Part shown: positions 1 to 64,000 of the stretch, in pieces
How the letters are laid out: each line of letters starts with the position of its first letter
Numbering within the stretch: the stretch's first letter is position 1
Assembly: GCA_017405085.1 (NCBI GenBank)
Contig: JAFRBB010000052.1
Span: 1 to 64,000, forward strand
Length of the DNA: 64,000 nucleotides
Direction of reading: 5' to 3'
Source of the DNA: Eubacteriaceae bacterium
GTDB taxonomy: Bacteria; Bacillota; Clostridia; Eubacteriales; Eubacteriaceae
Notes under the pieces: model-generated
Seen by the model: the letters and a program-made list of their open reading frames with translations, nothing else
Told to the model about the DNA's origin: nothing
The model's database searches: none
Program-made: the position numbers and the translations under genes

Positions 1-15
1 ATACTATTCATCAAG

Positions 16-75
16 AGACCTCTTTCTTTTGGTGTTGTTTGCACTTATATTTTACCAAAAAATTGAGGTCTTTTT
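16..75 (+). terminator. Probable intrinsic terminator of a gene left of the window
   Basis: AGACCTC (16-22) pairs with GAGGTCT (65-71), and an inner TTTTGGT/ACCAAAA pair extends the stem. The plus strand then reads TTTTTC. The T-run is on the plus side only, so it would end a rightward transcript entering from outside the window, convergent with copA. The gene it serves is not visible. Confidence 0.45.
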
Positions 76-188
76 CTATTCATCTTTTTGGTGATAGCAA
101 TATTGTCTGTTTTTCCCGTGTTTATAAGGAATTTCAATTCCGCATGAATAATCAGGGTTCATTTTCATTCTGTTATGAATAACACTGT

Positions 189-229
189 AAAAAAAGCTCC
201 GGACACGCGAAGCTTTCCGAAGCTTTTTC
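189..229 (-). terminator. Intrinsic terminator downstream of copA
   Basis: On the minus strand AAAAAGCTTCGGA pairs with TCCGGAGCTTTTT (13 pairs, one G-U) around a loop of about 12 nt and runs into a T7 tract. It begins 15 nt past the copA stop. A shorter T-run on the other side could make it partly bidirectional. Confidence 0.8.
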
Positions 230-244
230 ATCTCATATTACCAA

Positions 245-454
245 TTATGCGATATTGACGACCTTGTAATCCTGGTCCTCAACGGCTTTTTTCATATCGT
301 CGTCCGCCACATCACCGCTTAAGGTGACGACAGCTGTGCCGGCTTTGTGGCTGACTGAAGCGTCCTCCACGCCGTCAATGGCGGTTAAAACCTTTTTCAC
401 GCGGTTTTCGCAGTGCTCGCACATCATGCCTTCAATGGTTAACGTTTTGGTCAT
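245..454 (-). CDS. Possible internally initiated CopZ-like copper chaperone (in frame within copA)
   Basis: The last 69 residues of the CopA reading frame start with Met and form a complete heavy-metal-associated domain ([15 protein letters not shown]...), the usual size of a free CopZ. Directly upstream the minus strand reads AAGGAGGATGAACAAATG: a perfect Shine-Dalgarno (complement of 463-469) eight bases before this ATG. Two readings fit: a second, shorter product made by internal initiation, or a relic of a former copA-copZ gene pair that fused by losing a stop codon. E. coli is known to make a CopZ-like protein from copA by a different route, programmed frameshifting. Expression of this product is inference. 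Confidence 0.45.
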
Positions 455-2812
455 TTGTTCATCCTCCTTGGGTTCTTCTTGAATTTGAATTGGTTTATCC
501 ATCGCCGGAGTGTTGTCCTCACGGCTGTTGTTGGATCGATTTTGATCATGGCTCGGATTATGAATATCGATCAGATTGAGCCTTAAAGCATTGGAGACCA
601 CAAAGAAGCTCGACAAGCTCATAGCCGCCGCCCCCAGCATCGGATTGAGCGCCCATCCGAAAAGATGATAGTAGGCTCCTGCCGCCACGGGAATTAAGAT
701 AATGTTGTAGATAAACGCCCAGAACAGATTTTGTTTGATGTTTCTCAATGTCGCTCTAGACAGTCTGATGGCCGCGGGTACATCGGTCAGTTTGCTCTTC
801 ATGAGCACCACATCCGCCGCGTCGATGGCCACATCGGTTCCGGCGCCGATGGCAATGCCGATATCCGCCCGGGTCAGCGCCGGCGCGTCATTGATGCCGT
901 CGCCCACCATGGCGACAGCTGCGCCGCCAGATTGCAGCTCCCTTACCACGTTTTCCTTTCCATTGGGAAGCACACCGGCAATCACCCGGGAGACGCCGGC
1001 TTTTTTCGCGATGGCCTTGGCCGTCGCCTCGTTGTCGCCGGTGATCATCACCACATCGATGCCCATGTTTTTTAATTGATTGATGGCCTCGGGACTTTCA
1101 GCTTTAATGACGTCCGCCACGGCAATCATACCGAGGAGCTTGCCCTCTTCGCAAAACAGAAGGGGCGTCTTTCCTTCACCCGCAAGAGCTTTGGCTTGCG
1201 TTTTGACACTTTCCGGTATTTCTGTCTGCTCGGAAATATATTTAAAACTCCCTCCGGTGAGTGTGTTGTCACCGAGTTTCGCTGTTAATCCGTTGCCGGG
1301 AAGCGCCGCAAAATCACAAACATCCTTAGCCTTAAGCCCTTCATGTTCAGCTCTGTCAACCACAGCCCGTGCCAGCGGATGCTCACTTTTGTTCTCTAGA
1401 GCGAAGGCTTTTTCCAAGAGTTCCTCTTTCGAAATACCTTCTGCCGGAATAATATCCGTTACCTTCGGTTCCCCGACGGTAATCGTCCCGGTTTTATCCA
1501 AGGCAACAACATTCACTTTTCCCGCTTCTTCCAAAGAAACGGCATTTTTAAACAATACGCCGTTTTTGGCGCCGACACCGTTACCCACCATAATGGCGAC
1601 CGGCGTAGCCAGCCCCAGCGCGCAAGGACAGCTGATGACCAGCACCGCGATGCCCCGGGAAAGAGCAAAGCCGATTTCAGCTCCGGTCAGAAGCCAAATC
1701 ACGACGGTTACCGCCGCGATTCCGATGACGACCGGCACAAACACGCCGGAAACTTTATCTGCGATTTTGGCAATCGGCGCTTTGGTCGCCGCCGCGTCGC
1801 TGACCATCTGAATGATCTGGGACAGCGTCGTGTCCTCACCGACACGGGTGGCGCGGCAGCGGATGAACCCGGATTGGTTGATGGTGGCCGCGGACACATT
1901 ATCGCCGGCTTCCTTATCCACGGGAATGCTCTCGCCGGTCAATGCCGATTCATTGACGGCACTGCTTCCCGATATCACAACCCCGTCCACGGGAATGTTT
2001 TCCCCGGGACGAACGACAAAAATATCGCCGGCCGCAACCTGTTCGACGGGCACGGTTTCCTCGATGCCGTCCCGTTCCACAACGGCCGTTTTCGGTGCCA
2101 GCCGCATCAAGCTTTTCAGAGCGTCCGTCGTTTTTCCTTTAGATCGCGCCTCCAGCATTTTGCCAACGGTAATCAGCGTTAAGATCATGGCAGCCGATTC
2201 AAAATACAATTCATGCATATAGGCCATTGCCGCTTCGCTGCCCCCGGAAATCTGAGCCGACGTCATCGCGAAGAGCATCACAACACTGTAGGCAAAAGAG
2301 ACACCGGATCCCAGGGCAACCAGCGTGTCCATATTGGGTGCCCCTTTGAGCAGACTTTTAAATCCGCTGATAAAGAATTTCTGATTGATGACCATCACAA
2401 TGCCCGCGAGGAGCATTTGCAAAATGCCCATAGCCACATGATTGCCGTTGAAAAATGCCGGTAGCGGCCATCCGAACATCGTGTGTCCCATGGACACATA
2501 CATGAGCAAGGCCAAAAATCCGATGGACCAGATCAGTCTTTTTTTGAGCTTCGGCGTTTCGTGATCTTCCAAAGCCGCTTCATCCGACGAGGCGGCGGTC
2601 GATTGCTTTTCGCTGTCTTTGACCGACGCGCCGTATCCTGCGTCCTCAACAGCCTTGATGATAGCCGCCGGAGACGCGCTACCTTCCACACCCATGCTGT
2701 TGGTCAAAAGACTCACCGCGCAGCTTTCAACACCGGGCACAGCACCGACGGCTTTTTCAACCCGGTTCTGGCAGGCCGCGCAGGTCATGCCGGTCACATT
2801 GTACTGTTTCAT
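245..2812 (-). CDS. copA: Copper-translocating P1B-type ATPase with C-terminal CopZ-like domain
   Basis: Exports Cu(I) across the cytoplasmic membrane using ATP. The 855 residues hold all family motifs: an N-terminal heavy-metal-binding domain with MTCAAC at 9-14, the actuator TGES at 292-295, the transmembrane metal site CPC at 395-397, the phosphorylated Asp439 in DKTGT, the HP motif in SEHPLA, and GDGIND near 637. About eight membrane segments are apparent. A typical CopA would end near residue 750. Here a hydrophilic linker leads to a second metal-binding domain (787-855, MCEHC at 797-801) resembling the free chaperone CopZ. The start has AAAGGAT 5 nt upstream. No clear promoter was found. 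CsoR, encoded 1.1 kb upstream on the same strand, is the likely regulator (inference). The gene ends at a strong terminator. Confidence 0.97.
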
Positions 2813-3930
2813 CGCTTATCCTTTCGTGAAATTAATTTGAATTTTCCTCACTGTCAGCGCTTCATCTTCGTGATCGTCAACAGTCAAGATCAATACCTGG
2901 TAAAATGACGCTTTTATGTCTCATTGATGATTTCAAGCCATTATTGGCGAATTTTTGATGCGTTTCGTTTTATAATTTTCTATGTTTTGATATTTTTCTA
3001 TTCGTTTCGTATTATTCTATGATTGTTTTCATCATTTTCATAATGTTTCACAGCCGTGCTTCAGGTGCTTTTACAAATGTAAAAACGATTTTTTGACGTG
3101 CTTTTCCGTTTTTTTCGCCTTTTTAAACCTGCTTCGAATTCGCTTTTTTTGATACTTTTTCACGTTGATATCTCGCGAGATACCAGGACGGTCTTGACCT
3201 CCCGCCTTTCTCTTACATCGCTTCCCTTAACCCCCGAAACACGATTCTGTCTTTTACGCTTTTACAACGTATCGCGAGGAGCCGTGATTTAGGATCACAT
3301 TGCGTGAACCGACATTGGCACATCGGCATTTCGATGACCTTCTATGACTGGCCAACGGGAAAACACATTTTGTAAACTAAATCTGTTCTCCGCAACGTCC
3401 GCCCGCCGGGCTTTTTCCCTGTATCGCTGTTTTCGGGCTGTATTTTCTTTTTCCGAGGCGAAAACGCATTTTAGACCATCTTGTAACCACCCTAAAATCA
3501 AAAGGCTTAAATCAGCAAATAACGACTGCGTCCTTTACGTCTTTCCGCCTGAATATGTCGGCCATCCTCTGCCGCCAAACTATTTTCGAATCATTTTGTC
3601 CCTTTTCTCGTCTGTCGCACCGTTGACTTTAAGACCGTCTTTGGTCCGTCAAACGGTTGCTTTGACTTTTGAACGCGGACTTAACCGCTCGCCTTCGACC
3701 GCAGGTTTGTCCCGAAACTCATCTTCAACGATTTTCCAATCCGAGCTTATGCGTCTGCTCCCACTTCCATCTCCGCGCAGCAGTTTGTCAATTTTGGATG
3801 GCTATCTCGATGTCAAATAACCATCATGATTCCGAAATAAACCGCCATGATTTCAGCCTCGTATCCGGTCTTGATTTCGCCTTCAAGACCCTCCTTCAGC
3901 ATTCAAAACACCGCCGTTTTGAAAACGTTA
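2813..3930. other. Intergenic region between csoR and copA; no convincing gene
   Basis: ORFs here (for example 3344-3820 plus) have no recognisable domain and no good ribosome-binding site. The part from 2940 to 3100 is AT-rich. Visible signals are TACAAATGTA at 3072-3081, which fits the TACANNTGTA consensus of CopY-type copper operators, the perfect palindrome TATCTCGCGAGATA at 3169-3182, and a hairpin TTCAAAAC/GTTTTGAA at 3899-3922 just after csoR without a T-tract. No clear sigma-A promoter for copA was found. Confidence 0.5.
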
Positions 3931-4326
3931 TTACTTCACCATTTTTTGCAGCGTCTTAATCAGCTCGTCGACCTTTTCATCACCCCCGGACAAAATATCA
4001 TCGGTCACGCAGGTGCGGATATGGTTGGCTAACATCACACAAGAAAAACCTTTAAGCGCGGAAGACGCGGCCGAGACCTGCCTGAGCACATCCACGCAAT
4101 AGGCATCACTTTCCACCATGCGTTTTATCCCGCGGATCTGACCCTCAATCCGGCTGAGCCGATTCATCAAATCCTTGATTTCTTTGGGATCCCTGATCTT
4201 TTGTTTCCCGGTGCAGCAGTGCTGTTCGTCCTCCGCAAGCACTGCCGGCTCACCGACTTCAAGGGCAAAGTCATCATCGTTTTTTTGTTCCGGACGTCCC
4301 GCATCCGAAAGCATCACATCTGACAT
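3931..4326 (-). CDS. csoR: CsoR-family copper-sensing transcriptional repressor
   Basis: A small all-helical repressor expected to release DNA when it binds Cu(I). The copper ligands of the family are present with exact spacing: Cys77, His102 and Cys106 (25 and 4 residues apart, as in the founding CsoR). The start chosen is the ATG at 4326 because GGAGGTG lies just upstream; an upstream in-frame ATG at 4422 lacks a ribosome-binding site. The 131-residue product has an acidic N-terminal extension of about 43 residues with an extra His-Cys-Cys (36-38), longer than most CsoRs. Two palindromes typical of CsoR operators overlap and follow its promoter, so autoregulation is likely. copA lies 1.1 kb downstream and is the natural target. 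Confidence 0.93.
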   Translation of the reverse strand: MSDVMLSDAGRPEQKNDDDFALEVGEPAVLAEDEQHCCTGKQKIRDPKEIKDLMNRLSRIEGQIRGIKRMVESDAYCVDVLRQVSAASSALKGFSCVMLANHIRTCVTDDILSGGDEKVDELIKTLQKMVK

Positions 4327-4466
4327 TTTTTCACCTCCGATACCCCCGGGGCACTTCCCTAAAACGCGTCTTGACACTCGCTGAGACCCCTTCAGGACCG
4401 ATACTCTCAAACGCATGCCCATGACGGGATCTGCCGTTTTTTATGTGGGGATTGTTTAGTTTTTAA

Positions 4467-4524
4467 ATACCCCCGTAGGGTATTTTGATAGGGCTATATT
4501 ATACCCTGCCAGGGTATTTGTCAA
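4467..4524 (-). promoter_or_regulatory. csoR promoter with two CsoR-type operators
   Basis: TTGACA (complement of 4519-4524) and TAATAT (4496-4501) are 17 bp apart on the minus strand. The spacer is filled by ATACCCTGGCAGGGTAT (4501-4517), a perfect 8-1-8 palindrome. A second copy, ATACCC-N5-GGGTAT, lies at 4467-4483 just after the expected transcription start. Both match the A/T-flanked CCC...GGG pattern of CsoR copper boxes. Bound CsoR would block RNA polymerase directly. Confidence 0.85.
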
Positions 4525-4609
4525 CACTTTTTTCGCTTTTTTTGGTATTTTTTTACTTTTTCAACTCATTTATATACATTATTTTCATCGACGTTACTTG
4601 TTGTTAAAA

Positions 4610-4683
4610 ATACCCCTCCCCACTATCTGACATACCCTTCTCACCGCTTTTATGATACCCCCGAGACCTATTTCCGAATACCC
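4610..4683. repeat. Array of four ATACCC half-sites with 22-23 bp period
   Basis: ATACCC starts at 4610, 4632, 4655 and 4678, i.e. spacings of 22, 23 and 23 bp (about two helical turns). The hexamer is the half-site of the CsoR operators at 4467-4517. It lies about 90 bp upstream of the csoR -35 box. It may be extra repressor loading sites or a separate element; no gene reads from it. Confidence 0.6.
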
Positions 4684-4762
4684 CCGGCGCTGCCTCGATG
4701 ATCGCGGACAAACCGCGAATCTCCTCCGCCGCCGCTCGCCGGTCAAACCTTGAATCGAGAAC

Positions 4763-4793
4763 AAAAAACACCCGGCGATGCCGGGTGAAAAAA
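4763..4793 (-). terminator. Strong intrinsic terminator
   Basis: CACCCGGC-GAT-GCCGGGTG forms an 8-bp GC-rich stem with a 3-nt loop. On the minus strand it is followed by TTTTTTG. No protein gene precedes it for more than 1 kb on that strand, so it probably ends a non-coding transcript. Confidence 0.8.
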
Positions 4794-5604
4794 GAGAATC
4801 ATTTCTACAATCCGGAAATGAGCGGAAGTTTCCGGGAGCAGTCGGTTGAACCGGCGGCAAAAGTGAATCAAGAAACTTTTGCCCTGTCGTCCCGGAGAGG
4901 AGAACCTTGTTCAAAGCGCCTGGTTGAGAGGTGGAAGGAAGGGATCGGCCGCTTTGAATCCGTGCGTTTTACATATCGATTTTCAATCGTCTCCAGGGGA
5001 GGAAGGAGGAAACGGCAGATGGAAAAACCACCGTTCAAGCCCCCGGAAAGCCATCGATATCTAAAGGCAATCGAATGATGTTGGCATCGATCGTTCCGGG
5101 TAACGAAACGATCGATATGAAAATAAGTTTCGCCGTCAATCGAGGCCGGCTCGTCGGCAATAGAATTTGAGGTGTTGCTCAGAGCTGTAAGCCGGCTCGT
5201 CCGGCGGCAGAAGTTAAATGTCTGGGTGCTTTCTCCCCCGCCCTGACGGAGGAAAAAACGCGATTTGATCAATGATCGGGATCGGGCGATTTTTGACGGA
5301 AAAGCTTTTTTAAGGAAGTTCTATGCATCGTTTTATTCCGTTTGAACATTGGTTTTGGGTTGTTAAATCATTTAATTTGAAAGGAGTGGTTGGGCTCCGT
5401 CAAATATCGCCTTCTCATCAAACGCTTCGCGTTTGCCGAACATATCACAAGATAACAGCCGTATCGAAGAAAAGCTCGTTACAATTTTCGGGCGGTTAAA
5501 ACGCCCCTTGCGCGCTGCGCCCCGCGCGGTGTAGATTGAATCTTTCAGGAAGAGTGCGGCAGTGATGAAGATTGTAAGGATATTCTAACTTCTATGGCTT
5601 GAAA

Positions 5605-5657
5605 AAAAGAAAGCGAAAGCATGGCTTCCTGCGCCTTCTGTGTTTGCGCTTTCTTTT
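5605..5657 (-). terminator. Promoter-proximal hairpin, possible terminator of a short RNA
   Basis: AAAAGAAAGCG pairs perfectly with CGCTTTCTTTT around a loop of about 31 nt that contains a smaller GGC/GCC hairpin. On the minus strand the stem runs into TTT. It begins only about 4 nt after the expected transcription start. It could be the end of a short RNA, an attenuator, or the 5' stem of the longer candidate RNA. Confidence 0.35.
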
Positions 5658-5667
5658 GACGGTTTTT

Positions 5668-5696
5668 ATTGTAAGATACCTCTAACTATTTGTCAA
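5668..5696 (-). promoter_or_regulatory. Strong sigma-A promoter
   Basis: TTGACA (complement of 5691-5696), a 17-bp spacer and TACAAT (complement of 5668-5673) on the minus strand. This is among the best promoters in the window, yet no protein gene follows. Transcription would start near 5661. Confidence 0.8.
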
Positions 5697-5979
5697 CCCC
5701 TAATTCCAATAAATTTGCTCTGATTTAAAAATTTTTCAGTTCATATGCTTGGGCTTTTTATCATCAATCGTTTTTTGAAGGCTGACAAGGTTTAAACATT
5801 TCGCAAAATGCCGTTTTTTCGCTTATATTTCCTTTTTAAGCGTCTTTTGTCTTTTTTAGGATTAAGTATATGGCGCAAAACAGTAAATTCGCTTAAAATC
5901 CGTTCGCATTGCTCCCGTTCATCGATGAACATCGGCGAATTTTGTCCTTATGACTTGCCGCAACGACAAATCCCGGGGA
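5697..5979. other. AT-rich gap downstream of the PrsW-like gene
   Basis: No gene seen. It contains a perfect 14-bp palindrome GTTCATCGATGAAC (5917-5930). I found no clear T-tract terminator for the PrsW-like gene, so its transcript may read into the promoter region at 5668-5696. Confidence 0.4.
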
Positions 5980-6702
5980 TTAAAGCGCCCTGTCTGTTTT
6001 ACTCTCTTTTCGCAACATGATAAAGACGATTAAAAACATGAGAGCGACAAAAACCAGGAAAAAGGCAGTCGCTTCATCTGTGCCAAGCATCAGGCACGCG
6101 TCATAGGTCCCATGGAACAGCACGGCCGAAAGCAGCGCCATGACCGACGCGATGAAGCTTCTGAGCTTGTGTCCGCGATTGTGGTGATATTTTGCCCTGC
6201 CGTAAAAATAGCCCATAAATACCGCGAAGCTCATATGGCCGGGAATGGACAGCAGGGCGCGCATCACCGCCGTCTCGAGGCCGTAGCTAAACACGTAGCC
6301 GACATTTTCAAAGGCCGCAAAGCCCAGGGAGACAAACACAGCGTAGACGATGCCGTCAAAACGGTAGTTAAAGGCCGGATGTTTCCAGGTGGTCAGGCGC
6401 ATCAAAAAATATTTTGAGCCTTCCTCCGCCAAAGCGACCACCAAAAACGCCGTGACGAGATTGTACACATCGGTTCCCGGACTCAGCCTCAGATCGAGCA
6501 GCGTCTCCCCCGCCGATTCCAGACCGATGGAAATCAGCGCCGCGATCACCCCCATGACGATCAGCTTGATCAAAAGGCCCACAGGCTCGCTTTCCACCCG
6601 GTCTCTCCGATAGACGGCAATGAGCAAAATCAAAGCCGGCAGCAGCGCCGCCGCCATGTAAATGTAAAAATTTGCGTCCAGATTAAGCCTTTCAAAAATC
6701 AT
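5980..6702 (-). CDS. PrsW-like intramembrane protease (CPBP/PrsW superfamily)
   Basis: A polytopic membrane protein of 240 residues with about seven hydrophobic segments. It keeps the PrsW hallmarks: a Glu-Glu pair (93-94, in AEEGSK), a conserved His in GHMSFAVFMG, and a late HGTYD motif. In Bacillus, PrsW makes the first cut in an anti-sigma factor during the cell-envelope stress response; the substrate here is unknown and no anti-sigma factor is encoded nearby. It starts 12 bp after the MalY-like gene with AAGGGA about 9 nt before the ATG, so the two are very likely co-transcribed. The family call is firm; calling it an active protease is inference. Confidence 0.88.
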   Translation of the reverse strand: MIFERLNLDANFYIYMAAALLPALILLIAVYRRDRVESEPVGLLIKLIVMGVIAALISIGLESAGETLLDLRLSPGTDVYNLVTAFLVVALAEEGSKYFLMRLTTWKHPAFNYRFDGIVYAVFVSLGFAAFENVGYVFSYGLETAVMRALLSIPGHMSFAVFMGYFYGRAKYHHNRGHKLRSFIASVMALLSAVLFHGTYDACLMLGTDEATAFFLVFVALMFLIVFIMLRKESKTDRAL

Positions 6703-6714
6703 TAATTTGTTCCC

Positions 6715-7920
6715 TTATGTCAACACGTATTGGTCCAACCGGTCAAAGGCTTCACGCATCAGCGATTCGGGAAGCGCCAGATTCAATCGGATATGGGTCT
6801 TGCCGTGAAAAGGTCTGCCGTCCTGCCACAGCACCCCGACCTCCTGACCGGCTTTTAGCACCGCGCCGACATCGGTCCGGCGCGCTTCACACCACGCCGC
6901 GAAATCCGGAAAAATCATATAGGTGCCCTGGGGTTTTGCGACGGCAATGCCGGGCTTTTCGTTAAAATAATCGCAGGCGATTGTCACGTTTCGGGTCAGC
7001 ACTTCCCGGAGGGCGTCAAGCCAGGCGGCGCCGGTTTCGCTGTAAGCGCCGATGAGCGCGTGCATCGACAGCACATTCATGCCGTTGTAGCAGGTTTTTG
7101 CCGAATTGGCCCTGACCCGATCCCGAAGGGTTTTGTTATAGATGACGTGATAGGAGCCCACCAGGCCGGCCAGATTGAAGGTTTTGGACGGCGCGTAAAG
7201 GGCAACGGTGCGGTTTTTGGCATCATCGGACACCGATTGGGTCGGAATATGTCTTTGACCTTCAAGGAGCAAATCCGACCAGATTTCATCGGATATCACC
7301 GTGACGTCATATTTTTTAAACAGGGTCATGGCGTCGTTCAGCTCGTCTTCGGTCCAGACCCGTCCCGTCGGATTGTGGGGCGAGCAGAAAACCGCCGCGT
7401 GGATCCTGTGTTCTTTCAGCTTGGCTTCCATGTCGTCAAAGTCCATGCGGAAGATGCCCTCGGCGTCCTGTTTGAGCTCGGATAGGACGATGCGGTATCC
7501 CGCGTCCTCCAAGGCATGGGTAAAGCCGATATAAGTCGGGGAATGAACGAGGACCTTGTCTCCCGGAGATGCGGCGGCCTTCATCGCGGAGACCACCCCG
7601 CCCAACACACCGTTTTCATAGCCGATGGCCTCACGGGTCAGCCCGTCAACGCCGTTGCGGTTTTTTTGCCAGCCGATAATCGCGTCAAAATAGTCGTCTT
7701 TGGGCGCGAAATAGCCGAAAGCCGGATGGCCCGCCCGTTTGATGATCGCCTCGGTGATGGACGGCGCCGTCGGAAAATTCATATCCGCCACCCACATGGG
7801 AATGCGGGAGAACCCCTCTTTGACCGGCGGAAACGCGGCAAAGCTCGCCGCCTCGGGATCGATGGCGATGGCATCCTTCCCCGTCCGGTCCAAAATATCG
7901 GTAAAATTAAAAACTTTCAT
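6715..7920 (-). CDS. MalY/PatB-family PLP-dependent cystathionine beta-lyase (C-S lyase)
   Basis: A cytoplasmic fold-type I aminotransferase-like enzyme of 401 residues, the normal family length. Members cleave C-S bonds of cystathionine or cysteine conjugates, giving homocysteine or thiols with pyruvate and ammonia. Visible features are the N-terminal substrate region (WVADMNFPTAPSI), SPHNPTGRVW, the PLP-contacting VISDEIWSDL, and the PLP lysine in SKTFNLAG (Lys246). The ATG follows AAAGGA by 5 nt. It lies 47 bp after the HD-domain gene, from which it is separated by a terminator-like hairpin, and 12 bp before the PrsW-like gene. Exact substrate, and whether it also has MalY-like regulatory activity, cannot be told. 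Confidence 0.93.
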   Translation of the reverse strand: MKVFNFTDILDRTGKDAIAIDPEAASFAAFPPVKEGFSRIPMWVADMNFPTAPSITEAIIKRAGHPAFGYFAPKDDYFDAIIGWQKNRNGVDGLTREAIGYENGVLGGVVSAMKAAASPGDKVLVHSPTYIGFTHALEDAGYRIVLSELKQDAEGIFRMDFDDMEAKLKEHRIHAAVFCSPHNPTGRVWTEDELNDAMTLFKKYDVTVISDEIWSDLLLEGQRHIPTQSVSDDAKNRTVALYAPSKTFNLAGLVGSYHVIYNKTLRDRVRANSAKTCYNGMNVLSMHALIGAYSETGAAWLDALREVLTRNVTIACDYFNEKPGIAVAKPQGTYMIFPDFAAWCEARRTDVGAVLKAGQEVGVLWQDGRPFHGKTHIRLNLALPESLMREAFDRLDQYVLT

Positions 7921-7936
7921 ACTGTTCCTTTCATGG

Positions 7937-7973
7937 TAAAAAACAAAAAGCTTAGGCCGTCTAAGGCTTAAGC
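7937..7973 (-). terminator. Terminator or attenuator between the HD-domain gene and the MalY-like gene
   Basis: On the minus strand GCTTAAGCC-TTAGAC-GGCCTAAGC (8 of 9 pairs) is followed by TTTTTGTTTTTT. The stem overlaps the stop codon of the HD gene. The MalY ribosome-binding site follows at once, leaving no room for a separate promoter, so partial read-through probably sets the ratio of the two products. Confidence 0.7.
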
Positions 7974-8900
7974 ATCTTTGGTCATTTTGACAGGGGCAAT
8001 GACGCCGTGATTCATTTCAACGGTCTCCGGCGCGCAGGCAATCAGCTCTTCCTTGGGAATTTTTTCAAAATATTTCACCAAATCGGCATCGAGCTGCGTC
8101 CCGGCAACGCTTTTGATTTCGTCCAAAGCCTCTTCGTGGGTTTTGGGTTTATGATAGGGCCGTCTCATCGTAATGGTCGCGTAGGTATCGGCGACGGAGA
8201 TGATGCGCGCCCCCATCGGAATGTCTTCCTTGGCCATTTTGTAATAGCCCTTTCCGTCCATGCGTTCATGGTGATACAAAATCCACTCCCGGATCGTTTC
8301 AAAACTTTCCAGGGAAGCGAGCACCTGCACGCCGATTTTGGGATGGGAGCGGATCACTTCCCACTCCTCGTCATCCAGACGGCCGGGTTTATTTAAAATC
8401 GATTCGGGAATGCCCATTTTGCCGATATCGTGAAGCAGCGCGGCAAATTGAAGGCTGAGAAAGTTGATGTCCGACGTGATGGCGTCCGGCAAATGGTGAT
8501 AAAAACATATGACAATATTTTGTACATATCGGCTGTGCCCGTTCAGATTGGGATCTCTGGCTTCAACGACGCTGATGAGCAATTCCGCCACGTCCATGCT
8601 TCGGTTTTTGGTGGTGTCGATCAAACGGACCATAAGCGTGATGATAATGGCGACAAACACACTGCCGCCGAACAAAATTCCGGCCATCAGCAAATCCGGT
8701 TTACCGAAAAAAGCAATTCCCAAATAGCCAATCAAGAAAAAGATCAGCAGCAAAAGACCGATCCATTCCCACAAAAGATTGCGTTCGCTCCCGCCGGACA
8801 GCACGTCCTTCAAATCGTTCATAAAACGACGGTAGCGATAAATATTGCTGACCATGATGACGCTGCCCGTCACAATCATGATCAAAATCAGAATGTTCAT
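7968..8900 (-). CDS. Membrane-anchored HD-GYP-like phosphohydrolase
   Basis: Three N-terminal hydrophobic segments (first about 105 residues) are followed by a cytoplasmic HD domain. Metal-binding motifs are HDIGK (His157-Asp158) and the later YHHERMDGKGY (His210-His211), with SVADTYATI further on. This matches the HD-GYP class, many of which hydrolyse cyclic di-GMP. The signature here reads DGKGYY rather than DG.GYP, so activity on cyclic di-GMP is uncertain. The ATG at 8900 is chosen because AAGGAG lies 5 nt upstream; an in-frame start at 8945 would add 15 polar residues before the first membrane segment. It is the first gene of a likely HD-MalY-PrsW transcript from the promoter at 9100-9128. 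Confidence 0.88.
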   Translation of the reverse strand: MNILILIMIVTGSVIMVSNIYRYRRFMNDLKDVLSGGSERNLLWEWIGLLLLIFFLIGYLGIAFFGKPDLLMAGILFGGSVFVAIIITLMVRLIDTTKNRSMDVAELLISVVEARDPNLNGHSRYVQNIVICFYHHLPDAITSDINFLSLQFAALLHDIGKMGIPESILNKPGRLDDEEWEVIRSHPKIGVQVLASLESFETIREWILYHHERMDGKGYYKMAKEDIPMGARIISVADTYATITMRRPYHKPKTHEEALDEIKSVAGTQLDADLVKYFEKIPKEELIACAPETVEMNHGVIAPVKMTKDA

Positions 8901-9099
8901 CCATTCTCCTTTCCCCTGATGCCGACAATGATTTTTATTGCGCAAAATTCATCCGGTATCGATTTGTCCGCCGGAATGCGGCATCATCCGCGGTCCGTTA
9001 CTCGTCAGTCCCGTCATTGTTTTTTTAAGCTCAAAAATAATTTTAACCTATTTTTATAGCGTTATATCAATAGCGTAATTTCGGTCACTTTAGTTAATT

Positions 9100-9128
9100 A
9101 TTATACACCGCTTTTATTTTTTGGTAAA
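9100..9128 (-). promoter_or_regulatory. Promoter of the HD-domain gene cluster
   Basis: TTTACC (complement of 9123-9128), 17 bp, TATAAT (complement of 9100-9105). It gives a leader of about 190 nt before the HD gene. It lies back to back with the xre promoter, 55 bp away. Confidence 0.75.
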
Positions 9129-9183
9129 GTCATAGTTTATCACAAACGAAAATTTTATTCTTTCTAAAAATGGCGAAAAATCA

Positions 9184-9213
9184 TTGACAAGTTTGATAAA
9201 GCAAGCATATAAT
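9184..9213 (+). promoter_or_regulatory. Promoter of the xre-immA-traX operon
   Basis: TTGACA (9184-9189), 18 bp, TATAAT (9208-9213), both perfect. A second CATATAAT follows 13 bp later (9219-9226), giving an alternative -10 box or a direct-repeat operator for the XRE protein. Confidence 0.85.
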
Positions 9214-9275
9214 ACAACATATAATTACTTTTTATTGCATAATCAAATCATTTCATAGTTGAAGAGAGGTAAGTT

Positions 9276-9713
9276 ATGAATTTTAGTGAAAAAGTAAGAG
9301 ACGCCCGGGCCCGTCTCGGGCTGAACCAAAAAGACCTGGCCAACAAATCCGGCATCTCCATCCGAATGATTGCCGCCTACGAAAAAGGCTCGTCTTTCCC
9401 CCAGGCCGCAAGACTCTATAAACTCGCCGAAGCCCTGGAGGTCCCCGCCGAGTATTTGAGAGACGACAATCTCCAATTGAAAGCCCCCCAATACGAAAAA
9501 AGAAACGCGCCTCATTATGCCAATGATGACGCATCTGTCAGCGGTATCGATTTGGAAAAAATGCTTGCCGACAACCGCGCCCTCTTCGCCGGCGGCGCTA
9601 TTGACGACGAAGCCAAGGACATGTATTTTCAAGCTTTGATGCGCGCCTATCTGGAATGCAAAGACGCCGCCAAGCTGCGCGATGCCCTCAATCATTCCAA
9701 CAACCGGTATTAA
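9276..9713 (+). CDS. XRE-family helix-turn-helix regulator
   Basis: A 145-residue DNA-binding protein. The helix-turn-helix lies at about residues 6-60 (NQKDLANKSGISIRMIAAYE is the core). The C-terminal half carries a segment (roughly ALFAGGAIDDEAKD) common in regulators paired with ImmA/IrrE proteases. The ribosome-binding site AGAGAGG lies 6 nt before the ATG. It is followed 3 nt later by an ImmA-like gene. In the ICEBs1 model ImmA cleaves its partner XRE repressor to switch genes on; the same logic is likely here. No integrase or att site was seen, so a mobile element is not shown. Confidence 0.93.
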   Translation: MNFSEKVRDARARLGLNQKDLANKSGISIRMIAAYEKGSSFPQAARLYKLAEALEVPAEYLRDDNLQLKAPQYEKRNAPHYANDDASVSGIDLEKMLADNRALFAGGAIDDEAKDMYFQALMRAYLECKDAAKLRDALNHSNNRY

Positions 9714-9716
9714 ACC

Positions 9717-10259
9717 ATGTATAAACCCGCTCAAATTATCGATGAGATTGAAAAGCTCATCGGGCATTACGAAGAACGGGATCCGCTGACGCTGGCCGAA
9801 GCCATGGATATTCTGGTTTCCTGTGAGCCGATGGGCTACGGCGACAACTGCTGCAAGGGCTTTTTCGTGTCTTATTACGGCATTCGTCACATCACCGTCA
9901 ACAGCGATCTGCCGGATGTGCTCAGGCAGGTCATTTTGGCCCATGAGCTTGGCCACGCGGTCTTGCATCGGCATGCCGGCGACCCGAGCTTTGTCGATAT
10001 CGCCATTTTCGACAGCGTTGACCCCAAAGAATACGAAGCCAATCTTTTCGCGGCGGAGCTCTTACTTGACGACAACGACGTCATCAGCACGCTAAAAGAG
10101 ACGAATAATTTCTTTCAAACGGCTTCCGTGCTGGGCGTGCCTTCGGAGCTGCTTGATTTCAAATTCAAGCTTTTGCGGCATAAAGGTTTTGCCTTCAACT
10201 CACCGGTTACCGCCTCGGGCGATTTTTTAAGGCGTGTCCCCTATGCAAGCATCGTCTAA
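9717..10259 (+). CDS. ImmA/IrrE-family zinc metallopeptidase
   Basis: A 180-residue cytoplasmic protease. HELGH at 76-80 is the zinc motif (HExxH), and a downstream YEANLFAAELL supplies the usual third-ligand glutamate. Family members cut XRE-type repressors in response to a signal. It begins 3 nt after the xre stop with no strong ribosome-binding site, so it is probably translationally coupled. It overlaps the following TraX-like gene. Confidence 0.92.
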   Translation: MYKPAQIIDEIEKLIGHYEERDPLTLAEAMDILVSCEPMGYGDNCCKGFFVSYYGIRHITVNSDLPDVLRQVILAHELGHAVLHRHAGDPSFVDIAIFDSVDPKEYEANLFAAELLLDDNDVISTLKETNNFFQTASVLGVPSELLDFKFKLLRHKGFAFNSPVTASGDFLRRVPYASIV

Positions 10260-10965
10260 TCCCAAAGGCCTGTCTGGCGCCGCCATCAAATGGCTGGCGC
10301 TCATCACCATGACGTTCGATCACATCGGTCTTCTGTTTTTCCCAAGTGTCACCCTTCTCCGGATCATCGGCCGTCTGGCTTTTCCCCTGTTCGGCTACAT
10401 GATTGCCGAAGGCTGTGTCCACACCCGGGACAGAAAGGCCTATCTAATGCGAACCGCCGGCCTTGCCCTCCTTTGTCAGATTGCCTATTTCGCGGCTGAA
10501 GGATCGCTCTATATGTGCATCCTTGTCACCTTCAGTTTATCCATTTTCTGGATCATGGTCATCGACAGGGCAAAGAACAACCCGTCAGCACCGACCTATG
10601 CCGCGGCGATCCTCACATCGGCGGCCATCGTTTTTGTCTGCCTCGGATTGCCGGCGCTTTTGCCCGGAACGGATTTCTCCGTGGATTACGGCATCTTCGG
10701 TGTGCTTTACGCCGTCGTCGTTTATTTCGGCAGAACCAAAACGGAAAAGCTGCTCCTCGGCGCCGTCATGCTTGTTTGCGTTTCATTATTCTCTCCGTTA
10801 TCTTTTTGGGTTTCGATTTTCAGTTTGTCGGCATTGATCCCATTATATTTTTATAATGGTTCTCGCGGTAAATATAACATCAAGCTGTTCTTCTATCTGT
10901 ATTATCCGCTGCACCTGCTCGTTCTTGAAGGGGTCTATATGTTTACCCAGGGAATGTTTGCTTGA
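10243..10965 (+). CDS. TraX-family integral membrane protein
   Basis: A 240-residue polytopic membrane protein. The N-terminal pattern (GAAIKWLALITMTFDHIGLL, then a charged RLAFPLFGYMIAEG) is the TraX signature. TraX of the F plasmid acetylates the pilin subunit; chromosomal homologues in Firmicutes are common and mostly uncharacterised, and may acetylate surface polymers. The ATG at 10243 is preferred because AAGG lies about 9 nt upstream; a GTG at 10234 is too close to that site. It overlaps the protease gene by 17 nt, so it is in the same operon. The link between a protease-controlled regulator and TraX is unexplained. Confidence 0.87.
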   Translation: MQASSNPKGLSGAAIKWLALITMTFDHIGLLFFPSVTLLRIIGRLAFPLFGYMIAEGCVHTRDRKAYLMRTAGLALLCQIAYFAAEGSLYMCILVTFSLSIFWIMVIDRAKNNPSAPTYAAAILTSAAIVFVCLGLPALLPGTDFSVDYGIFGVLYAVVVYFGRTKTEKLLLGAVMLVCVSLFSPLSFWVSIFSLSALIPLYFYNGSRGKYNIKLFFYLYYPLHLLVLEGVYMFTQGMFA

Positions 10966-11012
10966 CGGTTTTCTTCGTTTATTATCTGTGATTCTTTATC
11001 CCATGGTCAAAC

Positions 11013-11056
11013 AAAGCATCCGCTCCGATTTTTATCCGGCAGCGGGTGCTTTTTCT
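11013..11056 (+). terminator. Terminator of the xre-immA-traX operon
   Basis: AAAGCATCCGCT pairs with AGCGGGTGCTTT over 12 positions (one G-U), followed by TTTTTCT. On the other strand the stem leads into TTTGTTTG, so it may also stop leftward transcripts from giant gene 1. Confidence 0.85.
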
Positions 11057-11642
11057 ATTCTGCTATTTGATATTCTATCTCTTTTTTGTGATGCTCTATT
11101 CCTTTTCTTTTTCGTATACGCCATGCTGTTAAATCGCGTCGATTCAATGGTTGGGATACCAGAATCGGAAAATAGCGCTACGATGCCTCTATTAATACGG
11201 CATGACGCAGCACTTTACCATTGCCGCGGCCGCCGGCATTTGTTCAAGCCATATGGTTATTACTCACTTTTCGGACCCGATACGCCGATATATTCTTTGA
11301 TTGCACCACAAAAAGCACTGCCGGTCTTCCCTAAATTTAAATTAAATTGAGCAATGCTGTTATTTTGTTATCGTGGTTTACATTGTAAAACGACACACTT
11401 TGCCTGTCGCACACAGTCATCCTTATTCGCTACATAAACCGTATGAATTATACAGAGAAAGCTTATTCGTTTGTTGTGCCTTGGGTGTACCGTCTATAAC
11501 GGTACTCAAATGCCGTTCTGTTCCGCGGCTGCTTCCATTCCCCGGATTAATGATTAATCCAGGGAACGTTATGTGCTGCCACTTTGATTATGCTAGGACA
11601 ATAAATACTGTTTGCCGTATTTTCTTTATCGCTTGTTTAAGC
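11057..11642. other. Gap between the traX operon and giant gene 1
   Basis: No gene seen. It holds two hairpins that would form in the 3' end of the giant gene 1 message: GTACCGT-CTATA-ACGGTAC (11487-11505) and a 14-pair stem TTCCCCGGATTAAT...ATTAATCCAGGGAA (11538-11566, one mismatch). Neither has a T-tract. Next to the stop codon lies the 31-bp element shared with giant gene 2. Confidence 0.55.
11588..11618 (-). repeat. 31-bp element after giant gene 1 (copy A)
   Basis: Identical over 31 bp to 45190-45220; its core on the plus strand is TATGCTAGGACAATAAATAC. It starts 25 bp from the stop codon of giant gene 1. The 24 bp in between differ at about half the positions, so the element itself looks conserved. 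Confidence 0.85.
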
Positions 11643-14600
11643 TTATTTATGCGCCACAATCATCTGGAAGGCTTCAAGTCGCTTTCCGGCGTTTCTGAGG
11701 CCGCTGAAGGAGCCGTTGTTAACGTATCCCTGCCAGCCGAATCTGCCTTCGACGCAGCTTCGGTAGTTCACGGTATAGTCTGTATATTGGCCACCTTCTA
11801 AGAGATTGATTTCCAGCGCTTCCAGGCGTTTTCCCTGACCGGTCGAGCCGATCTGATAGACCGTGTAGCCTTCGGGGACATTGAGGCCCTGAGTGGCATC
11901 GCCGCTTACTGCCGTGATATCCATATCACCTATATCCTGGACATGGCCGTAGCCTTCAACGGTGAATTCTTTCGGAACAGCAATTTGGATCGCTTCGATC
12001 TGGTTGCCGCTGCCGGGGGTGCCGTTGAAATCGTCTTTTGACGTCGCTTCGGTGGCGTTGAGCCAGCCGACATTGCTGATGTGGGTGCGGTAGTAGAGTT
12101 TCGGCATAGCTGCCTGAACTTGCGCTTCTTGTGCTTGTTCTTCTTCGGCGATCTCGCCGGGGGTGCGCGACGTTGCCGCGTCCCCCATCAAGCTGAGTTC
12201 GCTTTCATCTTTTTCCGCCGAGGTTACGATAAGCTGCAGGCCTTCCATTCTGATGCCACCGCCGCGGGTTCCGGCGAAGGAATCGTTGCGGACCAGACCC
12301 TGCCAGCCGTAGTTGGCCACATGGGTGCGGTATTGGATATTGGCCGTCGTTTCTGTGCCGTCATCGCGGACAATGTGCAGGCTCAAGGCTTCCATTCGGA
12401 GCCCTTGTCCCGTTGTACCGATCATGTAGACCGTGTAGCCTTCCGGTACGGTAAAGCCGCGGATTTCGTCTTCCGTCGCTTTTCTGATGTCGACATCGCC
12501 GATATTTTGGACATGACCGAAGCCTTCAAGTCTGTATCCTTCAGGAATCGCGATCTGGAGCGCTTCCATTCTGAGGGCGCGTCCCGTCGTGCCGACAAAG
12601 GTGTTGGTGTCGGCTCTTACGCCGGCCATCCAGCCGATGTTCTGCACGTGGGCTCTGTAGTACACGCCTTTTTCAACAAGATCATCTGCCATGGTATCTT
12701 CGGATTTGGCCTTGATGGTCAAGGTGACGGGCTTGCTGGCAAAGGATTTGTCGGTGGCCGCGATACGAACCATCACGTCGCCTTCAGCCAGGCCTTCAAT
12801 GCTGTCGCCCATGACTTTCTGCCAGGTCTTGCCGCCGTCTACGGAGTATTCCATGGTGTTGTCCACACCGAGGATTTTACCGTCGGTCATTCCTTTTTCC
12901 GAAACGTCTTCCGCGGTGAGCTTGGTCGGCGCCGGGCCTCTGGCGGGAACTTCGTAGGTTGTTCTGTTGCCGTCAGTATCTCTGATAATAACCGTCATTG
13001 GTGTATCACCATCCCAACCCATATTGGCCAATTTCATGTTATCGCCATCTACCTTCATCCAACCTTTTCCGCCATCGGTCGAGTAGTACTCGCCGGATTT
13101 AGTCGGGATGGTTTCATTGATGAAGTCAACCTTTCCGTCTTTGACATCCGGTGTCGGATCGACAGGTGTCGGTTCCGGTTCTGGTTCTGGATCAGGTTCA
13201 ACATAATCCTTGGGAACAATCGTAAATGTGGTAAAGACTGTTCCAACGTAATTGCTTTCCGGTATAAACGTCACAATCGCGTAGGCTTTGTCAAATACTT
13301 CTGTCTTAGAACCGATGTTGTCCGCGTAACTGATATCATATTGACCCTTGTCAACAACTTTTCCGTCGATTGTAATCGTCGGCTCGGTAGCCGGAACCAC
13401 CGGTTTACCGTCGTTATAACGTTGTTTTTCAATGGCAGAGAATGTCACATCGGCATTGGTCACTTTTTTCTTGGTGATCGTATATGATGTATCTCGCGAT
13501 GTCGCTTTATTAGCCATTGTCGGAGTTGCAGGAGCTGGAGCGGGATCGTCCATCGTTTTAATTGCCGAGTCGTTCTGCGTTTGAACCGGAGCGTTTTGGT
13601 TGGTCACAATGGTGGTTTCCTGCGTTTCATTTGTGACAGCACCGGTGTTCGCGCCGCCCTGTTCGGTTGTCATCGTCACCGTTTCGGTCACAGTCGTTTC
13701 GGTTTGGGTTGTCACTTGATTATTGCCGGACTGTGCCGTTTGTTCATTATTGGTTGTGACTTCAGAAGTAACCGGCACTGATGTTTGACCTTCAGCGACA
13801 GTCGGCTGAGGCGTCTGAGTCGTTTGTGTGGTCTGTGTCGTTTGTTCTGTCACGCCGCCGGTCAAATCGGTCAGTAACCCGCCGTTATTATCCGAATGGG
13901 TCGTCACTGTGTCAGCGGAGGTCGAAACCGTCGATGTCGAGATCTTTTGGATGCTGCTGTCATATTGATAGTTGACCGTAAGCGTATCCGTATAGGTGCC
14001 AACCGCTGTTTGGTTCGGATGAATCGTTATGGTTTGTGATTCACCGACTGCCAGGGTATTATGCTGCAAGCCTTGGGTCACATCATATCTACCATTCGTA
14101 AAGCTGACCGTCACATTGCTGACCGGCATATTACCGGCATTGTAGATAATCACATCTTTTGCCGGGATAGCTTCTCCATAAGGCGTATCGGCGAAGGTCG
14201 GCATAATCATGCGGACATCCGGGTCGGCCGGAATCGTACCATTTTCATCCTTTTCGTAGATCTTAACGACTTTGGGCTCTGAGGCGTATTCCGTGACATT
14301 GCCGTTTTCGTCGGTCTTCGTCGGATAACGGACTTCGTATTCGCCGGCCGGCAGACCGCCTTGTTCGCCGCTACCCGAATCATCGATTTTCTTCCATGGT
14401 TCATCAACAGGATTACCATCTTTATCTTTGACACGATGATATTCCATACCGTCTTCCACGCCATTGAGCTTGCCATCTGATTGACCTGGTGAAGTTTCGG
14501 ATCCCGTGACGCCTGTTGGGGCGTTCTGTTTTCCGGGCAAGGTGATCTTCAAAGCATCACCGGCCGGAACCGGAATCGTTTTGCCGTCTTTGGTCACTGA

Positions 14601-17600
14601 CGACGCTTTTTCTCTGACATAGAACACATCGCCGGGTTGCAGGGATGTTCCATTATTCAACAGAGTCGTAAATGTCGGATCCTTGCTGACTTCGTACTTG
14701 GCCGCGTTCGGTAATGTCACCCCGGATTCAGCGACTTTATAGCCGGCTGCCATCAATTCGGCTTCCGTCGGCGCGTCAGGTCCTTTAACCACGTAGTAGG
14801 GAGCCTCTGCGCTGCCGGTAAAGTTGCCGTAGAAGTTCATCACGGCCTTCGATGTGCCGATATTGTCGCTGCCGATTTCCGTAACGGTTTGATAAGTAAC
14901 CGTATAATCGGTGTCGCGCACAGGCTGTTTAACAAGATTGGCATCGGATACCGAAACCGTCACAGCCGGTGATGTCGGAGCGCCGGTATACGGAACAACA
15001 CCACTACCATCCACGACGGCATTGACTTTTCCGTCAACATTGAAGGGCTGAATATCGAAATAGACATCCTTGAATCCTTTGTAATTGCCTTTTCCGCTCA
15101 CCCTAATGGTCGGCGCGTTTTCATCGGTTGCCGCGCGGGCATCGATATTATTGGTGTAACTCAACGTATAGTCAGTGTTGTTTTCCAAGGTTATCGTACC
15201 GTATTTTGCCGAGACCAACGGTTTGAGTTCTCTTCCGAGATAAACCAAATTGTCGCCGTTTCTCACGCTGAAAGCAATTCCGGAATCCGAAATATCTCTC
15301 GCCACAATATTGTAATTCTTTTCGGTTGTACCGCCGCCGCCGAATTTAACGGTAGCCGTGGCATGATCAGTGACATTGTCACAATTATTATATTCAACCG
15401 AATAGCCGGAGCTTAATACCTGATCCTTATATTTGACGATTACCGTCGGATGATTGACACCATCAAATACGTGATCGTTAATATCTTGAACTGTCAACCC
15501 CGGTGTCGTCGACGTCAGCGGGTTGACCGTCAGCATGACCGTTGATGTGGATTTAGATACTGCGGTTTGAGCCGCGGTCAGCAAACCTGCACTTACTTTG
15601 TGATAGGTTACTTCAATTTGAGCGCTGTGAGCGCCGGTTCCGATATTTTTCACCGGTTGAATCATGTAAGTTTCATTCGGTTCATCGGGTGAAACGCGAT
15701 TGTTTGTCGATTTGATGATGCGATAGCTTGCCGCGCTTTCACCAATCACGCGGACATCATCGATGATGGCCGTCGCGTTACCGTTGTTGCGGATGGTGAT
15801 GACTTTTGCGGCCGGTGTCGCTTCACCTAAGACCATGTTGTCAAATGCAACGTCACTGACAGTCAAATCGGCCGATGTCTTATCATCTTCAGTCCCGGTG
15901 GATTCGGCAATGGTCGAAATCTTCGCCGTCGTCATGCCGGAGGCCATGCTGTCGCCAGTACCCTTGACACGTACGGCAAATTCATATTCGGTTTCCGCCG
16001 TCAAGCCTTTGAACGCCGGACTCGATTGCCACAGCCATTTGCCCGCTTCGCTGTCATAGCGGCCGTATTCCACCACCGGGTTCGTGATGGTCTTGAGGGT
16101 GATGCTGTTGGCGGTGATGGTTTCCGCCGCGGGAACCAGTGACGGCACTTCTTGGGCCTGTTCACTTGTGATCTGATACGTTTTTGTGATCGTATCTTTA
16201 TAATTATTAATACCCTTTACCGTCAACGAGTATGGTCCTTCATTTATAAGATCACCTGTCGGATAGGTAACAGTGTAGTCACGATCTTTCACCAGTCTGA
16301 CCTTGTCCACCGTCACAATCGGATCGGGCTTAATGGCGCTTCCAGTATACGGATATGCCGCTTCGAGATAGACATCACTTTCCGCAATGGCCTTTTGCGT
16401 AATCGTGAAAGTCTGAACCTTATTCGCGATGTTTTCGGCGTTGTAGCCTTCGAAGCCGCCGAGGAACACCACGGAGACGCTTGCCGTTCCGGCATTGACA
16501 TTGTTGCTGTATTCATATCTGTAGTCTTTGCCTTCGGTTAAGGTCGTTCCGCCGGACAGGCTGACCGCCGGTTTCGGTTCATAAGCTGCCGCTTTGTACT
16601 CAACGGATTTTTCTGTTTCTTGGATTGCGGCAATCGACACGTCAGTCTTCGTTAAGTCGCTGAGAGCGGGTTTCGTCTGTTTTCCGATGGGATCATCCGG
16701 ATCATTAGGATTCGGATTAACGGTGATGCTTACCATTGCCGTCGCGGTTTTACCGCTGTCATACTCAACAGTCACTGTGGCCGAGTGGGTGCCGATACCG
16801 AGATTGTCGTTCGGCTGAATCTGCCATGTGCTGATGCTGCCGCCTGCCGCGACGCTGTCGCCGTTACCAGTGAGCGTGAAGTCATCAGAATTATCAGTTA
16901 CCGTGACATTCGTCGCTTGGGTGCCGCCATTATTGTCAATGACGATGGCCGCCGCTGCCGGTTGCGGATCGCCGTGGGTGATCGCCGCGAAGATCGGCGC
17001 CGTCACTTTGAGCGCTGCCGGGATGCCTTCGTTGGTCGGCACCGGCGGATTGTCGTCGGTGACGTTCTGCACCGTCGCGGTGGCAATCTTGCTGGCAAAG
17101 GCCGTCGGTGTCGCTTTATAGCGGACTTCATAGACGCCGGGTGACCTGTCTGTTACTGTGCTACCACTAATGTCTGTCCATTCTGTCGTGCCGGCTGCAC
17201 GATATTCCATCGCGCTGCTGACACCGGTGATCTTGCCGTCAGATCCATTGTGGGTGCTCACCGGTTTGCCGGTCACTGTCGGGGCTTCCGGCGCCGCGGG
17301 CACCGTCGCGATCTTCACGACTTTTCCGTCTTTGACGATGTAGAGGGTTTGACCCGGTGTGACTTTGTTTTGTCCGATAGCTGTCGAACCATCCGTTGTG
17401 ACTGTGTAGCCTTCCGGTTCGGTTCCAATCACTTTTTCATCCGCGAAATTGTATTTAATAGAAACATCATTGGTTTCTTCTTCTTTTTCCGCGTTGGTCT
17501 CAACGACTTTGTAGGTCAGTTTTGCCGTGGTTTTCAGTTCTGTCTCACCGCTCTTATAGGTGATGGTGATGGTTTCATTGTAATCACCGACAGTATTTTT

Positions 17601-20600
17601 CTTGGGCTGGATGGTCCAAGCATTGCCGGAATTTCCGGACGCGGCAACGGTTTTGTCCGCAGGTTCAGTGAGCTGATAGTTGGTATTGTCCACTGTCACT
17701 GTTACATCGTTGGCAACGGTGCCACCGTTGTTGGTCAGTGTTAACGACTGTGCCGCAGGCGCTTCAGACCCTTTGACAATGGTGCCGAAATCAATATCTG
17801 TCGCGGTGAGCGCCGCCGGCAAACCATCTGTCGTTTCTTCCGTAGCGCCTTCCGGTTTGATTTTAACCGTTACAACTGCCGCTTCGCTGGGGAAGCTTGA
17901 AGATGTCGGTTTAACCCGCACTTCATAGGTGCCCGGTTTGACGCTCACGCTGTTCCCTGTAATCGGCAGCCACTGATCGGTTCCGGTCTGACGATATTGC
18001 ATCGTGTTGTTCACGCCGGTAATCGTTCCGGTTGTATCCGCACCTGTTGCCGGTGTGGTTTGCAGGCTGCTCGGCATTGCCGGAGCATTGGGAACGGTAA
18101 TCTTGGCGCCGTCCAGATACAATGTTTCACCCGGTGTCACATCATCGCCGGCTTTCAGGCTGGTGCCGCCGGTTTTATTTCTGCTTAAGTTGCCGCTCAC
18201 ACTGGCAATGCGCACATTGTCATAATCATAAGTGATGCTGCCTTGCGGTGTTTCAGCGGGTTTAACCGGTTTTTCGCCGATTTTCAGCGTCTGGAAGGTT
18301 CTGGGATCGCCCGGTTCGGAATCCGGATGATCAGCATTCCCTTTCATGCGGAGGGCGAAGGTATAATCGGTTTCCGGATTCAGATTTTCAAATAACGGTT
18401 GATCCTGCCATGTATATTTGCCGTCGGCTTTCTGTATGCCGTATTGGGCGCCGCTCACTGTTTTCAGCGTAATGCTGTTTACGGTGATTTCTTCGGCTTG
18501 CGGCGTTCCTTCAAATCCGTCTGCCGGCGGATTGACCGGTTGATGGGCCTCATCGTCTTTGGTAACAATGTTGAAATCAACCTGTGTGCTGTGGGTATAG
18601 TTGCCTGTTCCGTTGATGACCGCTGTCGCTGTGCCGACATCTTTGTTGTTAACGTAGGTAACGGTGTAGTCTTTACCGCTGCCTTCTGCCAACGTATGGT
18701 TGCCGTCGCTCACAATGATTTGCGGTGTCACGTCTGTGCCTGCCGTTTCGAGCACTTGCGCGCTGACCGGCGAAACGTTCACGCTGGTGTCTCTCAGAGA
18801 CTTGGGCATGATGGTGAAGGTTCGCTTACGGTTGGCATCATCTTTTGTGTTGTACTGACTGAAGGAACCGAGGAAATTCACCGTGACGGATGCCGTTCCG
18901 GCATTGACATTATCGTCGTATTTGTAGTTGAAATCCTGTCCTTCTTTCAAGGTGACGGCGCCGAATGTCACCGCCGGTTTCGGCGTATGCGCTTCGCCGT
19001 TATAGGTCACGTTCTTTTGCTGTTCAGTGAGTTCCGCGACAGTGGGCGCGGACACCGTTTCATCTGCCGCTTTTTCGACATTGAACACGGTATCGGCTTT
19101 CGCTTCACCACCGTTATAAGTGACGGTGATGGTCACCGGATAGCTGCCGACGGGCAGACCGGGAGCAGGCTTGATATTCCAGTTGGTCGTGCTTTGATCG
19201 CCATTTAATGTTCCGGTCGTCGGCGTGTTGATGATGAATCGCGCGGCGTCGGAGACGGTAATATTGCTGATATTGGCCGTTTGATCACCAACGTTTTCGA
19301 TGGTGATGGCTTTCGCGCCCTGGGTGTAGCCCACTTGGACCGCCTCGAACGCGGGAGCGCTGACCACCAATTTGGCACCCAATGTTTGCGTATTACCGGA
19401 AGCGTCTTTATTGACCTTCACTGTTGTCGCTTCGCTGGCGAAGGCTTCGCTGGTGGCTTTGGTCCGCACTTCATAGATACCGGGTTCCACGCCGATGCTG
19501 GTTCCGGTGATCGGCAGCCAGTTGTCGCTGCCGGCTTCACGGTATTCCATGGCGCTGCTGACACCTGTGATTTTAGCATTGTCCGCTGTGGGTGTTGTGG
19601 GTGTTGTCGGAGCGGCCGGACGCGCGGGCACAGTGGTCTTCGAGACATCGGTTCCCGAACCGGTGATATAGAGAGTTTGACCCGGAACAACTTTCGATTT
19701 ACCCGGTGTCAACTTGGTATCCGCGGTGCCGTCAGTCGAGACCATGTACGGCGAGGTGACGGAATCCAACAATTCATTGAGATAATCATAGGCCACGACG
19801 GGTTTGGTCGGTGTTTCCGGTTCGGTGACACCGGCTTTGGCCGTGCGGAAGATCTTCGGCGTGCTGGGATTGGACGCGGGGGTGGAGCCGACTGCCGCCA
19901 AACGAATGGCGAAGCGATAATCGGTATCCGGGGTCAATCCGTCAAAGCTCGGCGAAGGCTGCCAGATGAACTTGGTACCGTTGTAAATCCCGTATTCGGC
20001 GCCGGCCTGGCTCTTCAAGGTGATGTTGCTTTCGGTGCGGCTGACCAGTTCGGGCACGTAGGTCGGCGCGTCAACCGGTGATGATTTTTCCTGAGACAGG
20101 ATCGTGAAGGTTTTATTTTCAACCGTTCCTGTATAGTTGCCCTTACCTGTGATGCTGTATTTCACTTCAGTGTCTTGGTCAGCATCACCGGTATGCGGAT
20201 CTTCGCCATAGGACACGGTGAAGTCTGTGCCTTGAGTCAGACGATAGCCGTTGTCGAGAATGGTGATATCCGGTTCAACGGGCGCGCCGCCGTTATAAGG
20301 CTGCGCTTGAACATCATCAATCGTAATACCGTCACCATTAATCGGTTTGGCTTCAATTGTGAAGTTTTGGGTTTGATCCGGATGGTTGGCATAACTTCCC
20401 AGGAAGTGAACCGTGACACTGGCTGTGCCGAAATTGATGTTGTCTTCATAGATGTATTCAAATTCCTTGCCTTCAACCAGCGGCTGTCCGTTATAGGTCA
20501 CAGCCGGTTCCGGTTCATAAGCCGCGCGCTTATAGACAACGCTCTTCTGTTGCTCTGTCAACGGCTCGACCGAGATGATATTGGTGGTGTCCTTGGCCAG

Positions 20601-23600
20601 CACCGTGAAGATGACGTCGGCGGACACGGTCTTCGGCGTCGCCTCAGACGTGGTCGATTGATCTTCACTGGTCGGCACCGTTTCATCGTCGCCTTGTTGT
20701 TCTTCCGGTTCGACAACCGTATCGATATAAGAGACAGTGATGGTTTCTTTATAGATTCCCGGAGTTGTCACTTTGGCCGCGTTCGGCTGAATTGTCCAGG
20801 TTTCGTTTTTGCCGGCCACAATGCCGTCGGTGGCTTCATGAGCGCCTTTGACACCGGTTTCGCCTTCTTTAATCGTAAAGGCGGAACTTTCTCCTTTAGA
20901 AGAGACTACGCCTTTAATGGTGGCGTCTTTGGTGCCGTAGTTGATCAGGCTGATCGCTTTGGCCGCGGGCACACCGGCTCCCTCATTCACATTCGGGAAG
21001 GTCGGCATGGTCACCCGGAGATCGGCTTTCGCTGTATCAACGGTTTCGTCTTTTTCATCAATTTTGCCTTCATCATCCAATTTGTAGATTGTGAAGGTCT
21101 TGGGTGTACCTTTGAAGCTGGTATCTGTCGCTTTTTGACGGACGTCATAGACGCCGGGATCCAGCTCCAGTCTTGTGGTGTTGCCCACCGCGGTCCAAGT
21201 TTGGCCGCCATCCTTGCTGTATTCCATGGTGGCGTTGACACCGGTGAGACCGCCTTTGACATAGGGTCCCGCGTTGAAGGCCTGCACGTTTTCAGACAAG
21301 GTCGGACGGTCGGGTACGTTGACCGCGTATTTCTTCTGATTATTGCCCGTGCCTTTGACCATGTACAACGTCGTTCCCGGAGTAATGCTGTTGTTTTCAG
21401 CATTGCTGCCGACTGCAACATCATTTTGTCCATCGCTGACGGTAAATCCGGTTGTGACGCTTTGCACTTTTTCATTCACATAGTCGTAGACAATTTCCGG
21501 AATGACTTCCACTTCGGCTTTGGTAACCACAAAGGTCACTTCCGTCGAGGCGGTTTTATATTTACTAGAATCGTTGGCATCGACATCATATTTGACAACA
21601 ATCGTCGCTTTATGTGTGCCTTCCGCAAAACCGCCATTCGGGACTTTCGGGGCAATCTGATAGTTTTTATTGGCTTTGTCAGCTGATTCGCTATTAATGC
21701 CGACTACAACATTTTGACCGTCTCCACTCGGAGCTGTCACTGTAAAGTCTTCAGATACGTTTCCGCCGGTGATCAAGCCATTGGCATCTTTGGTGACCGA
21801 ACTGTAGACTTGGACCTCGGCGATGGTCGCGTCAACCTGTCCCATATTGTTGATGGTGATGGGTTGCGCCGCCGGCGCGTTTTGGGTGCCCGCCGGAGTC
21901 GCCGGGAATGTGGGCGCGCTGACATCCAAGCTCGCCGGGATGGTTGATGTGGCGCTGCCTTCGGCGATGACGGTGACTTTCACCGGCAAGCTTGCGAAGT
22001 TGCTGTCGGTGTTTTTATAGCGCACTTCATAGACGCCCGGAGTAACCGCGACACTGCTGTTGTTTCCGACGGCGTTCCAGCCGGCGGCGCCTTCTTTGCG
22101 GTATTGCATCAGGTTGTTCACGCCGACGATTTTACCGTTTTGACCGAATTGATCGGCGTTGACCGCCGCGACACCGGTCGGTTTATCGACGCGCTTGGGC
22201 ACATTGATGGTGACGTCACTTGTTTCGCTTCCACCATTTGTGGATTTTAGCGTCAAGGTTTCACCCGGTGTCACAGCATTGCTGCCGGCATTCTTTGTGA
22301 CTTCCTGGCTACCTCTGAACAATTGGTAACCATCGGAAATTTCCGAAACGGTTTCTTTTTCGTAATCGTAGTTCACAGAGGCCGTAACCGCGGTGACATC
22401 TGTACGCGTGACATTATAGACCACAGCCGCTTCGGCGGTACCGGTCTTCTGGGCGTCACCGTCTGTATACGTATAGGTGACTTTAATCACACCGTGATAG
22501 GATCCGGCGGCAATTTTAGTCTGTGTTAAGGTCCAATTGTTGTTGCTGGTCGGACTGATATTACCTTCACTGATCGTCGCTGCTTCAACTATATTATTAT
22601 CCACATTTTGATTACCGATTGTGAAATCATTTGACTGAGTCCCGCTGGCGCTGCCGTCAGCTTTGGCCGTGTAGACATTCACATCGGTGATGGTCGCCGC
22701 AACCGAACCCTGATTGGTGATGATAATATTCCCGCTTGGTATGGCGCTGTTTTCTTTTCTGTTGGGGAAGGTCGGGGCCGTCACGGAAATAATCGGTTCA
22801 CCAACCGTGTTAGTTCCGTTGCTCAACACGACATAGGATTCGATGTCGCTGCGGAAGGATTCATCGGTCCAGTTCTGCTGCACTTCATAGACGCCCGGTG
22901 TCAAGCCGGCAATGCTCTTGCCGTCGACCGGTGACCACGCGGTTTGTCCTTTGGCGCGCCATTGCATTTTGTTGTCAACGCCGGTAATTTGACCGTCGTT
23001 ACCGCGGTTGGAGGTGCCGCTGACCGCGACGCCATCCAATGTCGGACGGGCTGGTACTTTGGTTTCATACACTTTATTGGTGTTTTGATTGACCAGATAG
23101 AGCACCTGACCCGGGATGACTTGGCTGCCAACCGATTTCGGATCGGTGTTTTGATCACCGGATTTGCTTGCGTAGGCTTTGTAGTTGCCATCGATGTACT
23201 CGATAGTTTCTTTGTCATAATCATAGGCAATCCAGTGGGAAGTCGGATCGTTGGCGTCACGGCCGATCCCGATGGTGACCGTTGCCGCGTTGCTGGCGAA
23301 AGCCGTCTTAGAAGCCGCGTAACGCACCATGTAAGTCCCGGCTTTCAGCGTGTCAACAACGCCGGTGCTGCCGCAGCTGTTCCATGTGGTCGGTACAACC
23401 GTGGTTTTGCCTTCTTCATCGACACTGGTCGTGCAGAGGCTGTATTCCATGGTGTTGTTCACGCCGGTGAGGGCACCGTTGGCCTTGGACGGTGAGGTGA
23501 CATTGGTCACGCTAACCGTCGTCGGCGCGCTGCCTCTGGCTTTAACGTAAACCGGTGTCCCGGTACCGTCGGCTTTACCGAAGTACAAGGTTTCCGACGG

Positions 23601-26600
23601 ATGAATGGTGCCGAAAATGGTTTCGCCGTCGCTGACGATTTCACCGTTACTATTTTTCAGCACGTAGCCCGGTGTCACCGTCGCGACTTTTTCGTTGAAG
23701 TAGTCGAAGGTATAACCGGCGTTTTCAGCCTCTTCTTCGGCCTTGATGGTGTCGGTTTTCACTGTGAGGGTGTCGCCGGCATCGGAGACTTTATAGGTAC
23801 TCTTAGCATCTTTTCCGATGGCTCTCATCGCGAAGGTATAGTTGGTGTTATCCTTCAGGCCGTTGAAGGCCGGCGATTCTGTCCATTGGTATTCGCCGTC
23901 AACCAAGATACCGTATTGATAGATTGTGTCGGCCGGTTGTGAACTGACGCCTTGCGGCAGTTTTTCCAGTGTCACACTATCGGCGGTCTTGCTGCTTAAC
24001 ACAGGCGCCGCCGGTCTGAGCATGACACCGCTTTCCACCGCTGTTTTTTCCGTCAGGGACGGTCCCGGTTCGCTGGCCAAAACGCGCTTGCCGTCTTTAG
24101 TCGTTTCATTGACGCGCAGGGCGAAGGTGTAGGCCGTATCCGGGGTGAGACCGCTGAATGTTGTTTCATCCTGCCATTGATAGGCGTTGCCGACTTTAAT
24201 GCCGTATTGGACATTTTCTGTGGTCGCCGGTACAAGCGTAATGCTGTTTGTCGTTCTAGATGCGAGACGCGGAGCTTCCGTCGGTTTCGCGGCTTGGCTC
24301 ACATCGTCAGCAGAGAAAATGTTGAAGGTCTTTGTTGCCGTGCCGGTATAATTGCCGGTACCGGTGACGGTCACTGTCGGGGCTTTCGCGCCTTCAGTTG
24401 AGGAATCTCCGGTATAGACATTTTTATTGTCGCTATAGACCACGGTGTAGTCTTTGTCTTTGGCAAGGACTTTGCCGCCGTCTTTGACGATAACAGCGGG
24501 TTCGATGGCGTCGCCGGTGTACAGCTGATCTTCAATCGCGGAGATGGCGTCTGCCGGGATCGTCGCTTCGACAATATTGAAGGTGCCTTTGACATCGGCA
24601 TAGTCGCCGTAGGGGCTGTTAAAGCTGATGGTGTAATCCGCGGTTCCGGCGTTGATATTGTTGCTGTAACGCACCGTGTATTCCGAAGCGTTGAGATCGA
24701 TACTGCCGATTTTGACTCCGGTCACCGCTTCCTTAGCCGTTCCGTCATAGGTCAAATTGCTATCCGTTGTGACAACCGGTGCCGGTTTGGTGGCGTCATT
24801 ATCATTGCCATCTTTCGGATTGATGGTGAAGGAAATCGGCGCCGTCGCGGTTTTACTGTCACCATAATTGACGGTGACAGTACCTGTAAGATTATTGGCA
24901 CTCGATGTATTGTCGGGTTTCACATAGTAGGTTTCCAGTGTAGAACCGCCGGAGCGTGTGGTCGGGCTGAAGGTCACGTTAGTCCCATCTTTATCGCTGA
25001 GGCTAAAGCCTGAGGGTACAGTGATCCCTCTAATTTCCGCGTTTTCGGTTCCGCGGTTGGTGATGGTCAGTTTGGCGGGACTCGGCGCTGTGCCGCCTTC
25101 CACCATGACCGCCGGGTCAAAGGCATCGGCGGAGACCGTCACAACGGCGGGAACCGATTGGTTGTTTCTGGAAATCGAGACATAGGCCGATTCACTGGCA
25201 AAGGCGTCGGCTGTGGGCAGGCAGCGCACTTCATAGACACCGGTGTCAAGACCGGACACTTTGTTTTCGCTGATGGGCTTCCAAGTGTCCGCGGTGTTGC
25301 CGGCGTCGCGGTAGACCATCGTGCTGTCCACGCCGGTGATGGAGCCGTTGCTGTTGCCCACGGGGGTGGTCGGCGCCGCCGGACGCGGATCGACAGTAAT
25401 CATTGTGCGCGTCGATTCACTGCCTTTTTGGACATAGAGTTTCTGTCCGGGCACGACAGCGGAGGCTGTATTATCGGTACTTGCCTTTAGCGCTGTGCCG
25501 CCGGTCGCCGCGCTGTAAACCGCGTAATCATCGGTGACGGCTTTCAGTGTTTCTTTGGCATAATCGTATCGTACCGCCGCTTCTTGGTTCGTTACTGCAT
25601 GACCGGTATTGTTTTTGATGGCAAAGGTCTTTTTCACCGTGCCGGTGAAGTTGCCTTGACCCGTCACGGTGACATAAGCCATGCTGTTTTCACTTGTCGG
25701 GTTGACGTTGTTGTGATAGGTCACCGTGTAATCCGTTCCCTCGGTGAGGGTATAGTTGTTGTAGGCCACGGTCACCGGCGGCGTCAAGGCTTTGCCGGTG
25801 TAATCCTGTTCGGGAATCGCGCTGATATAATCGGCGCTCAGCGGCGCGGGATTGATGTTAAATTCTTTTGTGACCGGATTGGATGTGCCGGCATAATTGC
25901 CGATAAAGGTCACCGTCACTTTACCTTTGCCGACCTTAACATTGTTTTGATAGGCGCAGGTGAAATCAGAGTCTTCGTAAAGTTTCACATCGTTAATGGT
26001 TACCGTGGGAACCGGTTTGACTTCCGAAATGCTGTAGGTTTGAGCCGGAATATCGGAGATGACCGGTTCCGCGTTGGCGATGTCGGCGGCTTCGATATTA
26101 AAGCTGACTTCGGCCGTCGCAGTATCGCTGACTTTTTGGGTGCCGTTGTAGTATTCATACGTCACCGTCAAGGTCGCCTGGTGATTGACGCCGGTGAGAC
26201 CTGATTTCGGCGTGATGGTAAAGACTGTGTCTGTTTTGCCTTCAGTACCTGAGACGTAGAGGGTTCCGGTCGTCGGCTCGATGACATAGTCACTGCCGGC
26301 GGTGATATCGGTGATCTGCGCGTCGGTATTCCCGACGTTTTTCATAACGATTGTTTGATAGTACGGTACCGAATAGTTTCCGTCGGGATCGCGTTTGACC
26401 GAGTCAAATTGCACCTTATCGATGTCGATGGCGCAGGTGTTGGTTGTGACGGCTTCGGTGTCGCTGTCGCGGCCGATGACAACCGTCACCGGTTCGGAGG
26501 CGAATTTACCGTCAACCACATCATTTTCAGAGGCTTTTTTACGCACCTGATAGATGCCGTCGGGCAAACCGCTAATCACCTTCGCCGAGGCGGGCACATC

Positions 26601-29600
26601 GCTCCAGGTCGAAGCTGTTTTCGCCTTCCATTCCATGGTTTCATCCACGCCGGTGATCACCCCGTTGTTTTCAAATTCAGAGGTGTTCTTGGCTTTGATG
26701 TTTTCCGGACGGGCGAATTGCGAAGGCGCTTTGATCTGAAGCTTGTTCGCCGGGTCTTTCCAAATGTAGAGCACCTGATCGGCATCGACATGGCTGCCCT
26801 TGATCAAAATCGATCCTTGGTTGCTCGTTCCGTCTTTGGAGACGGTGTAGCCGTTGGTAATGGTCAAAATTTCCTCATCCGCGTAGTGATAGGTCACGGC
26901 GCCGAGGTTGGTATTACCCGATTCTCCCGCTGTTTTAAACACGGCGGAAGGTCCGGCGACGGAAGCGTTGGGATATTCACTGTTGCCAATGTATTGCAGC
27001 GCGAAGGTATATTCCGTGTCGGGCGTGAGACCCGTAAACACCGGTTTATCGGTCCATTCATAAGCGCCGGTCAATTGATTCCATTTACCGTATTTGACGT
27101 CAGAGGCCTCTTCGACCAGCGTGATGGAATCGGCGGTCTTGGCGGATTCCACTTCGCGCGGCTGCATGGTCGGCGCGGGACGCTGAGAGTTGTCCGCGGT
27201 GATATAGAATTCTTTGCGAATGCCGTTAATGGTTTCGCCGTTCAATGTCGCTGTTTCGCTGGTTTCATAATTACCCTTAAAGGTGATCACAGCCGCCGCT
27301 TTCGAGGCGTCGGTTGAGACGTTGGTATTGTTTTCCCAAACAACATCAAAATCTCTGTCTTTTTGCAAGGTGTTGCCGGACTTATCGGTAATGGTGATAT
27401 CTTGGGTGATCGGGCTTCCCGTATAGGTCACGGAGCTCAAGTTTTTCACCATGCTGTCGGTAATCGCCGTTTTGGTGATGGTGAAATATTTCGTGACTGC
27501 CGGTTCAGAGGCGTAATCGCCCTTAAAGGTCACCGTGACAAAGTTTTGGTCACCCTGGTTAACATTGCTGCCCCAAGTGTATTCATAATGGGCATTTTCT
27601 ACAAGCGCGATGCCGCTGTTGGTGACGGTCGGCTTCGGCGTTTGCTGTTTGCCGGTATACTCAACCTTGTTGACAAGCGATTGCTCGCTGTTCGGATAAG
27701 GTTCGCCAACGACAATGTTGTTTGCGAAATCGGCCTTGATGACGTTGATGTTAATCGCCGCTTCTCTGCTGGTGATGGGCGGGTCATTCAAATCTTCATC
27801 ATATGAATACGTTCTTTGCGTACCAGCGTTGTTATCAGTTAAGGTCGTCGGATCAGGCGTAAACATAACTTTGATATTGTGTTGATATTGACCGACTTCC
27901 AAGCCCTTGGGTTGAATGGTAAAGCGCGTGTTGGTTTCTCCGGGGGCGATGATCCGATTGGCATCATTACTGGGCGAGACAACCGTATAGTTGGAGCCGC
28001 TGTCGATGACAAAGACGTTGCCGATGCGCACGTTCATATTACCGGTGTTGGTGATGCGGAGCTGGATGGGTTCCACAGTGCCGTCCGTCAATTTGCCGTC
28101 GCTGCCGGCTTTGACATTGCCGAAGCTCACCGCGTCGACATCAATCATAAAGTTTTTGGCCAACCACGGATTATCAGTATCTTTCAATGCGGATTCCGGT
28201 CTCTGGACCGTTACGGTTGCCGCGTCGGAGCAGAAAGCGGAGCCGGTGGCCGCATAGCGCACTTCATAAATGCCTTCAACCAGACCGGTGACGGCGGTTT
28301 GATCCGACGGGGCCGTTTGCCATATGGTGTGTTTGTCTTTCGTAATCCGGCGGTATTCCATGGCATTTGTCGTTCCATTGATGATTCCCGTACTACTTGA
28401 ATCATCATATCCCGATTCCAAACCCGTGGGTTTCGCCGGACGCTCGGGCACGTTGATACTGATAAAAGTCTTGTTTTCTTTATCTTTGTCTGTTTCAAGG
28501 CAGAGATAGAGTATCTGTCCCGGATTGACATCGCTGCCGACTTCCATCAGCGTCTTTTGATCGCCGTTATACACCAAGTAGCCCGGTGTGATATAGGCAA
28601 TCTTTTCGTCGGCGTAGTTATAAGTCACCAACGAGGCCACTGAGTCGGCATCCTGGCGTTTGACCACAAACATGATTTGCGCTTCGGCCGTGGCATTAGC
28701 ATTGCCATTGCCGTTATTGTATTTAACTTTGACAGTTCCCACATGGGTGCCGGCGGCCAAACCGTCTTTGGGTTTGACGGTCCATGCATTGTTGGACTGA
28801 CCCTTTCCTATAGTAGTGTTCGCGCTGTCTTTGTCGACGATTTCAAAGTCGCCTTCCACGCTGACATCATCGACACTCGCGATGGTGGCAGCTGTGTCAC
28901 CGGAAATATTGGTCAAGGTGATGGCTTTCGCCGTGACCGGATTGTAGTTTTCCACCTGAGGCATGAAATCGGGCACTGTGATGTCAATATACGCAGGCTG
29001 CGCCTGATCACCCGCCTTGATGACAACGGTTGTGGGGGCACTGGCGAAGGTGGTTGCCGTCGGGGCATAGCGCACTTCATAGAAGCCGGCAGCCAAATTC
29101 TTGATGCTCGTTTGTTGTTCCCCGATGCCGCCGGTCCACGTTCCGCTGCCGGCTTGACGCCACTGCATGGTGTTGTCCACACCGGTGATTTGACCGTCGC
29201 TATTGGCTGTATCGCCGGTGACTGTCGCGTTTTGGGCGCCCACTGTGGTGGGAGCGGCCGGACGGGCAGGCACAATGGTTTCAACCTTGACGCCGTCTTT
29301 GACCACATAGAGGCTCTGGCCCGGAATGACCGTATCACCCGCTTTGCGCTGGGTGGAGCCGTCAAAGATCCGATAACCGTCATCGGTGTTGATGGTCGCG
29401 ATGGTCTCTTTGGTGTAATCATAGGTCAAAGCCGCGCTGACATTGACCGTGCTGGTGTCCGCTGTTTCTTTATTGGTTTTAAAGACCGCGGGAGCGCTGA
29501 GTTCCGTCGAGTCGGCTTTGCCATTGGTCCCCTTGGTTCTGAGGACAAATTTATAGGCTGTTCCCGGATTCAATCCCGTGAATACCGGGTCGTCACGCCA

Positions 29601-32600
29601 GCTGATGCTGCCGTCGGATTCGTAGATCCCATAGCGCATGCCGCTGACGGTTTTCAGTGTGATGCTGGTGGTGGTGATATCGACCGCTTCAGGCACAATT
29701 TTCGGGCTGTCCGCGGAGGTTTCAGTGGTGATGGTGAAGGATTTGTCAATCGAATCACCCTGAACCTTATAATTTGCGTTTTCTTTTGTTTTAACGGTCG
29801 CCTTACCGGTGCCGACATCAGTATTGTTGGAATAGTCGACAACATAATCCTTTCCCTGTTTGAGGTAGCGTGTGCCGAATTTCACACTGACCGGCGGGGT
29901 AAGCGGACTGCCGGTATAGGTGACGGGATCGATGTCGACGATCATCGCTTCCGTGATGGTCGCGGGAGTGATGGTAAATGTCTTGGTCCGATAGGTATCC
30001 GCGTCAAGGGCGTTGAGATAAGCGTAGCCGCCTGTGAAGTTGACCACGGCTTTCGCGGTTCCGACATCTTCGTTGTCGGTGTAATTCACGGTGAAATCCG
30101 CGCCTTCGGACAGATTGATCCCGTTAACGGTCACGGTCGGAATCGGTTCAATATCCGATCCGGTGTAGGTTTGCGAGTTGATTTCGCTGATGACGGGCAG
30201 CACCTGTCCGCCTTGTTCGGAAGCGTCTTCTCTGTTTGGATTGGGTATAACCGTCAACATGACGTTGGCCGTAGCGGTCTGACCGTCGTTGTAGGTCACC
30301 GTGATGGTGCCGCTGTGAACGCCTGTTTTATAGGCAATCACTGTGCCAGGACCTCCGGCTTCTGTTTTAATTGGCTTATCAGATCTGGTCGGAATGGCGG
30401 TCACTTTAACCGTGCGCGAATCACCGCTTCCTTCAATGGTGAAAGCCGTATTCCCAGAGTTTGGACTCACAGTTACATTAATATTTTCCGCGTTGGAGCC
30501 GGTCACTTTGTTGGTTATCGTAATGGCTTTCGCGTCAGGGTATCCGGGAAGGCTAGGATTATCTCCGCCTGTCTCATCCTGAATCACACCAAGATCAACA
30601 TCATCCACGGTCAGCAGGGCTTTGACTTTGGTATCTTCTTCGCTCGTGCCGATATGCACAACCACCGGTTCACTTCTAAAGCTCTTGCCCGTCGCGGCCA
30701 AAATGATTTCATAATCGCCGGCCACGAGACCTGTGACAGTGTTGCTTTCGGGGATTAACCATGCGCCATTGTTTTCGCTGGTTTTCGAGCGATAGCGCAT
30801 AGTAGTGCCGTCAAGACCGCTGATTTTGCCGTTGTTGCCGTCAGTTGCGGGCGTCAATGTGAATTTAGACGCGTCAAGAATCGGGCGTTCATCCACTTGA
30901 TAAGGAACCACTTTGTCGTCTGTCTTGAGATAGAGCAGTTCACCCGGTGTGACACCATTTGTTGCTACAACTTGATTCGTATCACAAGAATATTCTCTCC
31001 ATAAAGTTGCGTTTTGGCTGATGGTCTTTATTTTTTCGCCATAGTAGTCATAGGTGACCATCGCGTCTTGGGATTGAGACTGCGCCGCGGTGACGTTAAA
31101 GACGACATTCGCCGTGGCTTTATATTCTTTTGTATCATCGATGCCGCTCTTATAGGTGAAGGTAACCGCCGCGCGATTTTCACCCACGATATCGGTGTTC
31201 TTGGGTTGCACGGTCCATGTTGTGCTGTCATGGATTCCTGCACCAATGCTAACGTTGGTATTGCCGGTGACGGTAAAGTTTGAATTGTCAACCGACACTC
31301 CAGTTACATGAGCCGCCTGTCCGCCGTCATTATACACGGTGAAATATTTCGCCGCCGGAGCGTCCTGTCCCTGTTCAACCGTCGGGAAGGTGATATCCCC
31401 GATTTCCAAAGCCGCGGGAACCGTGGCAGTGCTGCCGTTCGCTGTTACGATCATATAAATCGATTCACTGGCAAAAGCGGTCGGTGAAGCGATATTGCGC
31501 ACTTCATATTTCCCGGGTGTGACAGAGACAAAGGTCGCGTCCAGAGGAACATCCGTCCATTCTCCGCCGATCAATCGGTATTGCATCGTCGGGTTGACAT
31601 TGGTCAGCATGCCGCCTTCGCCATTTTCATCGGCATTGACTGGCGTCACGGTACCTTCAAACGCCGGACGAGCGGGAACGGTATAATCCATCCAGTCGCC
31701 GTTTCCACCGAGCTGAATTCTCAGTTTTTGACCCGGAATAACACCGGAGCCAACTCTCAGATCTGTGCCTTTGTCGGATTGTCTGAGTTTATTGCCGTTC
31801 AAATTCTCGATACTTTCCAAACCATAGTCATAGGTGATGGCGCCGGAAAGATCCACTTCCACATTGTCATTTTCTTTTGTGGTCCATGTCGCGGAATCCC
31901 CGCGTTTGGTCGGCGGCGTCGTGCCGTCGCCTTTGCCGCGAAGCGCGAAATCATAGAACGTGCTCGATGTTAAGTCGTTGAAGACCGGTTCGTTACGCCA
32001 TGTCCAGGCTGTTTCTGGATCTGTACTGAGTTTGAAGCCGTATTGCACCACCGGCGTGGTCACAGTTTTTAATGTGACGGACGTCGAGGTGACAGATGTA
32101 TCATAATCCACGGCCAGTTCGGGCACCAATGACGGCGCGTCGGCCACTTTGGTTGTTGTGATGATGTAGTTCTTTTCGATTTTGCTGTTGTCAACCGTAT
32201 AATTACTACCTTCTTTGGCTGTGATGGTTGCCGTAGCCGTTACGTCGCCTTCTTTGCTGCCGACGGTATTGCTAAAGCTCACTTCGTAATCTCTTTCGGC
32301 GGTCAGCACTTTTCCGTTTTTGACCACGATGACATTCGGCTTGACTTCGCGGCCTTCATCATAGGCCACACTTTCATCCACGCTCACATCAGCTTCTTCG
32401 ATGACAGCGGGCGTGATCTTAAAGGTTTTTTCGATAGATTTGACATCCTTGTACACGCCGCCGAAGGATACGGTCGCTTTGGCGTTTCCGGCATTGGTGT
32501 TGTCAGAATAGGTTACATTATAGTCGGAGCCTTCTGTTAATGTCGTATCGCCGTCTTTCACCGTTAAAGCGGGTTTAATGGCCTTACCGGTGTAGGTTTG

Positions 32601-35600
32601 ATCGGCAATATTGCTCGGTTCAACGGTGATGTTGTGCGAAATGTTATCGGGATCTACAGGGTCTTTCGGGGCGACCTTAACCAAGACCGGCACGACGACG
32701 GTTTTTCCATCGCTGTCTGAGCCGCTCTTATAGGTAATTGTCACGCTGTCCGTGTAATTACCGGCCTTAAGGTTATCGTTGGGGGTCACCTTCCAATTAT
32801 CGGAAGTACCAGGGTTATTGTTTAACCAAGCGTCAACTGTTGTCGTATTTTCGCTCGTTGCGGACACCCTCACATAGTTGCCGTCGGTCACGCTAACAAT
32901 TGTCGCTTCTGTTTTGCCATAGTTGTTAATGGTGATCGGCTGAGCGTCCGGCGTATCCCCTTCGTTAAAATCAAAGCTCAATGCAGCCGCCGTCAGCTTC
33001 GCCGGGGAATTTTCTTCCGGTTCGCCGCCGATGGTAAAGGTGGTCGGCAAGCTCGCGAAAGCGTTGCTCGTCGGCGCGACGCGCACGTCGTAGCTATCGC
33101 CAACGTTGAGATCGCCAAGAGTGAATGTTCCGCTATTTTCCGTCAATCTGTCCACACCGTTAGCCACTGTGGTCCAGTCATTGGTGCCGGCTTTGCGGAA
33201 CTGCATGCCGGTGGTCAGTCCGGTGATGGTGCCTTTGGTGACGGTTGTCTGCGTTTCTTGAGAAGCGCCGCCTTGACTATCATCTCCGCCTTGTTGGTCA
33301 TCGCCGCCGGATGAGCTTTGCTCAGTCTTAGTCACATCAGTTTTGGAAACACCGGAGAGCTCAGGACGGGTTGTCGGCGTCACTTTAAAGCTCGCGACTT
33401 TCGCGGTGTTCGCTTTGCCGTCTTCAAGCGGCATATAATACAGGGTTTGACCCGGTTCGATGTGTAAATCGCTTAAGTTTCCTGTATACGCTGTTTTACC
33501 GTCAATGGAAATCGCGAATGTATTCGTGTAGCTGGAAATCGTTTCAGTCGTGTAATTATATGTGACTTCAAAGTTTGTCAATTCGGACGGTGTATCCGAT
33601 CCGCCGTCATCCGCTTCTTTGGTCGATCTCGTCAAGATTTGGTCTGACACGTCGGATGCAGGTTTGCTGTTCGTCGCTTTCGTGTAGAGCGCGAAGTCAT
33701 AGGATGTATTCGCTTCCAAGCCCGCGATGACATTCGACGGGGTCAGTGTCCACTGGGTCGCGTTATGTTTTTTGTAAGCATAACCAATGGTATCCGCTTC
33801 CTTGTGAAGCGTGACACTATCAGCCGTGATGTCTGTTTCTTCATTGTCGATTTTCGGTGCGTCATTGGGTGCGGTAACGCCTTCCAGATCGACAATGGCG
33901 AATGTTCTGACAATCGGCGCCTCGGTGGTATAATTACCAATCCCGACAATGGTCGCCGTCGCGCTGTCTGTCGGTTCTGTGTTGTGCGCATAGGTAATCT
34001 TATAATCGGTGTCCGCTTTCAGATAACGGTCGCCGACTTTCACCGCGATATCCGGAATTGCCGCTTCTCCGCTGACATAACGCACCGCGGAAATATCCTT
34101 CTGCGCCGTGACATCGCTGTCTTTGATGGTCGCCGGCGTAATACGGAAATCCTTGACAATATCGTCATTGCCTTCATAGTTGCCTTTGAAGCGCACGGTG
34201 ACATGCCATCCGCCGACATTGGTGTTTTCGCCGTAAATCAGGTCATAATCGGCATAGCGGGTCAGCTTGGTGTTGTTACAGGTGACGGCCAAATCCGGTC
34301 TGATCGATTCACCGGTATAGACCACCGGTGTTTCGGGATCTTCCACTTTAAACTCGTTGATGGCGTTGCCGTCTTTAACCTTAATCATAAAGGTGTCAGT
34401 CAGGGTCGCGCTGTCATTGTAGGTAATGGTCACCGTGAAGGTGTGCGTGCCGACACCCATGCCGATCGGCGGGGTAATGGTGAAGGTTTGGCTGCCGCCG
34501 TTCACAGCGACATTCGCGGTTGCTGGTGACACCGTGCATGTGTGGTGCGTAGATGTACAACCATCGCTCACTTCAATGCTACTGATATTCGCTTCCGCGG
34601 TGCCGCCGTTACGCACGGTCAGTGTGCCGTTTTCAACAGAGCCATAATCTTTTGTCAAATCGGCAAAGGTCGGCATGTCCGCGGTGAGAACCGGTTTTGA
34701 TTCATTAGTGGCAACGTAGCTGCGCGAGACCGCTTCGCTGGCGAAGACAGCCTTGGTGTTGGAGCCTTTATACCGCACCTGATAGACGCCGGTGCCGTTT
34801 TCGGGCGCGCTCAAATTGATGGCCGTGCCGGTGTAATCTGTCCACTCGCCGGTGGTGCCTTTGCGCCACTGCATATCGGTGGTGATGCCGTCGATTGTGT
34901 TGTTTTTAACGGATACCTTTGTGGGCGCGGCGGGACGCGCGGGCACACGGATTTCGGATTTATTGGCCGGAGTTGACGCATCAAAGAGATAGAGCAGTTC
35001 GCCGGGGTAAATCGAGTATCCGATTTCAACGGTATTGCCGCTTTGTTCGCCGTTTCTGGACACAGTGTATCCGCTGGTGATGTTGGTCACCAATTCTTTT
35101 TCATAGTTGTAGCTGATATCGCCCGGGACCACGGTGGTTTCGGCGGTATCGTCTTTCTTCGTCAGTGTTGAGAAATTGGCGGATTGTTCGCCGGCCGGTG
35201 ACGCGTCATATTTCACGCCGTTTTCTTCACCGGAGGCAGCGCGCACATAGAAGGTATATTCCGTGCCGGACATAAGTCCAGTAAAGGTCCGGTTCGTTTC
35301 ACTGTGCCATTCGATGGAATCGCCCTTCAAAATCCCGTATTCATAGGTGACGCCATCTTTATCGCCTTCAACCTTCGTATATGTTTTCAGTTTGATGCTG
35401 TCGGTCGTCGCTTTGTCCAGCTCCGGCGCGCCCTTGGGACGGCGTTCGGTCGCGGCGCCTGTCAGCGTAATGTCAAAGGATTTTTCCGCCGTTCCGGTGT
35501 AGTTGCCTTTCCCGGTGATCTTGGCCAAAGCTTTGCTGGTTTCGCTGGTCGGGTTGATATTGTTGGAGTACATGAGGTCATAATCTTTGCCCTCAGTCAG

Positions 35601-38600
35601 CTTCATCGAGCCGTCATACACATTGACTTCCGGTTCTCTTGCGGCACCGGTGTAGCCGATGTTATTGACAGTGATAAAGTTATTCTGCAGCTCTTTCGGA
35701 TTGATGGTAAAGCCGACTTCTTTGTCCTCAATACCGGCCATTCCGTTGATGAAATGAACCACCAATGCCGCGGTGCCCGCGTTGGTGTTGTTTTTGTATT
35801 GATATTCAAAATCGGTACCCGATACCAACTCAATATTGTTGCTCTTCACCACCGGCGTCGGCGTGATCGCTTTGCCGGTATAGACGTAATCACGCACTTC
35901 CCCGACGGTAATGTCATACGACAAATGATCATCGTAGATTTCAAAATGGAACGGCATTTCCGTCACACGGGCTGTTTTGTCGCTTCCGCTTTGATAGGTG
36001 ACAACCAATGTATCGCTGTAATCGCCGACACCGAGGTTGCTCTTCGGCGTGATGGAGACAGTATTGTTTTCTTCGCCTTTGGCGATGGTGCCGAGATTAT
36101 CGTTGTTCGCGATATTAAAGTTCGCGTTTTCCGCCAGCGTCACAGAGACAATCTTAGCCTCTGTATCTCCCGTGTTTTTCAGGGTCACGTCAACGCTTGG
36201 TTTCGCGTCGTTTCTATAAATGCTTTCAAATTCAATCGGCGAAATGTCGATAACCGCGGGCAGAGTTTCCCCGTTTTTCGCCACATTAAGCGTGCCGACA
36301 TTGCCGGTGAAGGCTTCATCATTCCATTTATAACGGAATTGATAGACTCCGGTCGCTTTCGGTTTGAATCCGTCGACAAAGGTCGCGTAGTCGATATCCG
36401 TCCAATCCGCGTCTACGTCTTTCAAGCGGTATTGAATGGTTTTATAGCTATCTCTATTGACGCCGTCCGTGTTGAATGTGATTTTGTCAGCAGACGCGTC
36501 ATAGCTCATGCCGGTAGGCGCGTCGGGGCGCAACGGTACAATCGCCGGCATTTCCCGTCTGTCTTTGGTGCGGATGATGATGGCATCGCCCGGCGTGACT
36601 TGATCGCCTTCATTCAGCGCGGTTCCGTTCAACAGGCGAACGGTATGATCCGGTTTAATCGATTTGACGGACTCATGTTCATAATCATAGGTGATATAGG
36701 GCGTCGTGTCCGTCTCGTCGTCCTCGCCGTCGTCAACGTCTTCCTTGGCTTCTTCTTGCTTGGCTTCGGTGGTGACATCCAAAGGTTCGCTGGCGTCCGA
36801 GGTACCGCCGGTGTCATCGCCCTTGGCCCGGAGCGCGAAAGTATACTTGGTCGACGGTGTCAATCCCGTAAAGGTGGGTTCGGGCTGCCATTGATAGTTG
36901 CCGTCGGCGCCCTTAATCCCATATTCCACGCCGTTCACGGTCTTCAACTTCACGGTATCATAGCTGACGCTTTCGGTTTCCGGCGCGGCGGGAGCGGCTT
37001 TCTTATTATCCACAATTTTGAAAGTCTTGGTGACAGAGCCTTTGAAATTGCCCTTCCCGACAATGGTGACCGACGCTTGTTCTTCATCAGTGCTAACGTC
37101 TTTATTATTTTGATACGTCGCCTCATAATCCGTGCCTTCTTTGAGGTGATGGGTCACTTTAATATCACCCACTTGCTGCGTCACCGCGAAGGTCGGTTTG
37201 ATTTCCTCTCCGGTATGCTGCATCGAGCCCGGACTGCTGACATTATCGTCGGTGAGCGTCAGCGGGGTAATCTTATAATCGATGGTGGCTGTCGCGTCTT
37301 GATAGTTTTTGCCTTTAACGCTGCCGGTGACGGTGTAATCGCCGGCGTCAACCGCTTCTTCAACCGATGACGCGCCCTGTTTCCAGGTATAGGTAATCTT
37401 GTCATCGCCGTCGGTCGGGTTGACATTCATCTTCGGTTCGGCTTTCATGCCGTCATAGACTTTTTGCGTTTCGGCAAATTCAAACACGTGGCGTGTGCCG
37501 ATGTTGACAATCAGCGGGAAGCAGTCTTCATAAGTCGTGGTGACTTCGTTGCCGCTGGCCGTCGTCCAAAGGATATTCACTTTGAAGAAATAGGCGCCGG
37601 AGGCCAGACCCGTCGCGGGTTTGAGCGTCCACCAGTTCAGTTGATTGCCCTCGTTCTTCTGAAGCACAAAGTTTCTCGCGTTCGCGGCGGTGCTCACCGG
37701 GAATTTATCCGCGCCGACCACTTCGGAGGACGCGCCGGTTTTCTGCGTAACTGCTCCGTCATTTATTTCCACATCAGCGACATTGAAGCGGCGCGCTTCG
37801 GCGATTTGGACGTCGTTGATGGTGGCGTCGGCAATACCGATGTTCTTCAGCACAATCTGCTTGCCTTCCACATCCGCTTCGGTATAGCCGTAATTTAATT
37901 GTCTGGTAAAGCCTATATCTTTATCCACGATGGCAGGTTCCGCCCCTTTGCGGATAACGCATGCCACGGGATTCGAGGCCACATGACGGTAGGCTTCCGT
38001 TGTGGTGCCGCTTTGTTCCGGCGCGACGCGCACGTAGTAGGTGCCGGGGCCGAGATCGTGCGCCAAGCGCCATTCATAGTTGGTTTTCCGGCTGAAGAAG
38101 CCCGTGGTTTTGGTGTCGATGGGGAAATCCACCCATTGATCTTCTTTGATTTTTGATTCATCTGCCGCACTGATGTCGGTGGAGGTGTCCACTTTCTGAT
38201 ATTGATAAAGCGCATTGGCTTCGCCGGGTTTGGTGGTGGTGGAAATGGTTCTGTTTTTGTTATCTTTTGTTCTGAAATCATTGCTGGTGATTTGGATGGA
38301 ACCGGTGTCAGTATCACCTTCGGCGGAGTCCATGGCCTCCACGGTGGGCGTGTATGGTTTGTAGATGCTCGCGCATTCGACTTCTGTCTCATTGTCCCCT
38401 TCAACGGCGACTGCCATGCTGCCATCGGCGGGCTGATAATGCACATATCCGCCGGTTTGAGTAGTATTGTCTTCATCCAGAAGTTCCAGTGTATATTCGT
38501 CGGCTTTCAGACCGACAATGAGGACGCGGTCATCCGACTTGGTTTGACCATAGTAGTTTTTGGTCACCAGGGCTTTGCCTTTCACAGTGAAGGTGGCTTC

Positions 38601-41600
38601 TTTTGTAGTATCATCGAACGTCAAGGCAGTCATTGCCGCTTTTTGTGCATCTGTTGCCTTCGCGTAAGCGGACTTAGTGGTTATTTTGACCCCTGAGTTC
38701 CTGGCGTTGTTGGCTTTAATTCTGTAATGCGCCACATAATTCTCCGCTTTCTTAGCGTCAGAGGAACCAAGCACATCATTGGCGATGACCAAAGAGCCGG
38801 TTTTGCTGGTGTTTTTAAATTGATGCTTGGCGGTATAAGTTTTCACGCCGGGATTTTCGATTTTGACACCCGATACCGATAAGCCGGTTTTGTAATCTTT
38901 CTTTTCGGCAAACTGAGAATTCGTGTCCCCTTCATTTTTCACATACAGTTTACTGGATGTACCGTAGCCTCTGTCCGCGGCGCTTTCCTGCGTGATGCTG
39001 TAGGTGCAGTTATTGGGCAGATTTTTGACGGTCAAATGCCCTAATTCCGAGGATCCATTCGGATTTTTCTCCATATCCACATCAGTCCCGGTTAAGGTCA
39101 CGCGGTATTCGCCCGGATTGCCGGTGGCGGTCCAAGTGGATCCGCTGTTCGGGATTACCACATAGGGTGTTCCATCGGTCTTCTCCTCGGTTCCGATGTC
39201 GTTGATCGCCGCACCGGTGTAGTCTTTCAGAGTGACGGTATAGTTGAATTTTCCGGATTGGAAATCAGGATCGTGCTCGTCTTCCGAGGTGATTAAGTTG
39301 GAGATATCGAGGTCCACATTGACGTTACGGGTGTTGGTGACGTTGAGAACCGTTGGGTTTTCACTGGAGAAACGACCGTAAACCGTGGGAATAACATCTT
39401 TATGGATGCCGTCAAATTCCACAGACTTCTCAGTGCCATCGCTTGACCAATCAGTCAACCCAACTGTTGTTTGTTCGCCGACAAACTTCGTTTTTTTCGT
39501 GCCGTAGTCAAAAAGCTTATTCAAACCGGTAACGGCCATGGAAGCGGTTTCCCCGCATCCCAAAGCTTCAACTTTAAAGTTGACGCCGCCGAAAGCATTG
39601 CCGACAATCCCTCTGACAGTCTTGCTTTCGCCGTTTTGCAGTTGAATGATGCCGGTACCGTTAGACAAGGTAACATCGCCGAAAACACCGGAACGCGACG
39701 TATCCACCACGCCGTTTTTATATACAGTGACACGATAGTAGTAATATTTCTTATCGCTGTTGGGCGAGTTCCCATCCACATTGTTTTTAATGGTTAACGA
39801 TCCCAAATACGTATTGGTGAAAGCGCCGAAGTTGGTCGTTTTGATGTCCATGTTGGACTGCCCGCCGGCGTTGCTGTATGAAACTTTTGTTGTTCCATCA
39901 TGTTTGTTACTGTCCGCGTTCCCATTTGGGTCATCGGTACTCACGGTATAATAGACATAGGGATGATCTTGCACCTCAAGTTCATGGGAGGTCGCATTTT
40001 CTCCCACCACGACAGTGGCCACGGCATGGTGGGTATCAAAGTAGAGGTCCGGTTTTTCTTTTTGATTGCGGATTTCCACAATTTTAAGCTTATAGGTACC
40101 GGCTTTTTTAAACTGAACGGCGCCCATGTCAAACTCAACACCGAAATTGGTATCGTTGGGACTGCTCATGGACTCTTCCACTCTTTCCGTCTTTTCATTC
40201 ACTGTTTTGTCAGTATATTTGGAAGTGACCCCTGATGCCTCGGTATAGCCTGTCGGCAGCACCACATTGCCGTTGTCATAAGCTGTTTTCGTAAAATCGT
40301 CGGTGGTGTCCGGCTCCAGCTTAAAGTGGAAATCGTAGGCCACGCCTTCCCGTGCGCCGTCGATTTTTTTGTAACCGTAAATCCCTTGTGATTCGTCATT
40401 GCCTTTGGTTTTCGGTCCAAAGACCAAAATTTTTGTCAGGGTGTTGACAAAATCCGCCGTTACGCTTAAGTTCCCGATTGTATTGGCATAAGCAAAAGGC
40501 GTTACCGGAACCACGCCCGTGCTTTTGGTTATATCAAGAGCAAAAGCGTATTTACCATCATTTTCTATTGTCTCTTCAAAGGCATTTTTTTCAGTGACGG
40601 TATAGGACAATCCGGCAGGTAGATTTTTTATTTTAATACTGTAAGCTTCAAGCTTACTGGTACTTGGATTCAGATAGACCGTGGCTTTCCCTTCGTCAAA
40701 AGTGATCTGACTTTCAACATCTTCATTCTCCTCTACCTGGGTTCCGTCTTCCTTCACTTGTACCGGTGTTCCGTAATTAAGTTTTCCGGTTTGACTATCT
40801 ATCGTGACAGGTGTTTTATAATACTCAACATCCACCGGTCCGTTAATCGATTGATCAGACAGGGTAATATCATATCGCTGTTTGTACGGATTTTCGCCGT
40901 CTTCGGTCTTCTTTTGGGTGTATTTTGCATCTGTTGGCTCCCCGCAGATTTGAGACCAAGTTTTACTTGCCTTTTTTTGCAGCAAATCACGGATGACAAG
41001 ATCACCCTTTGAATCGGCGCCTTCATCCGTTGACACTTTATACAATTTCGGCGACTCAACGCCCAAACTGAGATCCCCCGCGGACGCGGTGACCTCCCCG
41101 TTGCCGACACTCTGCCAGGATGTTTCACCCAGCCAACCTTTTTGCGTGTCGCCTGTCTTTCCACCAGTTGTTTCTGTTCCATCCGCGTTGAGATGATCAA
41201 TCGCGGCGGTTAATTTTGTACCGTCCGCAACCACTGTTGCGGGATTACTTGTTGTTTTTGCTTCAACATAGTTCCCGCTTTCATCCACAACTGGGATTTC
41301 AAATGATTTATCTTCCCCATTTACTTTCTCGGTTATTGTTTGGAGTTTATAACGGTTGCGGTATTTCAGTTTAACGGGATAACTGACATTAATGGTATCT
41401 TCACCGTCATAGCCGATGACTTCAACGGTCAGTTGCTGGTCCTTGATACGAATATTAATCGGTGAGGCTTCAACCGTTGTCCCGCTTACACTGGACTCAG
41501 CTTGGGCATTCACTGTGTACGTATTGACTTTATGCCTGTAAAACCACTTTGTACTGGTTCCGGAGCCTGTTTTATATACTTTGGGTTGAAATGTTGTCCC

Positions 41601-43301
41601 ATCATATATTTCCTTATCCGAGGAAATGGTGAATTTGGACGGATCCAAAGTTGTCCCGCTGTATGTATCATATTCAAAATTATCCGAAAGCGTATCGGTG
41701 ATGCTTAAATCATCAAGGGTCGCGATACCTTGTTCTTTCATTGTATCCGCATAAGCATTCCCATTTGACCCAGTATATGACGTTTTTGTCGGATAAGACG
41801 CAGGATCTGTCAACCCGACATACTGTTTATATGCGGCACCGGAAGAAGCATTTATAGTTGTGTTGTTATGTGTCGTAAAACAAACATATTTCCCTCTTAA
41901 TTGATAATCTTTTAAAATGCCCCAAATATCATGAGTTGCGTCATTATAACTGGCATCAAAACCCTCTGTTACTCCTGTTGTGTCAAAAGAGGTGAAAATC
42001 GCGTCCGGCGCGTTAGCAGTCGGATAATCTTCCGTATGAGGATTAAAATTCCCATGAAGATAATAATACAGGGCTTTATAGATGCCGCCGGCCCAATGAC
42101 GGCTCCCCCAACGCAAACGAATCAACGGATAATATTTAACGGTAACCCCATTTTCGTCTTTCTTCTCCTGACCGGTTTTTCCATCGTAATAAGTCACTGA
42201 ATTATACGCGTCAGTTGAGCTCCCGATTAAAGGGGTTACATGAAATTCCGAATAACCGGTTGAACTGTTTGGATCGGGAATATTGATAACCTTTCCATCA
42301 GTGTAACGATTGCGTTCAGTGCCGTTCACAGTTTCTTTAATGGGGCTCAAACTTCCGGGCTTCGCTCCTTTATCAATGGCATATGAATAATTCGTACCAT
42401 CATCTTTTTCTTTGTCTTGCACTGTATTACTTAACTTGAACGATTCCGCGCCCAAATACCCTTTTTGATAATATTCTCTCGGCGCGCCGACATCATACAT
42501 AATATCGACACCAATCCCATTACCATTGTCTGTATCATCAACGGTCTTTCGCTTCTGATCGATACTCCCCATACCTTTTCCGCCATAGTTGTACGAACTG
42601 TTGGAATCACTGGCAGTAGTCAATTGAGCTCCGGCAGAATTACCACTTGGATTAGTAACGCACACTACATCAACAATATCATAATTTTTCTTCAAATAAA
42701 GTAAATTCTCAGCGATTTTAGTGGAGTTTAATTCATGCGCGGTACACGGCGTCAGGACATAAACCGCCCTTGATTTTTTCCCGGAGGTTTCTTCACTGTC
42801 ATTACCGGAGTTTCCCGTGTCATCATCCGAAATAAGCTGCTGTCCGGCGTCAGCGCTGCCGCTGTCGCTTGAGGAGGATTCATCCTGTTTTTTCAGTTTG
42901 GCGCTGATATTAATCTGCGCCTCCGGAATTGTAACGCTATTTTGTTGATAGTCATTAGCAGTTTCGTTCACATTGTTTGTGGTCCACTGCGCTGTCTTAT
43001 AAATATACTGATCAGCGGTGCTCCCTTGTTTTACCTGAAAGTTCTTTTGGGAATTATCGGCTCTGTTCGCCGCGACCGCGTAGTTTTTCGTCAAATAATA
43101 TCCGCCCGGTATGGTTGTCGAATTAAAAATCGGGCTGGCCGTCGTATCGGTACGATCCTGAATGTCGCCGGTCGACGCTGCGAGCACCGCCGTCACGGTG
43201 CTCACCATCGCCAAAAGCACAACCAAAACAAACGAAATAAATATTCGTTTCCTCCGTTGACTATTATCGTTTAATCTGTTGCTTTTATCCGTTGTTCTCA
43301 T
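11643..43301 (-). CDS. Giant modular cell-surface protein with C-terminal ChW repeats (giant protein 1)
   Basis: An uninterrupted frame of 10,552 codons. Residues 1-42 form a signal peptide (RRKR, then about 20 hydrophobic residues ending VLAAS). Residues 43 to about 530 are an unrecognised head. From about 530 to 1,500 there are Cna-B/pilin-like isopeptide domains (DTLSDNFEYDT; FKKAGTYKLKIVE). After a region of Ig-like character, a repeat field from about 1,935 to 9,800 mixes MBG/YTG modules, FN3-like modules (11 copies of a GLTPxTxYTFALR core), anchor-D-like Ig modules and 16 'YDY' modules. A Gln/Thr-rich linker (about 9,804-9,929), a Pro/Glu linker and two ChW triplets (10,209-10,552) follow. 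AAAGGAG precedes the ATG. No LPXTG is seen. Probably an adhesin or matrix-forming protein; this function is inference. Confidence 0.9.
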   Translation of the reverse strand: MRTTDKSNRLNDNSQRRKRIFISFVLVVLLAMVSTVTAVLAASTGDIQDRTDTTASPIFNSTTIPGGYYLTKNYAVAANRADNSQKNFQVKQGSTADQYIYKTAQWTTNNVNETANDYQQNSVTIPEAQINISAKLKKQDESSSSDSGSADAGQQLISDDDTGNSGNDSEETSGKKSRAVYVLTPCTAHELNSTKIAENLLYLKKNYDIVDVVCVTNPSGNSAGAQLTTASDSNSSYNYGGKGMGSIDQKRKTVDDTDNGNGIGVDIMYDVGAPREYYQKGYLGAESFKLSNTVQDKEKDDGTNYSYAIDKGAKPGSLSPIKETVNGTERNRYTDGKVINIPDPNSSTGYSEFHVTPLIGSSTDAYNSVTYYDGKTGQEKKDENGVTVKYYPLIRLRWGSRHWAGGIYKALYYYLHGNFNPHTEDYPTANAPDAIFTSFDTTGVTEGFDASYNDATHDIWGILKDYQLRGKYVCFTTHNNTTINASSGAAYKQYVGLTDPASYPTKTSYTGSNGNAYADTMKEQGIATLDDLSITDTLSDNFEYDTYSGTTLDPSKFTISSDKEIYDGTTFQPKVYKTGSGTSTKWFYRHKVNTYTVNAQAESSVSGTTVEASPINIRIKDQQLTVEVIGYDGEDTINVSYPVKLKYRNRYKLQTITEKVNGEDKSFEIPVVDESGNYVEAKTTSNPATVVADGTKLTAAIDHLNADGTETTGGKTGDTQKGWLGETSWQSVGNGEVTASAGDLSLGVESPKLYKVSTDEGADSKGDLVIRDLLQKKASKTWSQICGEPTDAKYTQKKTEDGENPYKQRYDITLSDQSINGPVDVEYYKTPVTIDSQTGKLNYGTPVQVKEDGTQVEENEDVESQITFDEGKATVYLNPSTSKLEAYSIKIKNLPAGLSYTVTEKNAFEETIENDGKYAFALDITKSTGVVPVTPFAYANTIGNLSVTADFVNTLTKILVFGPKTKGNDESQGIYGYKKIDGAREGVAYDFHFKLEPDTTDDFTKTAYDNGNVVLPTGYTEASGVTSKYTDKTVNEKTERVEESMSSPNDTNFGVEFDMGAVQFKKAGTYKLKIVEIRNQKEKPDLYFDTHHAVATVVVGENATSHELEVQDHPYVYYTVSTDDPNGNADSNKHDGTTKVSYSNAGGQSNMDIKTTNFGAFTNTYLGSLTIKNNVDGNSPNSDKKYYYYRVTVYKNGVVDTSRSGVFGDVTLSNGTGIIQLQNGESKTVRGIVGNAFGGVNFKVEALGCGETASMAVTGLNKLFDYGTKKTKFVGEQTTVGLTDWSSDGTEKSVEFDGIHKDVIPTVYGRFSSENPTVLNVTNTRNVNVDLDISNLITSEDEHDPDFQSGKFNYTVTLKDYTGAAINDIGTEEKTDGTPYVVIPNSGSTWTATGNPGEYRVTLTGTDVDMEKNPNGSSELGHLTVKNLPNNCTYSITQESAADRGYGTSSKLYVKNEGDTNSQFAEKKDYKTGLSVSGVKIENPGVKTYTAKHQFKNTSKTGSLVIANDVLGSSDAKKAENYVAHYRIKANNARNSGVKITTKSAYAKATDAQKAAMTALTFDDTTKEATFTVKGKALVTKNYYGQTKSDDRVLIVGLKADEYTLELLDEDNTTQTGGYVHYQPADGSMAVAVEGDNETEVECASIYKPYTPTVEAMDSAEGDTDTGSIQITSNDFRTKDNKNRTISTTTKPGEANALYQYQKVDTSTDISAADESKIKEDQWVDFPIDTKTTGFFSRKTNYEWRLAHDLGPGTYYVRVAPEQSGTTTEAYRHVASNPVACVIRKGAEPAIVDKDIGFTRQLNYGYTEADVEGKQIVLKNIGIADATINDVQIAEARRFNVADVEINDGAVTQKTGASSEVVGADKFPVSTAANARNFVLQKNEGNQLNWWTLKPATGLASGAYFFKVNILWTTASGNEVTTTYEDCFPLIVNIGTRHVFEFAETQKVYDGMKAEPKMNVNPTDGDDKITYTWKQGASSVEEAVDAGDYTVTGSVKGKNYQDATATIDYKITPLTLTDDNVSSPGSMQHTGEEIKPTFAVTQQVGDIKVTHHLKEGTDYEATYQNNKDVSTDEEQASVTIVGKGNFKGSVTKTFKIVDNKKAAPAAPETESVSYDTVKLKTVNGVEYGIKGADGNYQWQPEPTFTGLTPSTKYTFALRAKGDDTGGTSDASEPLDVTTEAKQEEAKEDVDDGEDDETDTTPYITYDYEHESVKSIKPDHTVRLLNGTALNEGDQVTPGDAIIIRTKDRREMPAIVPLRPDAPTGMSYDASADKITFNTDGVNRDSYKTIQYRLKDVDADWTDIDYATFVDGFKPKATGVYQFRYKWNDEAFTGNVGTLNVAKNGETLPAVIDISPIEFESIYRNDAKPSVDVTLKNTGDTEAKIVSVTLAENANFNIANNDNLGTIAKGEENNTVSITPKSNLGVGDYSDTLVVTYQSGSDKTARVTEMPFHFEIYDDHLSYDITVGEVRDYVYTGKAITPTPVVKSNNIELVSGTDFEYQYKNNTNAGTAALVVHFINGMAGIEDKEVGFTINPKELQNNFITVNNIGYTGAAREPEVNVYDGSMKLTEGKDYDLMYSNNINPTSETSKALAKITGKGNYTGTAEKSFDITLTGAATERRPKGAPELDKATTDSIKLKTYTKVEGDKDGVTYEYGILKGDSIEWHSETNRTFTGLMSGTEYTFYVRAASGEENGVKYDASPAGEQSANFSTLTKKDDTAETTVVPGDISYNYEKELVTNITSGYTVSRNGEQSGNTVEIGYSIYPGELLYLFDASTPANKSEIRVPARPAAPTKVSVKNNTIDGITTDMQWRKGTTGEWTDYTGTAINLSAPENGTGVYQVRYKGSNTKAVFASEAVSRSYVATNESKPVLTADMPTFADLTKDYGSVENGTLTVRNGGTAEANISSIEVSDGCTSTHHTCTVSPATANVAVNGGSQTFTITPPIGMGVGTHTFTVTITYNDSATLTDTFMIKVKDGNAINEFKVEDPETPVVYTGESIRPDLAVTCNNTKLTRYADYDLIYGENTNVGGWHVTVRFKGNYEGNDDIVKDFRITPATIKDSDVTAQKDISAVRYVSGEAAIPDIAVKVGDRYLKADTDYKITYAHNTEPTDSATATIVGIGNYTTEAPIVRTFAIVDLEGVTAPNDAPKIDNEETDITADSVTLHKEADTIGYAYKKHNATQWTLTPSNVIAGLEANTSYDFALYTKATNSKPASDVSDQILTRSTKEADDGGSDTPSELTNFEVTYNYTTETISSYTNTFAISIDGKTAYTGNLSDLHIEPGQTLYYMPLEDGKANTAKVASFKVTPTTRPELSGVSKTDVTKTEQSSSGGDDQQGGDDSQGGASQETQTTVTKGTITGLTTGMQFRKAGTNDWTTVANGVDRLTENSGTFTLGDLNVGDSYDVRVAPTSNAFASLPTTFTIGGEPEENSPAKLTAAALSFDFNEGDTPDAQPITINNYGKTEATIVSVTDGNYVRVSATSENTTTVDAWLNNNPGTSDNWKVTPNDNLKAGNYTDSVTITYKSGSDSDGKTVVVPVLVKVAPKDPVDPDNISHNITVEPSNIADQTYTGKAIKPALTVKDGDTTLTEGSDYNVTYSDNTNAGNAKATVSFGGVYKDVKSIEKTFKITPAVIEEADVSVDESVAYDEGREVKPNVIVVKNGKVLTAERDYEVSFSNTVGSKEGDVTATATITAKEGSNYTVDNSKIEKNYIITTTKVADAPSLVPELAVDYDTSVTSTSVTLKTVTTPVVQYGFKLSTDPETAWTWRNEPVFNDLTSSTFYDFALRGKGDGTTPPTKRGDSATWTTKENDNVEVDLSGAITYDYGLESIENLNGNKLRQSDKGTDLRVGSGVIPGQKLRIQLGGNGDWMDYTVPARPAFEGTVTPVNADENGEGGMLTNVNPTMQYRLIGGEWTDVPLDATFVSVTPGKYEVRNIASPTAFASESIYMIVTANGSTATVPAALEIGDITFPTVEQGQDAPAAKYFTVYNDGGQAAHVTGVSVDNSNFTVTGNTNVSIGAGIHDSTTWTVQPKNTDIVGENRAAVTFTYKSGIDDTKEYKATANVVFNVTAAQSQSQDAMVTYDYYGEKIKTISQNATLWREYSCDTNQVVATNGVTPGELLYLKTDDKVVPYQVDERPILDASKFTLTPATDGNNGKISGLDGTTMRYRSKTSENNGAWLIPESNTVTGLVAGDYEIILAATGKSFRSEPVVVHIGTSEEDTKVKALLTVDDVDLGVIQDETGGDNPSLPGYPDAKAITITNKVTGSNAENINVTVSPNSGNTAFTIEGSGDSRTVKVTAIPTRSDKPIKTEAGGPGTVIAYKTGVHSGTITVTYNDGQTATANVMLTVIPNPNREDASEQGGQVLPVISEINSQTYTGSDIEPIPTVTVNGINLSEGADFTVNYTDNEDVGTAKAVVNFTGGYAYLNALDADTYRTKTFTITPATITEAMIVDIDPVTYTGSPLTPPVSVKFGTRYLKQGKDYVVDYSNNTDVGTGKATVKTKENANYKVQGDSIDKSFTITTETSADSPKIVPEAVDITTTSITLKTVSGMRYGIYESDGSISWRDDPVFTGLNPGTAYKFVLRTKGTNGKADSTELSAPAVFKTNKETADTSTVNVSAALTYDYTKETIATINTDDGYRIFDGSTQRKAGDTVIPGQSLYVVKDGVKVETIVPARPAAPTTVGAQNATVTGDTANSDGQITGVDNTMQWRQAGSGTWTGGIGEQQTSIKNLAAGFYEVRYAPTATTFASAPTTVVIKAGDQAQPAYIDITVPDFMPQVENYNPVTAKAITLTNISGDTAATIASVDDVSVEGDFEIVDKDSANTTIGKGQSNNAWTVKPKDGLAAGTHVGTVKVKYNNGNGNANATAEAQIMFVVKRQDADSVASLVTYNYADEKIAYITPGYLVYNGDQKTLMEVGSDVNPGQILYLCLETDKDKENKTFISINVPERPAKPTGLESGYDDSSSTGIINGTTNAMEYRRITKDKHTIWQTAPSDQTAVTGLVEGIYEVRYAATGSAFCSDAATVTVQRPESALKDTDNPWLAKNFMIDVDAVSFGNVKAGSDGKLTDGTVEPIQLRITNTGNMNVRIGNVFVIDSGSNYTVVSPSNDANRIIAPGETNTRFTIQPKGLEVGQYQHNIKVMFTPDPTTLTDNNAGTQRTYSYDEDLNDPPITSREAAININVIKADFANNIVVGEPYPNSEQSLVNKVEYTGKQQTPKPTVTNSGIALVENAHYEYTWGSNVNQGDQNFVTVTFKGDYASEPAVTKYFTITKTAITDSMVKNLSSVTYTGSPITQDITITDKSGNTLQKDRDFDVVWENNTNVSTDASKAAAVITFKGNYETSETATLNGETINGIRKEFYITADNSQRPAPTMQPREVESAKTADSITLVEEASDVKYGKWNQLTGAYEWTDKPVFTGLTPDTEYTFALQYIGNSEYPNASVAGPSAVFKTAGESGNTNLGAVTYHYADEEILTITNGYTVSKDGTSNQGSILIKGSHVDADQVLYIWKDPANKLQIKAPSQFARPENIKAKNTSEFENNGVITGVDETMEWKAKTASTWSDVPASAKVISGLPDGIYQVRKKASENDVVDGKFASEPVTVVIGRDSDTEAVTTNTCAIDIDKVQFDSVKRDPDGNYSVPYYQTIVMKNVGNTDAQITDITAGSDYVIEPTTGTLYVSGTEGKTDTVFTITPKSGLTGVNHQATLTVTYEYYNGTQKVSDTATAEVSFNIEAADIANAEPVISDIPAQTYSISEVKPVPTVTINDVKLYEDSDFTCAYQNNVKVGKGKVTVTFIGNYAGTSNPVTKEFNINPAPLSADYISAIPEQDYTGKALTPPVTVAYNNYTLTEGTDYTVTYHNNVNPTSENSMAYVTVTGQGNFTGTVKKTFAIKNNTGHAVTNQEAAVRYDYAKETLKAVTDDYAVYSAATGGTALKASTDNTASAVVPGQKLYVQKGSESTRTMITVDPRPAAPTTPVGNSNGSITGVDSTMVYRDAGNTADTWKPISENKVSGLDTGVYEVRCLPTADAFASESAYVSISRNNQSVPAVVTVSADAFDPAVMVEGGTAPSPAKLTITNRGTENAEIRGITVPSGFSLSDKDGTNVTFSPTTRSGGSTLETYYVKPDNTSSANNLTGTVTVNYGDSKTATAPISFTINPKDGNDNDATKPAPVVTTDSNLTYDGTAKEAVTGVKIGSIDLNASEYTVRYSNNINAGTADYTISFNSPYGDYADVKGTFNIVEATIPADAISAIEDQLYTGDAIEPAVIVKDGGKVLAKDKDYTVVYSDNKNVYTGDSSTEGAKAPTVTVTGTGNYTGTATKTFNIFSADDVSQAAKPTEAPRLASRTTNSITLVPATTENVQYGIKVGNAYQWQDETTFSGLTPDTAYTFALRVNETTKDGKRVLASEPGPSLTEKTAVESGVMLRPAAPVLSSKTADSVTLEKLPQGVSSQPADTIYQYGILVDGEYQWTESPAFNGLKDNTNYTFAMRAIGKDAKSTYKVSDAGDTLTVKTDTIKAEEEAENAGYTFDYFNEKVATVTPGYVLKNSNGEIVSDGETIFGTIHPSETLYFGKADGTGTPVYVKARGSAPTTVSVTNVTSPSKANGALTGVNNTMEYSLCTTSVDEEGKTTVVPTTWNSCGSTGVVDTLKAGTYMVRYAASKTAFASNAATVTIGIGRDANDPTSHWIAYDYDKETIEYIDGNYKAYASKSGDQNTDPKSVGSQVIPGQVLYLVNQNTNKVYETKVPARPTLDGVAVSGTSNRGNDGQITGVDNKMQWRAKGQTAWSPVDGKSIAGLTPGVYEVQQNWTDESFRSDIESYVVLSNGTNTVGEPIISVTAPTFPNRKENSAIPSGNIIITNQGSVAATITDVNVYTAKADGSASGTQSNDFTIGNQNVDNNIVEAATISEGNISPTSNNNWTLTQTKIAAGSYHGVIKVTYTYTDGDAQKTGTAEAAVVYNVTRTDVTAVTASVNYDYEKETVSEISDGYQLFRGSQEVTKNAGSNAVTPGETLTLKSTNGGSETSDVTINVPKRVDKPTGVAAVNADQFGQNGKIVGVNNLMQYRKEGAAGWNAVGNNSSVAVTPGVYEVRYKNTDSNFASLPVKVTVIAEGSATSTIPASLDVSAPTFPATPAGTQNAPAAQPITINNMGQVDATIAEVQVYSSVTKDANGLITGGNVSEDFTVTAPSGDGQNVVVGINSESADKANKNYQIAPKVPNGGFAEGTHKATIVVKYDVDANDSSKYKTASTEVTFVVTKAEVEVIPEIVYDYVNEKVQSVTTGFTVSDGQNDVAVGSNAENNSITPGTTLYMVKGTGNNQKKYAVNVPDRPTLSENVQAFNAGPYVKGGLTGVNATMEYSKDGGQTWTAVGNTTRLELDPGVYDVRQKATDTSFKGTPKTFTIYKLDDEGKIDEKDETVDTAKADLRVTMPTFPNVNEGAGVPAAKAISLINYGTKDATIKGVVSSKGESSAFTIKEGETGVKGAHEATDGIVAGKNETWTIQPNAAKVTTPGIYKETITVSYIDTVVEPEEQQGDDETVPTSEDQSTTSEATPKTVSADVIFTVLAKDTTNIISVEPLTEQQKSVVYKRAAYEPEPAVTYNGQPLVEGKEFEYIYEDNINFGTASVTVHFLGSYANHPDQTQNFTIEAKPINGDGITIDDVQAQPYNGGAPVEPDITILDNGYRLTQGTDFTVSYGEDPHTGDADQDTEVKYSITGKGNYTGTVENKTFTILSQEKSSPVDAPTYVPELVSRTESNITLKSQAGAEYGIYNGTKFIWQPSPSFDGLTPDTDYRFAIRLAAVGSTPASNPSTPKIFRTAKAGVTEPETPTKPVVAYDYLNELLDSVTSPYMVSTDGTADTKLTPGKSKVVPGQTLYITGSGTDVSKTTVPARPAAPTTPTTPTADNAKITGVSSAMEYREAGSDNWLPITGTSIGVEPGIYEVRTKATSEAFASEATTVKVNKDASGNTQTLGAKLVVSAPAFEAVQVGYTQGAKAITIENVGDQTANISNITVSDAARFIINTPTTGTLNGDQSTTNWNIKPAPGLPVGSYPVTITVTYNGGEAKADTVFNVEKAADETVSAPTVAELTEQQKNVTYNGEAHTPKPAVTFGAVTLKEGQDFNYKYDDNVNAGTASVTVNFLGSFSQYNTKDDANRKRTFTIMPKSLRDTSVNVSPVSAQVLETAGTDVTPQIIVSDGNHTLAEGSGKDYTVTYVNNKDVGTATAVINGTGNYTHSTQVDFNIVTKDDEAHQPVNPPADGFEGTPQAEEITVNSITLKTVSGAQYGIQKADGKYTWQDQPLFENLNPETDYTFALRMKGNADHPDSEPGDPRTFQTLKIGEKPVKPAETPQGSITYDYDNVRIASVSGNLSRNKTGGTSLKAGDDVTPGETLYLDGAKITVPNAPAMPSSLQTTPATGADTTGTITGVNNTMQYRQTGTDQWLPITGNSVSVKPGTYEVRVKPTSSSFPSEAAVVTVKIKPEGATEETTDGLPAALTATDIDFGTIVKGSEAPAAQSLTLTNNGGTVANDVTVTVDNTNYQLTEPADKTVAASGNSGNAWTIQPKKNTVGDYNETITITYKSGETELKTTAKLTYKVVETNAEKEEETNDVSIKYNFADEKVIGTEPEGYTVTTDGSTAIGQNKVTPGQTLYIVKDGKVVKIATVPAAPEAPTVTGKPVSTHNGSDGKITGVSSAMEYRAAGTTEWTDISGSTVTDRSPGVYEVRYKATPTAFASKIATATVQNVTDDNPPVPTNEGIPAALKVTAPIFAAITHGDPQPAAAAIVIDNNGGTQATNVTVTDNSDDFTLTGNGDSVAAGGSISTWQIQPNDNLGIGTHSATVTVEYDSGKTATAMVSITVNPNPNDPDDPIGKQTKPALSDLTKTDVSIAAIQETEKSVEYKAAAYEPKPAVSLSGGTTLTEGKDYRYEYSNNVNAGTASVSVVFLGGFEGYNAENIANKVQTFTITQKAIAESDVYLEAAYPYTGSAIKPDPIVTVDKVRLVKDRDYTVTYPTGDLINEGPYSLTVKGINNYKDTITKTYQITSEQAQEVPSLVPAAETITANSITLKTITNPVVEYGRYDSEAGKWLWQSSPAFKGLTAETEYEFAVRVKGTGDSMASGMTTAKISTIAESTGTEDDKTSADLTVSDVAFDNMVLGEATPAAKVITIRNNGNATAIIDDVRVIGESAASYRIIKSTNNRVSPDEPNETYMIQPVKNIGTGAHSAQIEVTYHKVSAGLLTAAQTAVSKSTSTVMLTVNPLTSTTPGLTVQDINDHVFDGVNHPTVIVKYKDQVLSSGYSVEYNNCDNVTDHATATVKFGGGGTTEKNYNIVARDISDSGIAFSVRNGDNLVYLGRELKPLVSAKYGTITLENNTDYTLSYTNNIDARAATDENAPTIRVSGKGNYKGFKDVYFDIQPFNVDGKVNAVVDGSGVVPYTGAPTSPAVTVSVSDANLVKQPVRDTDYTVTYQTVTEIGSDNIGTSKAVMNFYGNFTGSAEAPYYVVKGPDAPTEAELMAAGYKVAESGVTLPNAAKYEVSKDPTFTTLLNNGTSLQPGDVFYVREKASSVTKDGKTIPVPAGDALKITLPGKQNAPTGVTGSETSPGQSDGKLNGVEDGMEYHRVKDKDGNPVDEPWKKIDDSGSGEQGGLPAGEYEVRYPTKTDENGNVTEYASEPKVVKIYEKDENGTIPADPDVRMIMPTFADTPYGEAIPAKDVIIYNAGNMPVSNVTVSFTNGRYDVTQGLQHNTLAVGESQTITIHPNQTAVGTYTDTLTVNYQYDSSIQKISTSTVSTSADTVTTHSDNNGGLLTDLTGGVTEQTTQTTQTTQTPQPTVAEGQTSVPVTSEVTTNNEQTAQSGNNQVTTQTETTVTETVTMTTEQGGANTGAVTNETQETTIVTNQNAPVQTQNDSAIKTMDDPAPAPATPTMANKATSRDTSYTITKKKVTNADVTFSAIEKQRYNDGKPVVPATEPTITIDGKVVDKGQYDISYADNIGSKTEVFDKAYAIVTFIPESNYVGTVFTTFTIVPKDYVEPDPEPEPEPTPVDPTPDVKDGKVDFINETIPTKSGEYYSTDGGKGWMKVDGDNMKLANMGWDGDTPMTVIIRDTDGNRTTYEVPARGPAPTKLTAEDVSEKGMTDGKILGVDNTMEYSVDGGKTWQKVMGDSIEGLAEGDVMVRIAATDKSFASKPVTLTIKAKSEDTMADDLVEKGVYYRAHVQNIGWMAGVRADTNTFVGTTGRALRMEALQIAIPEGYRLEGFGHVQNIGDVDIRKATEDEIRGFTVPEGYTVYMIGTTGQGLRMEALSLHIVRDDGTETTANIQYRTHVANYGWQGLVRNDSFAGTRGGGIRMEGLQLIVTSAEKDESELSLMGDAATSRTPGEIAEEEQAQEAQVQAAMPKLYYRTHISNVGWLNATEATSKDDFNGTPGSGNQIEAIQIAVPKEFTVEGYGHVQDIGDMDITAVSGDATQGLNVPEGYTVYQIGSTGQGKRLEALEINLLEGGQYTDYTVNYRSCVEGRFGWQGYVNNGSFSGLRNAGKRLEAFQMIVAHK
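11646..12680 (-). repeat. ChW repeats of giant protein 1 (two triplets)
   Basis: Six tandem clostridial hydrophobic W repeats of about 50 residues. Cores read HVQNIGW, HVQNIGD, HVANYGW, then HISNVGW, HVQDIGD, VEGRFGW. The middle repeat of each triplet has Asp in place of the signature Trp. The triplets are separated by a Glu/Ala-rich spacer (GEIAEEEQAQEAQVQAAMPK). ChW repeats occur in secreted proteins of clostridia and are thought to mediate surface attachment or assembly. Confidence 0.9.
13060..37500 (-). repeat. Module field of giant protein 1
   Basis: About 8,000 residues of recurring modules. A usual run is: a 'YDY' module (YDYxxExIxxI, then PGQxLY, PxRPxAP, ITGVxxxMQYR, GxYEVRxxAT, FAS), an anchor-D-like Ig module (ITNxGxxxAxI ... 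IxPxxGLxxGTYxxxITVTY), one or two YTG modules (YTGxxxxP, DYxVxYxNNxNxGTAxVT, GxGNYTG) and an FN3-like module (LKTVxGxxYG ... W ... GLTPxTxYTFALR). I count 16 YDY modules plus a degenerate 17th (VDFINETIPTK) before the ChW end, and 11 FN3-like modules. Confidence 0.85.
13515..13890 (-). repeat. Gln/Thr-rich low-complexity linker of giant protein 1
   Basis: About 125 residues dominated by Thr, Gln, Asn and Val, with short tandem TTQ units. It separates the repeat field from the final module and the ChW end, as cell-wall-spanning linkers do. A Pro/Glu-rich stretch (EPDPEPEPEPTPVDPTPD) follows at about 13145-13205. Confidence 0.8.
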
Positions 43302-43973
43302 GGTTGGCTCCTTTCAAATACGTTTCCTTATCTTTCAAACGATTGATAAAATTTTCATGTTTCCCTAAAATTGCCGAAGGGTAAACCCCATGTACATTTT
43401 CCGCTTTTCCCTTTTGGTTTCCTGGTATATCATCATGGCCGCTTTGAGGCCTTATTCGGTGTAAAATCCGCCTTCGTTCACGTTGAAGCAGCAGTTTTGA
43501 AAATTCCCAAAATGCGTGCCGCGACCGGAACTGTCGACTCCAATCCGCCCGCTGATCCGAGATATCTAAAAAAATGGATAAATCGCCGATTTCCGACATC
43601 TTGGCCCCCGCGGGGCAGTTGACATCCCGCCTAAAGAAAACCGCCCGGAGAACGCAAAATAGCGCCATGGCGCGCTGCCGCGCGGCCGTGATGTCGATGA
43701 TGGATTTGTGAAGATAAGTGTCCATAAGCGCCTCGCTGTTCTTGGGTGAATGCTCCGGTGGGACGTGCCGCCGACTGCCCGATACGCTCCGCCCGAGATC
43801 GGGTCCCGCCGCTCCCCGGGCCGCGCCGTTCAAGCCGGCCTGAAAAAATTGATATATTAATTGAAAACATTCAACGATACCGCCGGGGGTATACCCCAAA
43901 AAACGCGGTCAACACCGACTCCGGAAACATCGGTTTCCCTTGAATCGGGCATACTACTCCATTGAATCTGATT
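43302..43973 (-). promoter_or_regulatory. Long structured leader of giant gene 1
   Basis: About 670 nt separate the promoter from the ATG. The leader has many self-complementary stretches: GGAAAC-CGAT-GTTTCC, GGGGTATACCCC (43886-43897), CCCGA/TCGGG (43792-43803), GCGCCATGGCGC (43662-43673) and CCCCGCGGGG (43606-43615). A frame ending at 43285 overlaps the giant gene start by 17 nt; from an ATG at 43725 with a GAGG site it would encode 145 residues with no recognisable domain. I favour a regulatory RNA leader. It does not match the cyclic di-GMP riboswitch cores I know. Confidence 0.5.
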
Positions 43974-43979
43974 ATCGAA

Positions 43980-44008
43980 ATTTTACTAAAATTTTACGTT
44001 CTTGTAAA
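43980..44008 (-). promoter_or_regulatory. Promoter of giant gene 1
   Basis: TTTACA (complement of 44003-44008), 17 bp, TAAAAT (complement of 43980-43985), lying just downstream of the terminator cluster. Transcription would start near 43973. Confidence 0.75.
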
Positions 44009-44162
44009 GGGTTTTTGCCCGTCAAATGAGCGCCAAAAAACCTGAAAGACTGAAAAATGCCTTAAATTTAGCCGAATTGAAAATTAAACAACATTCAATT
44101 GAAAACGCATACCATTTACTAAAATTAAGACTAATTAAGATAAAATTAAGAATACTTTAATT

Positions 44163-44214
44163 AAAAAAAGCGCGGTTTGACGCCCTTTTTCATCTCAAAT
44201 AAAGCAAACCACGC
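44163..44214 (-). terminator. Terminator 4 of the tandem cluster between the giant genes
   Basis: On the minus strand GCGTGGTTTG pairs with CAAACCGCGC (10 pairs, one G-U) across a 25-nt loop and is followed by T7. Confidence 0.75.
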
Positions 44215-44215
44215 G

Positions 44216-44251
44216 AAAAAAAAATAACGCCCTCTCACAAAAAAAGAGCGC
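44216..44251 (-). terminator. Terminator 3 of the tandem cluster
   Basis: On the minus strand GCGCTCT pairs with AGAGGGC (one mismatch), followed by TTA and a T9 tract. Confidence 0.6.
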
Positions 44252-44336
44252 TCCCCTATCATCAAAACCAAAAAACGCAAGGGACTGCGCTTCCGATTTT
44301 CTCAAAAATCGGTGCTGCTCCCGTCCCGCTGAAAAT

Positions 44337-44387
44337 AAAAAAAGCCCCGTCAACCAACCGCGAAATCTTCCGCGATCCTGCCGGGGC
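44337..44387 (-). terminator. Terminator 2 of the tandem cluster
   Basis: GCCCCG pairs with CGGGGC and encloses an inner CGCG hairpin; the minus strand then reads TTTTTTTATTTT. Confidence 0.8.
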
Positions 44388-44497
44388 AAAATCAAATCCT
44401 GTGTTCATGTTAACGCACGAGGGCCAAATCAAAAACCTTACCCGTGAAAACCGCGGGAGAACAAAAATAATTTTCCGCGTTTCGGCAAAACACCATC

Positions 44498-44524
44498 AAA
44501 AAAACCGCCTCACAACGCGGTTTT
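44498..44524 (-). terminator. Terminator 1 of the tandem cluster
   Basis: AAAACCGC-N8-GCGGTTTT stem, with the minus strand continuing into a total of seven T. It is the first strong terminator downstream of giant gene 2. Confidence 0.8.
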
Positions 44525-45170
44525 AACAGCGCGCGCCAAAAGTAAAGCCGCGTATTCAGGCCGGACGCTCGCATTATTTGTTCGCATGCCAAAAGCACCT
44601 CGCGCCGCCCGGTTTTTTTGACGGCAAAGGTGTGGGTTTTCCCGCTTATCCAAAAAATGGCGCGGAGATTGCGCGAAGCGTGTCTGTGCATCGCTTCGGC
44701 GCTGATTTGGCTACTAACGTTAACCTATAAAATATTCTTATAAAATTTCTCCTGACATCCGCGGCATCCCGTTTGGCGAGTTTATTGTTAACTGACTATT
44801 CATTCAATGTTTTGATAAACTCGGTAAATCTTATTTTTAACGAGACTCCTCTTGTTCGCCAAAAAAACATCGGGAAAGCCCGGCGCGCCGCGCCAAAAAA
44901 GCAGAGAGAACAGCGCGCCAACAGAAGGTTGTTTATGCTTATTAATAGGGTAAACCATTCGCCCGTTTTAAGCGCTTTTTCATTCTTCGGACGCATTCAC
45001 CTTCGCTTTCGCCCGTCTTTTGATTTTCACGGATTTTCACCCAAACCGGCCTTATCGGGGGTGCCTGCCGAAGCGCGGGAGACGCCGGCGCTCAGGCAGA
45101 CCTCGCCCCGATCGGCGCGTTGGTGGTTTGGAGAAAATGATAGAGATTTGTACAATCGGGACACCCGGAA
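44525..45170. other. Gap after giant gene 2; no gene seen
   Basis: Short frames here (for example 44410-44691 and 44796-44996 on the minus strand) lack ribosome-binding sites and domains. The stretch contains GC-rich self-complementary patches near 44880 but no recognised RNA gene. Confidence 0.45.
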
Positions 45171-45186
45171 AATCGGGCGCCCGATT
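45171..45186 (-). terminator. Palindrome after giant gene 2, possible weak terminator
   Basis: A perfect 16-bp palindrome AATCGGGCGCCCGATT, followed on the minus strand by TTCC (a T4 run counting the stem). It lies about 60 bp after the stop codon. Confidence 0.4.
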
Positions 45187-45189
45187 AAT

Positions 45190-45220
45190 TTATGCTAGGA
45201 CAATAAATACTGTTTGCCGT
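45190..45220 (-). repeat. 31-bp element after giant gene 2 (copy B)
   Basis: Identical to 11588-11618 and at the same distance (25 bp) from the stop codon. Confidence 0.85.
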
Positions 45221-45244
45221 GGGTGTGTTTTAGCGCGTTTAAGC

Positions 45245-48200
45245 TTATTTATGCGCCACAATCAGTTGGAAGGCTTCCAGGCGTTTTCCGCTGTTTCTGA
45301 TGCCGCTGAAGGAGCCATTATTGACATATCCCTGCCAGCCAAATCTGCCTTCAATGCAGCTGCGGTATTTCACGGTGTAATCGGAATATTGACCGCCTTC
45401 TAAGAGACTGATTTCCAGCGCTTCCAGGCGTTTGCCCTTGCCCGTCGAGCCGATTTGATAGACCGTGTAGCCTTCGGGGACATTGAGGCCCTGAGTGGCA
45501 TCGCCGCTGACCGCGGTGATTGCCGTATCCCCCATATTCTGGACATGGCCGTAGCCTTCGATGGTGAATTCTTTCGGCACGGCAATCTGGATTGCTTCGA
45601 TCTGGTCGCCGCTGTTCGGGGTGCCGCTGAAGTCGTCTTTGGCCGTGGCATCGGTGAGTTCACCCCAGCCGACATTGCTGATGTGGGTGCGGTAGTAGAG
45701 TTTCGGCATGGCTGCCTGGACTTGCGCTTCTTGCGCTTGTTCTTCTTCGGCGATCTCGCCTGGGGTGCGCGACGTTGCCGCGCTCCCCATTAAGCTGAGT
45801 TCGCTTTCATCTTTTTCCGCCGAGGTTACGATGAGCTGCAGGCCTTCCATTCGGACGCCGCCGCCGCGGGTTCCGGCGAAGGAATCGTTGCGGACCAGAC
45901 CCTGCCATCCATAATTAGCCACGTGACTGCGGTATTGGACGTTGAAGGTGGGCTCGGTACCGTCGCTTCTCACAATGTGCAGGCTCACCGCTTCCATCCG
46001 GAGTCCTTGTCCCGTTGTACCGATCATGTAGACCGTGTAGCCTTCCGGTACGGTAAAGCCGCGGATTTCGTCTGCCGTCGCTTTTCTGATCTCGACATCG
46101 CCGATATTTTGGACATGGCCGAAGCCTTCAAGGCTGTAGCCTTCGGGAATCGCGATCTGGAGGGCTTCCATTCTGAGCGCCTGTCCCGTCGTGCCGACGA
46201 AGGTGTTGGTGTCGGCTCTGACACCGGCCATCCAACCGATGTTCTGCACGTGAGCTCTATAGTACACGCCTTTTTCAATGAATGCTTTATCCTTGGATTC
46301 CGCGTCGGATTTGGCCTTGATGGTCAAGGTGACGGGCTTGCTGGCGAAAGCTTTGTCGGTGGCCGCAACGCGGACCATCACGTCGCCTTCACCCAGGCCT
46401 TCAATACTGTCGCCCATGACTTTCTGCCAGGTCTTGCCGCCGTCGGTAGAATATTCCATGGTGTTATTGACACCGAGAATTCTGCCGTCGGTCAGTCCCG
46501 CTTCGGAGACGCCTTCGGCGGTGAGTTTGGTCGGCGCGCCGCCTCTGGCCGGCACGTCGTATTTGGTTTCGCCGCCGGTGTTGTTTCTCACGATGATGGT
46601 CATCGGGGTGTCTTCATCCCAACCGAGATCGGTCAGTTTCATGTCGCTTTCCGGCGCTTTATTCCAGGTCTTGCCGCCGTCGGTGGTATAACGTTCGCCG
46701 GCTTTGATCGGAATGGTTTCTTCGATGAAGTTGACCTTGCCGTCTTTGACGGTGGGCTCTTCGGGTTTGGGAGCCAAAATATTTCTCACCGCGTCAAGCG
46801 CTGCCTGGGCCTCTTTCATTGCCTGTTCCGCTTTTTGTTTTTCTTCAGCGGCTTTGAGGGCAAGCTCTTCGGCTTTCACCGCGTATTCAGCGGCTTTTTC
46901 TTCATCCTTGGCTTCCTTGGCAGCCTCTGCCTGTTCACGCCAAGACTTCGCTTCTGCCGCAGCCTGCTCGGCGGCTTTGGCGGCTTCTTCCGCGCGTTTT
47001 GCGGCTTCTTCCGCTTCTTTCGCCTTGGCTTTTGCTTCTTCAAGCTTTTCTTCATCCACATCGGTGGCGTTATTGATCAAGTCTTCCGCTGCTTTCGCCG
47101 CGTTGTCAGCGTTTTGCGCTGCGGTTTGGGCTTTTTCTTTTTCTTCTTCGGCAATTTCAGCGGCTTTTTCAGCAGCATTATCCGCTTCTTCAATCGCTTT
47201 CTGGATACGATCCTGTTCGGTTTTCCAGGCGTTCCATTCATCGACTGTTTGAATAATAAACGCTTTAGAAGCGACGCCTTCATAATTGCCTTTCAAAGTG
47301 ACAACCGCGTAGGCTTGATCCGTCGGTTCCACATTGTTTTGATAAGCGATGTCATAATCCGTACCCGCTGACAGCACTCGGCCGTCGACCGTAACCGTTG
47401 GTGCAGGATTCGGAATGACCGGTGCGCCGCCGGCGTAAGTCTGATTCGGGATATCGGAAATGATGATTTCCGTCGGTTTCGCGTACGTCACCGTATGCGT
47501 CAAGCTTTGCGCTTGGACATTTCCATCAGTGGGAACCGCTGTCAAAACAGGTGTGACTTTCTTAGTTACCGGGGTCGACGGTTGTGTCGGTTCGGTCTGT
47601 GCCGGTTCGGTGGACGTATCATCCATGGTTTGGATTACGTCGTTGACGGTTTGTTGCGGCGTCGGTTGAGCCTGAGCCGTTTGACCGTCTTGAGCGGTTT
47701 GAACCGTCGTTTGCGGCGTATCTGCCTGAGTCGTAACGTTTTGTGAATTGACAGCGTTCTGACCGTTATCGTTCTGAGTCGTCGCGCCGGTCAAATCACT
47801 GAGAAGACCGTCGGTTGTCACGGTTGTGGTTTCCGTTGTTGACTGCGTGGTCGTCGGCGCGTTTTGAGCTGCCGTGTCAGACAGACCGCTGACATTACCG
47901 CCGGACTGCGCCGTATCAGCATTACCGCTGACCGACGCGGGAACCTCAATTTCCGTCGGGGAGAGAATGGTGCCCGCAGCGTTGTAACAATAAGTCGCGG
48001 AGATAGATCCGCCATGGGTCCCAACGTCACCATTCGTAGGTTTAAGTGCGACCGCAACGGATTCGCCGGCTTTCAAACTTGTCGGCCAGGCTGCTCCGTC
48101 TGCGAGGGCAAAATTGGCATTTCCTAATGTAACCGAAATGTCCGTCGCTTCGGTATTCCCGCCGTTGTAAATGACGGCATTGGCCGTCGGCAGCGGACTG

Positions 48201-51200
48201 CCGTATTGGGTGGTGTTGAAGACCGGAGCAACCACACGGACATCGCAGGTTGCCGGCATGACGATGGCATTTTCAATGGGGACATCTTGACCATCCACTT
48301 TCACCGTCACGTTTTGTTTAGTCGGACGGCTGATGGTGATGACCACGTAGTCGCTGGGATAAGTCACAACTTTACCGTTATCGGTAACGGCTTTGACACG
48401 AACCGCGTATTGCCCAACATCCAAACTCGGATCGGTTTCGGTTTTTCCGGCCGCGACAGGCAACCATTCACCTGGCGTTCCGTTTGTCAATTTGCTGTAT
48501 TCCATCTGATCGGTCAAACCAGTGATCTGACCGTCCATGCTGGATTCGCCGCTCCAGTCTTTGCCGGCTACGCCAACGGGCGTTTCGGCTTTCACAGCAA
48601 CTTTATATGCCGCGGAGTTACCGGCGGGAATGCTTAACTGCGTACCGTCGTTCATGGTTGTGGTCGTGGCTCCTTCGCGGACATAAACGGTGTCGCCCGG
48701 TGTGATTGTAGTGTCTGCCGACACACGCAGGTTAGGATCTTTGAAGGTCGGATCCTTGCTGACCTCATAAACCACGCCATTTTGGCCGGTCGGCATCGTC
48801 AGCTTGCCGGTTTCGCCGTTATAGGCGATGCCGGAAGCCTGTAGTTCTTCTTCTGTCGGCGCTTCGGGCCCTTTGACGATATAGTAGGGCTTACGGATTT
48901 CTTCTCCAACGAAGGTTCCGGACTGGGCGCCGGTGAAATGGGCGACCACTGTGGCCTGCTTGACATTTTCGTTTTCGGTGGCCACACCCTCGATATTGTT
49001 TTCGAAGGTCAGGTAATAATCCTGCTCAGTAAAGGTATGAACCAGATCACTATCCTTAGATACGATCGTCACAGTATTGGAGGTCGGACTGCCGGTATAA
49101 TCCACCTGCGGATGATCCACGGTAACCGTCACGTTGCTGTTTGTAATGGTGTAAGGCTGAATGTCAAACTTCACAATGCTCGACAATTCGTAGTTTTCGC
49201 CGATACCCGTGACTTTAATCATACCGGTGTTTTTACCAACTTGCGAGTTGGCAAAGGCCGTTCCATTGTCCTCATAGGATAAGGTGTAATCTTTGCCTCT
49301 AACCAAGGCTTGTCCGTTGTAGCTCACATTGACCAGCGGGATATGTTGTTTGCCGTTATAAATCTGCTTATCAGCATCAACAACCTGGTAAACCATCGGG
49401 CTGGAACCGGCCTGAGATTCGTCAAGCTTTTTCTTTTCGATGGTGAAGGTTTTGGTGATTTGATCACCGCCGGCAAAGCTGACTTGAACCGTCGCCGTAT
49501 TATTTCCGACTTTTGTATTGTTTGCGTAGGTAACCGAATAGTTATCTTCAGACAATGTTTCACGGTTGTTTTTGATCATGGCCGTAACCGTCGGTTTCGG
49601 CGTATTGGCTTTCCCGTTGTAAACCTGATTCGGAATATTGTCCACTTTAATGTCATTGTCTTCGATGGACAATGCCTTGATGTTGATCAGGATGTTTTCA
49701 CTGTATGTGGTTTGTGTGCTTTCTCCGCTTGCTGCGTTGGTGCGGATGGACGGATCATATTTGTGATAAGTCACCTTGATTTGCGCCGTATGCGTACCGG
49801 AGCTTAAGCCTGCTTTGGGACGGATCATAAACGTCGTGTTCGGCGATTGAGTAGTGACCACACGGTTTTTGGAATCGGTAATGATAAAGTCATTTTGTCC
49901 TTCACCGACGAGTTCGATGCTGTCGATATACGCGTAAGCATCGCCGGTATTGGTGATCTTAATCCGTTTGGCCGCCGGAAGATCGTCACCGAATTTCATC
50001 GTGGTGAATTTCGGATCCTCTACAGTACTGACCGTCAAGGTCGCGTTGGTCTTGGCGTCTTCTCCGGCTGTTTCGCTTTCGATTGTCGTAATGTTTGCGG
50101 TTACCGGTTGGCCGGCCAAAGCGTTATCCGAAGCTTTGACGCGCACACCGAAGGTGTACGTCGTCTTCGGCGTCAAGCCTTCAAAGACCGGCGTCGACTG
50201 CCAAATCCAAGTGTTGGTGCTGCTGTCTAAGCGGCCGTAATCCACTGACGGTGCCGTGATGGTCTTCAGCGTGACACTGTTCGATTTGACGTCAGCCGCT
50301 TCCACTACAAGGCCGGTGAGTTCGGGCGCGTCGTTGGTATCAATGATGTTGAAGTATTTCACAATGCCCGTTGCCGTTTGATAATTATCCTTACCATTAA
50401 CGGTTAAGGAGCTTGCCACCGTTTGTCCGGCTGTTCCGGTTGAGGCGATTCCCGTTGCATAGATGACGGTGTAATCACGGTCTTTTACAAGGGTCTGACC
50501 GTCAACAGTCACGACGGGATTCGGTTTAATCTCAGTGCCGTTTTGATACTGCTGGGCGCCGATATCAGCGACATCGACCGGGCGAATGGTTTTGGGCGCG
50601 ATGGTGAAGGTCTGAGTCTTATTGGCAACATTTTCACTGTTGTAATCCGCGAAGCTGCCAATGAAGTTGACGCTCACTTCAGCCGTTCCGGCGTTAAGAT
50701 TATTTTTATACACATAGGTAAAGTCTCTGCCGGCGGTGAGATCGCGATTGCCCGCTTTGACCGACGGGGTCGGCGTGAAGGCCTTGCCGCTGTAGACAAC
50801 ATTCTGTTCAGCAGCGGTTAACGCGGTGACGCTGACATCGCTCTTGCTGACATCTTCCCAGGTCGGGCTGTTGGGATTATCCGGATCGACCTTATCTGTC
50901 GGATTGGGTTCAACCGTCAGGCTGACATCCGCTGTCGCTTTTTTACCGTCGTCATAGGTCGCGGTAATCGTCGCCGTATGGGTGCCGACGCCAAGTCCCG
51001 TATTCGGTGTAACCTTAATTGACGAATCACTTGCGAGGCTATTGACATTAGCACTGCCACCGATGGAGATCTGACTTGCCGAGAGGCTGAAGTCGGTTGA
51101 ACTGACATCAATGGTCGCGTCAACAGCTTTGCCGCCGCTATTGGTTACCGTGACGGCTTGAGCAGCGGGTTGATTGTATTCAACCTTTACAGACGCGAAA

Positions 51201-54200
51201 GTAGGTGCCGTCACAGTCAATGCCGCGACAGCATCGTCGCCCTGTTCAATCGATCCGTCAGCTTTCGCGATGACCGCCAATGCCGGCTCACTGGCAAAGC
51301 TTGAATCTGTCGGCGCGACACGCACTTCATAGCTGCCGGCAGGCAAGCTGTCCGCGCCGGCGGTGAGCCATTCGGTGCTACCGACCGGACGGTATTGCAT
51401 CGTCGTAGAATCAAAGCCGTCAAGTTTGCCGCTGTTTTCGATGTTCTCAGATTCATTTACTGCGGTCACATTCGGTTTCGCCGGTCTTGCGGGAACTGAC
51501 GCCGTGGTGACAATTTTGCCGTCTTTGACCAGATAGAGGGTTTGTCCCGGTGTGACATTCGTCACGGCGTCTTTGCCGTTTTCGGTGACGGTATAGCCGT
51601 TCGGTGTGGTACCGGTGACGGTTTCGTCTACATAATCGTAATTGACCGCGATTTTGTCCGCGATTTCTTCATCGGTGCCGACCACCTTGAAGGTGACGCG
51701 GGCTTTTGCCGTGTAGGTGTTGGCGGTGTCATCACCGTTTTGATAGCTCACGGTGATATCGGCGTCATAGGTTCCGACACTCAAAGGATTATTCGGTTGA
51801 ATGGTCCAACCTTCGGCATTCTGTCCAAACGCGACGGTTTTATCATCCGGTTGACCAATGGTGAAATTGTCGGAAGCGGTAACCGCTGTAATCGCGGCAT
51901 CGGTGCCGCCGATATTGGCAATGGTCATCGGCAAAGCAGCCGGTTGCGCGTAGGGATTGGCGTTATTGACCAAAATGGTGTCAAAGTTCACATCCGAAAC
52001 GGTCAGCGCCGCCGGGATGCCTTCAACGGTCGGTGTCGTTCCGCCGTTGCCGTCGTCTTTCAAATTGAGGATCGTGACATTAACCGCGTCGCTGGCAAAG
52101 CTCGAGGATGTCGGTTTCACGCGGACTTCATAGACGCCGGGTTCGAGGTCTGTGACCGTGCTGCCTGTGACCGCAAGCCATGTGCCGCTGTTGAACGGGC
52201 GGTATTGCATCGTGCCGTTCACACCGGTGATGGTGCCGTCGTGGCCGTCGATTGTTGTGACATTCGTCGCATTCACACCGGAGATCGCCGGACGGGTCGG
52301 TACGGTGATCTTCACACCGTCTAAATACAATGTTTCACCCGGTGTAATATCATCGCCGGCTTTGAGGGTTTGATTTCCGCTCTTATCGCGGCTGAGGGTC
52401 GCGCCGGCTGTAATGCTGTCAATCCGTTCGTTGTCGTAGTCGTAGGTCACGGCGCCTTTGATGGTGATATCCGCCGGATCGTCGGGATCGATGGGACTGT
52501 CGGGATCATCGGGATCTATATCCGCTTTCAATGTGCGGAATGTACGGCTGTCGCCGGCTTCGGATGCCGGAATCGTCGCTGACCCGTGATTGCGCAGCGC
52601 AAACACATAATCTGTATTCGGCGTCAGATCGTTAAAGGCAGGATCATTTTGCCAAATGTATTTGCCATCGCTGTTTTGAATCCCGTAATCCACACCTGCC
52701 ACGCTCTTGAGGGTGATGCTCGTTGCGGTTACGCTCTGGGCCTGAGGCGTTCCTTCGAAGCCCGTCGGCGCGTCGGCCGGCTGATGAGCCGGATCGTTTT
52801 CCGCGTAGATTTCAAACTCTTTAGTTACCGTGCCGGTATAGTTGCCCATCGCGGTGATGACGGCTTTCGCCTTGCTGTACGAGGTGGTCTTTTTCGCGTT
52901 GTTGGTGTAAGCGACGGTGTAGTCCTCGCCTTCAGTCAAGCGATGACCGTCAACGATAACGGATACCGCCGGAGTCAGCGGTGTGCTGTTGGCATCGAGA
53001 AGCTGGGCACTGATGTCGCTGACGTCTGTACCGGTGACGCTCTTCGGCTCGATGTTAAAACTCTGAACCGTATTGACCACGCCCTTGCTGTTGTAGGAAG
53101 CAAAGGTTCCGATGAATTTGACATAGACGCGGCCGGTTCCGACGTTGACGTTATTGTCATAATCGTAGACATAATCAACGCCTTCGGTCAATTTAGCGGC
53201 GCCCATGGTCACTTCCGGTTTCGGCGTAACAGCTTTGCCTGTGTAGGTCACGTGTTTTTCGATTGACGTGATGTCCGCAATGTTCACGGCCGAGGATACG
53301 CCCGAAGTCTTTTTCACTTCGAAGCGAACCTTTGCCGCAGCAGTCTTGCCGCCATAGGACACTGTGACGGTATCGACATAGCTTCCCGCGGGAAGTCCGG
53401 TAATGGGCGAAATCGTCCAGCCGGTTGTGTTGATGCTGTCAGCGTTAACTGTAGTATCAGTCTTGGCCGTCACGATGAACTTGCTGTTTCTGGAAACGGA
53501 CACCGAGGGTTTCGCCGAAGTGCCGCCATGATTGGTAATCTGCAGCGCCTTGACTTCCGGTGTGTAACCGCTGCCTTCATTCACGTTGTCGAAGGTGACA
53601 TCCGAGACGGTCAGCGCCGCCGGAAGACCGTCGACAGTGCCGTCCGCGTTGGGAACCGTCACCATTGTCGAAAGACTGTAGAACGCGTCATCTGTCGCGG
53701 CGCAGCGTACCTCATAACTGCCGGGAGCAGCAGAGATAGAAGTGGTTCCCGCCGGAACAGTTGTCCAGTTTTTGTCGCCGATCGAGCGATATTGCATTTT
53801 ATCCGTCAATCCAGTGATGCTGCCGTTTTCGCCATTGTTTGCGGGCGCTTGAGCCTTGATGTTCGCCGGAGCCGCCGGTCTGGCCGGTACGGTCGCGGGC
53901 ACAACGCTCGTTCCCTTAACAAGATACAGGGTTTGTTCCGGCGTCACAGTGGTTTGACCAACCGTTAACTTGGTTGTCATTGTGCCGTCGGTGGTTGCTG
54001 TATAGCCGTTTGTCAGGGTCTTGATGGTTTCTTTCCGATAGTCATAGGTAATAGACGGTGTTTCGTCAATCACCTGGGTGACATCGCTGTTTTTCTTCTT
54101 CACCACGAAGCACACATCGGCTGTCGCTTTATGCGTGCCGTAGATGACTGTGATCGTATCGGTATAGGTTCCGGCCGGCAGGTCCGCGTTGGGTTGGATG

Positions 54201-57200
54201 TACCAATCATCCTTGCTGGTTTGTCTTCCGCCTATCGTGCCGCCGTTGGTTCCGCTCAAGGTGAAGTGCGCATCCTGATCGAGAGCGACACTGACGCCTT
54301 CGGCTTGGGTATCACCATGGTTGGTGATCTCAACGGGTCTGAGTTCAGGCGTATAACCGCTGCCTTCGGTTTCTTCGGTGAAGGTGATATTCGACACGGT
54401 CAGCTGAGCTTCCGTTGCCGCTGTTTCGCTGCCGACGGTGACATAGACGCTGTCGCTGCGGAAGTGTCCAGCATCACCGGTAACCGCCTTCACCCGCACT
54501 TCATAGGTTCCCGCGGGGAGATTTTCGATTTTTCCGTCCTGGACGTCTGTCCAGTTATCTGAACCGGCCGCTCGATATTCCATGGCAGACGTTACGCCTT
54601 CAATGATGCCGTTGTCGCCGTCTTTGGCATTTTCTGCCGTTAATCCTGAGGGAGCGTTCGGACGACTCGGAACCGTCATCGGGACGGTATACGTCACTTT
54701 TTCTGTGGAGACCGCTGATTGATCGCCGGTATCGCCGGAGCTTCCGCTGTCATCGCCTTGCGCCTTCTCAACCTCAATAACCGCATAGAAGGTTTGACCC
54801 GGTTCAACATGAGTTGTATTCAATGTAATTTGTCCGAGTTTGGTGCCGTCTGTGGTCGGCATATATCCGTCGGTGATTGATTTTAATGTTTCCGTATCAT
54901 AATTGTAAGTCACGACCGGTTTAGCTACATTTACAGGCAATTTATCTTCCGGTGTAAGCTCTTCGGCTTTTTTCTTAACCGTGAAGGTCGCCGTTGCCGT
55001 CGCGCTGACATCATTGTCGCCGTTTACCGTGATGGTGTCGGTGTAGGTGCCCGGATTCAATTTGGTCTTCGGCTTAATGGTCCAGACGGCCTGTGATTCG
55101 CCGGCTTTAACCGTAGTTTTGGCCGTGCCGGTCAATTCAAAGTCACTGGTCGCCGATACGGACACTGACACGTTTTCAGCATCGGTTTCCCCGTGATTGG
55201 TCACGGTGATCGTTTGCTGTTCTTGATCGGTGTAGCCTTCTTCAACGGTCGTGAAGGTGATATTGCCGGTCGTCAGCAATGCCGCTGATTTTGTCATGTC
55301 TTTTTCAATGGTGATGACAGCGGTCTTACTGGTAAAAGCCGTGTTGGACGCAGCGTAGCGCAATTCGTAAGCGCCGGCTTCCAAATCGGGAATAGTCGTA
55401 CCAGACACATCAGTCCATGTGTTGCTGCCAACTTTGCGATACTGCATAGAGGAGTCAACCCCGTTGATCGATCCGATATATTTGCCCACGCCATTGAGCT
55501 TGGCTTTCGTCGTGCTAATGCCTTGCGGCGCGTCGGGACGTTCGGGAACGGTTACCGGATAGACAACATCGTCTTTAACCAGATAGAGCGTCTGTCCCGG
55601 AACAACCTTGTCGCCTTTAAGTGTTAACTTGGTGTTCTTTGTGCCGTCGGTGGTGACCATGTAGCCATCGGTCACTTCATCAATGGTTTCATTGCGGAAG
55701 CTGTAGCTGATGGTCGGAATTTCCGTCAATGCCTTATAACCGACAGTGAAGACAACTTTCGCTTTGGTTGTATGTTCGCCATTGCTGCTGTCTTTATAGG
55801 TGACAACCACATCGGTGCTGTAAGTGCCGACATCAAGACCGGCTGCCGGTCTGATAGTCGCTGTGGCATCGGTGCCACCGGCTGCGATGCTCGTGGACGT
55901 CGGGGCCGTCACGTCGAAATGTTCGGTGTCTGTCGACACAACCGAGACAATGGTTGCCTGGCTGTCACCGTTATTTTTGATACTGATGGCCGCTGCCGCC
56001 GGCTGGGTGTAGCCTTCGGCCACTTCGGCAAAGGTCGGCGCGCTTACGCTTAAGTCCGCGGGAATGGTGTGATCTTGTTGGGTCACTTTAACAACCGCTG
56101 TTTTACTTGCGAAAGCCATACTTGTGGCGCTCAGACGCACTTCATACATACCGGCCGCAAGGTTAGTTAATTTGCCGTCCGTCATCATTGATGATGTAAT
56201 GGGCAGCCAGTTGTCGCTGTCTTTCACGCGATACTGCATCGCTGTCGTCACACCGCTGATGGTCTGTTCTCCGCCGGTCACGCTCGGGGCCGCCGGACGT
56301 TCGGGCACCGTCAGCTTGGAGATGCTGTCTTTGGTCAAGTACAGGGTTTGTCCCGGAATGACCGTGGATTTGCCCGGCGTGAGCTTGGTGTTGAGTGTGC
56401 CGTCCGTCGAGACGATAAAGCCCGGCGTGACGCTATCTAAACGTTCGTTGAGATAATCGTAAGAGATCACACCTTTTTCCGGTTTTTCCGGTTCGATCAC
56501 GCCTTTCACGGCGGTGCGGAAGATACGCGGTTCGCCTGGTTTGGACGCGATGGTGCTGTCCTGACCTTTCACGCGAAGAGCAAAGGTATAATCGGTATCC
56601 GCTTTCAAATTGTCAAACACCGGTGTTCCCTGCCATTGATAGACGCCGTCTTTCATGATGCCGTATTCGGCGTTGGACTGGGCTTTCAGGGTGATATTGC
56701 TTTCTGTGCGGCTGACCAATTCCGGAATATACGTCGGCGCTTCTTCAGTAACAGCATCCTTGGGAAGAATGTTGAAGGTATAATCAGCCGTCGTATCCGT
56801 ATAATTTCCGATACCGGTAATCTTGTAGGTACCGGTGCCACCGTTTTGTTCGTCACCGATATTGTTGCCGTAATCCACCGTATAATCGATACCCGCGGCC
56901 AGGGTCTTGCCGCCGTCACGGATGGTGATGTCGGGGGTGACCTGTTTGCCATCGTTATAAGCCTGGGCACCGATGGATTCAATGACGATGCCATTGTTTG
57001 CTTCCGTGATGGATTTCGGCGTGATGGCAAAGGTTCGGATTTGATCCGCGTGATTGGCATAGTTGCCAATGAAATGCACGGTCACCGATCCGGTTCCCAC
57101 ATTGGTGTTTTCGCCGTAGATGTAGACATAATCCTTGCCCATGGCCAGAGCGTCACTGCCGTAGGTCACCCGCGGTGCCGGCTTGAAGGCTGTGCCGGTG

Positions 57201-60200
57201 TAAACCACGGATTGTTCAGAATCCTTGAGATCTGCCACCGTGATGGCGTTGGTTGTGTCATTTGCCGTCACGTTGAAGCTGACCACTGCCGTCGCTGTCT
57301 TATTCGCAGCCGTATCATCGTTTGTGGAGACGTCCGCGTTGTCTTGATAGGTCACGGTGATGGTTTCGGTGTAGTTACCGACCTCAAGATTCAACTTCGG
57401 TTGAATCTGATAGGTGGTGTCGCTGCCGTCAATATAGGCTGTGGCGCCCTTGACAACCACTTCGCTGCCGCTTGCGGGCTGACCTGTGATGGTAAACGCT
57501 GAAACTTCATCGGATTTATTTGACGCAACACTGATAATCTTAGCGTCTTTGGTTCCCTTATTGACCACGGTAATGGCTTTGGCCGGCGGCACAGTTCCAC
57601 CGAACACAATGCTGTCGAAGGTCGGCATGGTCACATAGAGATTTGACGCGATATCTTCTTGAATGTCATTGTTGTCATCCAGTTTAAGGATGGTGAAGGC
57701 TTCAGGTTCGCTGGCAAAGCTTGACGCGCTCGCTTTTTGGCGCACTTCGTACACGCCGGGGGCGAGGGTGATGCTTGTGTTGTTGCCAACTTCGGTCCAA
57801 TTCGTTTCGCCGGATTTGCGGTATTGCATGACGGCGCTGACGCCGGAGAGACCGCCGCCGTTGCCATTCTTGTCGGCGTTGACAGCCTGTACATCAGCTG
57901 AGAGACTCGGACGATCCGGTACCACTGTCGCGTATTTCTTGCTGTCTTTGTTTATGTAGAGAGTCTGGCCCGGAATGACTTTGGTCGTACCGATAGTCAA
58001 ATTGTCATTACCGTCATTGACCGTAAAGCCTGCGGTCACGCTCTGCACGGTTTCATTTTGATAGTTGTAGACAATTTCCGGAATCAGATCGACATTCGCG
58101 TCCGTCACCACAAAGCTGACATCCGCGGTTGCTGTCTTGTCATCATCATAGGTTACGGTAATTGTCGCTGTATGCGTGCCGACGGCCAGGCCAGTGTTGG
58201 GCGCAATGGCGAACTTCGTATTCGTTACGCCATCGGGATGATCTGCAGTTACGCCACCCACGGCTTTATTGTCATCCGATACAGTATCCGGCGTGATGGT
58301 GAAATCAGAGTCACTTACTTCCACAGATTTAATTTCCGCGTCAACGGTACCGTGATTGGTGATACTGATGGGTTGAGCCGCGATTGTTCCATAGCCATAT
58401 TGCGCTGTCAAAATGGTCGGCGCCGTCACTTTGAGATTTGCCGGAATATCTTTTGTGATTTCGCCATCCGCCGTCGCGAGAACGGTGAATGTCATCGGCA
58501 GACTTTCAAAGCTCGTATCTGTCGCTTTTTGCTTGACATCATAGACGCCGGCACTGACGGTGAGTTCACTGTTGTTGCCCACGTCAATCCAGCCGTCACT
58601 CGACGAGCTGTTCTTATAGGCCATGGATTTATCCAGACCGGTGAGGCGTCCGCCCACACCGTAACGATTGGCGTCAACCGTCGCCACGCTGCTTGAGAGA
58701 ACAGGTCGTTTTGGAACGGTGATATTGACGCTCGTTTCACCTTTGGTGAGCAACAATGTTTCGCCGGGATAGACGGTGTCGCCTTTATGAAGTTCGGCAT
58801 TGCCACGTTTTAAGGTATAGCCTTCGGCGATGGATTTCACCTGTTCTTTCACATAGTCATAAGCCACCGACGGTGTCACGACAGTGACGTCATCGCGCAC
58901 CACATTAAACACAACGGTGGTTTCGGCCGTTCCGATTGCAGAACTATCGGCCGCGCTGTGATATGTGACCTTGATGGTCGCGCTGTAGCTGCCGGCGTTC
59001 AAACCAGAATTGGGTGCAATGGTCCAGTTGGTATTTGTGCTCGGTGAAACCACAGAGCCCACAGCACCATTATCGCCCGCCATGGTGGCCGCTGAGATAT
59101 TCTTATCGTTTGCTTCGGTCGGAGCTGTACGAGTGAGCCAGCTTACTTCTTGGCCGTTTGCGTCAACCGTGCTGATGCTGTCAATCACCGCGGCACCACC
59201 CTGATTGCTCACAGTGATGGCCTTGGCCGTTACAGCACTGTATCCTTCGGTCACTTTGTCGAAAGTCGGCGCGGTCACGGAGATAATCGGCGAGGTGACG
59301 GTGATCGTTCCGTTGCTTGCGATGACAAATTTGCCGATTTCACTGGCGAACGATTCATCCGTCGCCTTTTGCTGCACTTCGTAAACACCGGGATCCAGAC
59401 TGCTGACCGTCGTTTTATTACCCACAGGAGTCCAAGTACTTTCACCCTGAGCGCGATACTGCATATCGCTGTTGAGCCCGGTGAGAGAGCCATCGCTGCC
59501 GCGTTCCGTCGTGCTATTGGCGCGGACATCGCTTAACGTCGGCCGTTCGGGTACTTTGGTTTCCAAAACGGTGTCGGGATCGCCGCCTTCACCCTGTTTG
59601 TATAGGTAGAGGATTTGACCCGGTGTAACGGTTGCGCCTACTTGCAATTCACCGGTATTGGTGACATTGCCACTTCCATCCTTGGTGCTGCCGGTGTAAA
59701 CCTTGTAGGCGGAATCGATGGATTCGATGGTTTCCGCTTTGTAATCGTAACTGATGAGGTTGACGGTGGGATCATCGGAATCCACGCCGACACCGACCGT
59801 TACATTGGCGGGTGAGCCGGAGAAGCTTGACTGCGTGTATTTCTTGCGCACCGCGTATTTGCCCGCTTTGAGGCCGGTCACGGTGTCCACGGCACCGACA
59901 TCCGTCCAACCGGCAAAGCTGTCATCCGCGTTGACAAGGCTGTATTCCATCGTGGAATCCACCCCGGTAATCTTACCGTTGGCTTTCGTCGCGGATGTCG
60001 CGTTGACCGCGGCGATGCTAGTCGGCGCGGAAGGTCTATTATCCACGATAATCGTCCGTGCTTGAGCGCCTTCCTTACCAAATTGCAATTCTTCACCCGG
60101 TGTCACACTATAGCCGACTTTAATTTCTTCGCCGTTGGCGCGTCTTAAGAAATAGCCGTCGGTAATGGCCGCCAAGGTTTCGCTTTGATAGCTAAAGCTG

Positions 60201-63200
60201 TATGTCGGGTTGTCATCGTCTGTCGATGATTGTTTGGCTGTGGTGTAGATTTGTGCCGTCGGGCCGGCTTCCGAGTCATAATTGGTGCCGGTTCCCAGTT
60301 TCTTGAGCGCGAAGGTATAGCTCGTTTTGGGCGTCAAGCCGCTAAAGGTGCCGCTTCTTTGCCATTTGAAGGAGCCGTCGCTCTGCTGAATCCCGTAATG
60401 ATAATCACTTTCCGTAAAGCCGGTCGGTACGGTCACAATAATGGTATCTTCTGTCGCGGATACTTTCACCGGCGGTTTTTGCGGTTTGGCTTCCTTGCCT
60501 TCTTCGGGATCAGTGGCACCACGAACGGTGAATCCCGCGTCGCTGGCAAGCGTGCTATCTGTGGCCTTCACGCGAATGGAGAAGGTATAGAGGGTGTCGG
60601 ATGTCAACCCGGTGAATGTATCGTCATCCTGCCAGAGATAATCCGCGCCAACCAAGCGACCGTATTGATAGGTGGTTCCCGAAGGATCTTGCTCGGTGTT
60701 GGTCAGATTGAGCTTAATACTGTTTGTCGTCGTTTGGTAAATTTCCGGTTTGGCCTTGGGTTTCGCCGCTTTGGTCTTCCCGGAGGCATCGACAATCTTG
60801 AAGGTCTTGGTGACCGTTTGATCGGTGCCGTAATTGCCGAGACCTTTCACAATGGCTTTCGCGCCATCCGTCACTCCAGTATTATCTTCATATGTCACGG
60901 AATAATCCGAGTCTTGTGTCAAGGCTCTGCCGTCCACTTCCACGATGACCGAGGGTTGCACGGCTTTGCCGGTATAGACCTGATCTTCGATGGCGTGAAT
61001 GTCATTATCCGTAAGTTGTTTGGGTCCGATATTGAAGGTTTTGACAATTTGACCTTTGTCATCACCATAGGCCTTAAAGGCATTGCTCAAGGTGATGGTT
61101 GCCGTCGCTGTTCCGATGTTGACATTGTCGCGATAGCTGACGCTGTAATCAGCTGTGGTGAGGGCTGTATTGCCGATTTTCACGCCCGTGACAGGGGTCA
61201 GAGCAGAACCGGTGTAGGTCTGCGTCAAATCCGCTGGCAACACGGTAATCTGTGCCGTCACAGCGGGTCCGACGATGAAGTCAACCGTCGCCGTGGCGGT
61301 TTTGGCTTCACCGCTTGTGACAGACTGACCTTCTTCGTTTGTCGTGACTTCATAATAGGTCACGGTTACGGTGCCGGTGCGAACACCCACTGTGGTGTTA
61401 TCCGTCGGCAAGACGCTAAATTCCGTATTTTGTCCGTCGCCTACAATATCAATCGCTTTCTTCACATTACCGGAGAACGCTTCGGTCACTGCGTCTGTGC
61501 CGTCTTCCGGCATGTAGCGTTGATAGAGCACGAAGTTACCAGTCACGGTCATATTGGTCACGCGGATTGTGCCCGTACCGTGATTTTTCAGTGTGAGTCT
61601 GGCGTTTTCCGTAGGCAGAGCTTCGCCCGCTTTAATGCTGTCGGGATTAAAGGCCGCTGCTTTCACGGTCATGACAGAGGGATTGTTGCCATCGGCGTTT
61701 TTCACGACCACTTCCGTGATTTCACTCGCGAAGGCGGAATCTGTCGCTTTGAGGCGCACTTCATAGACACCGGCGGCAAGATCATCAACTTCCGTTTCGG
61801 TGATCGGCAGCCAATCTTTATTTGTATTGTCTTTCTTGCGATAAACCATATTACTGTTGACGCCGGTCATCTTGGCGCTGCCGCCGACAATGCCCGAAGG
61901 CGCGTCGGGACGACGATCCACAGTGATGGCCGTGGCTTCGGTTGCGGTTGAGCCCGTCGGCACAAAATAGATGGTGCTTCCTGGGATAATCGGTGTGGCT
62001 GTGGCATTGCCTGTGCTACTCGGTGTGATTTGTTGTGTACACTGCGCGTCGCTGTATGCGGTACCGCCGCTGACAGTGGCCAAAGTTTCCGCCGCATAAT
62101 CATAGGTGATGGTCGGGTTGACGATTTCGGGCATGGTGCCAAGGATGTTAAAGTATCCGGTGGCTGTGCCTTCATAGTTGCCCTTCCCAACAATAGTGAC
62201 GGAAGCTTGAGTATTTGATGTTGTCCCAACGGTGGGATTGATGTTGTCTTTGTATTCCTTGATGGTATAGTCTTTGCCTTCGGTCAAGGAGTAACCATTA
62301 TAGGTCACATTGATTTCCGGCTCGATGGCTTTACCTGTACATGTCTGGTTGGGTATACGTTCAATATTTCCATCATTTAACGTAGCTTTGTTGATGATAA
62401 AGGTCACACTTTGTGATGGTGTGTTGGCATAGATGCCTTTGAAGGCGATGAGAACCGTTGCCGTACCGGCATCGGTATTATTCTGATATTGATAGTCAAA
62501 ATCGGAACCTTCATAGACTTTATAACCATTAACGGTTACTCCGGGTTTCGGTGTAATAGCAGAACCGTTGTAAGTATTATCGCTGACAGATTCAACAATG
62601 ACAGAATTGGTCACATTCGCCGCGAGCACTGCCATTCTCACGTTGAGGGTGGCGGTTTTCACCGTTGCCGTGTCACCTTCGGGGTGATAGGTCACGGTAA
62701 TAACAGCTGTGTGCGTGCCGACGGCAAGGCCGGTTTTGGGTGTGACGATGAATGTCGTATTATCCGTGCTGTTTTTATCGACGTTGCCGGTGGTCGTGTT
62801 GACAGCGAAGTTATTGCTATCCGAAACGACATTGGTAATCACCGCTTTGGTATTGCCGATATTTGTCAGAGTGATGGCACGGCCGTCTACAGACTGATAG
62901 CCGTAAGTCACATCACCAAAGGTAAGCGCATCGGCAGTCAACGTGCAGGTTGCCGATGTTTTGTCTTCCTTGTCGCTGTCGCGACCGATGGTCACGGTAA
63001 TGGGTTCGCCGGCAAACGTTGTGGATGTCGCCGCCGTGCGCAGCACATAGTCGCCGTCCGCGAGGTCGGTGATTTCGGTCACGCCGGAGGTAATGGGGGT
63101 ATAGTCGGTGTCACCGGCTTTACGCCATTCCAGTTTGCCGTTCACACCGGTGATTTTGCCGTTGTTGTCGGTGCCGATGGCATTGATGGTTTCAACACCT

Positions 63201-64000
63201 TCCGGTTTGGCCGGACGGTCATCCACCTTAATCATGGTGACATTGCCGCCGTCTTTCCACATATAGAGCGGTTGACCGGGCGTGACCGTCGTGTCGACAT
63301 TGACACGCTGATCCGCTGCAGCTGTGCCATCGAAGGATACAGTGTAACCTTCGGTGATGGAGCGCACCTTTTCGGTTTTGTAGTTATAGGTCACAGCGCC
63401 TTGAGACGTGTCGCCGTCTTCGCCGCTCACACTCGGAAGGGTCTTGAAGATATCCGAAGGACCTGCGTCGGAATCGGTGGGTTTTTCGGTATCGCCAAGC
63501 TTACGAAGCGCAAATGTGTACTCCGTATTGGGCTTCAAGTCGCCGAAGGTGGTAATGGATTGCCATTCATAGGCACCGTTTTTCAAAATACCGTACTGAA
63601 TGCCATCTCCCTCGTTCTTCAGCGTGATGCTGGTAGGCGTGGTCATATCCAGTTCAACTTCCGGTTTTTTGGTCGGTTTTTCCTGTTTGCTGGTATCTTC
63701 AATAATGCTGAAGGTCTTTTCGATCGGCTGACCATTTTCTGTTTTGTAATTACCCTTGCAGGTGATAGTGACTTTGGCCGGTTTTTCAGCGGTCGTTACT
63801 TCCGTATTGTCGTCATAGGTTACGGTAAAGTCTCTGCCTTGAACCAAACTGTTGCCAAAGCTGTCAGTGATGCTGATAGCCGGAGTCTGCGGTTGACCGT
63901 TATAAACCTTGGTGTCAATATCTTTGACATTATCTGCCTTGATGACTGCCGGTGTAATGGTGAAGGTCTTGGTGACTTTCGGCTGGTCGGCAAAATCTCC
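45245..64000 (-). CDS. Giant modular cell-surface protein 2, 5' end beyond the window
   Basis: Partial: the frame is open to the right edge, giving 6,251 visible codons. An apparent TTG start at 63847 is not real, because the 51 codons upstream continue a YTG module without a break. The visible part has 12 YDY modules plus a degenerate 13th, six FN3-like modules, anchor-D-like Ig modules and YTG modules in the same order as the second half of giant protein 1. Three extra YDY modules lie between about 52,900 and 55,800. A Gln/Thr-rich linker, a coiled-coil stalk and two ChW triplets end the protein. The last 150 residues differ from protein 1 at only about 20 positions. The signal peptide and head must lie outside. 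Likely surface-displayed; function unknown. Confidence 0.9.
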   Translation of the reverse strand, partial: GDFADQPKVTKTFTITPAVIKADNVKDIDTKVYNGQPQTPAISITDSFGNSLVQGRDFTVTYDDNTEVTTAEKPAKVTITCKGNYKTENGQPIEKTFSIIEDTSKQEKPTKKPEVELDMTTPTSITLKNEGDGIQYGILKNGAYEWQSITTFGDLKPNTEYTFALRKLGDTEKPTDSDAGPSDIFKTLPSVSGEDGDTSQGAVTYNYKTEKVRSITEGYTVSFDGTAAADQRVNVDTTVTPGQPLYMWKDGGNVTMIKVDDRPAKPEGVETINAIGTDNNGKITGVNGKLEWRKAGDTDYTPITSGVTEITDLADGDYVLRTAATSTTFAGEPITVTIGRDSDKEDKTSATCTLTADALTFGDVTYGYQSVDGRAITLTNIGNTKAVITNVVSDSNNFAVNTTTGNVDKNSTDNTTFIVTPKTGLAVGTHTAVITVTYHPEGDTATVKTATLNVRMAVLAANVTNSVIVESVSDNTYNGSAITPKPGVTVNGYKVYEGSDFDYQYQNNTDAGTATVLIAFKGIYANTPSQSVTFIINKATLNDGNIERIPNQTCTGKAIEPEINVTYNGYSLTEGKDYTIKEYKDNINPTVGTTSNTQASVTIVGKGNYEGTATGYFNILGTMPEIVNPTITYDYAAETLATVSGGTAYSDAQCTQQITPSSTGNATATPIIPGSTIYFVPTGSTATEATAITVDRRPDAPSGIVGGSAKMTGVNSNMVYRKKDNTNKDWLPITETEVDDLAAGVYEVRLKATDSAFASEITEVVVKNADGNNPSVMTVKAAAFNPDSIKAGEALPTENARLTLKNHGTGTIRVTNMTVTGNFVLYQRYMPEDGTDAVTEAFSGNVKKAIDIVGDGQNTEFSVLPTDNTTVGVRTGTVTVTYYEVTTNEEGQSVTSGEAKTATATVDFIVGPAVTAQITVLPADLTQTYTGSALTPVTGVKIGNTALTTADYSVSYRDNVNIGTATATITLSNAFKAYGDDKGQIVKTFNIGPKQLTDNDIHAIEDQVYTGKAVQPSVIVEVDGRALTQDSDYSVTYEDNTGVTDGAKAIVKGLGNYGTDQTVTKTFKIVDASGKTKAAKPKAKPEIYQTTTNSIKLNLTNTEQDPSGTTYQYGRLVGADYLWQDDDTFTGLTSDTLYTFSIRVKATDSTLASDAGFTVRGATDPEEGKEAKPQKPPVKVSATEDTIIVTVPTGFTESDYHYGIQQSDGSFKWQRSGTFSGLTPKTSYTFALKKLGTGTNYDSEAGPTAQIYTTAKQSSTDDDNPTYSFSYQSETLAAITDGYFLRRANGEEIKVGYSVTPGEELQFGKEGAQARTIIVDNRPSAPTSIAAVNATSATKANGKITGVDSTMEYSLVNADDSFAGWTDVGAVDTVTGLKAGKYAVRKKYTQSSFSGSPANVTVGVGVDSDDPTVNLISYDYKAETIESIDSAYKVYTGSTKDGSGNVTNTGELQVGATVTPGQILYLYKQGEGGDPDTVLETKVPERPTLSDVRANSTTERGSDGSLTGLNSDMQYRAQGESTWTPVGNKTTVSSLDPGVYEVQQKATDESFASEIGKFVIASNGTITVTSPIISVTAPTFDKVTEGYSAVTAKAITVSNQGGAAVIDSISTVDANGQEVSWLTRTAPTEANDKNISAATMAGDNGAVGSVVSPSTNTNWTIAPNSGLNAGSYSATIKVTYHSAADSSAIGTAETTVVFNVVRDDVTVVTPSVAYDYVKEQVKSIAEGYTLKRGNAELHKGDTVYPGETLLLTKGETSVNITVPKRPVLSSSVATVDANRYGVGGRLTGLDKSMAYKNSSSSDGWIDVGNNSELTVSAGVYDVKQKATDTSFESLPMTFTVLATADGEITKDIPANLKVTAPTILTAQYGYGTIAAQPISITNHGTVDAEIKSVEVSDSDFTITPDTVSDDNKAVGGVTADHPDGVTNTKFAIAPNTGLAVGTHTATITVTYDDDKTATADVSFVVTDANVDLIPEIVYNYQNETVQSVTAGFTVNDGNDNLTIGTTKVIPGQTLYINKDSKKYATVVPDRPSLSADVQAVNADKNGNGGGLSGVSAVMQYRKSGETNWTEVGNNTSITLAPGVYEVRQKASASSFASEPEAFTILKLDDNNDIQEDIASNLYVTMPTFDSIVFGGTVPPAKAITVVNKGTKDAKIISVASNKSDEVSAFTITGQPASGSEVVVKGATAYIDGSDTTYQIQPKLNLEVGNYTETITVTYQDNADVSTNDDTAANKTATAVVSFNVTANDTTNAITVADLKDSEQSVVYTGTAFKPAPRVTYGSDALAMGKDYVYIYGENTNVGTGSVTVHFIGNYANHADQIRTFAITPKSITEANNGIVIESIGAQAYNDGKQVTPDITIRDGGKTLAAGIDYTVDYGNNIGDEQNGGTGTYKITGIGNYTDTTADYTFNILPKDAVTEEAPTYIPELVSRTESNITLKAQSNAEYGIMKDGVYQWQGTPVFDNLKADTDYTFALRVKGQDSTIASKPGEPRIFRTAVKGVIEPEKPEKGVISYDYLNERLDSVTPGFIVSTDGTLNTKLTPGKSTVIPGQTLYLTKDSISKLTVPERPAAPSVTGGEQTISGVTTAMQYRVKDSDNWLPITSSMMTDGKLTNLAAGMYEVRLSATSMAFASKTAVVKVTQQDHTIPADLSVSAPTFAEVAEGYTQPAAAAISIKNNGDSQATIVSVVSTDTEHFDVTAPTSTSIAAGGTDATATIRPAAGLDVGTYSTDVVVTYKDSSNGEHTTKAKVVFTVGYKALTEIPTISYSFRNETIDEVTDGYMVTTDGTKNTKLTLKGDKVVPGQTLYLVKDDVVYPVTVPERPDAPQGISTTKAKLNGVGKYIGSINGVDSSMQYRKVGSNTWTDVSGTTIPDLEAGAYELRYAASNTAFTSKTAVITIEKDMTKSAALLTTGNITFTTVEEGYTDQEQQTITVTNHGETDAENVSVSVSATSDFELTGTAKTTVKAGESQAVWTIKPKTKLNPGTYTDTITVNGDNDVSATATATFTVKKKAEELTPEDKLPVNVAKPVVTYNYDTETLKSITDGYMPTTDGTKLGQITLNTTHVEPGQTFYAVIEVEKAQGDDSGSSGDTGDQSAVSTEKVTYTVPMTVPSRPNAPSGLTAENAKDGDNGIIEGVTSAMEYRAAGSDNWTDVQDGKIENLPAGTYEVRVKAVTGDAGHFRSDSVYVTVGSETAATEAQLTVSNITFTEETEGSGYTPELRPVEITNHGDTQAEGVSVALDQDAHFTLSGTNGGTIGGRQTSKDDWYIQPNADLPAGTYTDTITVIYGTHKATADVCFVVKKKNSDVTQVIDETPSITYDYRKETIKTLTNGYTATTDGTMTTKLTVGQTTVTPEQTLYLVKGTSVVPATVPARPAAPANIKAQAPANNGENGSITGLTDKMQYRSIGDKNWTTVPAGTTSISAAPGSYEVRCAATDDAFYSLSTMVTVPNADGTVDGLPAALTVSDVTFDNVNEGSGYTPEVKALQITNHGGTSAKPSVSVSRNSKFIVTAKTDTTVNADSINTTGWTISPITGLPAGSYVDTVTVSYGGKTAAAKVRFEVKKTSGVSSAVNIADITSIEKHVTYTGKAVTPKPEVTMGAAKLTEGVDYVYDYDNNVNVGTGRVYVKFIGTFASYNSKGVVNTVQSFNIEPKSVTGTDVSDISAQLLDANSTPLTPAVSVIVDGHRLTEGEDYTVAYTNNAKKTTSYSKAKAVITAMGNYTGTVTKEFEIYAENDPAHQPADAPTGFEGTPQAQSVTATSITLKSVAGVDYGIQNSDGKYIWQNDPAFNDLTPNTDYVFALRNHGSATIPASEAGDSRTFRTLKADIDPDDPDSPIDPDDPADITIKGAVTYDYDNERIDSITAGATLSRDKSGNQTLKAGDDITPGETLYLDGVKITVPTRPAISGVNATNVTTIDGHDGTITGVNGTMQYRPFNSGTWLAVTGSTVTDLEPGVYEVRVKPTSSSFASDAVNVTILNLKDDGNGGTTPTVEGIPAALTVSDVNFDTILVNNANPYAQPAALPMTIANIGGTDAAITAVTASDNFTIGQPDDKTVAFGQNAEGWTIQPNNPLSVGTYDADITVSYQNGDDTANTYTAKARVTFKVVGTDEEIADKIAVNYDYVDETVTGTTPNGYTVTENGKDAVTNVTPGQTLYLVKDGKIVTTASVPARPAKPNVTAVNESENIENSGKLDGFDSTTMQYRPVGSTEWLTAGADSLPAGSYEVRVAPTDSSFASEPALAVIAKADGSIEQGDDAVAALTVTAPTFASVKVEYNQPAAQAVTVTNSGGKAVDATIDVSSTDFSLSASQISIGGSANVNSLASDSSIKVTPNTGLGVGTHTATITATYDDGKKATADVSLTVEPNPTDKVDPDNPNSPTWEDVSKSDVSVTALTAAEQNVVYSGKAFTPTPSVKAGNRDLTAGRDFTYVYKNNLNAGTAEVSVNFIGSFADYNSENVANKTQTFTIAPKTIRPVDVADIGAQQYQNGTEIKPNPVVTVDGQTLVKDRDYTVIYATGIASTGTAGQTVASSLTVNGKDNYQTATGIVKYFNIIDTNDAPELTGLVVEAADVKSNSVTLKTITAPSVDYGRLDSSTNTWIWQSTPVFEGLTPKTTYTFGVRVKASDNALAGQPVTANITTIESETAGEDAKTNATLTVSTVEDPKFTTMKFGDDLPAAKRIKITNTGDAYAYIDSIELVGEGQNDFIITDSKNRVVTTQSPNTTFMIRPKAGLSSGTHTAQIKVTYHKYDPSIRTNAASGESTQTTYSENILINIKALSIEDNDIKVDNIPNQVYNGKANTPKPTVTAMIKNNRETLSEDNYSVTYANNTKVGNNTATVQVSFAGGDQITKTFTIEKKKLDESQAGSSPMVYQVVDADKQIYNGKQHIPLVNVSYNGQALVRGKDYTLSYEDNGTAFANSQVGKNTGMIKVTGIGENYELSSIVKFDIQPYTITNSNVTVTVDHPQVDYTGSPTSNTVTIVSKDSDLVHTFTEQDYYLTFENNIEGVATENENVKQATVVAHFTGAQSGTFVGEEIRKPYYIVKGPEAPTEEELQASGIAYNGETGKLTMPTGQNGVVYEVSKDPTFKDPNLRVSADTTITPGDTVYVREGATTTTMNDGTQLSIPAGNSAAYKVAVKAETPVGVAGKDWSGESSMDGQITGLTDQMEYSKLTNGTPGEWLPVAAGKTETDPSLDVGQYAVRVKAVTDNGKVVTYPSDYVVITISRPTKQNVTVKVDGQDVPIENAIVMPATCDVRVVAPVFNTTQYGSPLPTANAVIYNGGNTEATDISVTLGNANFALADGAAWPTSLKAGESVAVALKPTNGDVGTHGGSISATYCYNAAGTILSPTEIEVPASVSGNADTAQSGGNVSGLSDTAAQNAPTTTQSTTETTTVTTDGLLSDLTGATTQNDNGQNAVNSQNVTTQADTPQTTVQTAQDGQTAQAQPTPQQTVNDVIQTMDDTSTEPAQTEPTQPSTPVTKKVTPVLTAVPTDGNVQAQSLTHTVTYAKPTEIIISDIPNQTYAGGAPVIPNPAPTVTVDGRVLSAGTDYDIAYQNNVEPTDQAYAVVTLKGNYEGVASKAFIIQTVDEWNAWKTEQDRIQKAIEEADNAAEKAAEIAEEEKEKAQTAAQNADNAAKAAEDLINNATDVDEEKLEEAKAKAKEAEEAAKRAEEAAKAAEQAAAEAKSWREQAEAAKEAKDEEKAAEYAVKAEELALKAAEEKQKAEQAMKEAQAALDAVRNILAPKPEEPTVKDGKVNFIEETIPIKAGERYTTDGGKTWNKAPESDMKLTDLGWDEDTPMTIIVRNNTGGETKYDVPARGGAPTKLTAEGVSEAGLTDGRILGVNNTMEYSTDGGKTWQKVMGDSIEGLGEGDVMVRVAATDKAFASKPVTLTIKAKSDAESKDKAFIEKGVYYRAHVQNIGWMAGVRADTNTFVGTTGQALRMEALQIAIPEGYSLEGFGHVQNIGDVEIRKATADEIRGFTVPEGYTVYMIGTTGQGLRMEAVSLHIVRSDGTEPTFNVQYRSHVANYGWQGLVRNDSFAGTRGGGVRMEGLQLIVTSAEKDESELSLMGSAATSRTPGEIAEEEQAQEAQVQAAMPKLYYRTHISNVGWGELTDATAKDDFSGTPNSGDQIEAIQIAVPKEFTIEGYGHVQNMGDTAITAVSGDATQGLNVPEGYTVYQIGSTGKGKRLEALEISLLEGGQYSDYTVKYRSCIEGRFGWQGYVNNGSFSGIRNSGKRLEAFQLIVAHK
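45248..46275 (-). repeat. ChW repeats of giant protein 2 (two triplets)
   Basis: Same six-repeat layout as in protein 1, including Asp in place of Trp in repeats 2 and 5 (HVQNIGD; HVQNMGD) and the same Glu/Ala-rich spacer. Near identity in DNA suggests recent duplication or gene conversion. Confidence 0.9.
46795..47245 (-). other. Coiled-coil stalk of giant protein 2
   Basis: About 150 residues rich in Ala, Glu and Lys with heptad-like runs (AKAKEAEEAAKRAEEAAKAA) from VDEWNAWKTEQ to LDAVRNILAPKPEEP. Giant protein 1 has a short Pro/Glu-rich linker at the same place. It probably forms a rigid, possibly oligomeric helical stalk next to the ChW end. Confidence 0.85.
47580..47900 (-). repeat. Gln/Thr-rich linker of giant protein 2
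   Basis: About 105 residues rich in Thr, Gln, Ala and Asn (for example TTTQSTTETTTVTT), in the same position as the linker of giant protein 1 but poorly conserved in sequence. Confidence 0.8.
48200..64000 (-). repeat. Module field of giant protein 2 (visible part)
   Basis: Twelve YDY modules, six FN3-like modules, and interleaved anchor-D-like and YTG modules. Modules 1-7 pair with modules 8-14 of protein 1 and modules 11-12 with 15-16, judged by linker text (for example DYDNxRIxS after FEGTPQA in both). Modules 8-10 have no partner and come without YTG or FN3 modules between them. Confidence 0.8.

Follow-up and report, generated by a model that had tools for sequence, protein, structure and literature searches.

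A candidate lineage-restricted noncoding RNA gene of about 900 nucleotides downstream of prsW in a Eubacteriaceae bacterium

The OLE RNA has the gene of the OLE-associated protein as a neighbour. ROOL and GOLLD RNAs are noncoding and heavily structured, many GOLLD RNAs exceed 800 nt, and both are described as often lying near tRNA islands in phages and prophages (PMC12286853). The raiA motif, or ModT RNA, is a structured noncoding RNA of Bacillota and conserved in more than 2,500 species (PMC11706538). On a megaplasmid of L. salivarius, RNA-seq has shown a 520-nt lncRNA that is species-restricted and without clear function (PMC5643018). The locus described here lies on the minus strand of a 64,000-nt stretch of Eubacteriaceae DNA (positions 1 to 64,000 of contig JAFRBB010000052.1, assembly GCA_017405085.1; in the following the window). 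Its candidate RNA is large, noncoding and heavily structured like ROOL and GOLLD (PMC12286853), but it has no Rfam match and the window contains no tRNA. It would be a structured noncoding RNA in Bacillota, as raiA/ModT is (PMC11706538), yet no relative was found in the searches described below, in contrast to the more than 2,500 species of raiA/ModT, and no Rfam family fits. With the lncRNA of L. salivarius (PMC5643018), it has in common that it would be a long noncoding RNA of restricted distribution, whereas it is predicted from sequence and a plasmid search gave no match.

The sequence-only reading had left room for a known type of large RNA and had proposed to look for it with covariance models. 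As far as Rfam 15 goes, a known type is excluded: its models (OLE, ROOL, GOLLD, raiA and 6S included) gave no match at the gathering score in the whole window. The best sub-threshold match lies over the terminator hairpin and reaches 24.6 bits where 49.5 are needed. Other matches under permissive settings were rejected as look-alikes of terminator hairpins and as chance matches of snoRNA models, and ARAGORN detected neither a tRNA nor a tmRNA in the 64 kb.

Like the gene of a large structured RNA, the unit consists of a promoter and a terminator around a noncoding and unusually structured stretch (Table 1). The promoter had been counted among the best of the window and the terminator had been called strong, and both were confirmed at their places: the promoter matches 11 of 12 consensus positions with a spacer of 17 nt, and the terminator, 8 pairs (7 of them G-C) followed by T6, scores far above typical gene ends, the upper quartile of which is d = 19.0. 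In a 5-kb scan, promoter-like sites were in excess (12 against a shuffle mean of 4.5), whereas terminator-like sites were not (7 against 6.9), which is why both elements were calibrated on 461 kb of the same genome.

Table 1. Features of the candidate unit, and units with Rfam matches found by the same rule in the same genome. Helices are those with a pair probability above 0.7.
Feature	Position	Strand	Remark
Promoter TTGACA-17-TACAAT	5668..5696	minus	sigma-70-type; start site expected near 5661
20-nt element, first copy	5668..5687	minus	over the -10 region; possibly an operator
Promoter-proximal hairpin, then T run	5605..5657	minus	borderline intrinsic terminator; best part 5638-5609, d = 2.1
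20-nt element, second copy (near-repeat)	5571..5590	minus	97 bp downstream
Domain closed by a 6+9 bp helix	5285..5411	minus	GGCGAT/ATCGCC and TTTGACGGA/TCCGTCAAA; A-rich, mostly open loop
14-bp hairpin	5228..5259	minus	G-U pairs included in the minus-strand RNA
13-bp hairpin	5086..5116	minus	loop of 5
Nested helices	4973..5060	minus	8 + 10 + 8 bp
Branched domain	4831..4896	minus	helices of 7 + 9 + 4 bp
Strong intrinsic terminator	4769..4787	minus	d = 46.9
Predicted full-length noncoding transcript	4763..5661	minus	about 899 nt
SAM riboswitch unit	L153		Rfam match
Four-tRNA cluster unit	L159		Rfam match
tRNA unit	L158		Rfam match
Cobalamin riboswitch unit	L161		Rfam match

The calibration sample comprised the window, the remainder of its contig and four further contig pieces, and genes were called in it with a simple hexamer scorer. 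Promoter matches of at least 11/12 occur 42 times, 37 of them outside called genes, and six of these 37 reach an intrinsic terminator with d > 18 (a cut-off picked after the list had been seen) ahead of the next called gene. Four of the six units coincide with Rfam matches, the fifth is the unit under study, which has the highest terminator score of all six, and the sixth is about 400 nt long and lies upstream of a galE-like gene (L154 about 9137-9546 minus, or about 49137-49546 of contig C34 of G000; terminator d = 32.3), without a called gene inside and without an Rfam match at E<=0.05. The Rfam run covered the window and 14 of 20 background loci, and all six units are within the scanned sources. 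As the rule of a near-consensus promoter leading to a strong terminator tends to find real noncoding transcription units, it is the main support for reading 4763-5661 as a noncoding gene, and by this calibration within the same genome it is well supported that the stretch is a noncoding transcription unit. The rule recovered four known RNA units and two others without classification in 461 kb, and it is therefore a cheap way to RNAs that lack relatives and so escape comparative methods.

In the 899-nt stretch, neither a coding signal nor a protein family nor the trace of a pseudogene was detected. All six frames have codon scores around zero or lower, against about 0.3 throughout a real neighbouring gene; none of the longest ORFs could be assigned to a Pfam, NCBIfam or PHROGs family at E better than 0.28; and the best Pfam match of the six frames read through stops is 13 residues long (E = 0.14). 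The earlier statement that there is no convincing frame thus stands, with no family match at E<=0.1 for the main ORFs, and a conserved protein, which had been named as one finding that would speak against an RNA gene, was seen neither with these three databases nor in the six frames. Of 3,663 ORFs from the fetched loci (the window's own ORFs left out), a single one matches the gap, over 16 residues (E 0.003), which was taken as chance. These data also bear on the idea that the stretch is decayed DNA, the remains of lost genes of which promoter and terminator are still intact. In this genome, long gaps free of ORFs are frequent (16 of 271 are at least 1 kb), and 32 nt resemble (29/32) part of an ABC ATPase gene in G415, its Walker B region, as would fit a decayed gene, but the reading through stops and the one short ORF match argue against it, and an excess of long helices is not expected from decay. 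We regard this origin as decidedly unlikely.

Such an excess is present. The stretch has five inverted repeats that are 12 bp or longer and contain no more than one mismatch, against shuffle means of 0.48 and 0.33, and five were reached in none of 60 and none of 40 shuffles, so that the many hairpins claimed from the sequence proved real. None of the 27 other intergenic regions with a length of 600 nt or more reaches their density of 5.56 per kb, and the second-highest value is 4.04. The full-length minus strand folds with z = -4.3 (20 shuffles) or -3.6 (60 shuffles), and six of 14 overlapping 200-nt minus-strand tiles are below z = -3; by tiles the stretch is not extreme, as 15% of 442 tiles taken from intergenic regions elsewhere also fall under this value. 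Direct repeats are not beyond chance, the best one being reached in 24 of 300 shuffles. The 11-mer GACGAGCCGGC, which had been pointed out as a duplicated motif, is indeed present twice (5201-5191 and 5155-5145), but the duplication is at chance level: it scores 11, and in 89 of 300 shuffles even the third-best repeat gets that far. Anti-Shine-Dalgarno hexamers occur eight times on the minus strand where 3.3 are expected (reached by 21 of 500 shuffles), a weak signal, and Shine-Dalgarno sites of plus-strand genes would look the same.

The plus strand folds as well as the minus strand (z = -3.5 against -3.6), a point that the sequence-only reading had missed, so that folding cannot tell which of the two is used. 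The structure could in principle be that of a plus-strand RNA or of palindromic sites in the DNA, to which the equal folding and the Shine-Dalgarno-like sites on the plus strand would be suited, but between 4760 and 5780 no plus-strand promoter is above 8/12 and between 4400 and 6000 no plus-strand terminator is above d = -11.8, and we regard a plus-strand element as very improbable.

Right behind the start site, the early hairpin and its T run have a positive terminator score, as do just five of 200 random 120-nt pieces, although this terminator is weak in comparison with the one at the end of the unit (d = 2.1 against 46.9). As this borderline terminator hairpin directly follows the promoter, a product of about 60 nt may compete with the one of about 900 nt, and it may be that the hairpin ends most transcripts. 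With up to three mismatches allowed, the 461 kb contain no further copy of the 20-nt element over the -10 region beyond these two. Together, the early hairpin and the repeated -10 element, neither of which the sequence-only reading had mentioned, suggest partial termination and perhaps an operator.

Taken further, the early hairpin leads to a rather unlikely alternative in which only the short RNA of about 60 nt exists, a small RNA or relic attenuator that stops at the hairpin at 5657-5605, the remaining 840 nt being spacer and the terminator at 4769 shielding csoR. The order of promoter, CCGTCAAAAG, hairpin and T6 is also found upstream of a gene that, from its translation, we take to be PurF-like in two of 39 other genomes of the family (G024 and G011), and a reversed-pattern control had no match in 40 genomes. 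With a looser form of the pattern, 67 genomes gave 15 matches, against 4 with the reversed control, but most of these 15 have no hairpin that is evident by eye, and a kinship of the 5' end to PurF-like leaders is kept only as a hint. The unit resembles these terminator-attenuation leaders in having a promoter, a short leader with CCGTCAAAAG and a hairpin with a T run, but differs in that the next gene on the same strand, csoR, is 1,350 nt away and behind a strong terminator. Against the short RNA as the sole product stands, besides the low score of the hairpin, that the excess of inverted repeats is mostly downstream of it.

On the minus strand, the order is PrsW (5980-6702), the unit, a CsoR-type repressor (3931-4422) and a heavy-metal P-type ATPase (245-2812); an aminotransferase is also among the neighbours, and those scanned belong to families other than the OLE-associated protein. 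From 6000 to 5660 the minus strand has no terminator above d = -25, and after prsW a score of d > 5 is not reached before the terminator that ends the unit. Because prsW has no terminator before the unit, a long 3' UTR of the prsW operon is a serious rival: transcripts from upstream would cross 5979-4769, and the promoter at 5696 would add to them, prsW and the genes above it being on the same strand as the unit. This leaves unexplained, however, why a near-consensus promoter is situated 283 nt behind prsW, and the other 11/12 promoters of this genome mostly lead to a gene or to an RNA already known; a mere 3' UTR is in our view quite unlikely.

CsoR has its own promoter-like site (4524-4496) behind the terminator of the unit. 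Upstream of csoR, the plus strand carries four half-sites of the ATACCC(C) type (4604-4690), in addition to two palindromic sites (about 4468-4516) that resemble copper operators; both palindromes, as well as the first of the half-sites, can be aligned with G001, the only other assembly of the genus. Between csoR and the P-type ATPase gene, a gap of 1.1 kb that likewise lacks called genes (2813-3930) shows no unusual folding or inverted repeats.

Searches with blastn found no homologue of the stretch in overlapping sets of 61 relatives, 40 genomes of the family, 67 of the order and 391 of the class; in two genomes of the genus, at E up to 10, all matches were weak. Three models (R1 to R3) yielded no homologue in 67 genomes, phage and plasmid searches gave no match, four exact patterns were not found in viral contigs, and 80 PrsW loci from genome contigs contained no significant blastn match. 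Several candidates were rejected: weak blastn matches at query positions 836-875 are within coding DNA beside a DnaX-like gene; matches in G043, G400, G415 and G421 are short, and the last three, for which ORFs were listed, overlap long open frames; an R2 match in G033 (E 0.023) is mostly within an open frame of 528 codons; and R1 matches in nine other genomes (E 0.05-0.88), one of which (L182) was inspected, were dropped as chance.

In G001, the csoR contig aligns at about 70% up to window position 4632 and then stops, some 330 nt upstream of the match; the prsW match begins at the end of a different contig, which ends inside the gene. The stretch falls in the assembly gap of G001, which therefore can show neither its presence nor its absence, but as csoR and its upstream DNA align at about 70% up to the break, a sequenced syntenic relative should be alignable.

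We give about even credence to the reading that 4763-5661 is a noncoding RNA gene restricted to this lineage, in which the early terminator is leaky and the long product is structured. RNA polymerase would start near 5661 at the near-consensus promoter of the minus strand, some transcripts would end after about 60 nt at the weak hairpin terminator, and the others would proceed to the strong terminator at 4769 and form a structured RNA about 900 nt long. Such an RNA would most likely act in trans, as a regulatory or scaffold RNA. A specific targeting, in which C/U-rich and partly unpaired stretches pair with ribosome-binding sites, as the anti-Shine-Dalgarno hexamers weakly hint, is rather doubtful, and so, slightly more, is the reading of the unit as a new class of structured RNA of about 900 nt that is limited to one poorly sampled genus, with a leaky 5' terminator and possibly a repressor at the two 20-nt sites. 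If transcribed, the unit would add another orphan to the large bacterial RNAs, a size known mainly from OLE, ROOL and GOLLD.

Some further observations concern the genome at large. A short intergenic region elsewhere in the genome (C29 45419-45889, or L162 5419-5889) has no Rfam match and folds very strongly on the minus strand (lowest z -7.6). The Clostridiales-1 RNA (RF01699) is present in three copies in 140 kb (L157 1729-1886, L157 12788-12948 and L161 18982-19139). In the window itself, an ORF of 10,552 codons with repeated domains (11643-43301 minus) apparently encodes a giant surface-type protein.

Follow-up and report, generated by a model that had tools for sequence, protein, structure and literature searches.

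Giant surface proteins described in bacteria

Very long proteins of bacteria fall mainly into two classes, and giant surface proteins make up one of them (PMC11573180). In Apilactobacillus kunkeei, the consecutive genes Giant1-5 encode proteins of 3,000-8,000 aa that take up 6% of a small genome, and the length of Giant3 has been estimated at 0.2 um (PMC12863079). In Staphylococcus aureus, Ebh is a surface repeat protein of ~1.1 MDa with a C-terminal membrane anchor (PMC4856396). The ChW domain is a suspected surface anchor; ChW domains have been suggested to associate in triplets, the proteins that carry them are mostly endolysins, and their wall ligand is unknown (PMC5817068).

Two complete giant genes lie side by side

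The window analyzed here comprises bases 1-64,000 of the 100,901-bp contig JAFRBB010000052.1 (contig C30), which is gap-free and contains no N. It belongs to the draft assembly of a gut-type Clostridia genome, in 70 contigs and with 96.4% completeness. Gene A (window 11643..43301, minus strand) is a complete frame of 10,552 aa, and its product has a predicted mass of 1.131 MDa and a pI of 4.66. Gene B extends beyond the window edge: the in-window 3' part (45245..64000, minus strand) encodes the last 6,251 aa, and the whole gene (contig C30 45245-85108, minus strand) is a complete frame of 13,287 aa, with a product of 1.414 MDa and pI 4.60, again as calculated from the sequence. These results confirm the preliminary description of two adjacent giants of more than 10,000 and more than 6,000 residues, in which B appeared shorter because the window ends inside it. 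A and the in-window part of B occupy 78.8% of the window, in agreement with the ~80% given earlier, and the two whole genes together cover 71.5 kb of the 2.196-Mb assembly (3.3%).

At the given base composition, the chance of such open frames is ~10^-202 for A and ~10^-254 for B. Across the locus, no exact direct repeat is longer than the 69 bp shared by the A and B C-termini, and the longest inside a body is 21 bp (A) or 19 bp (B), so that the repeats would not mislead ordinary read lengths. Third-position GC is ~0.6 throughout both bodies, matching that of neighboring genes. At the 5' ends it is lower, ~0.43 over the opening 1,000 codons of A (window ~40300-43301) and ~0.44 over the first 500 codons of B (contig C30 ~83600-85108), which may reflect a different origin or an exchange of the heads.

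Elsewhere in the window, an IrrE/M78-type peptidase gene overlaps a TraX-like gene (9717-10965, plus strand) and faces A from its 3' side, and a heavy-metal P-type ATPase gene with HMA domains (245-4422, minus strand) lies near a metal-sensitive (CsoR-type) repressor. The Rfam search of the window and the PHROGs search gave no match, and the Pfam scans of A and B found no adenylation, ketosynthase or carrier domains of a giant NRPS or PKS.

The N-termini carry homologous leaders and related heads

The region of ~430 bp upstream of A (leader/5' region, window 43302..43737, minus strand) is homologous to the B leader, indicating that the tandem duplication took in the 5' region. By inspection, a strong ribosome-binding site, GAAAGGAG, precedes the A start, and B has the same. 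Both proteins begin with MRT..S-R--DNS-RRKRIFISFVLVVLLAM, which looks like a signal peptide by inspection; in A, this N-terminus (43176..43301, minus strand) consists of a basic stretch followed by FISFVLVVLLAMVSTVTAVLA. An acidic or Ser-rich linker separates the signal-like stretch from the head in both proteins.

The head of A (aa 165-770, window 40992..42809, minus strand) is 36% identical to that of B, and neither head matched a Pfam family or a PDB sequence. No match to aa 1-1,750 of A was found in 60 relatives, and the two heads gave a single weak match among 391 genomes of the class. A VWA head had been guessed by eye from a strand-helix pattern; at the sequence level the guess found no Pfam or PDB-sequence support, and PF00092 (VWA), the mark of a VWA-tipped pilus or adhesin, had no match in the whole genome at E 10. 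In both proteins the head is followed by a stalk with DUF7601 (PF24547) modules (in A, aa 768-1750, window 38052..41000, minus strand).

The bodies are arrays of five module types

Iterated profiles built de novo resolved the bodies into five types of small beta-sandwich module, here called T, M, H, Y, and F. These follow one another as T-M-H-Y-Y-F in the standard superunit of ~510 aa, and as T-M-H in a shorter unit. With these profiles, 88 modules were counted in A and 124 in B. The A array spans aa 1801-9793 (window 13923..37901, minus strand), and the B array starts at ~aa 1538, with aa 7037-12380 inside the window (47969..64000, minus strand). In Pfam terms, the H module coincides in part with the HYDIN-type Ig family and the F module with FN3.

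An AlphaFold2 model of one B superunit, built with 24 sequences from the window, had a mean pLDDT of 90.8 and a pTM of 0.51, suggesting confidently predicted, well-defined beads whose mutual placement is uncertain. Foldseek searches with this model returned Ig, FN3, and cadherin bead chains; the titin I-band was the best match (E 1e-10), followed by Aureispira GhpA and then by S-layer proteins (Sap, SbsB). These matches say that the superunit is a bead chain and do not indicate homology.

The C-termini end in ChW triplets

By inspection, a low-complexity, T/Q-rich linker follows each array (A, aa 9794-9930, window 13512..13922; B, aa 12381-12530, window 47519..47968; both minus strand), and that of A is a candidate wall-spanning segment. 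B also has an A/E/K-rich spacer, probably helical and absent from A (aa 12620-12790, window 46739..47251, minus strand; by inspection). In both proteins, a T-M-like pair (in A, 12705..13139, minus strand) stands ahead of the anchor.

The preliminary description had both giants ending in ChW repeats, and the Pfam scans found six in each, well above the cut-off: the six ChW (PF07538) stretches of each protein scored 148-164 bits against a cut-off of 22. They are arranged as two triplets and form the putative anchor (A, aa 10200-10552, window 11646..12704; B, window 45248..46309; both minus strand). The first ChW triplet of A was modeled with AlphaFold2 (60 sequences) as one three-repeat domain, with a pLDDT of 94.4 and a pTM of 0.90. 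Compared with solved structures in the PDB, the triplet model had no confident match (best Foldseek E 0.09, VIA Z 3.4), which does not show that the predicted fold is new. In BFVD, it matched phage lysins at E 7e-11 to 8e-6, and the match with the best E had a TMq of 0.67 and 30% identity. This likeness of the model to phage endolysin tails gives indirect support to the predicted non-covalent attachment to the wall.

The proteins end in ...RLEAFQMIVAHK and ...RLEAFQLIVAHK, and neither C-terminus has an LPXTG motif, a transmembrane segment, or a basic tail. The source genome has two sortase matches. The Pfam scans of A and B also revealed no C-terminal RTX repeats of the kind found in RTX/type I adhesins. 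Across the whole genome, 139 ChW matches are spread over many contigs, and ChW seems to be the main surface module of the organism.

A and B share their module order and were duplicated as giants

The preliminary description had also called the two proteins paralogous and argued that intact frames of this length need strong selection; the comparison of A with B supported paralogy and selection. They are tandem paralogues with homologous leaders, a common module order, and 84% identity over the last 500 aa. An alignment of the module strings paired 79 modules. For 50 of the 79, no module of the other protein matched better than the syntenic partner, whereas 60 shuffles of the order gave 9.9 such cases on average and never more than 15; the module strings aligned with a score of 4,633 vs a shuffle maximum of 1,903, and mean identity was 47% for syntenic pairs vs 36% for other pairs. 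An irregular mid-array stretch (T-M-H-T-M-H-Y-Y-F ... T-M-H-Y-Y-T-M-H-Y-Y-F-F-T-M-T-M-H ...) is the same in A and B. Since the common order lies far above that of the shuffles, the duplicated gene was already giant. The best reading of the module strings is that the arrays grew, both before the duplication and after it, by adding whole T-M-H or T-M-H-Y-Y-F units in register; after it, gains and losses were mostly of whole units. The shared, readable grammar thus makes both whole-unit growth and the duplication of an already giant gene traceable.

The C-termini (last ~500 aa) had a dN of 0.10 and a dS of 0.50, giving a dN/dS of ~0.2 and indicating purifying selection on the ends, whereas body segments had a dN of 0.43-0.66 and a dS of 1.4-1.9. 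Most modules just upstream of the anchor block are only 30-47% identical between A and B, and the block of 84% identity starts with the T-M-like pair. The least-diverged block (window 11588-13139 in A and 45190-46735 in B) comprises this C-terminal block and ~55 nt past both stops that are conserved between the genes, including a 30-nt sequence past the A stop (11588..11617, minus strand) that is identical and equally distant past the B stop (45190-45219). The low dS of the C-termini relative to the bodies, together with the conserved ~55 nt after the stops, suggests that the anchor block has been homogenized, gene conversion being one possible route.

The exact array was found in one of the genomes searched

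With the superunit profile, the full T-M-H-Y-Y-F array was found only in the source genome, in a search for homologues of the same architecture that the preliminary description had proposed; it covered 40 genomes of the family, 398 of the phylum, and 391 of the class (overlapping sets), and the exact array was not found in ~800 other genomes. The closest genome compared, of the same genus, was the MAG RUG12931. Single modules or pairs are common and occurred in 49 of the 398 phylum genomes and 110 of the 391 class genomes. In the same genus, a fragment (L153, genome G001, contig C99) combines a beta-helix-like N-part with T/M-like pairs and a ChW triplet; it is the anchor cassette without the giant array.

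Three other long frames were considered as homologues and rejected. A giant of 6,060 aa from the same family but a different genus (G004, contig C12, 61680-79862) has scattered Y, H, or T modules as its only likeness to A and B; it also has MBG-like modules and an LPXTG-type end. The second frame, 8,880 aa or longer (G135, contig C8, 1-26643), open at the contig start and ending in T- and F-like modules, likewise shares no more than scattered modules of these types. An 18,042-codon frame from a Clostridia member with a 1.1-Mb genome (G569, contig C5 up to 67948) shares mainly Y modules, with ~96 mostly weak Y-type matches; its many Y-type beads resemble those of A and B, but it lacks H, F, T, and ChW modules, and its tail is transmembrane-like, unlike theirs. 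These unrelated giants suggest that bead giants arose repeatedly, and the T-M-H-Y-Y-F grammar with ChW is probably one more solution of this kind.

Proposed function of A and B

Taken together, the anatomy of A and B favors, with a probability of about 0.6, their being Sec-secreted, wall-attached, extended fibers of Ig-like beads that hold the head outward, probably for adhesion. A secreted fiber or adhesin had been suggested in the preliminary description; the anatomy supports that suggestion, and from it we infer secretion, attachment, extended shape, and length, as well as the adhesive function itself. Both proteins would be exported by Sec. The ChW triplets would hold the tail on the wall non-covalently, as suggested by their presence and by the lack of an LPXTG motif despite the two sortase matches. 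The T/Q-rich linker, joined in B by the helical spacer, would cross the wall, and the ~90-125 beta-sandwich modules and the N-terminal stalk would form the chain. An Ig-like bead is roughly 3.5-4 nm long, and at this length per bead a straight chain would measure ~0.3-0.35 um in A and ~0.43-0.5 um in B. The divergent head would then be carried hundreds of nanometers outward and would most likely act as a long-reach adhesin toward a surface, a particle, or another cell. As the head belongs to no recognizable ligand-binding family, adhesion is suggested by anatomy and precedent.

The main rival is that A and B form a steric coat, a dense acidic brush that shields the cell from phages, predators, immune factors, or other cells and that may block adhesion. 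This reading, which we consider possible but rather unlikely, fits the acidity (pI 4.6-4.7) and very large size of the proteins and the lack of a known binding fold in the head (Pfam, PDB sequences, PF00092). There is also precedent in S. aureus: clumping is blocked when Ebh (1.1 MDa), SraP, and SasG are overproduced, with steric hindrance as the proposed cause (PMC4856396). However, a brush would need neither a conserved head (36% identity) nor a fixed grammar of beads, and it would tolerate the loss of module order, yet the order is kept between A and B.

A bolder proposal, which we regard as improbable, goes beyond the bead fiber with an adhesive head: A and B would be a two-component organelle in which the order of ~80 beads, kept since before the duplication, is itself functional, and the ChW triplet would be an experimentally unsolved wall-binding fold. 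If so, bead order might, for example, set reach, stiffness, or binding register, and it would have been kept while the module sequences of A and B diverged to ~47% identity. We also regard it as improbable that the pair is a structural matrix, a two-component scaffold in which lateral or head-to-head contacts between A and B build cell-cell filaments or a sheath. The paralogues do lie side by side with similar grammar and homologous leaders, which suggests co-expression, and the S-layer Ig-like bead chains (Sap, SbsB) are among the Foldseek matches; but A and B have separate leaders, so that co-expression is no more than suggested. Finally, an assembly artefact or decayed locus, with smaller genes or repeat copies misjoined or a protein never made, is very improbable although the assembly is still a 70-contig draft, because the computational check found no N, no exact repeat above 69 bp in the locus or above 21 bp in a body, even codon-position GC along the bodies, a module order common to both giants, and a C-terminal dN/dS of ~0.2.

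Comparison with described systems

Adhesive bead fibers of this kind would join a group of giant bacterial surface proteins that are common in sequence data, of which few have been studied. Like the Ebh and Giant1-5 types, A and B each have a single frame of more than 5,000 aa, long repeats, a C-terminal envelope module, and, by inspection, a signal peptide. The repeats of Ebh are helical, of the GA/FIVAR type, and no such repeats were found in the Pfam scans of A and B. Ebh resembles A and B as a repeat protein of the ~1.1 MDa class held at the surface by its C-terminus (PMC4856396), and A and B differ from it in their beta-sandwich beads and ChW anchor and in having no transmembrane tail or LPXTG motif.

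Like A and B, the Giant1-5 proteins are encoded by consecutive genes, start with a signal peptide, and contain long repeats that are imperfect; their C-terminal domain is conserved and resembles a wall-binding one (PMC12863079). In contrast to the ChW anchor of A and B, their anchor is DUF5776 (SH3b-like); the heads of Giant1-4 are beta-solenoids and the repeats of Giant1-3 are helical (PMC12863079), whereas the repeats of A and B are T-M-H-Y-Y-F beads. In the Pfam scan, DUF5776 was absent from the C-termini of A and B, where ChW and weak others were found. A and B are larger (10,552 and 13,287 aa vs 3,000-8,000 aa) and take a smaller share of their genome (3.3% vs 6%). Larger still are proteins of Omnitrophota, with 39,678 aa, which have been proposed to be coats (PMC10066038).

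As a giant bacterial chain of beta-sandwich beads, GhpA (PDB 9fly, 9fls) is also comparable, and its likeness to A and B is limited to the general bead fold: it matched the superunit at a Foldseek E of 1.5e-10 with 12% identity and a TM-score below 0.2. Other ChW (PF07538) proteins of Clostridia have the same C-terminal triplets as A and B, and those encountered were mostly 500-3,000 aa long, far below the two giants. Aureispira, the source of GhpA, is Gram-negative, and GhpA belongs to another organelle.

The preliminary description had not recognized this architecture as a described system. Its parts have been described, namely giant consecutive surface genes (PMC12863079), Ebh (PMC4856396), and the ChW anchor (PMC5817068); the claim stands for the T-M-H-Y-Y-F array joined to ChW at such a size, which was not found elsewhere. 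The ChW triplet model is testable and offers a good target for a first ChW structure, and ChW, a wall module familiar mainly from lysins and from surface proteins of medium size, here carries a megadalton chain.
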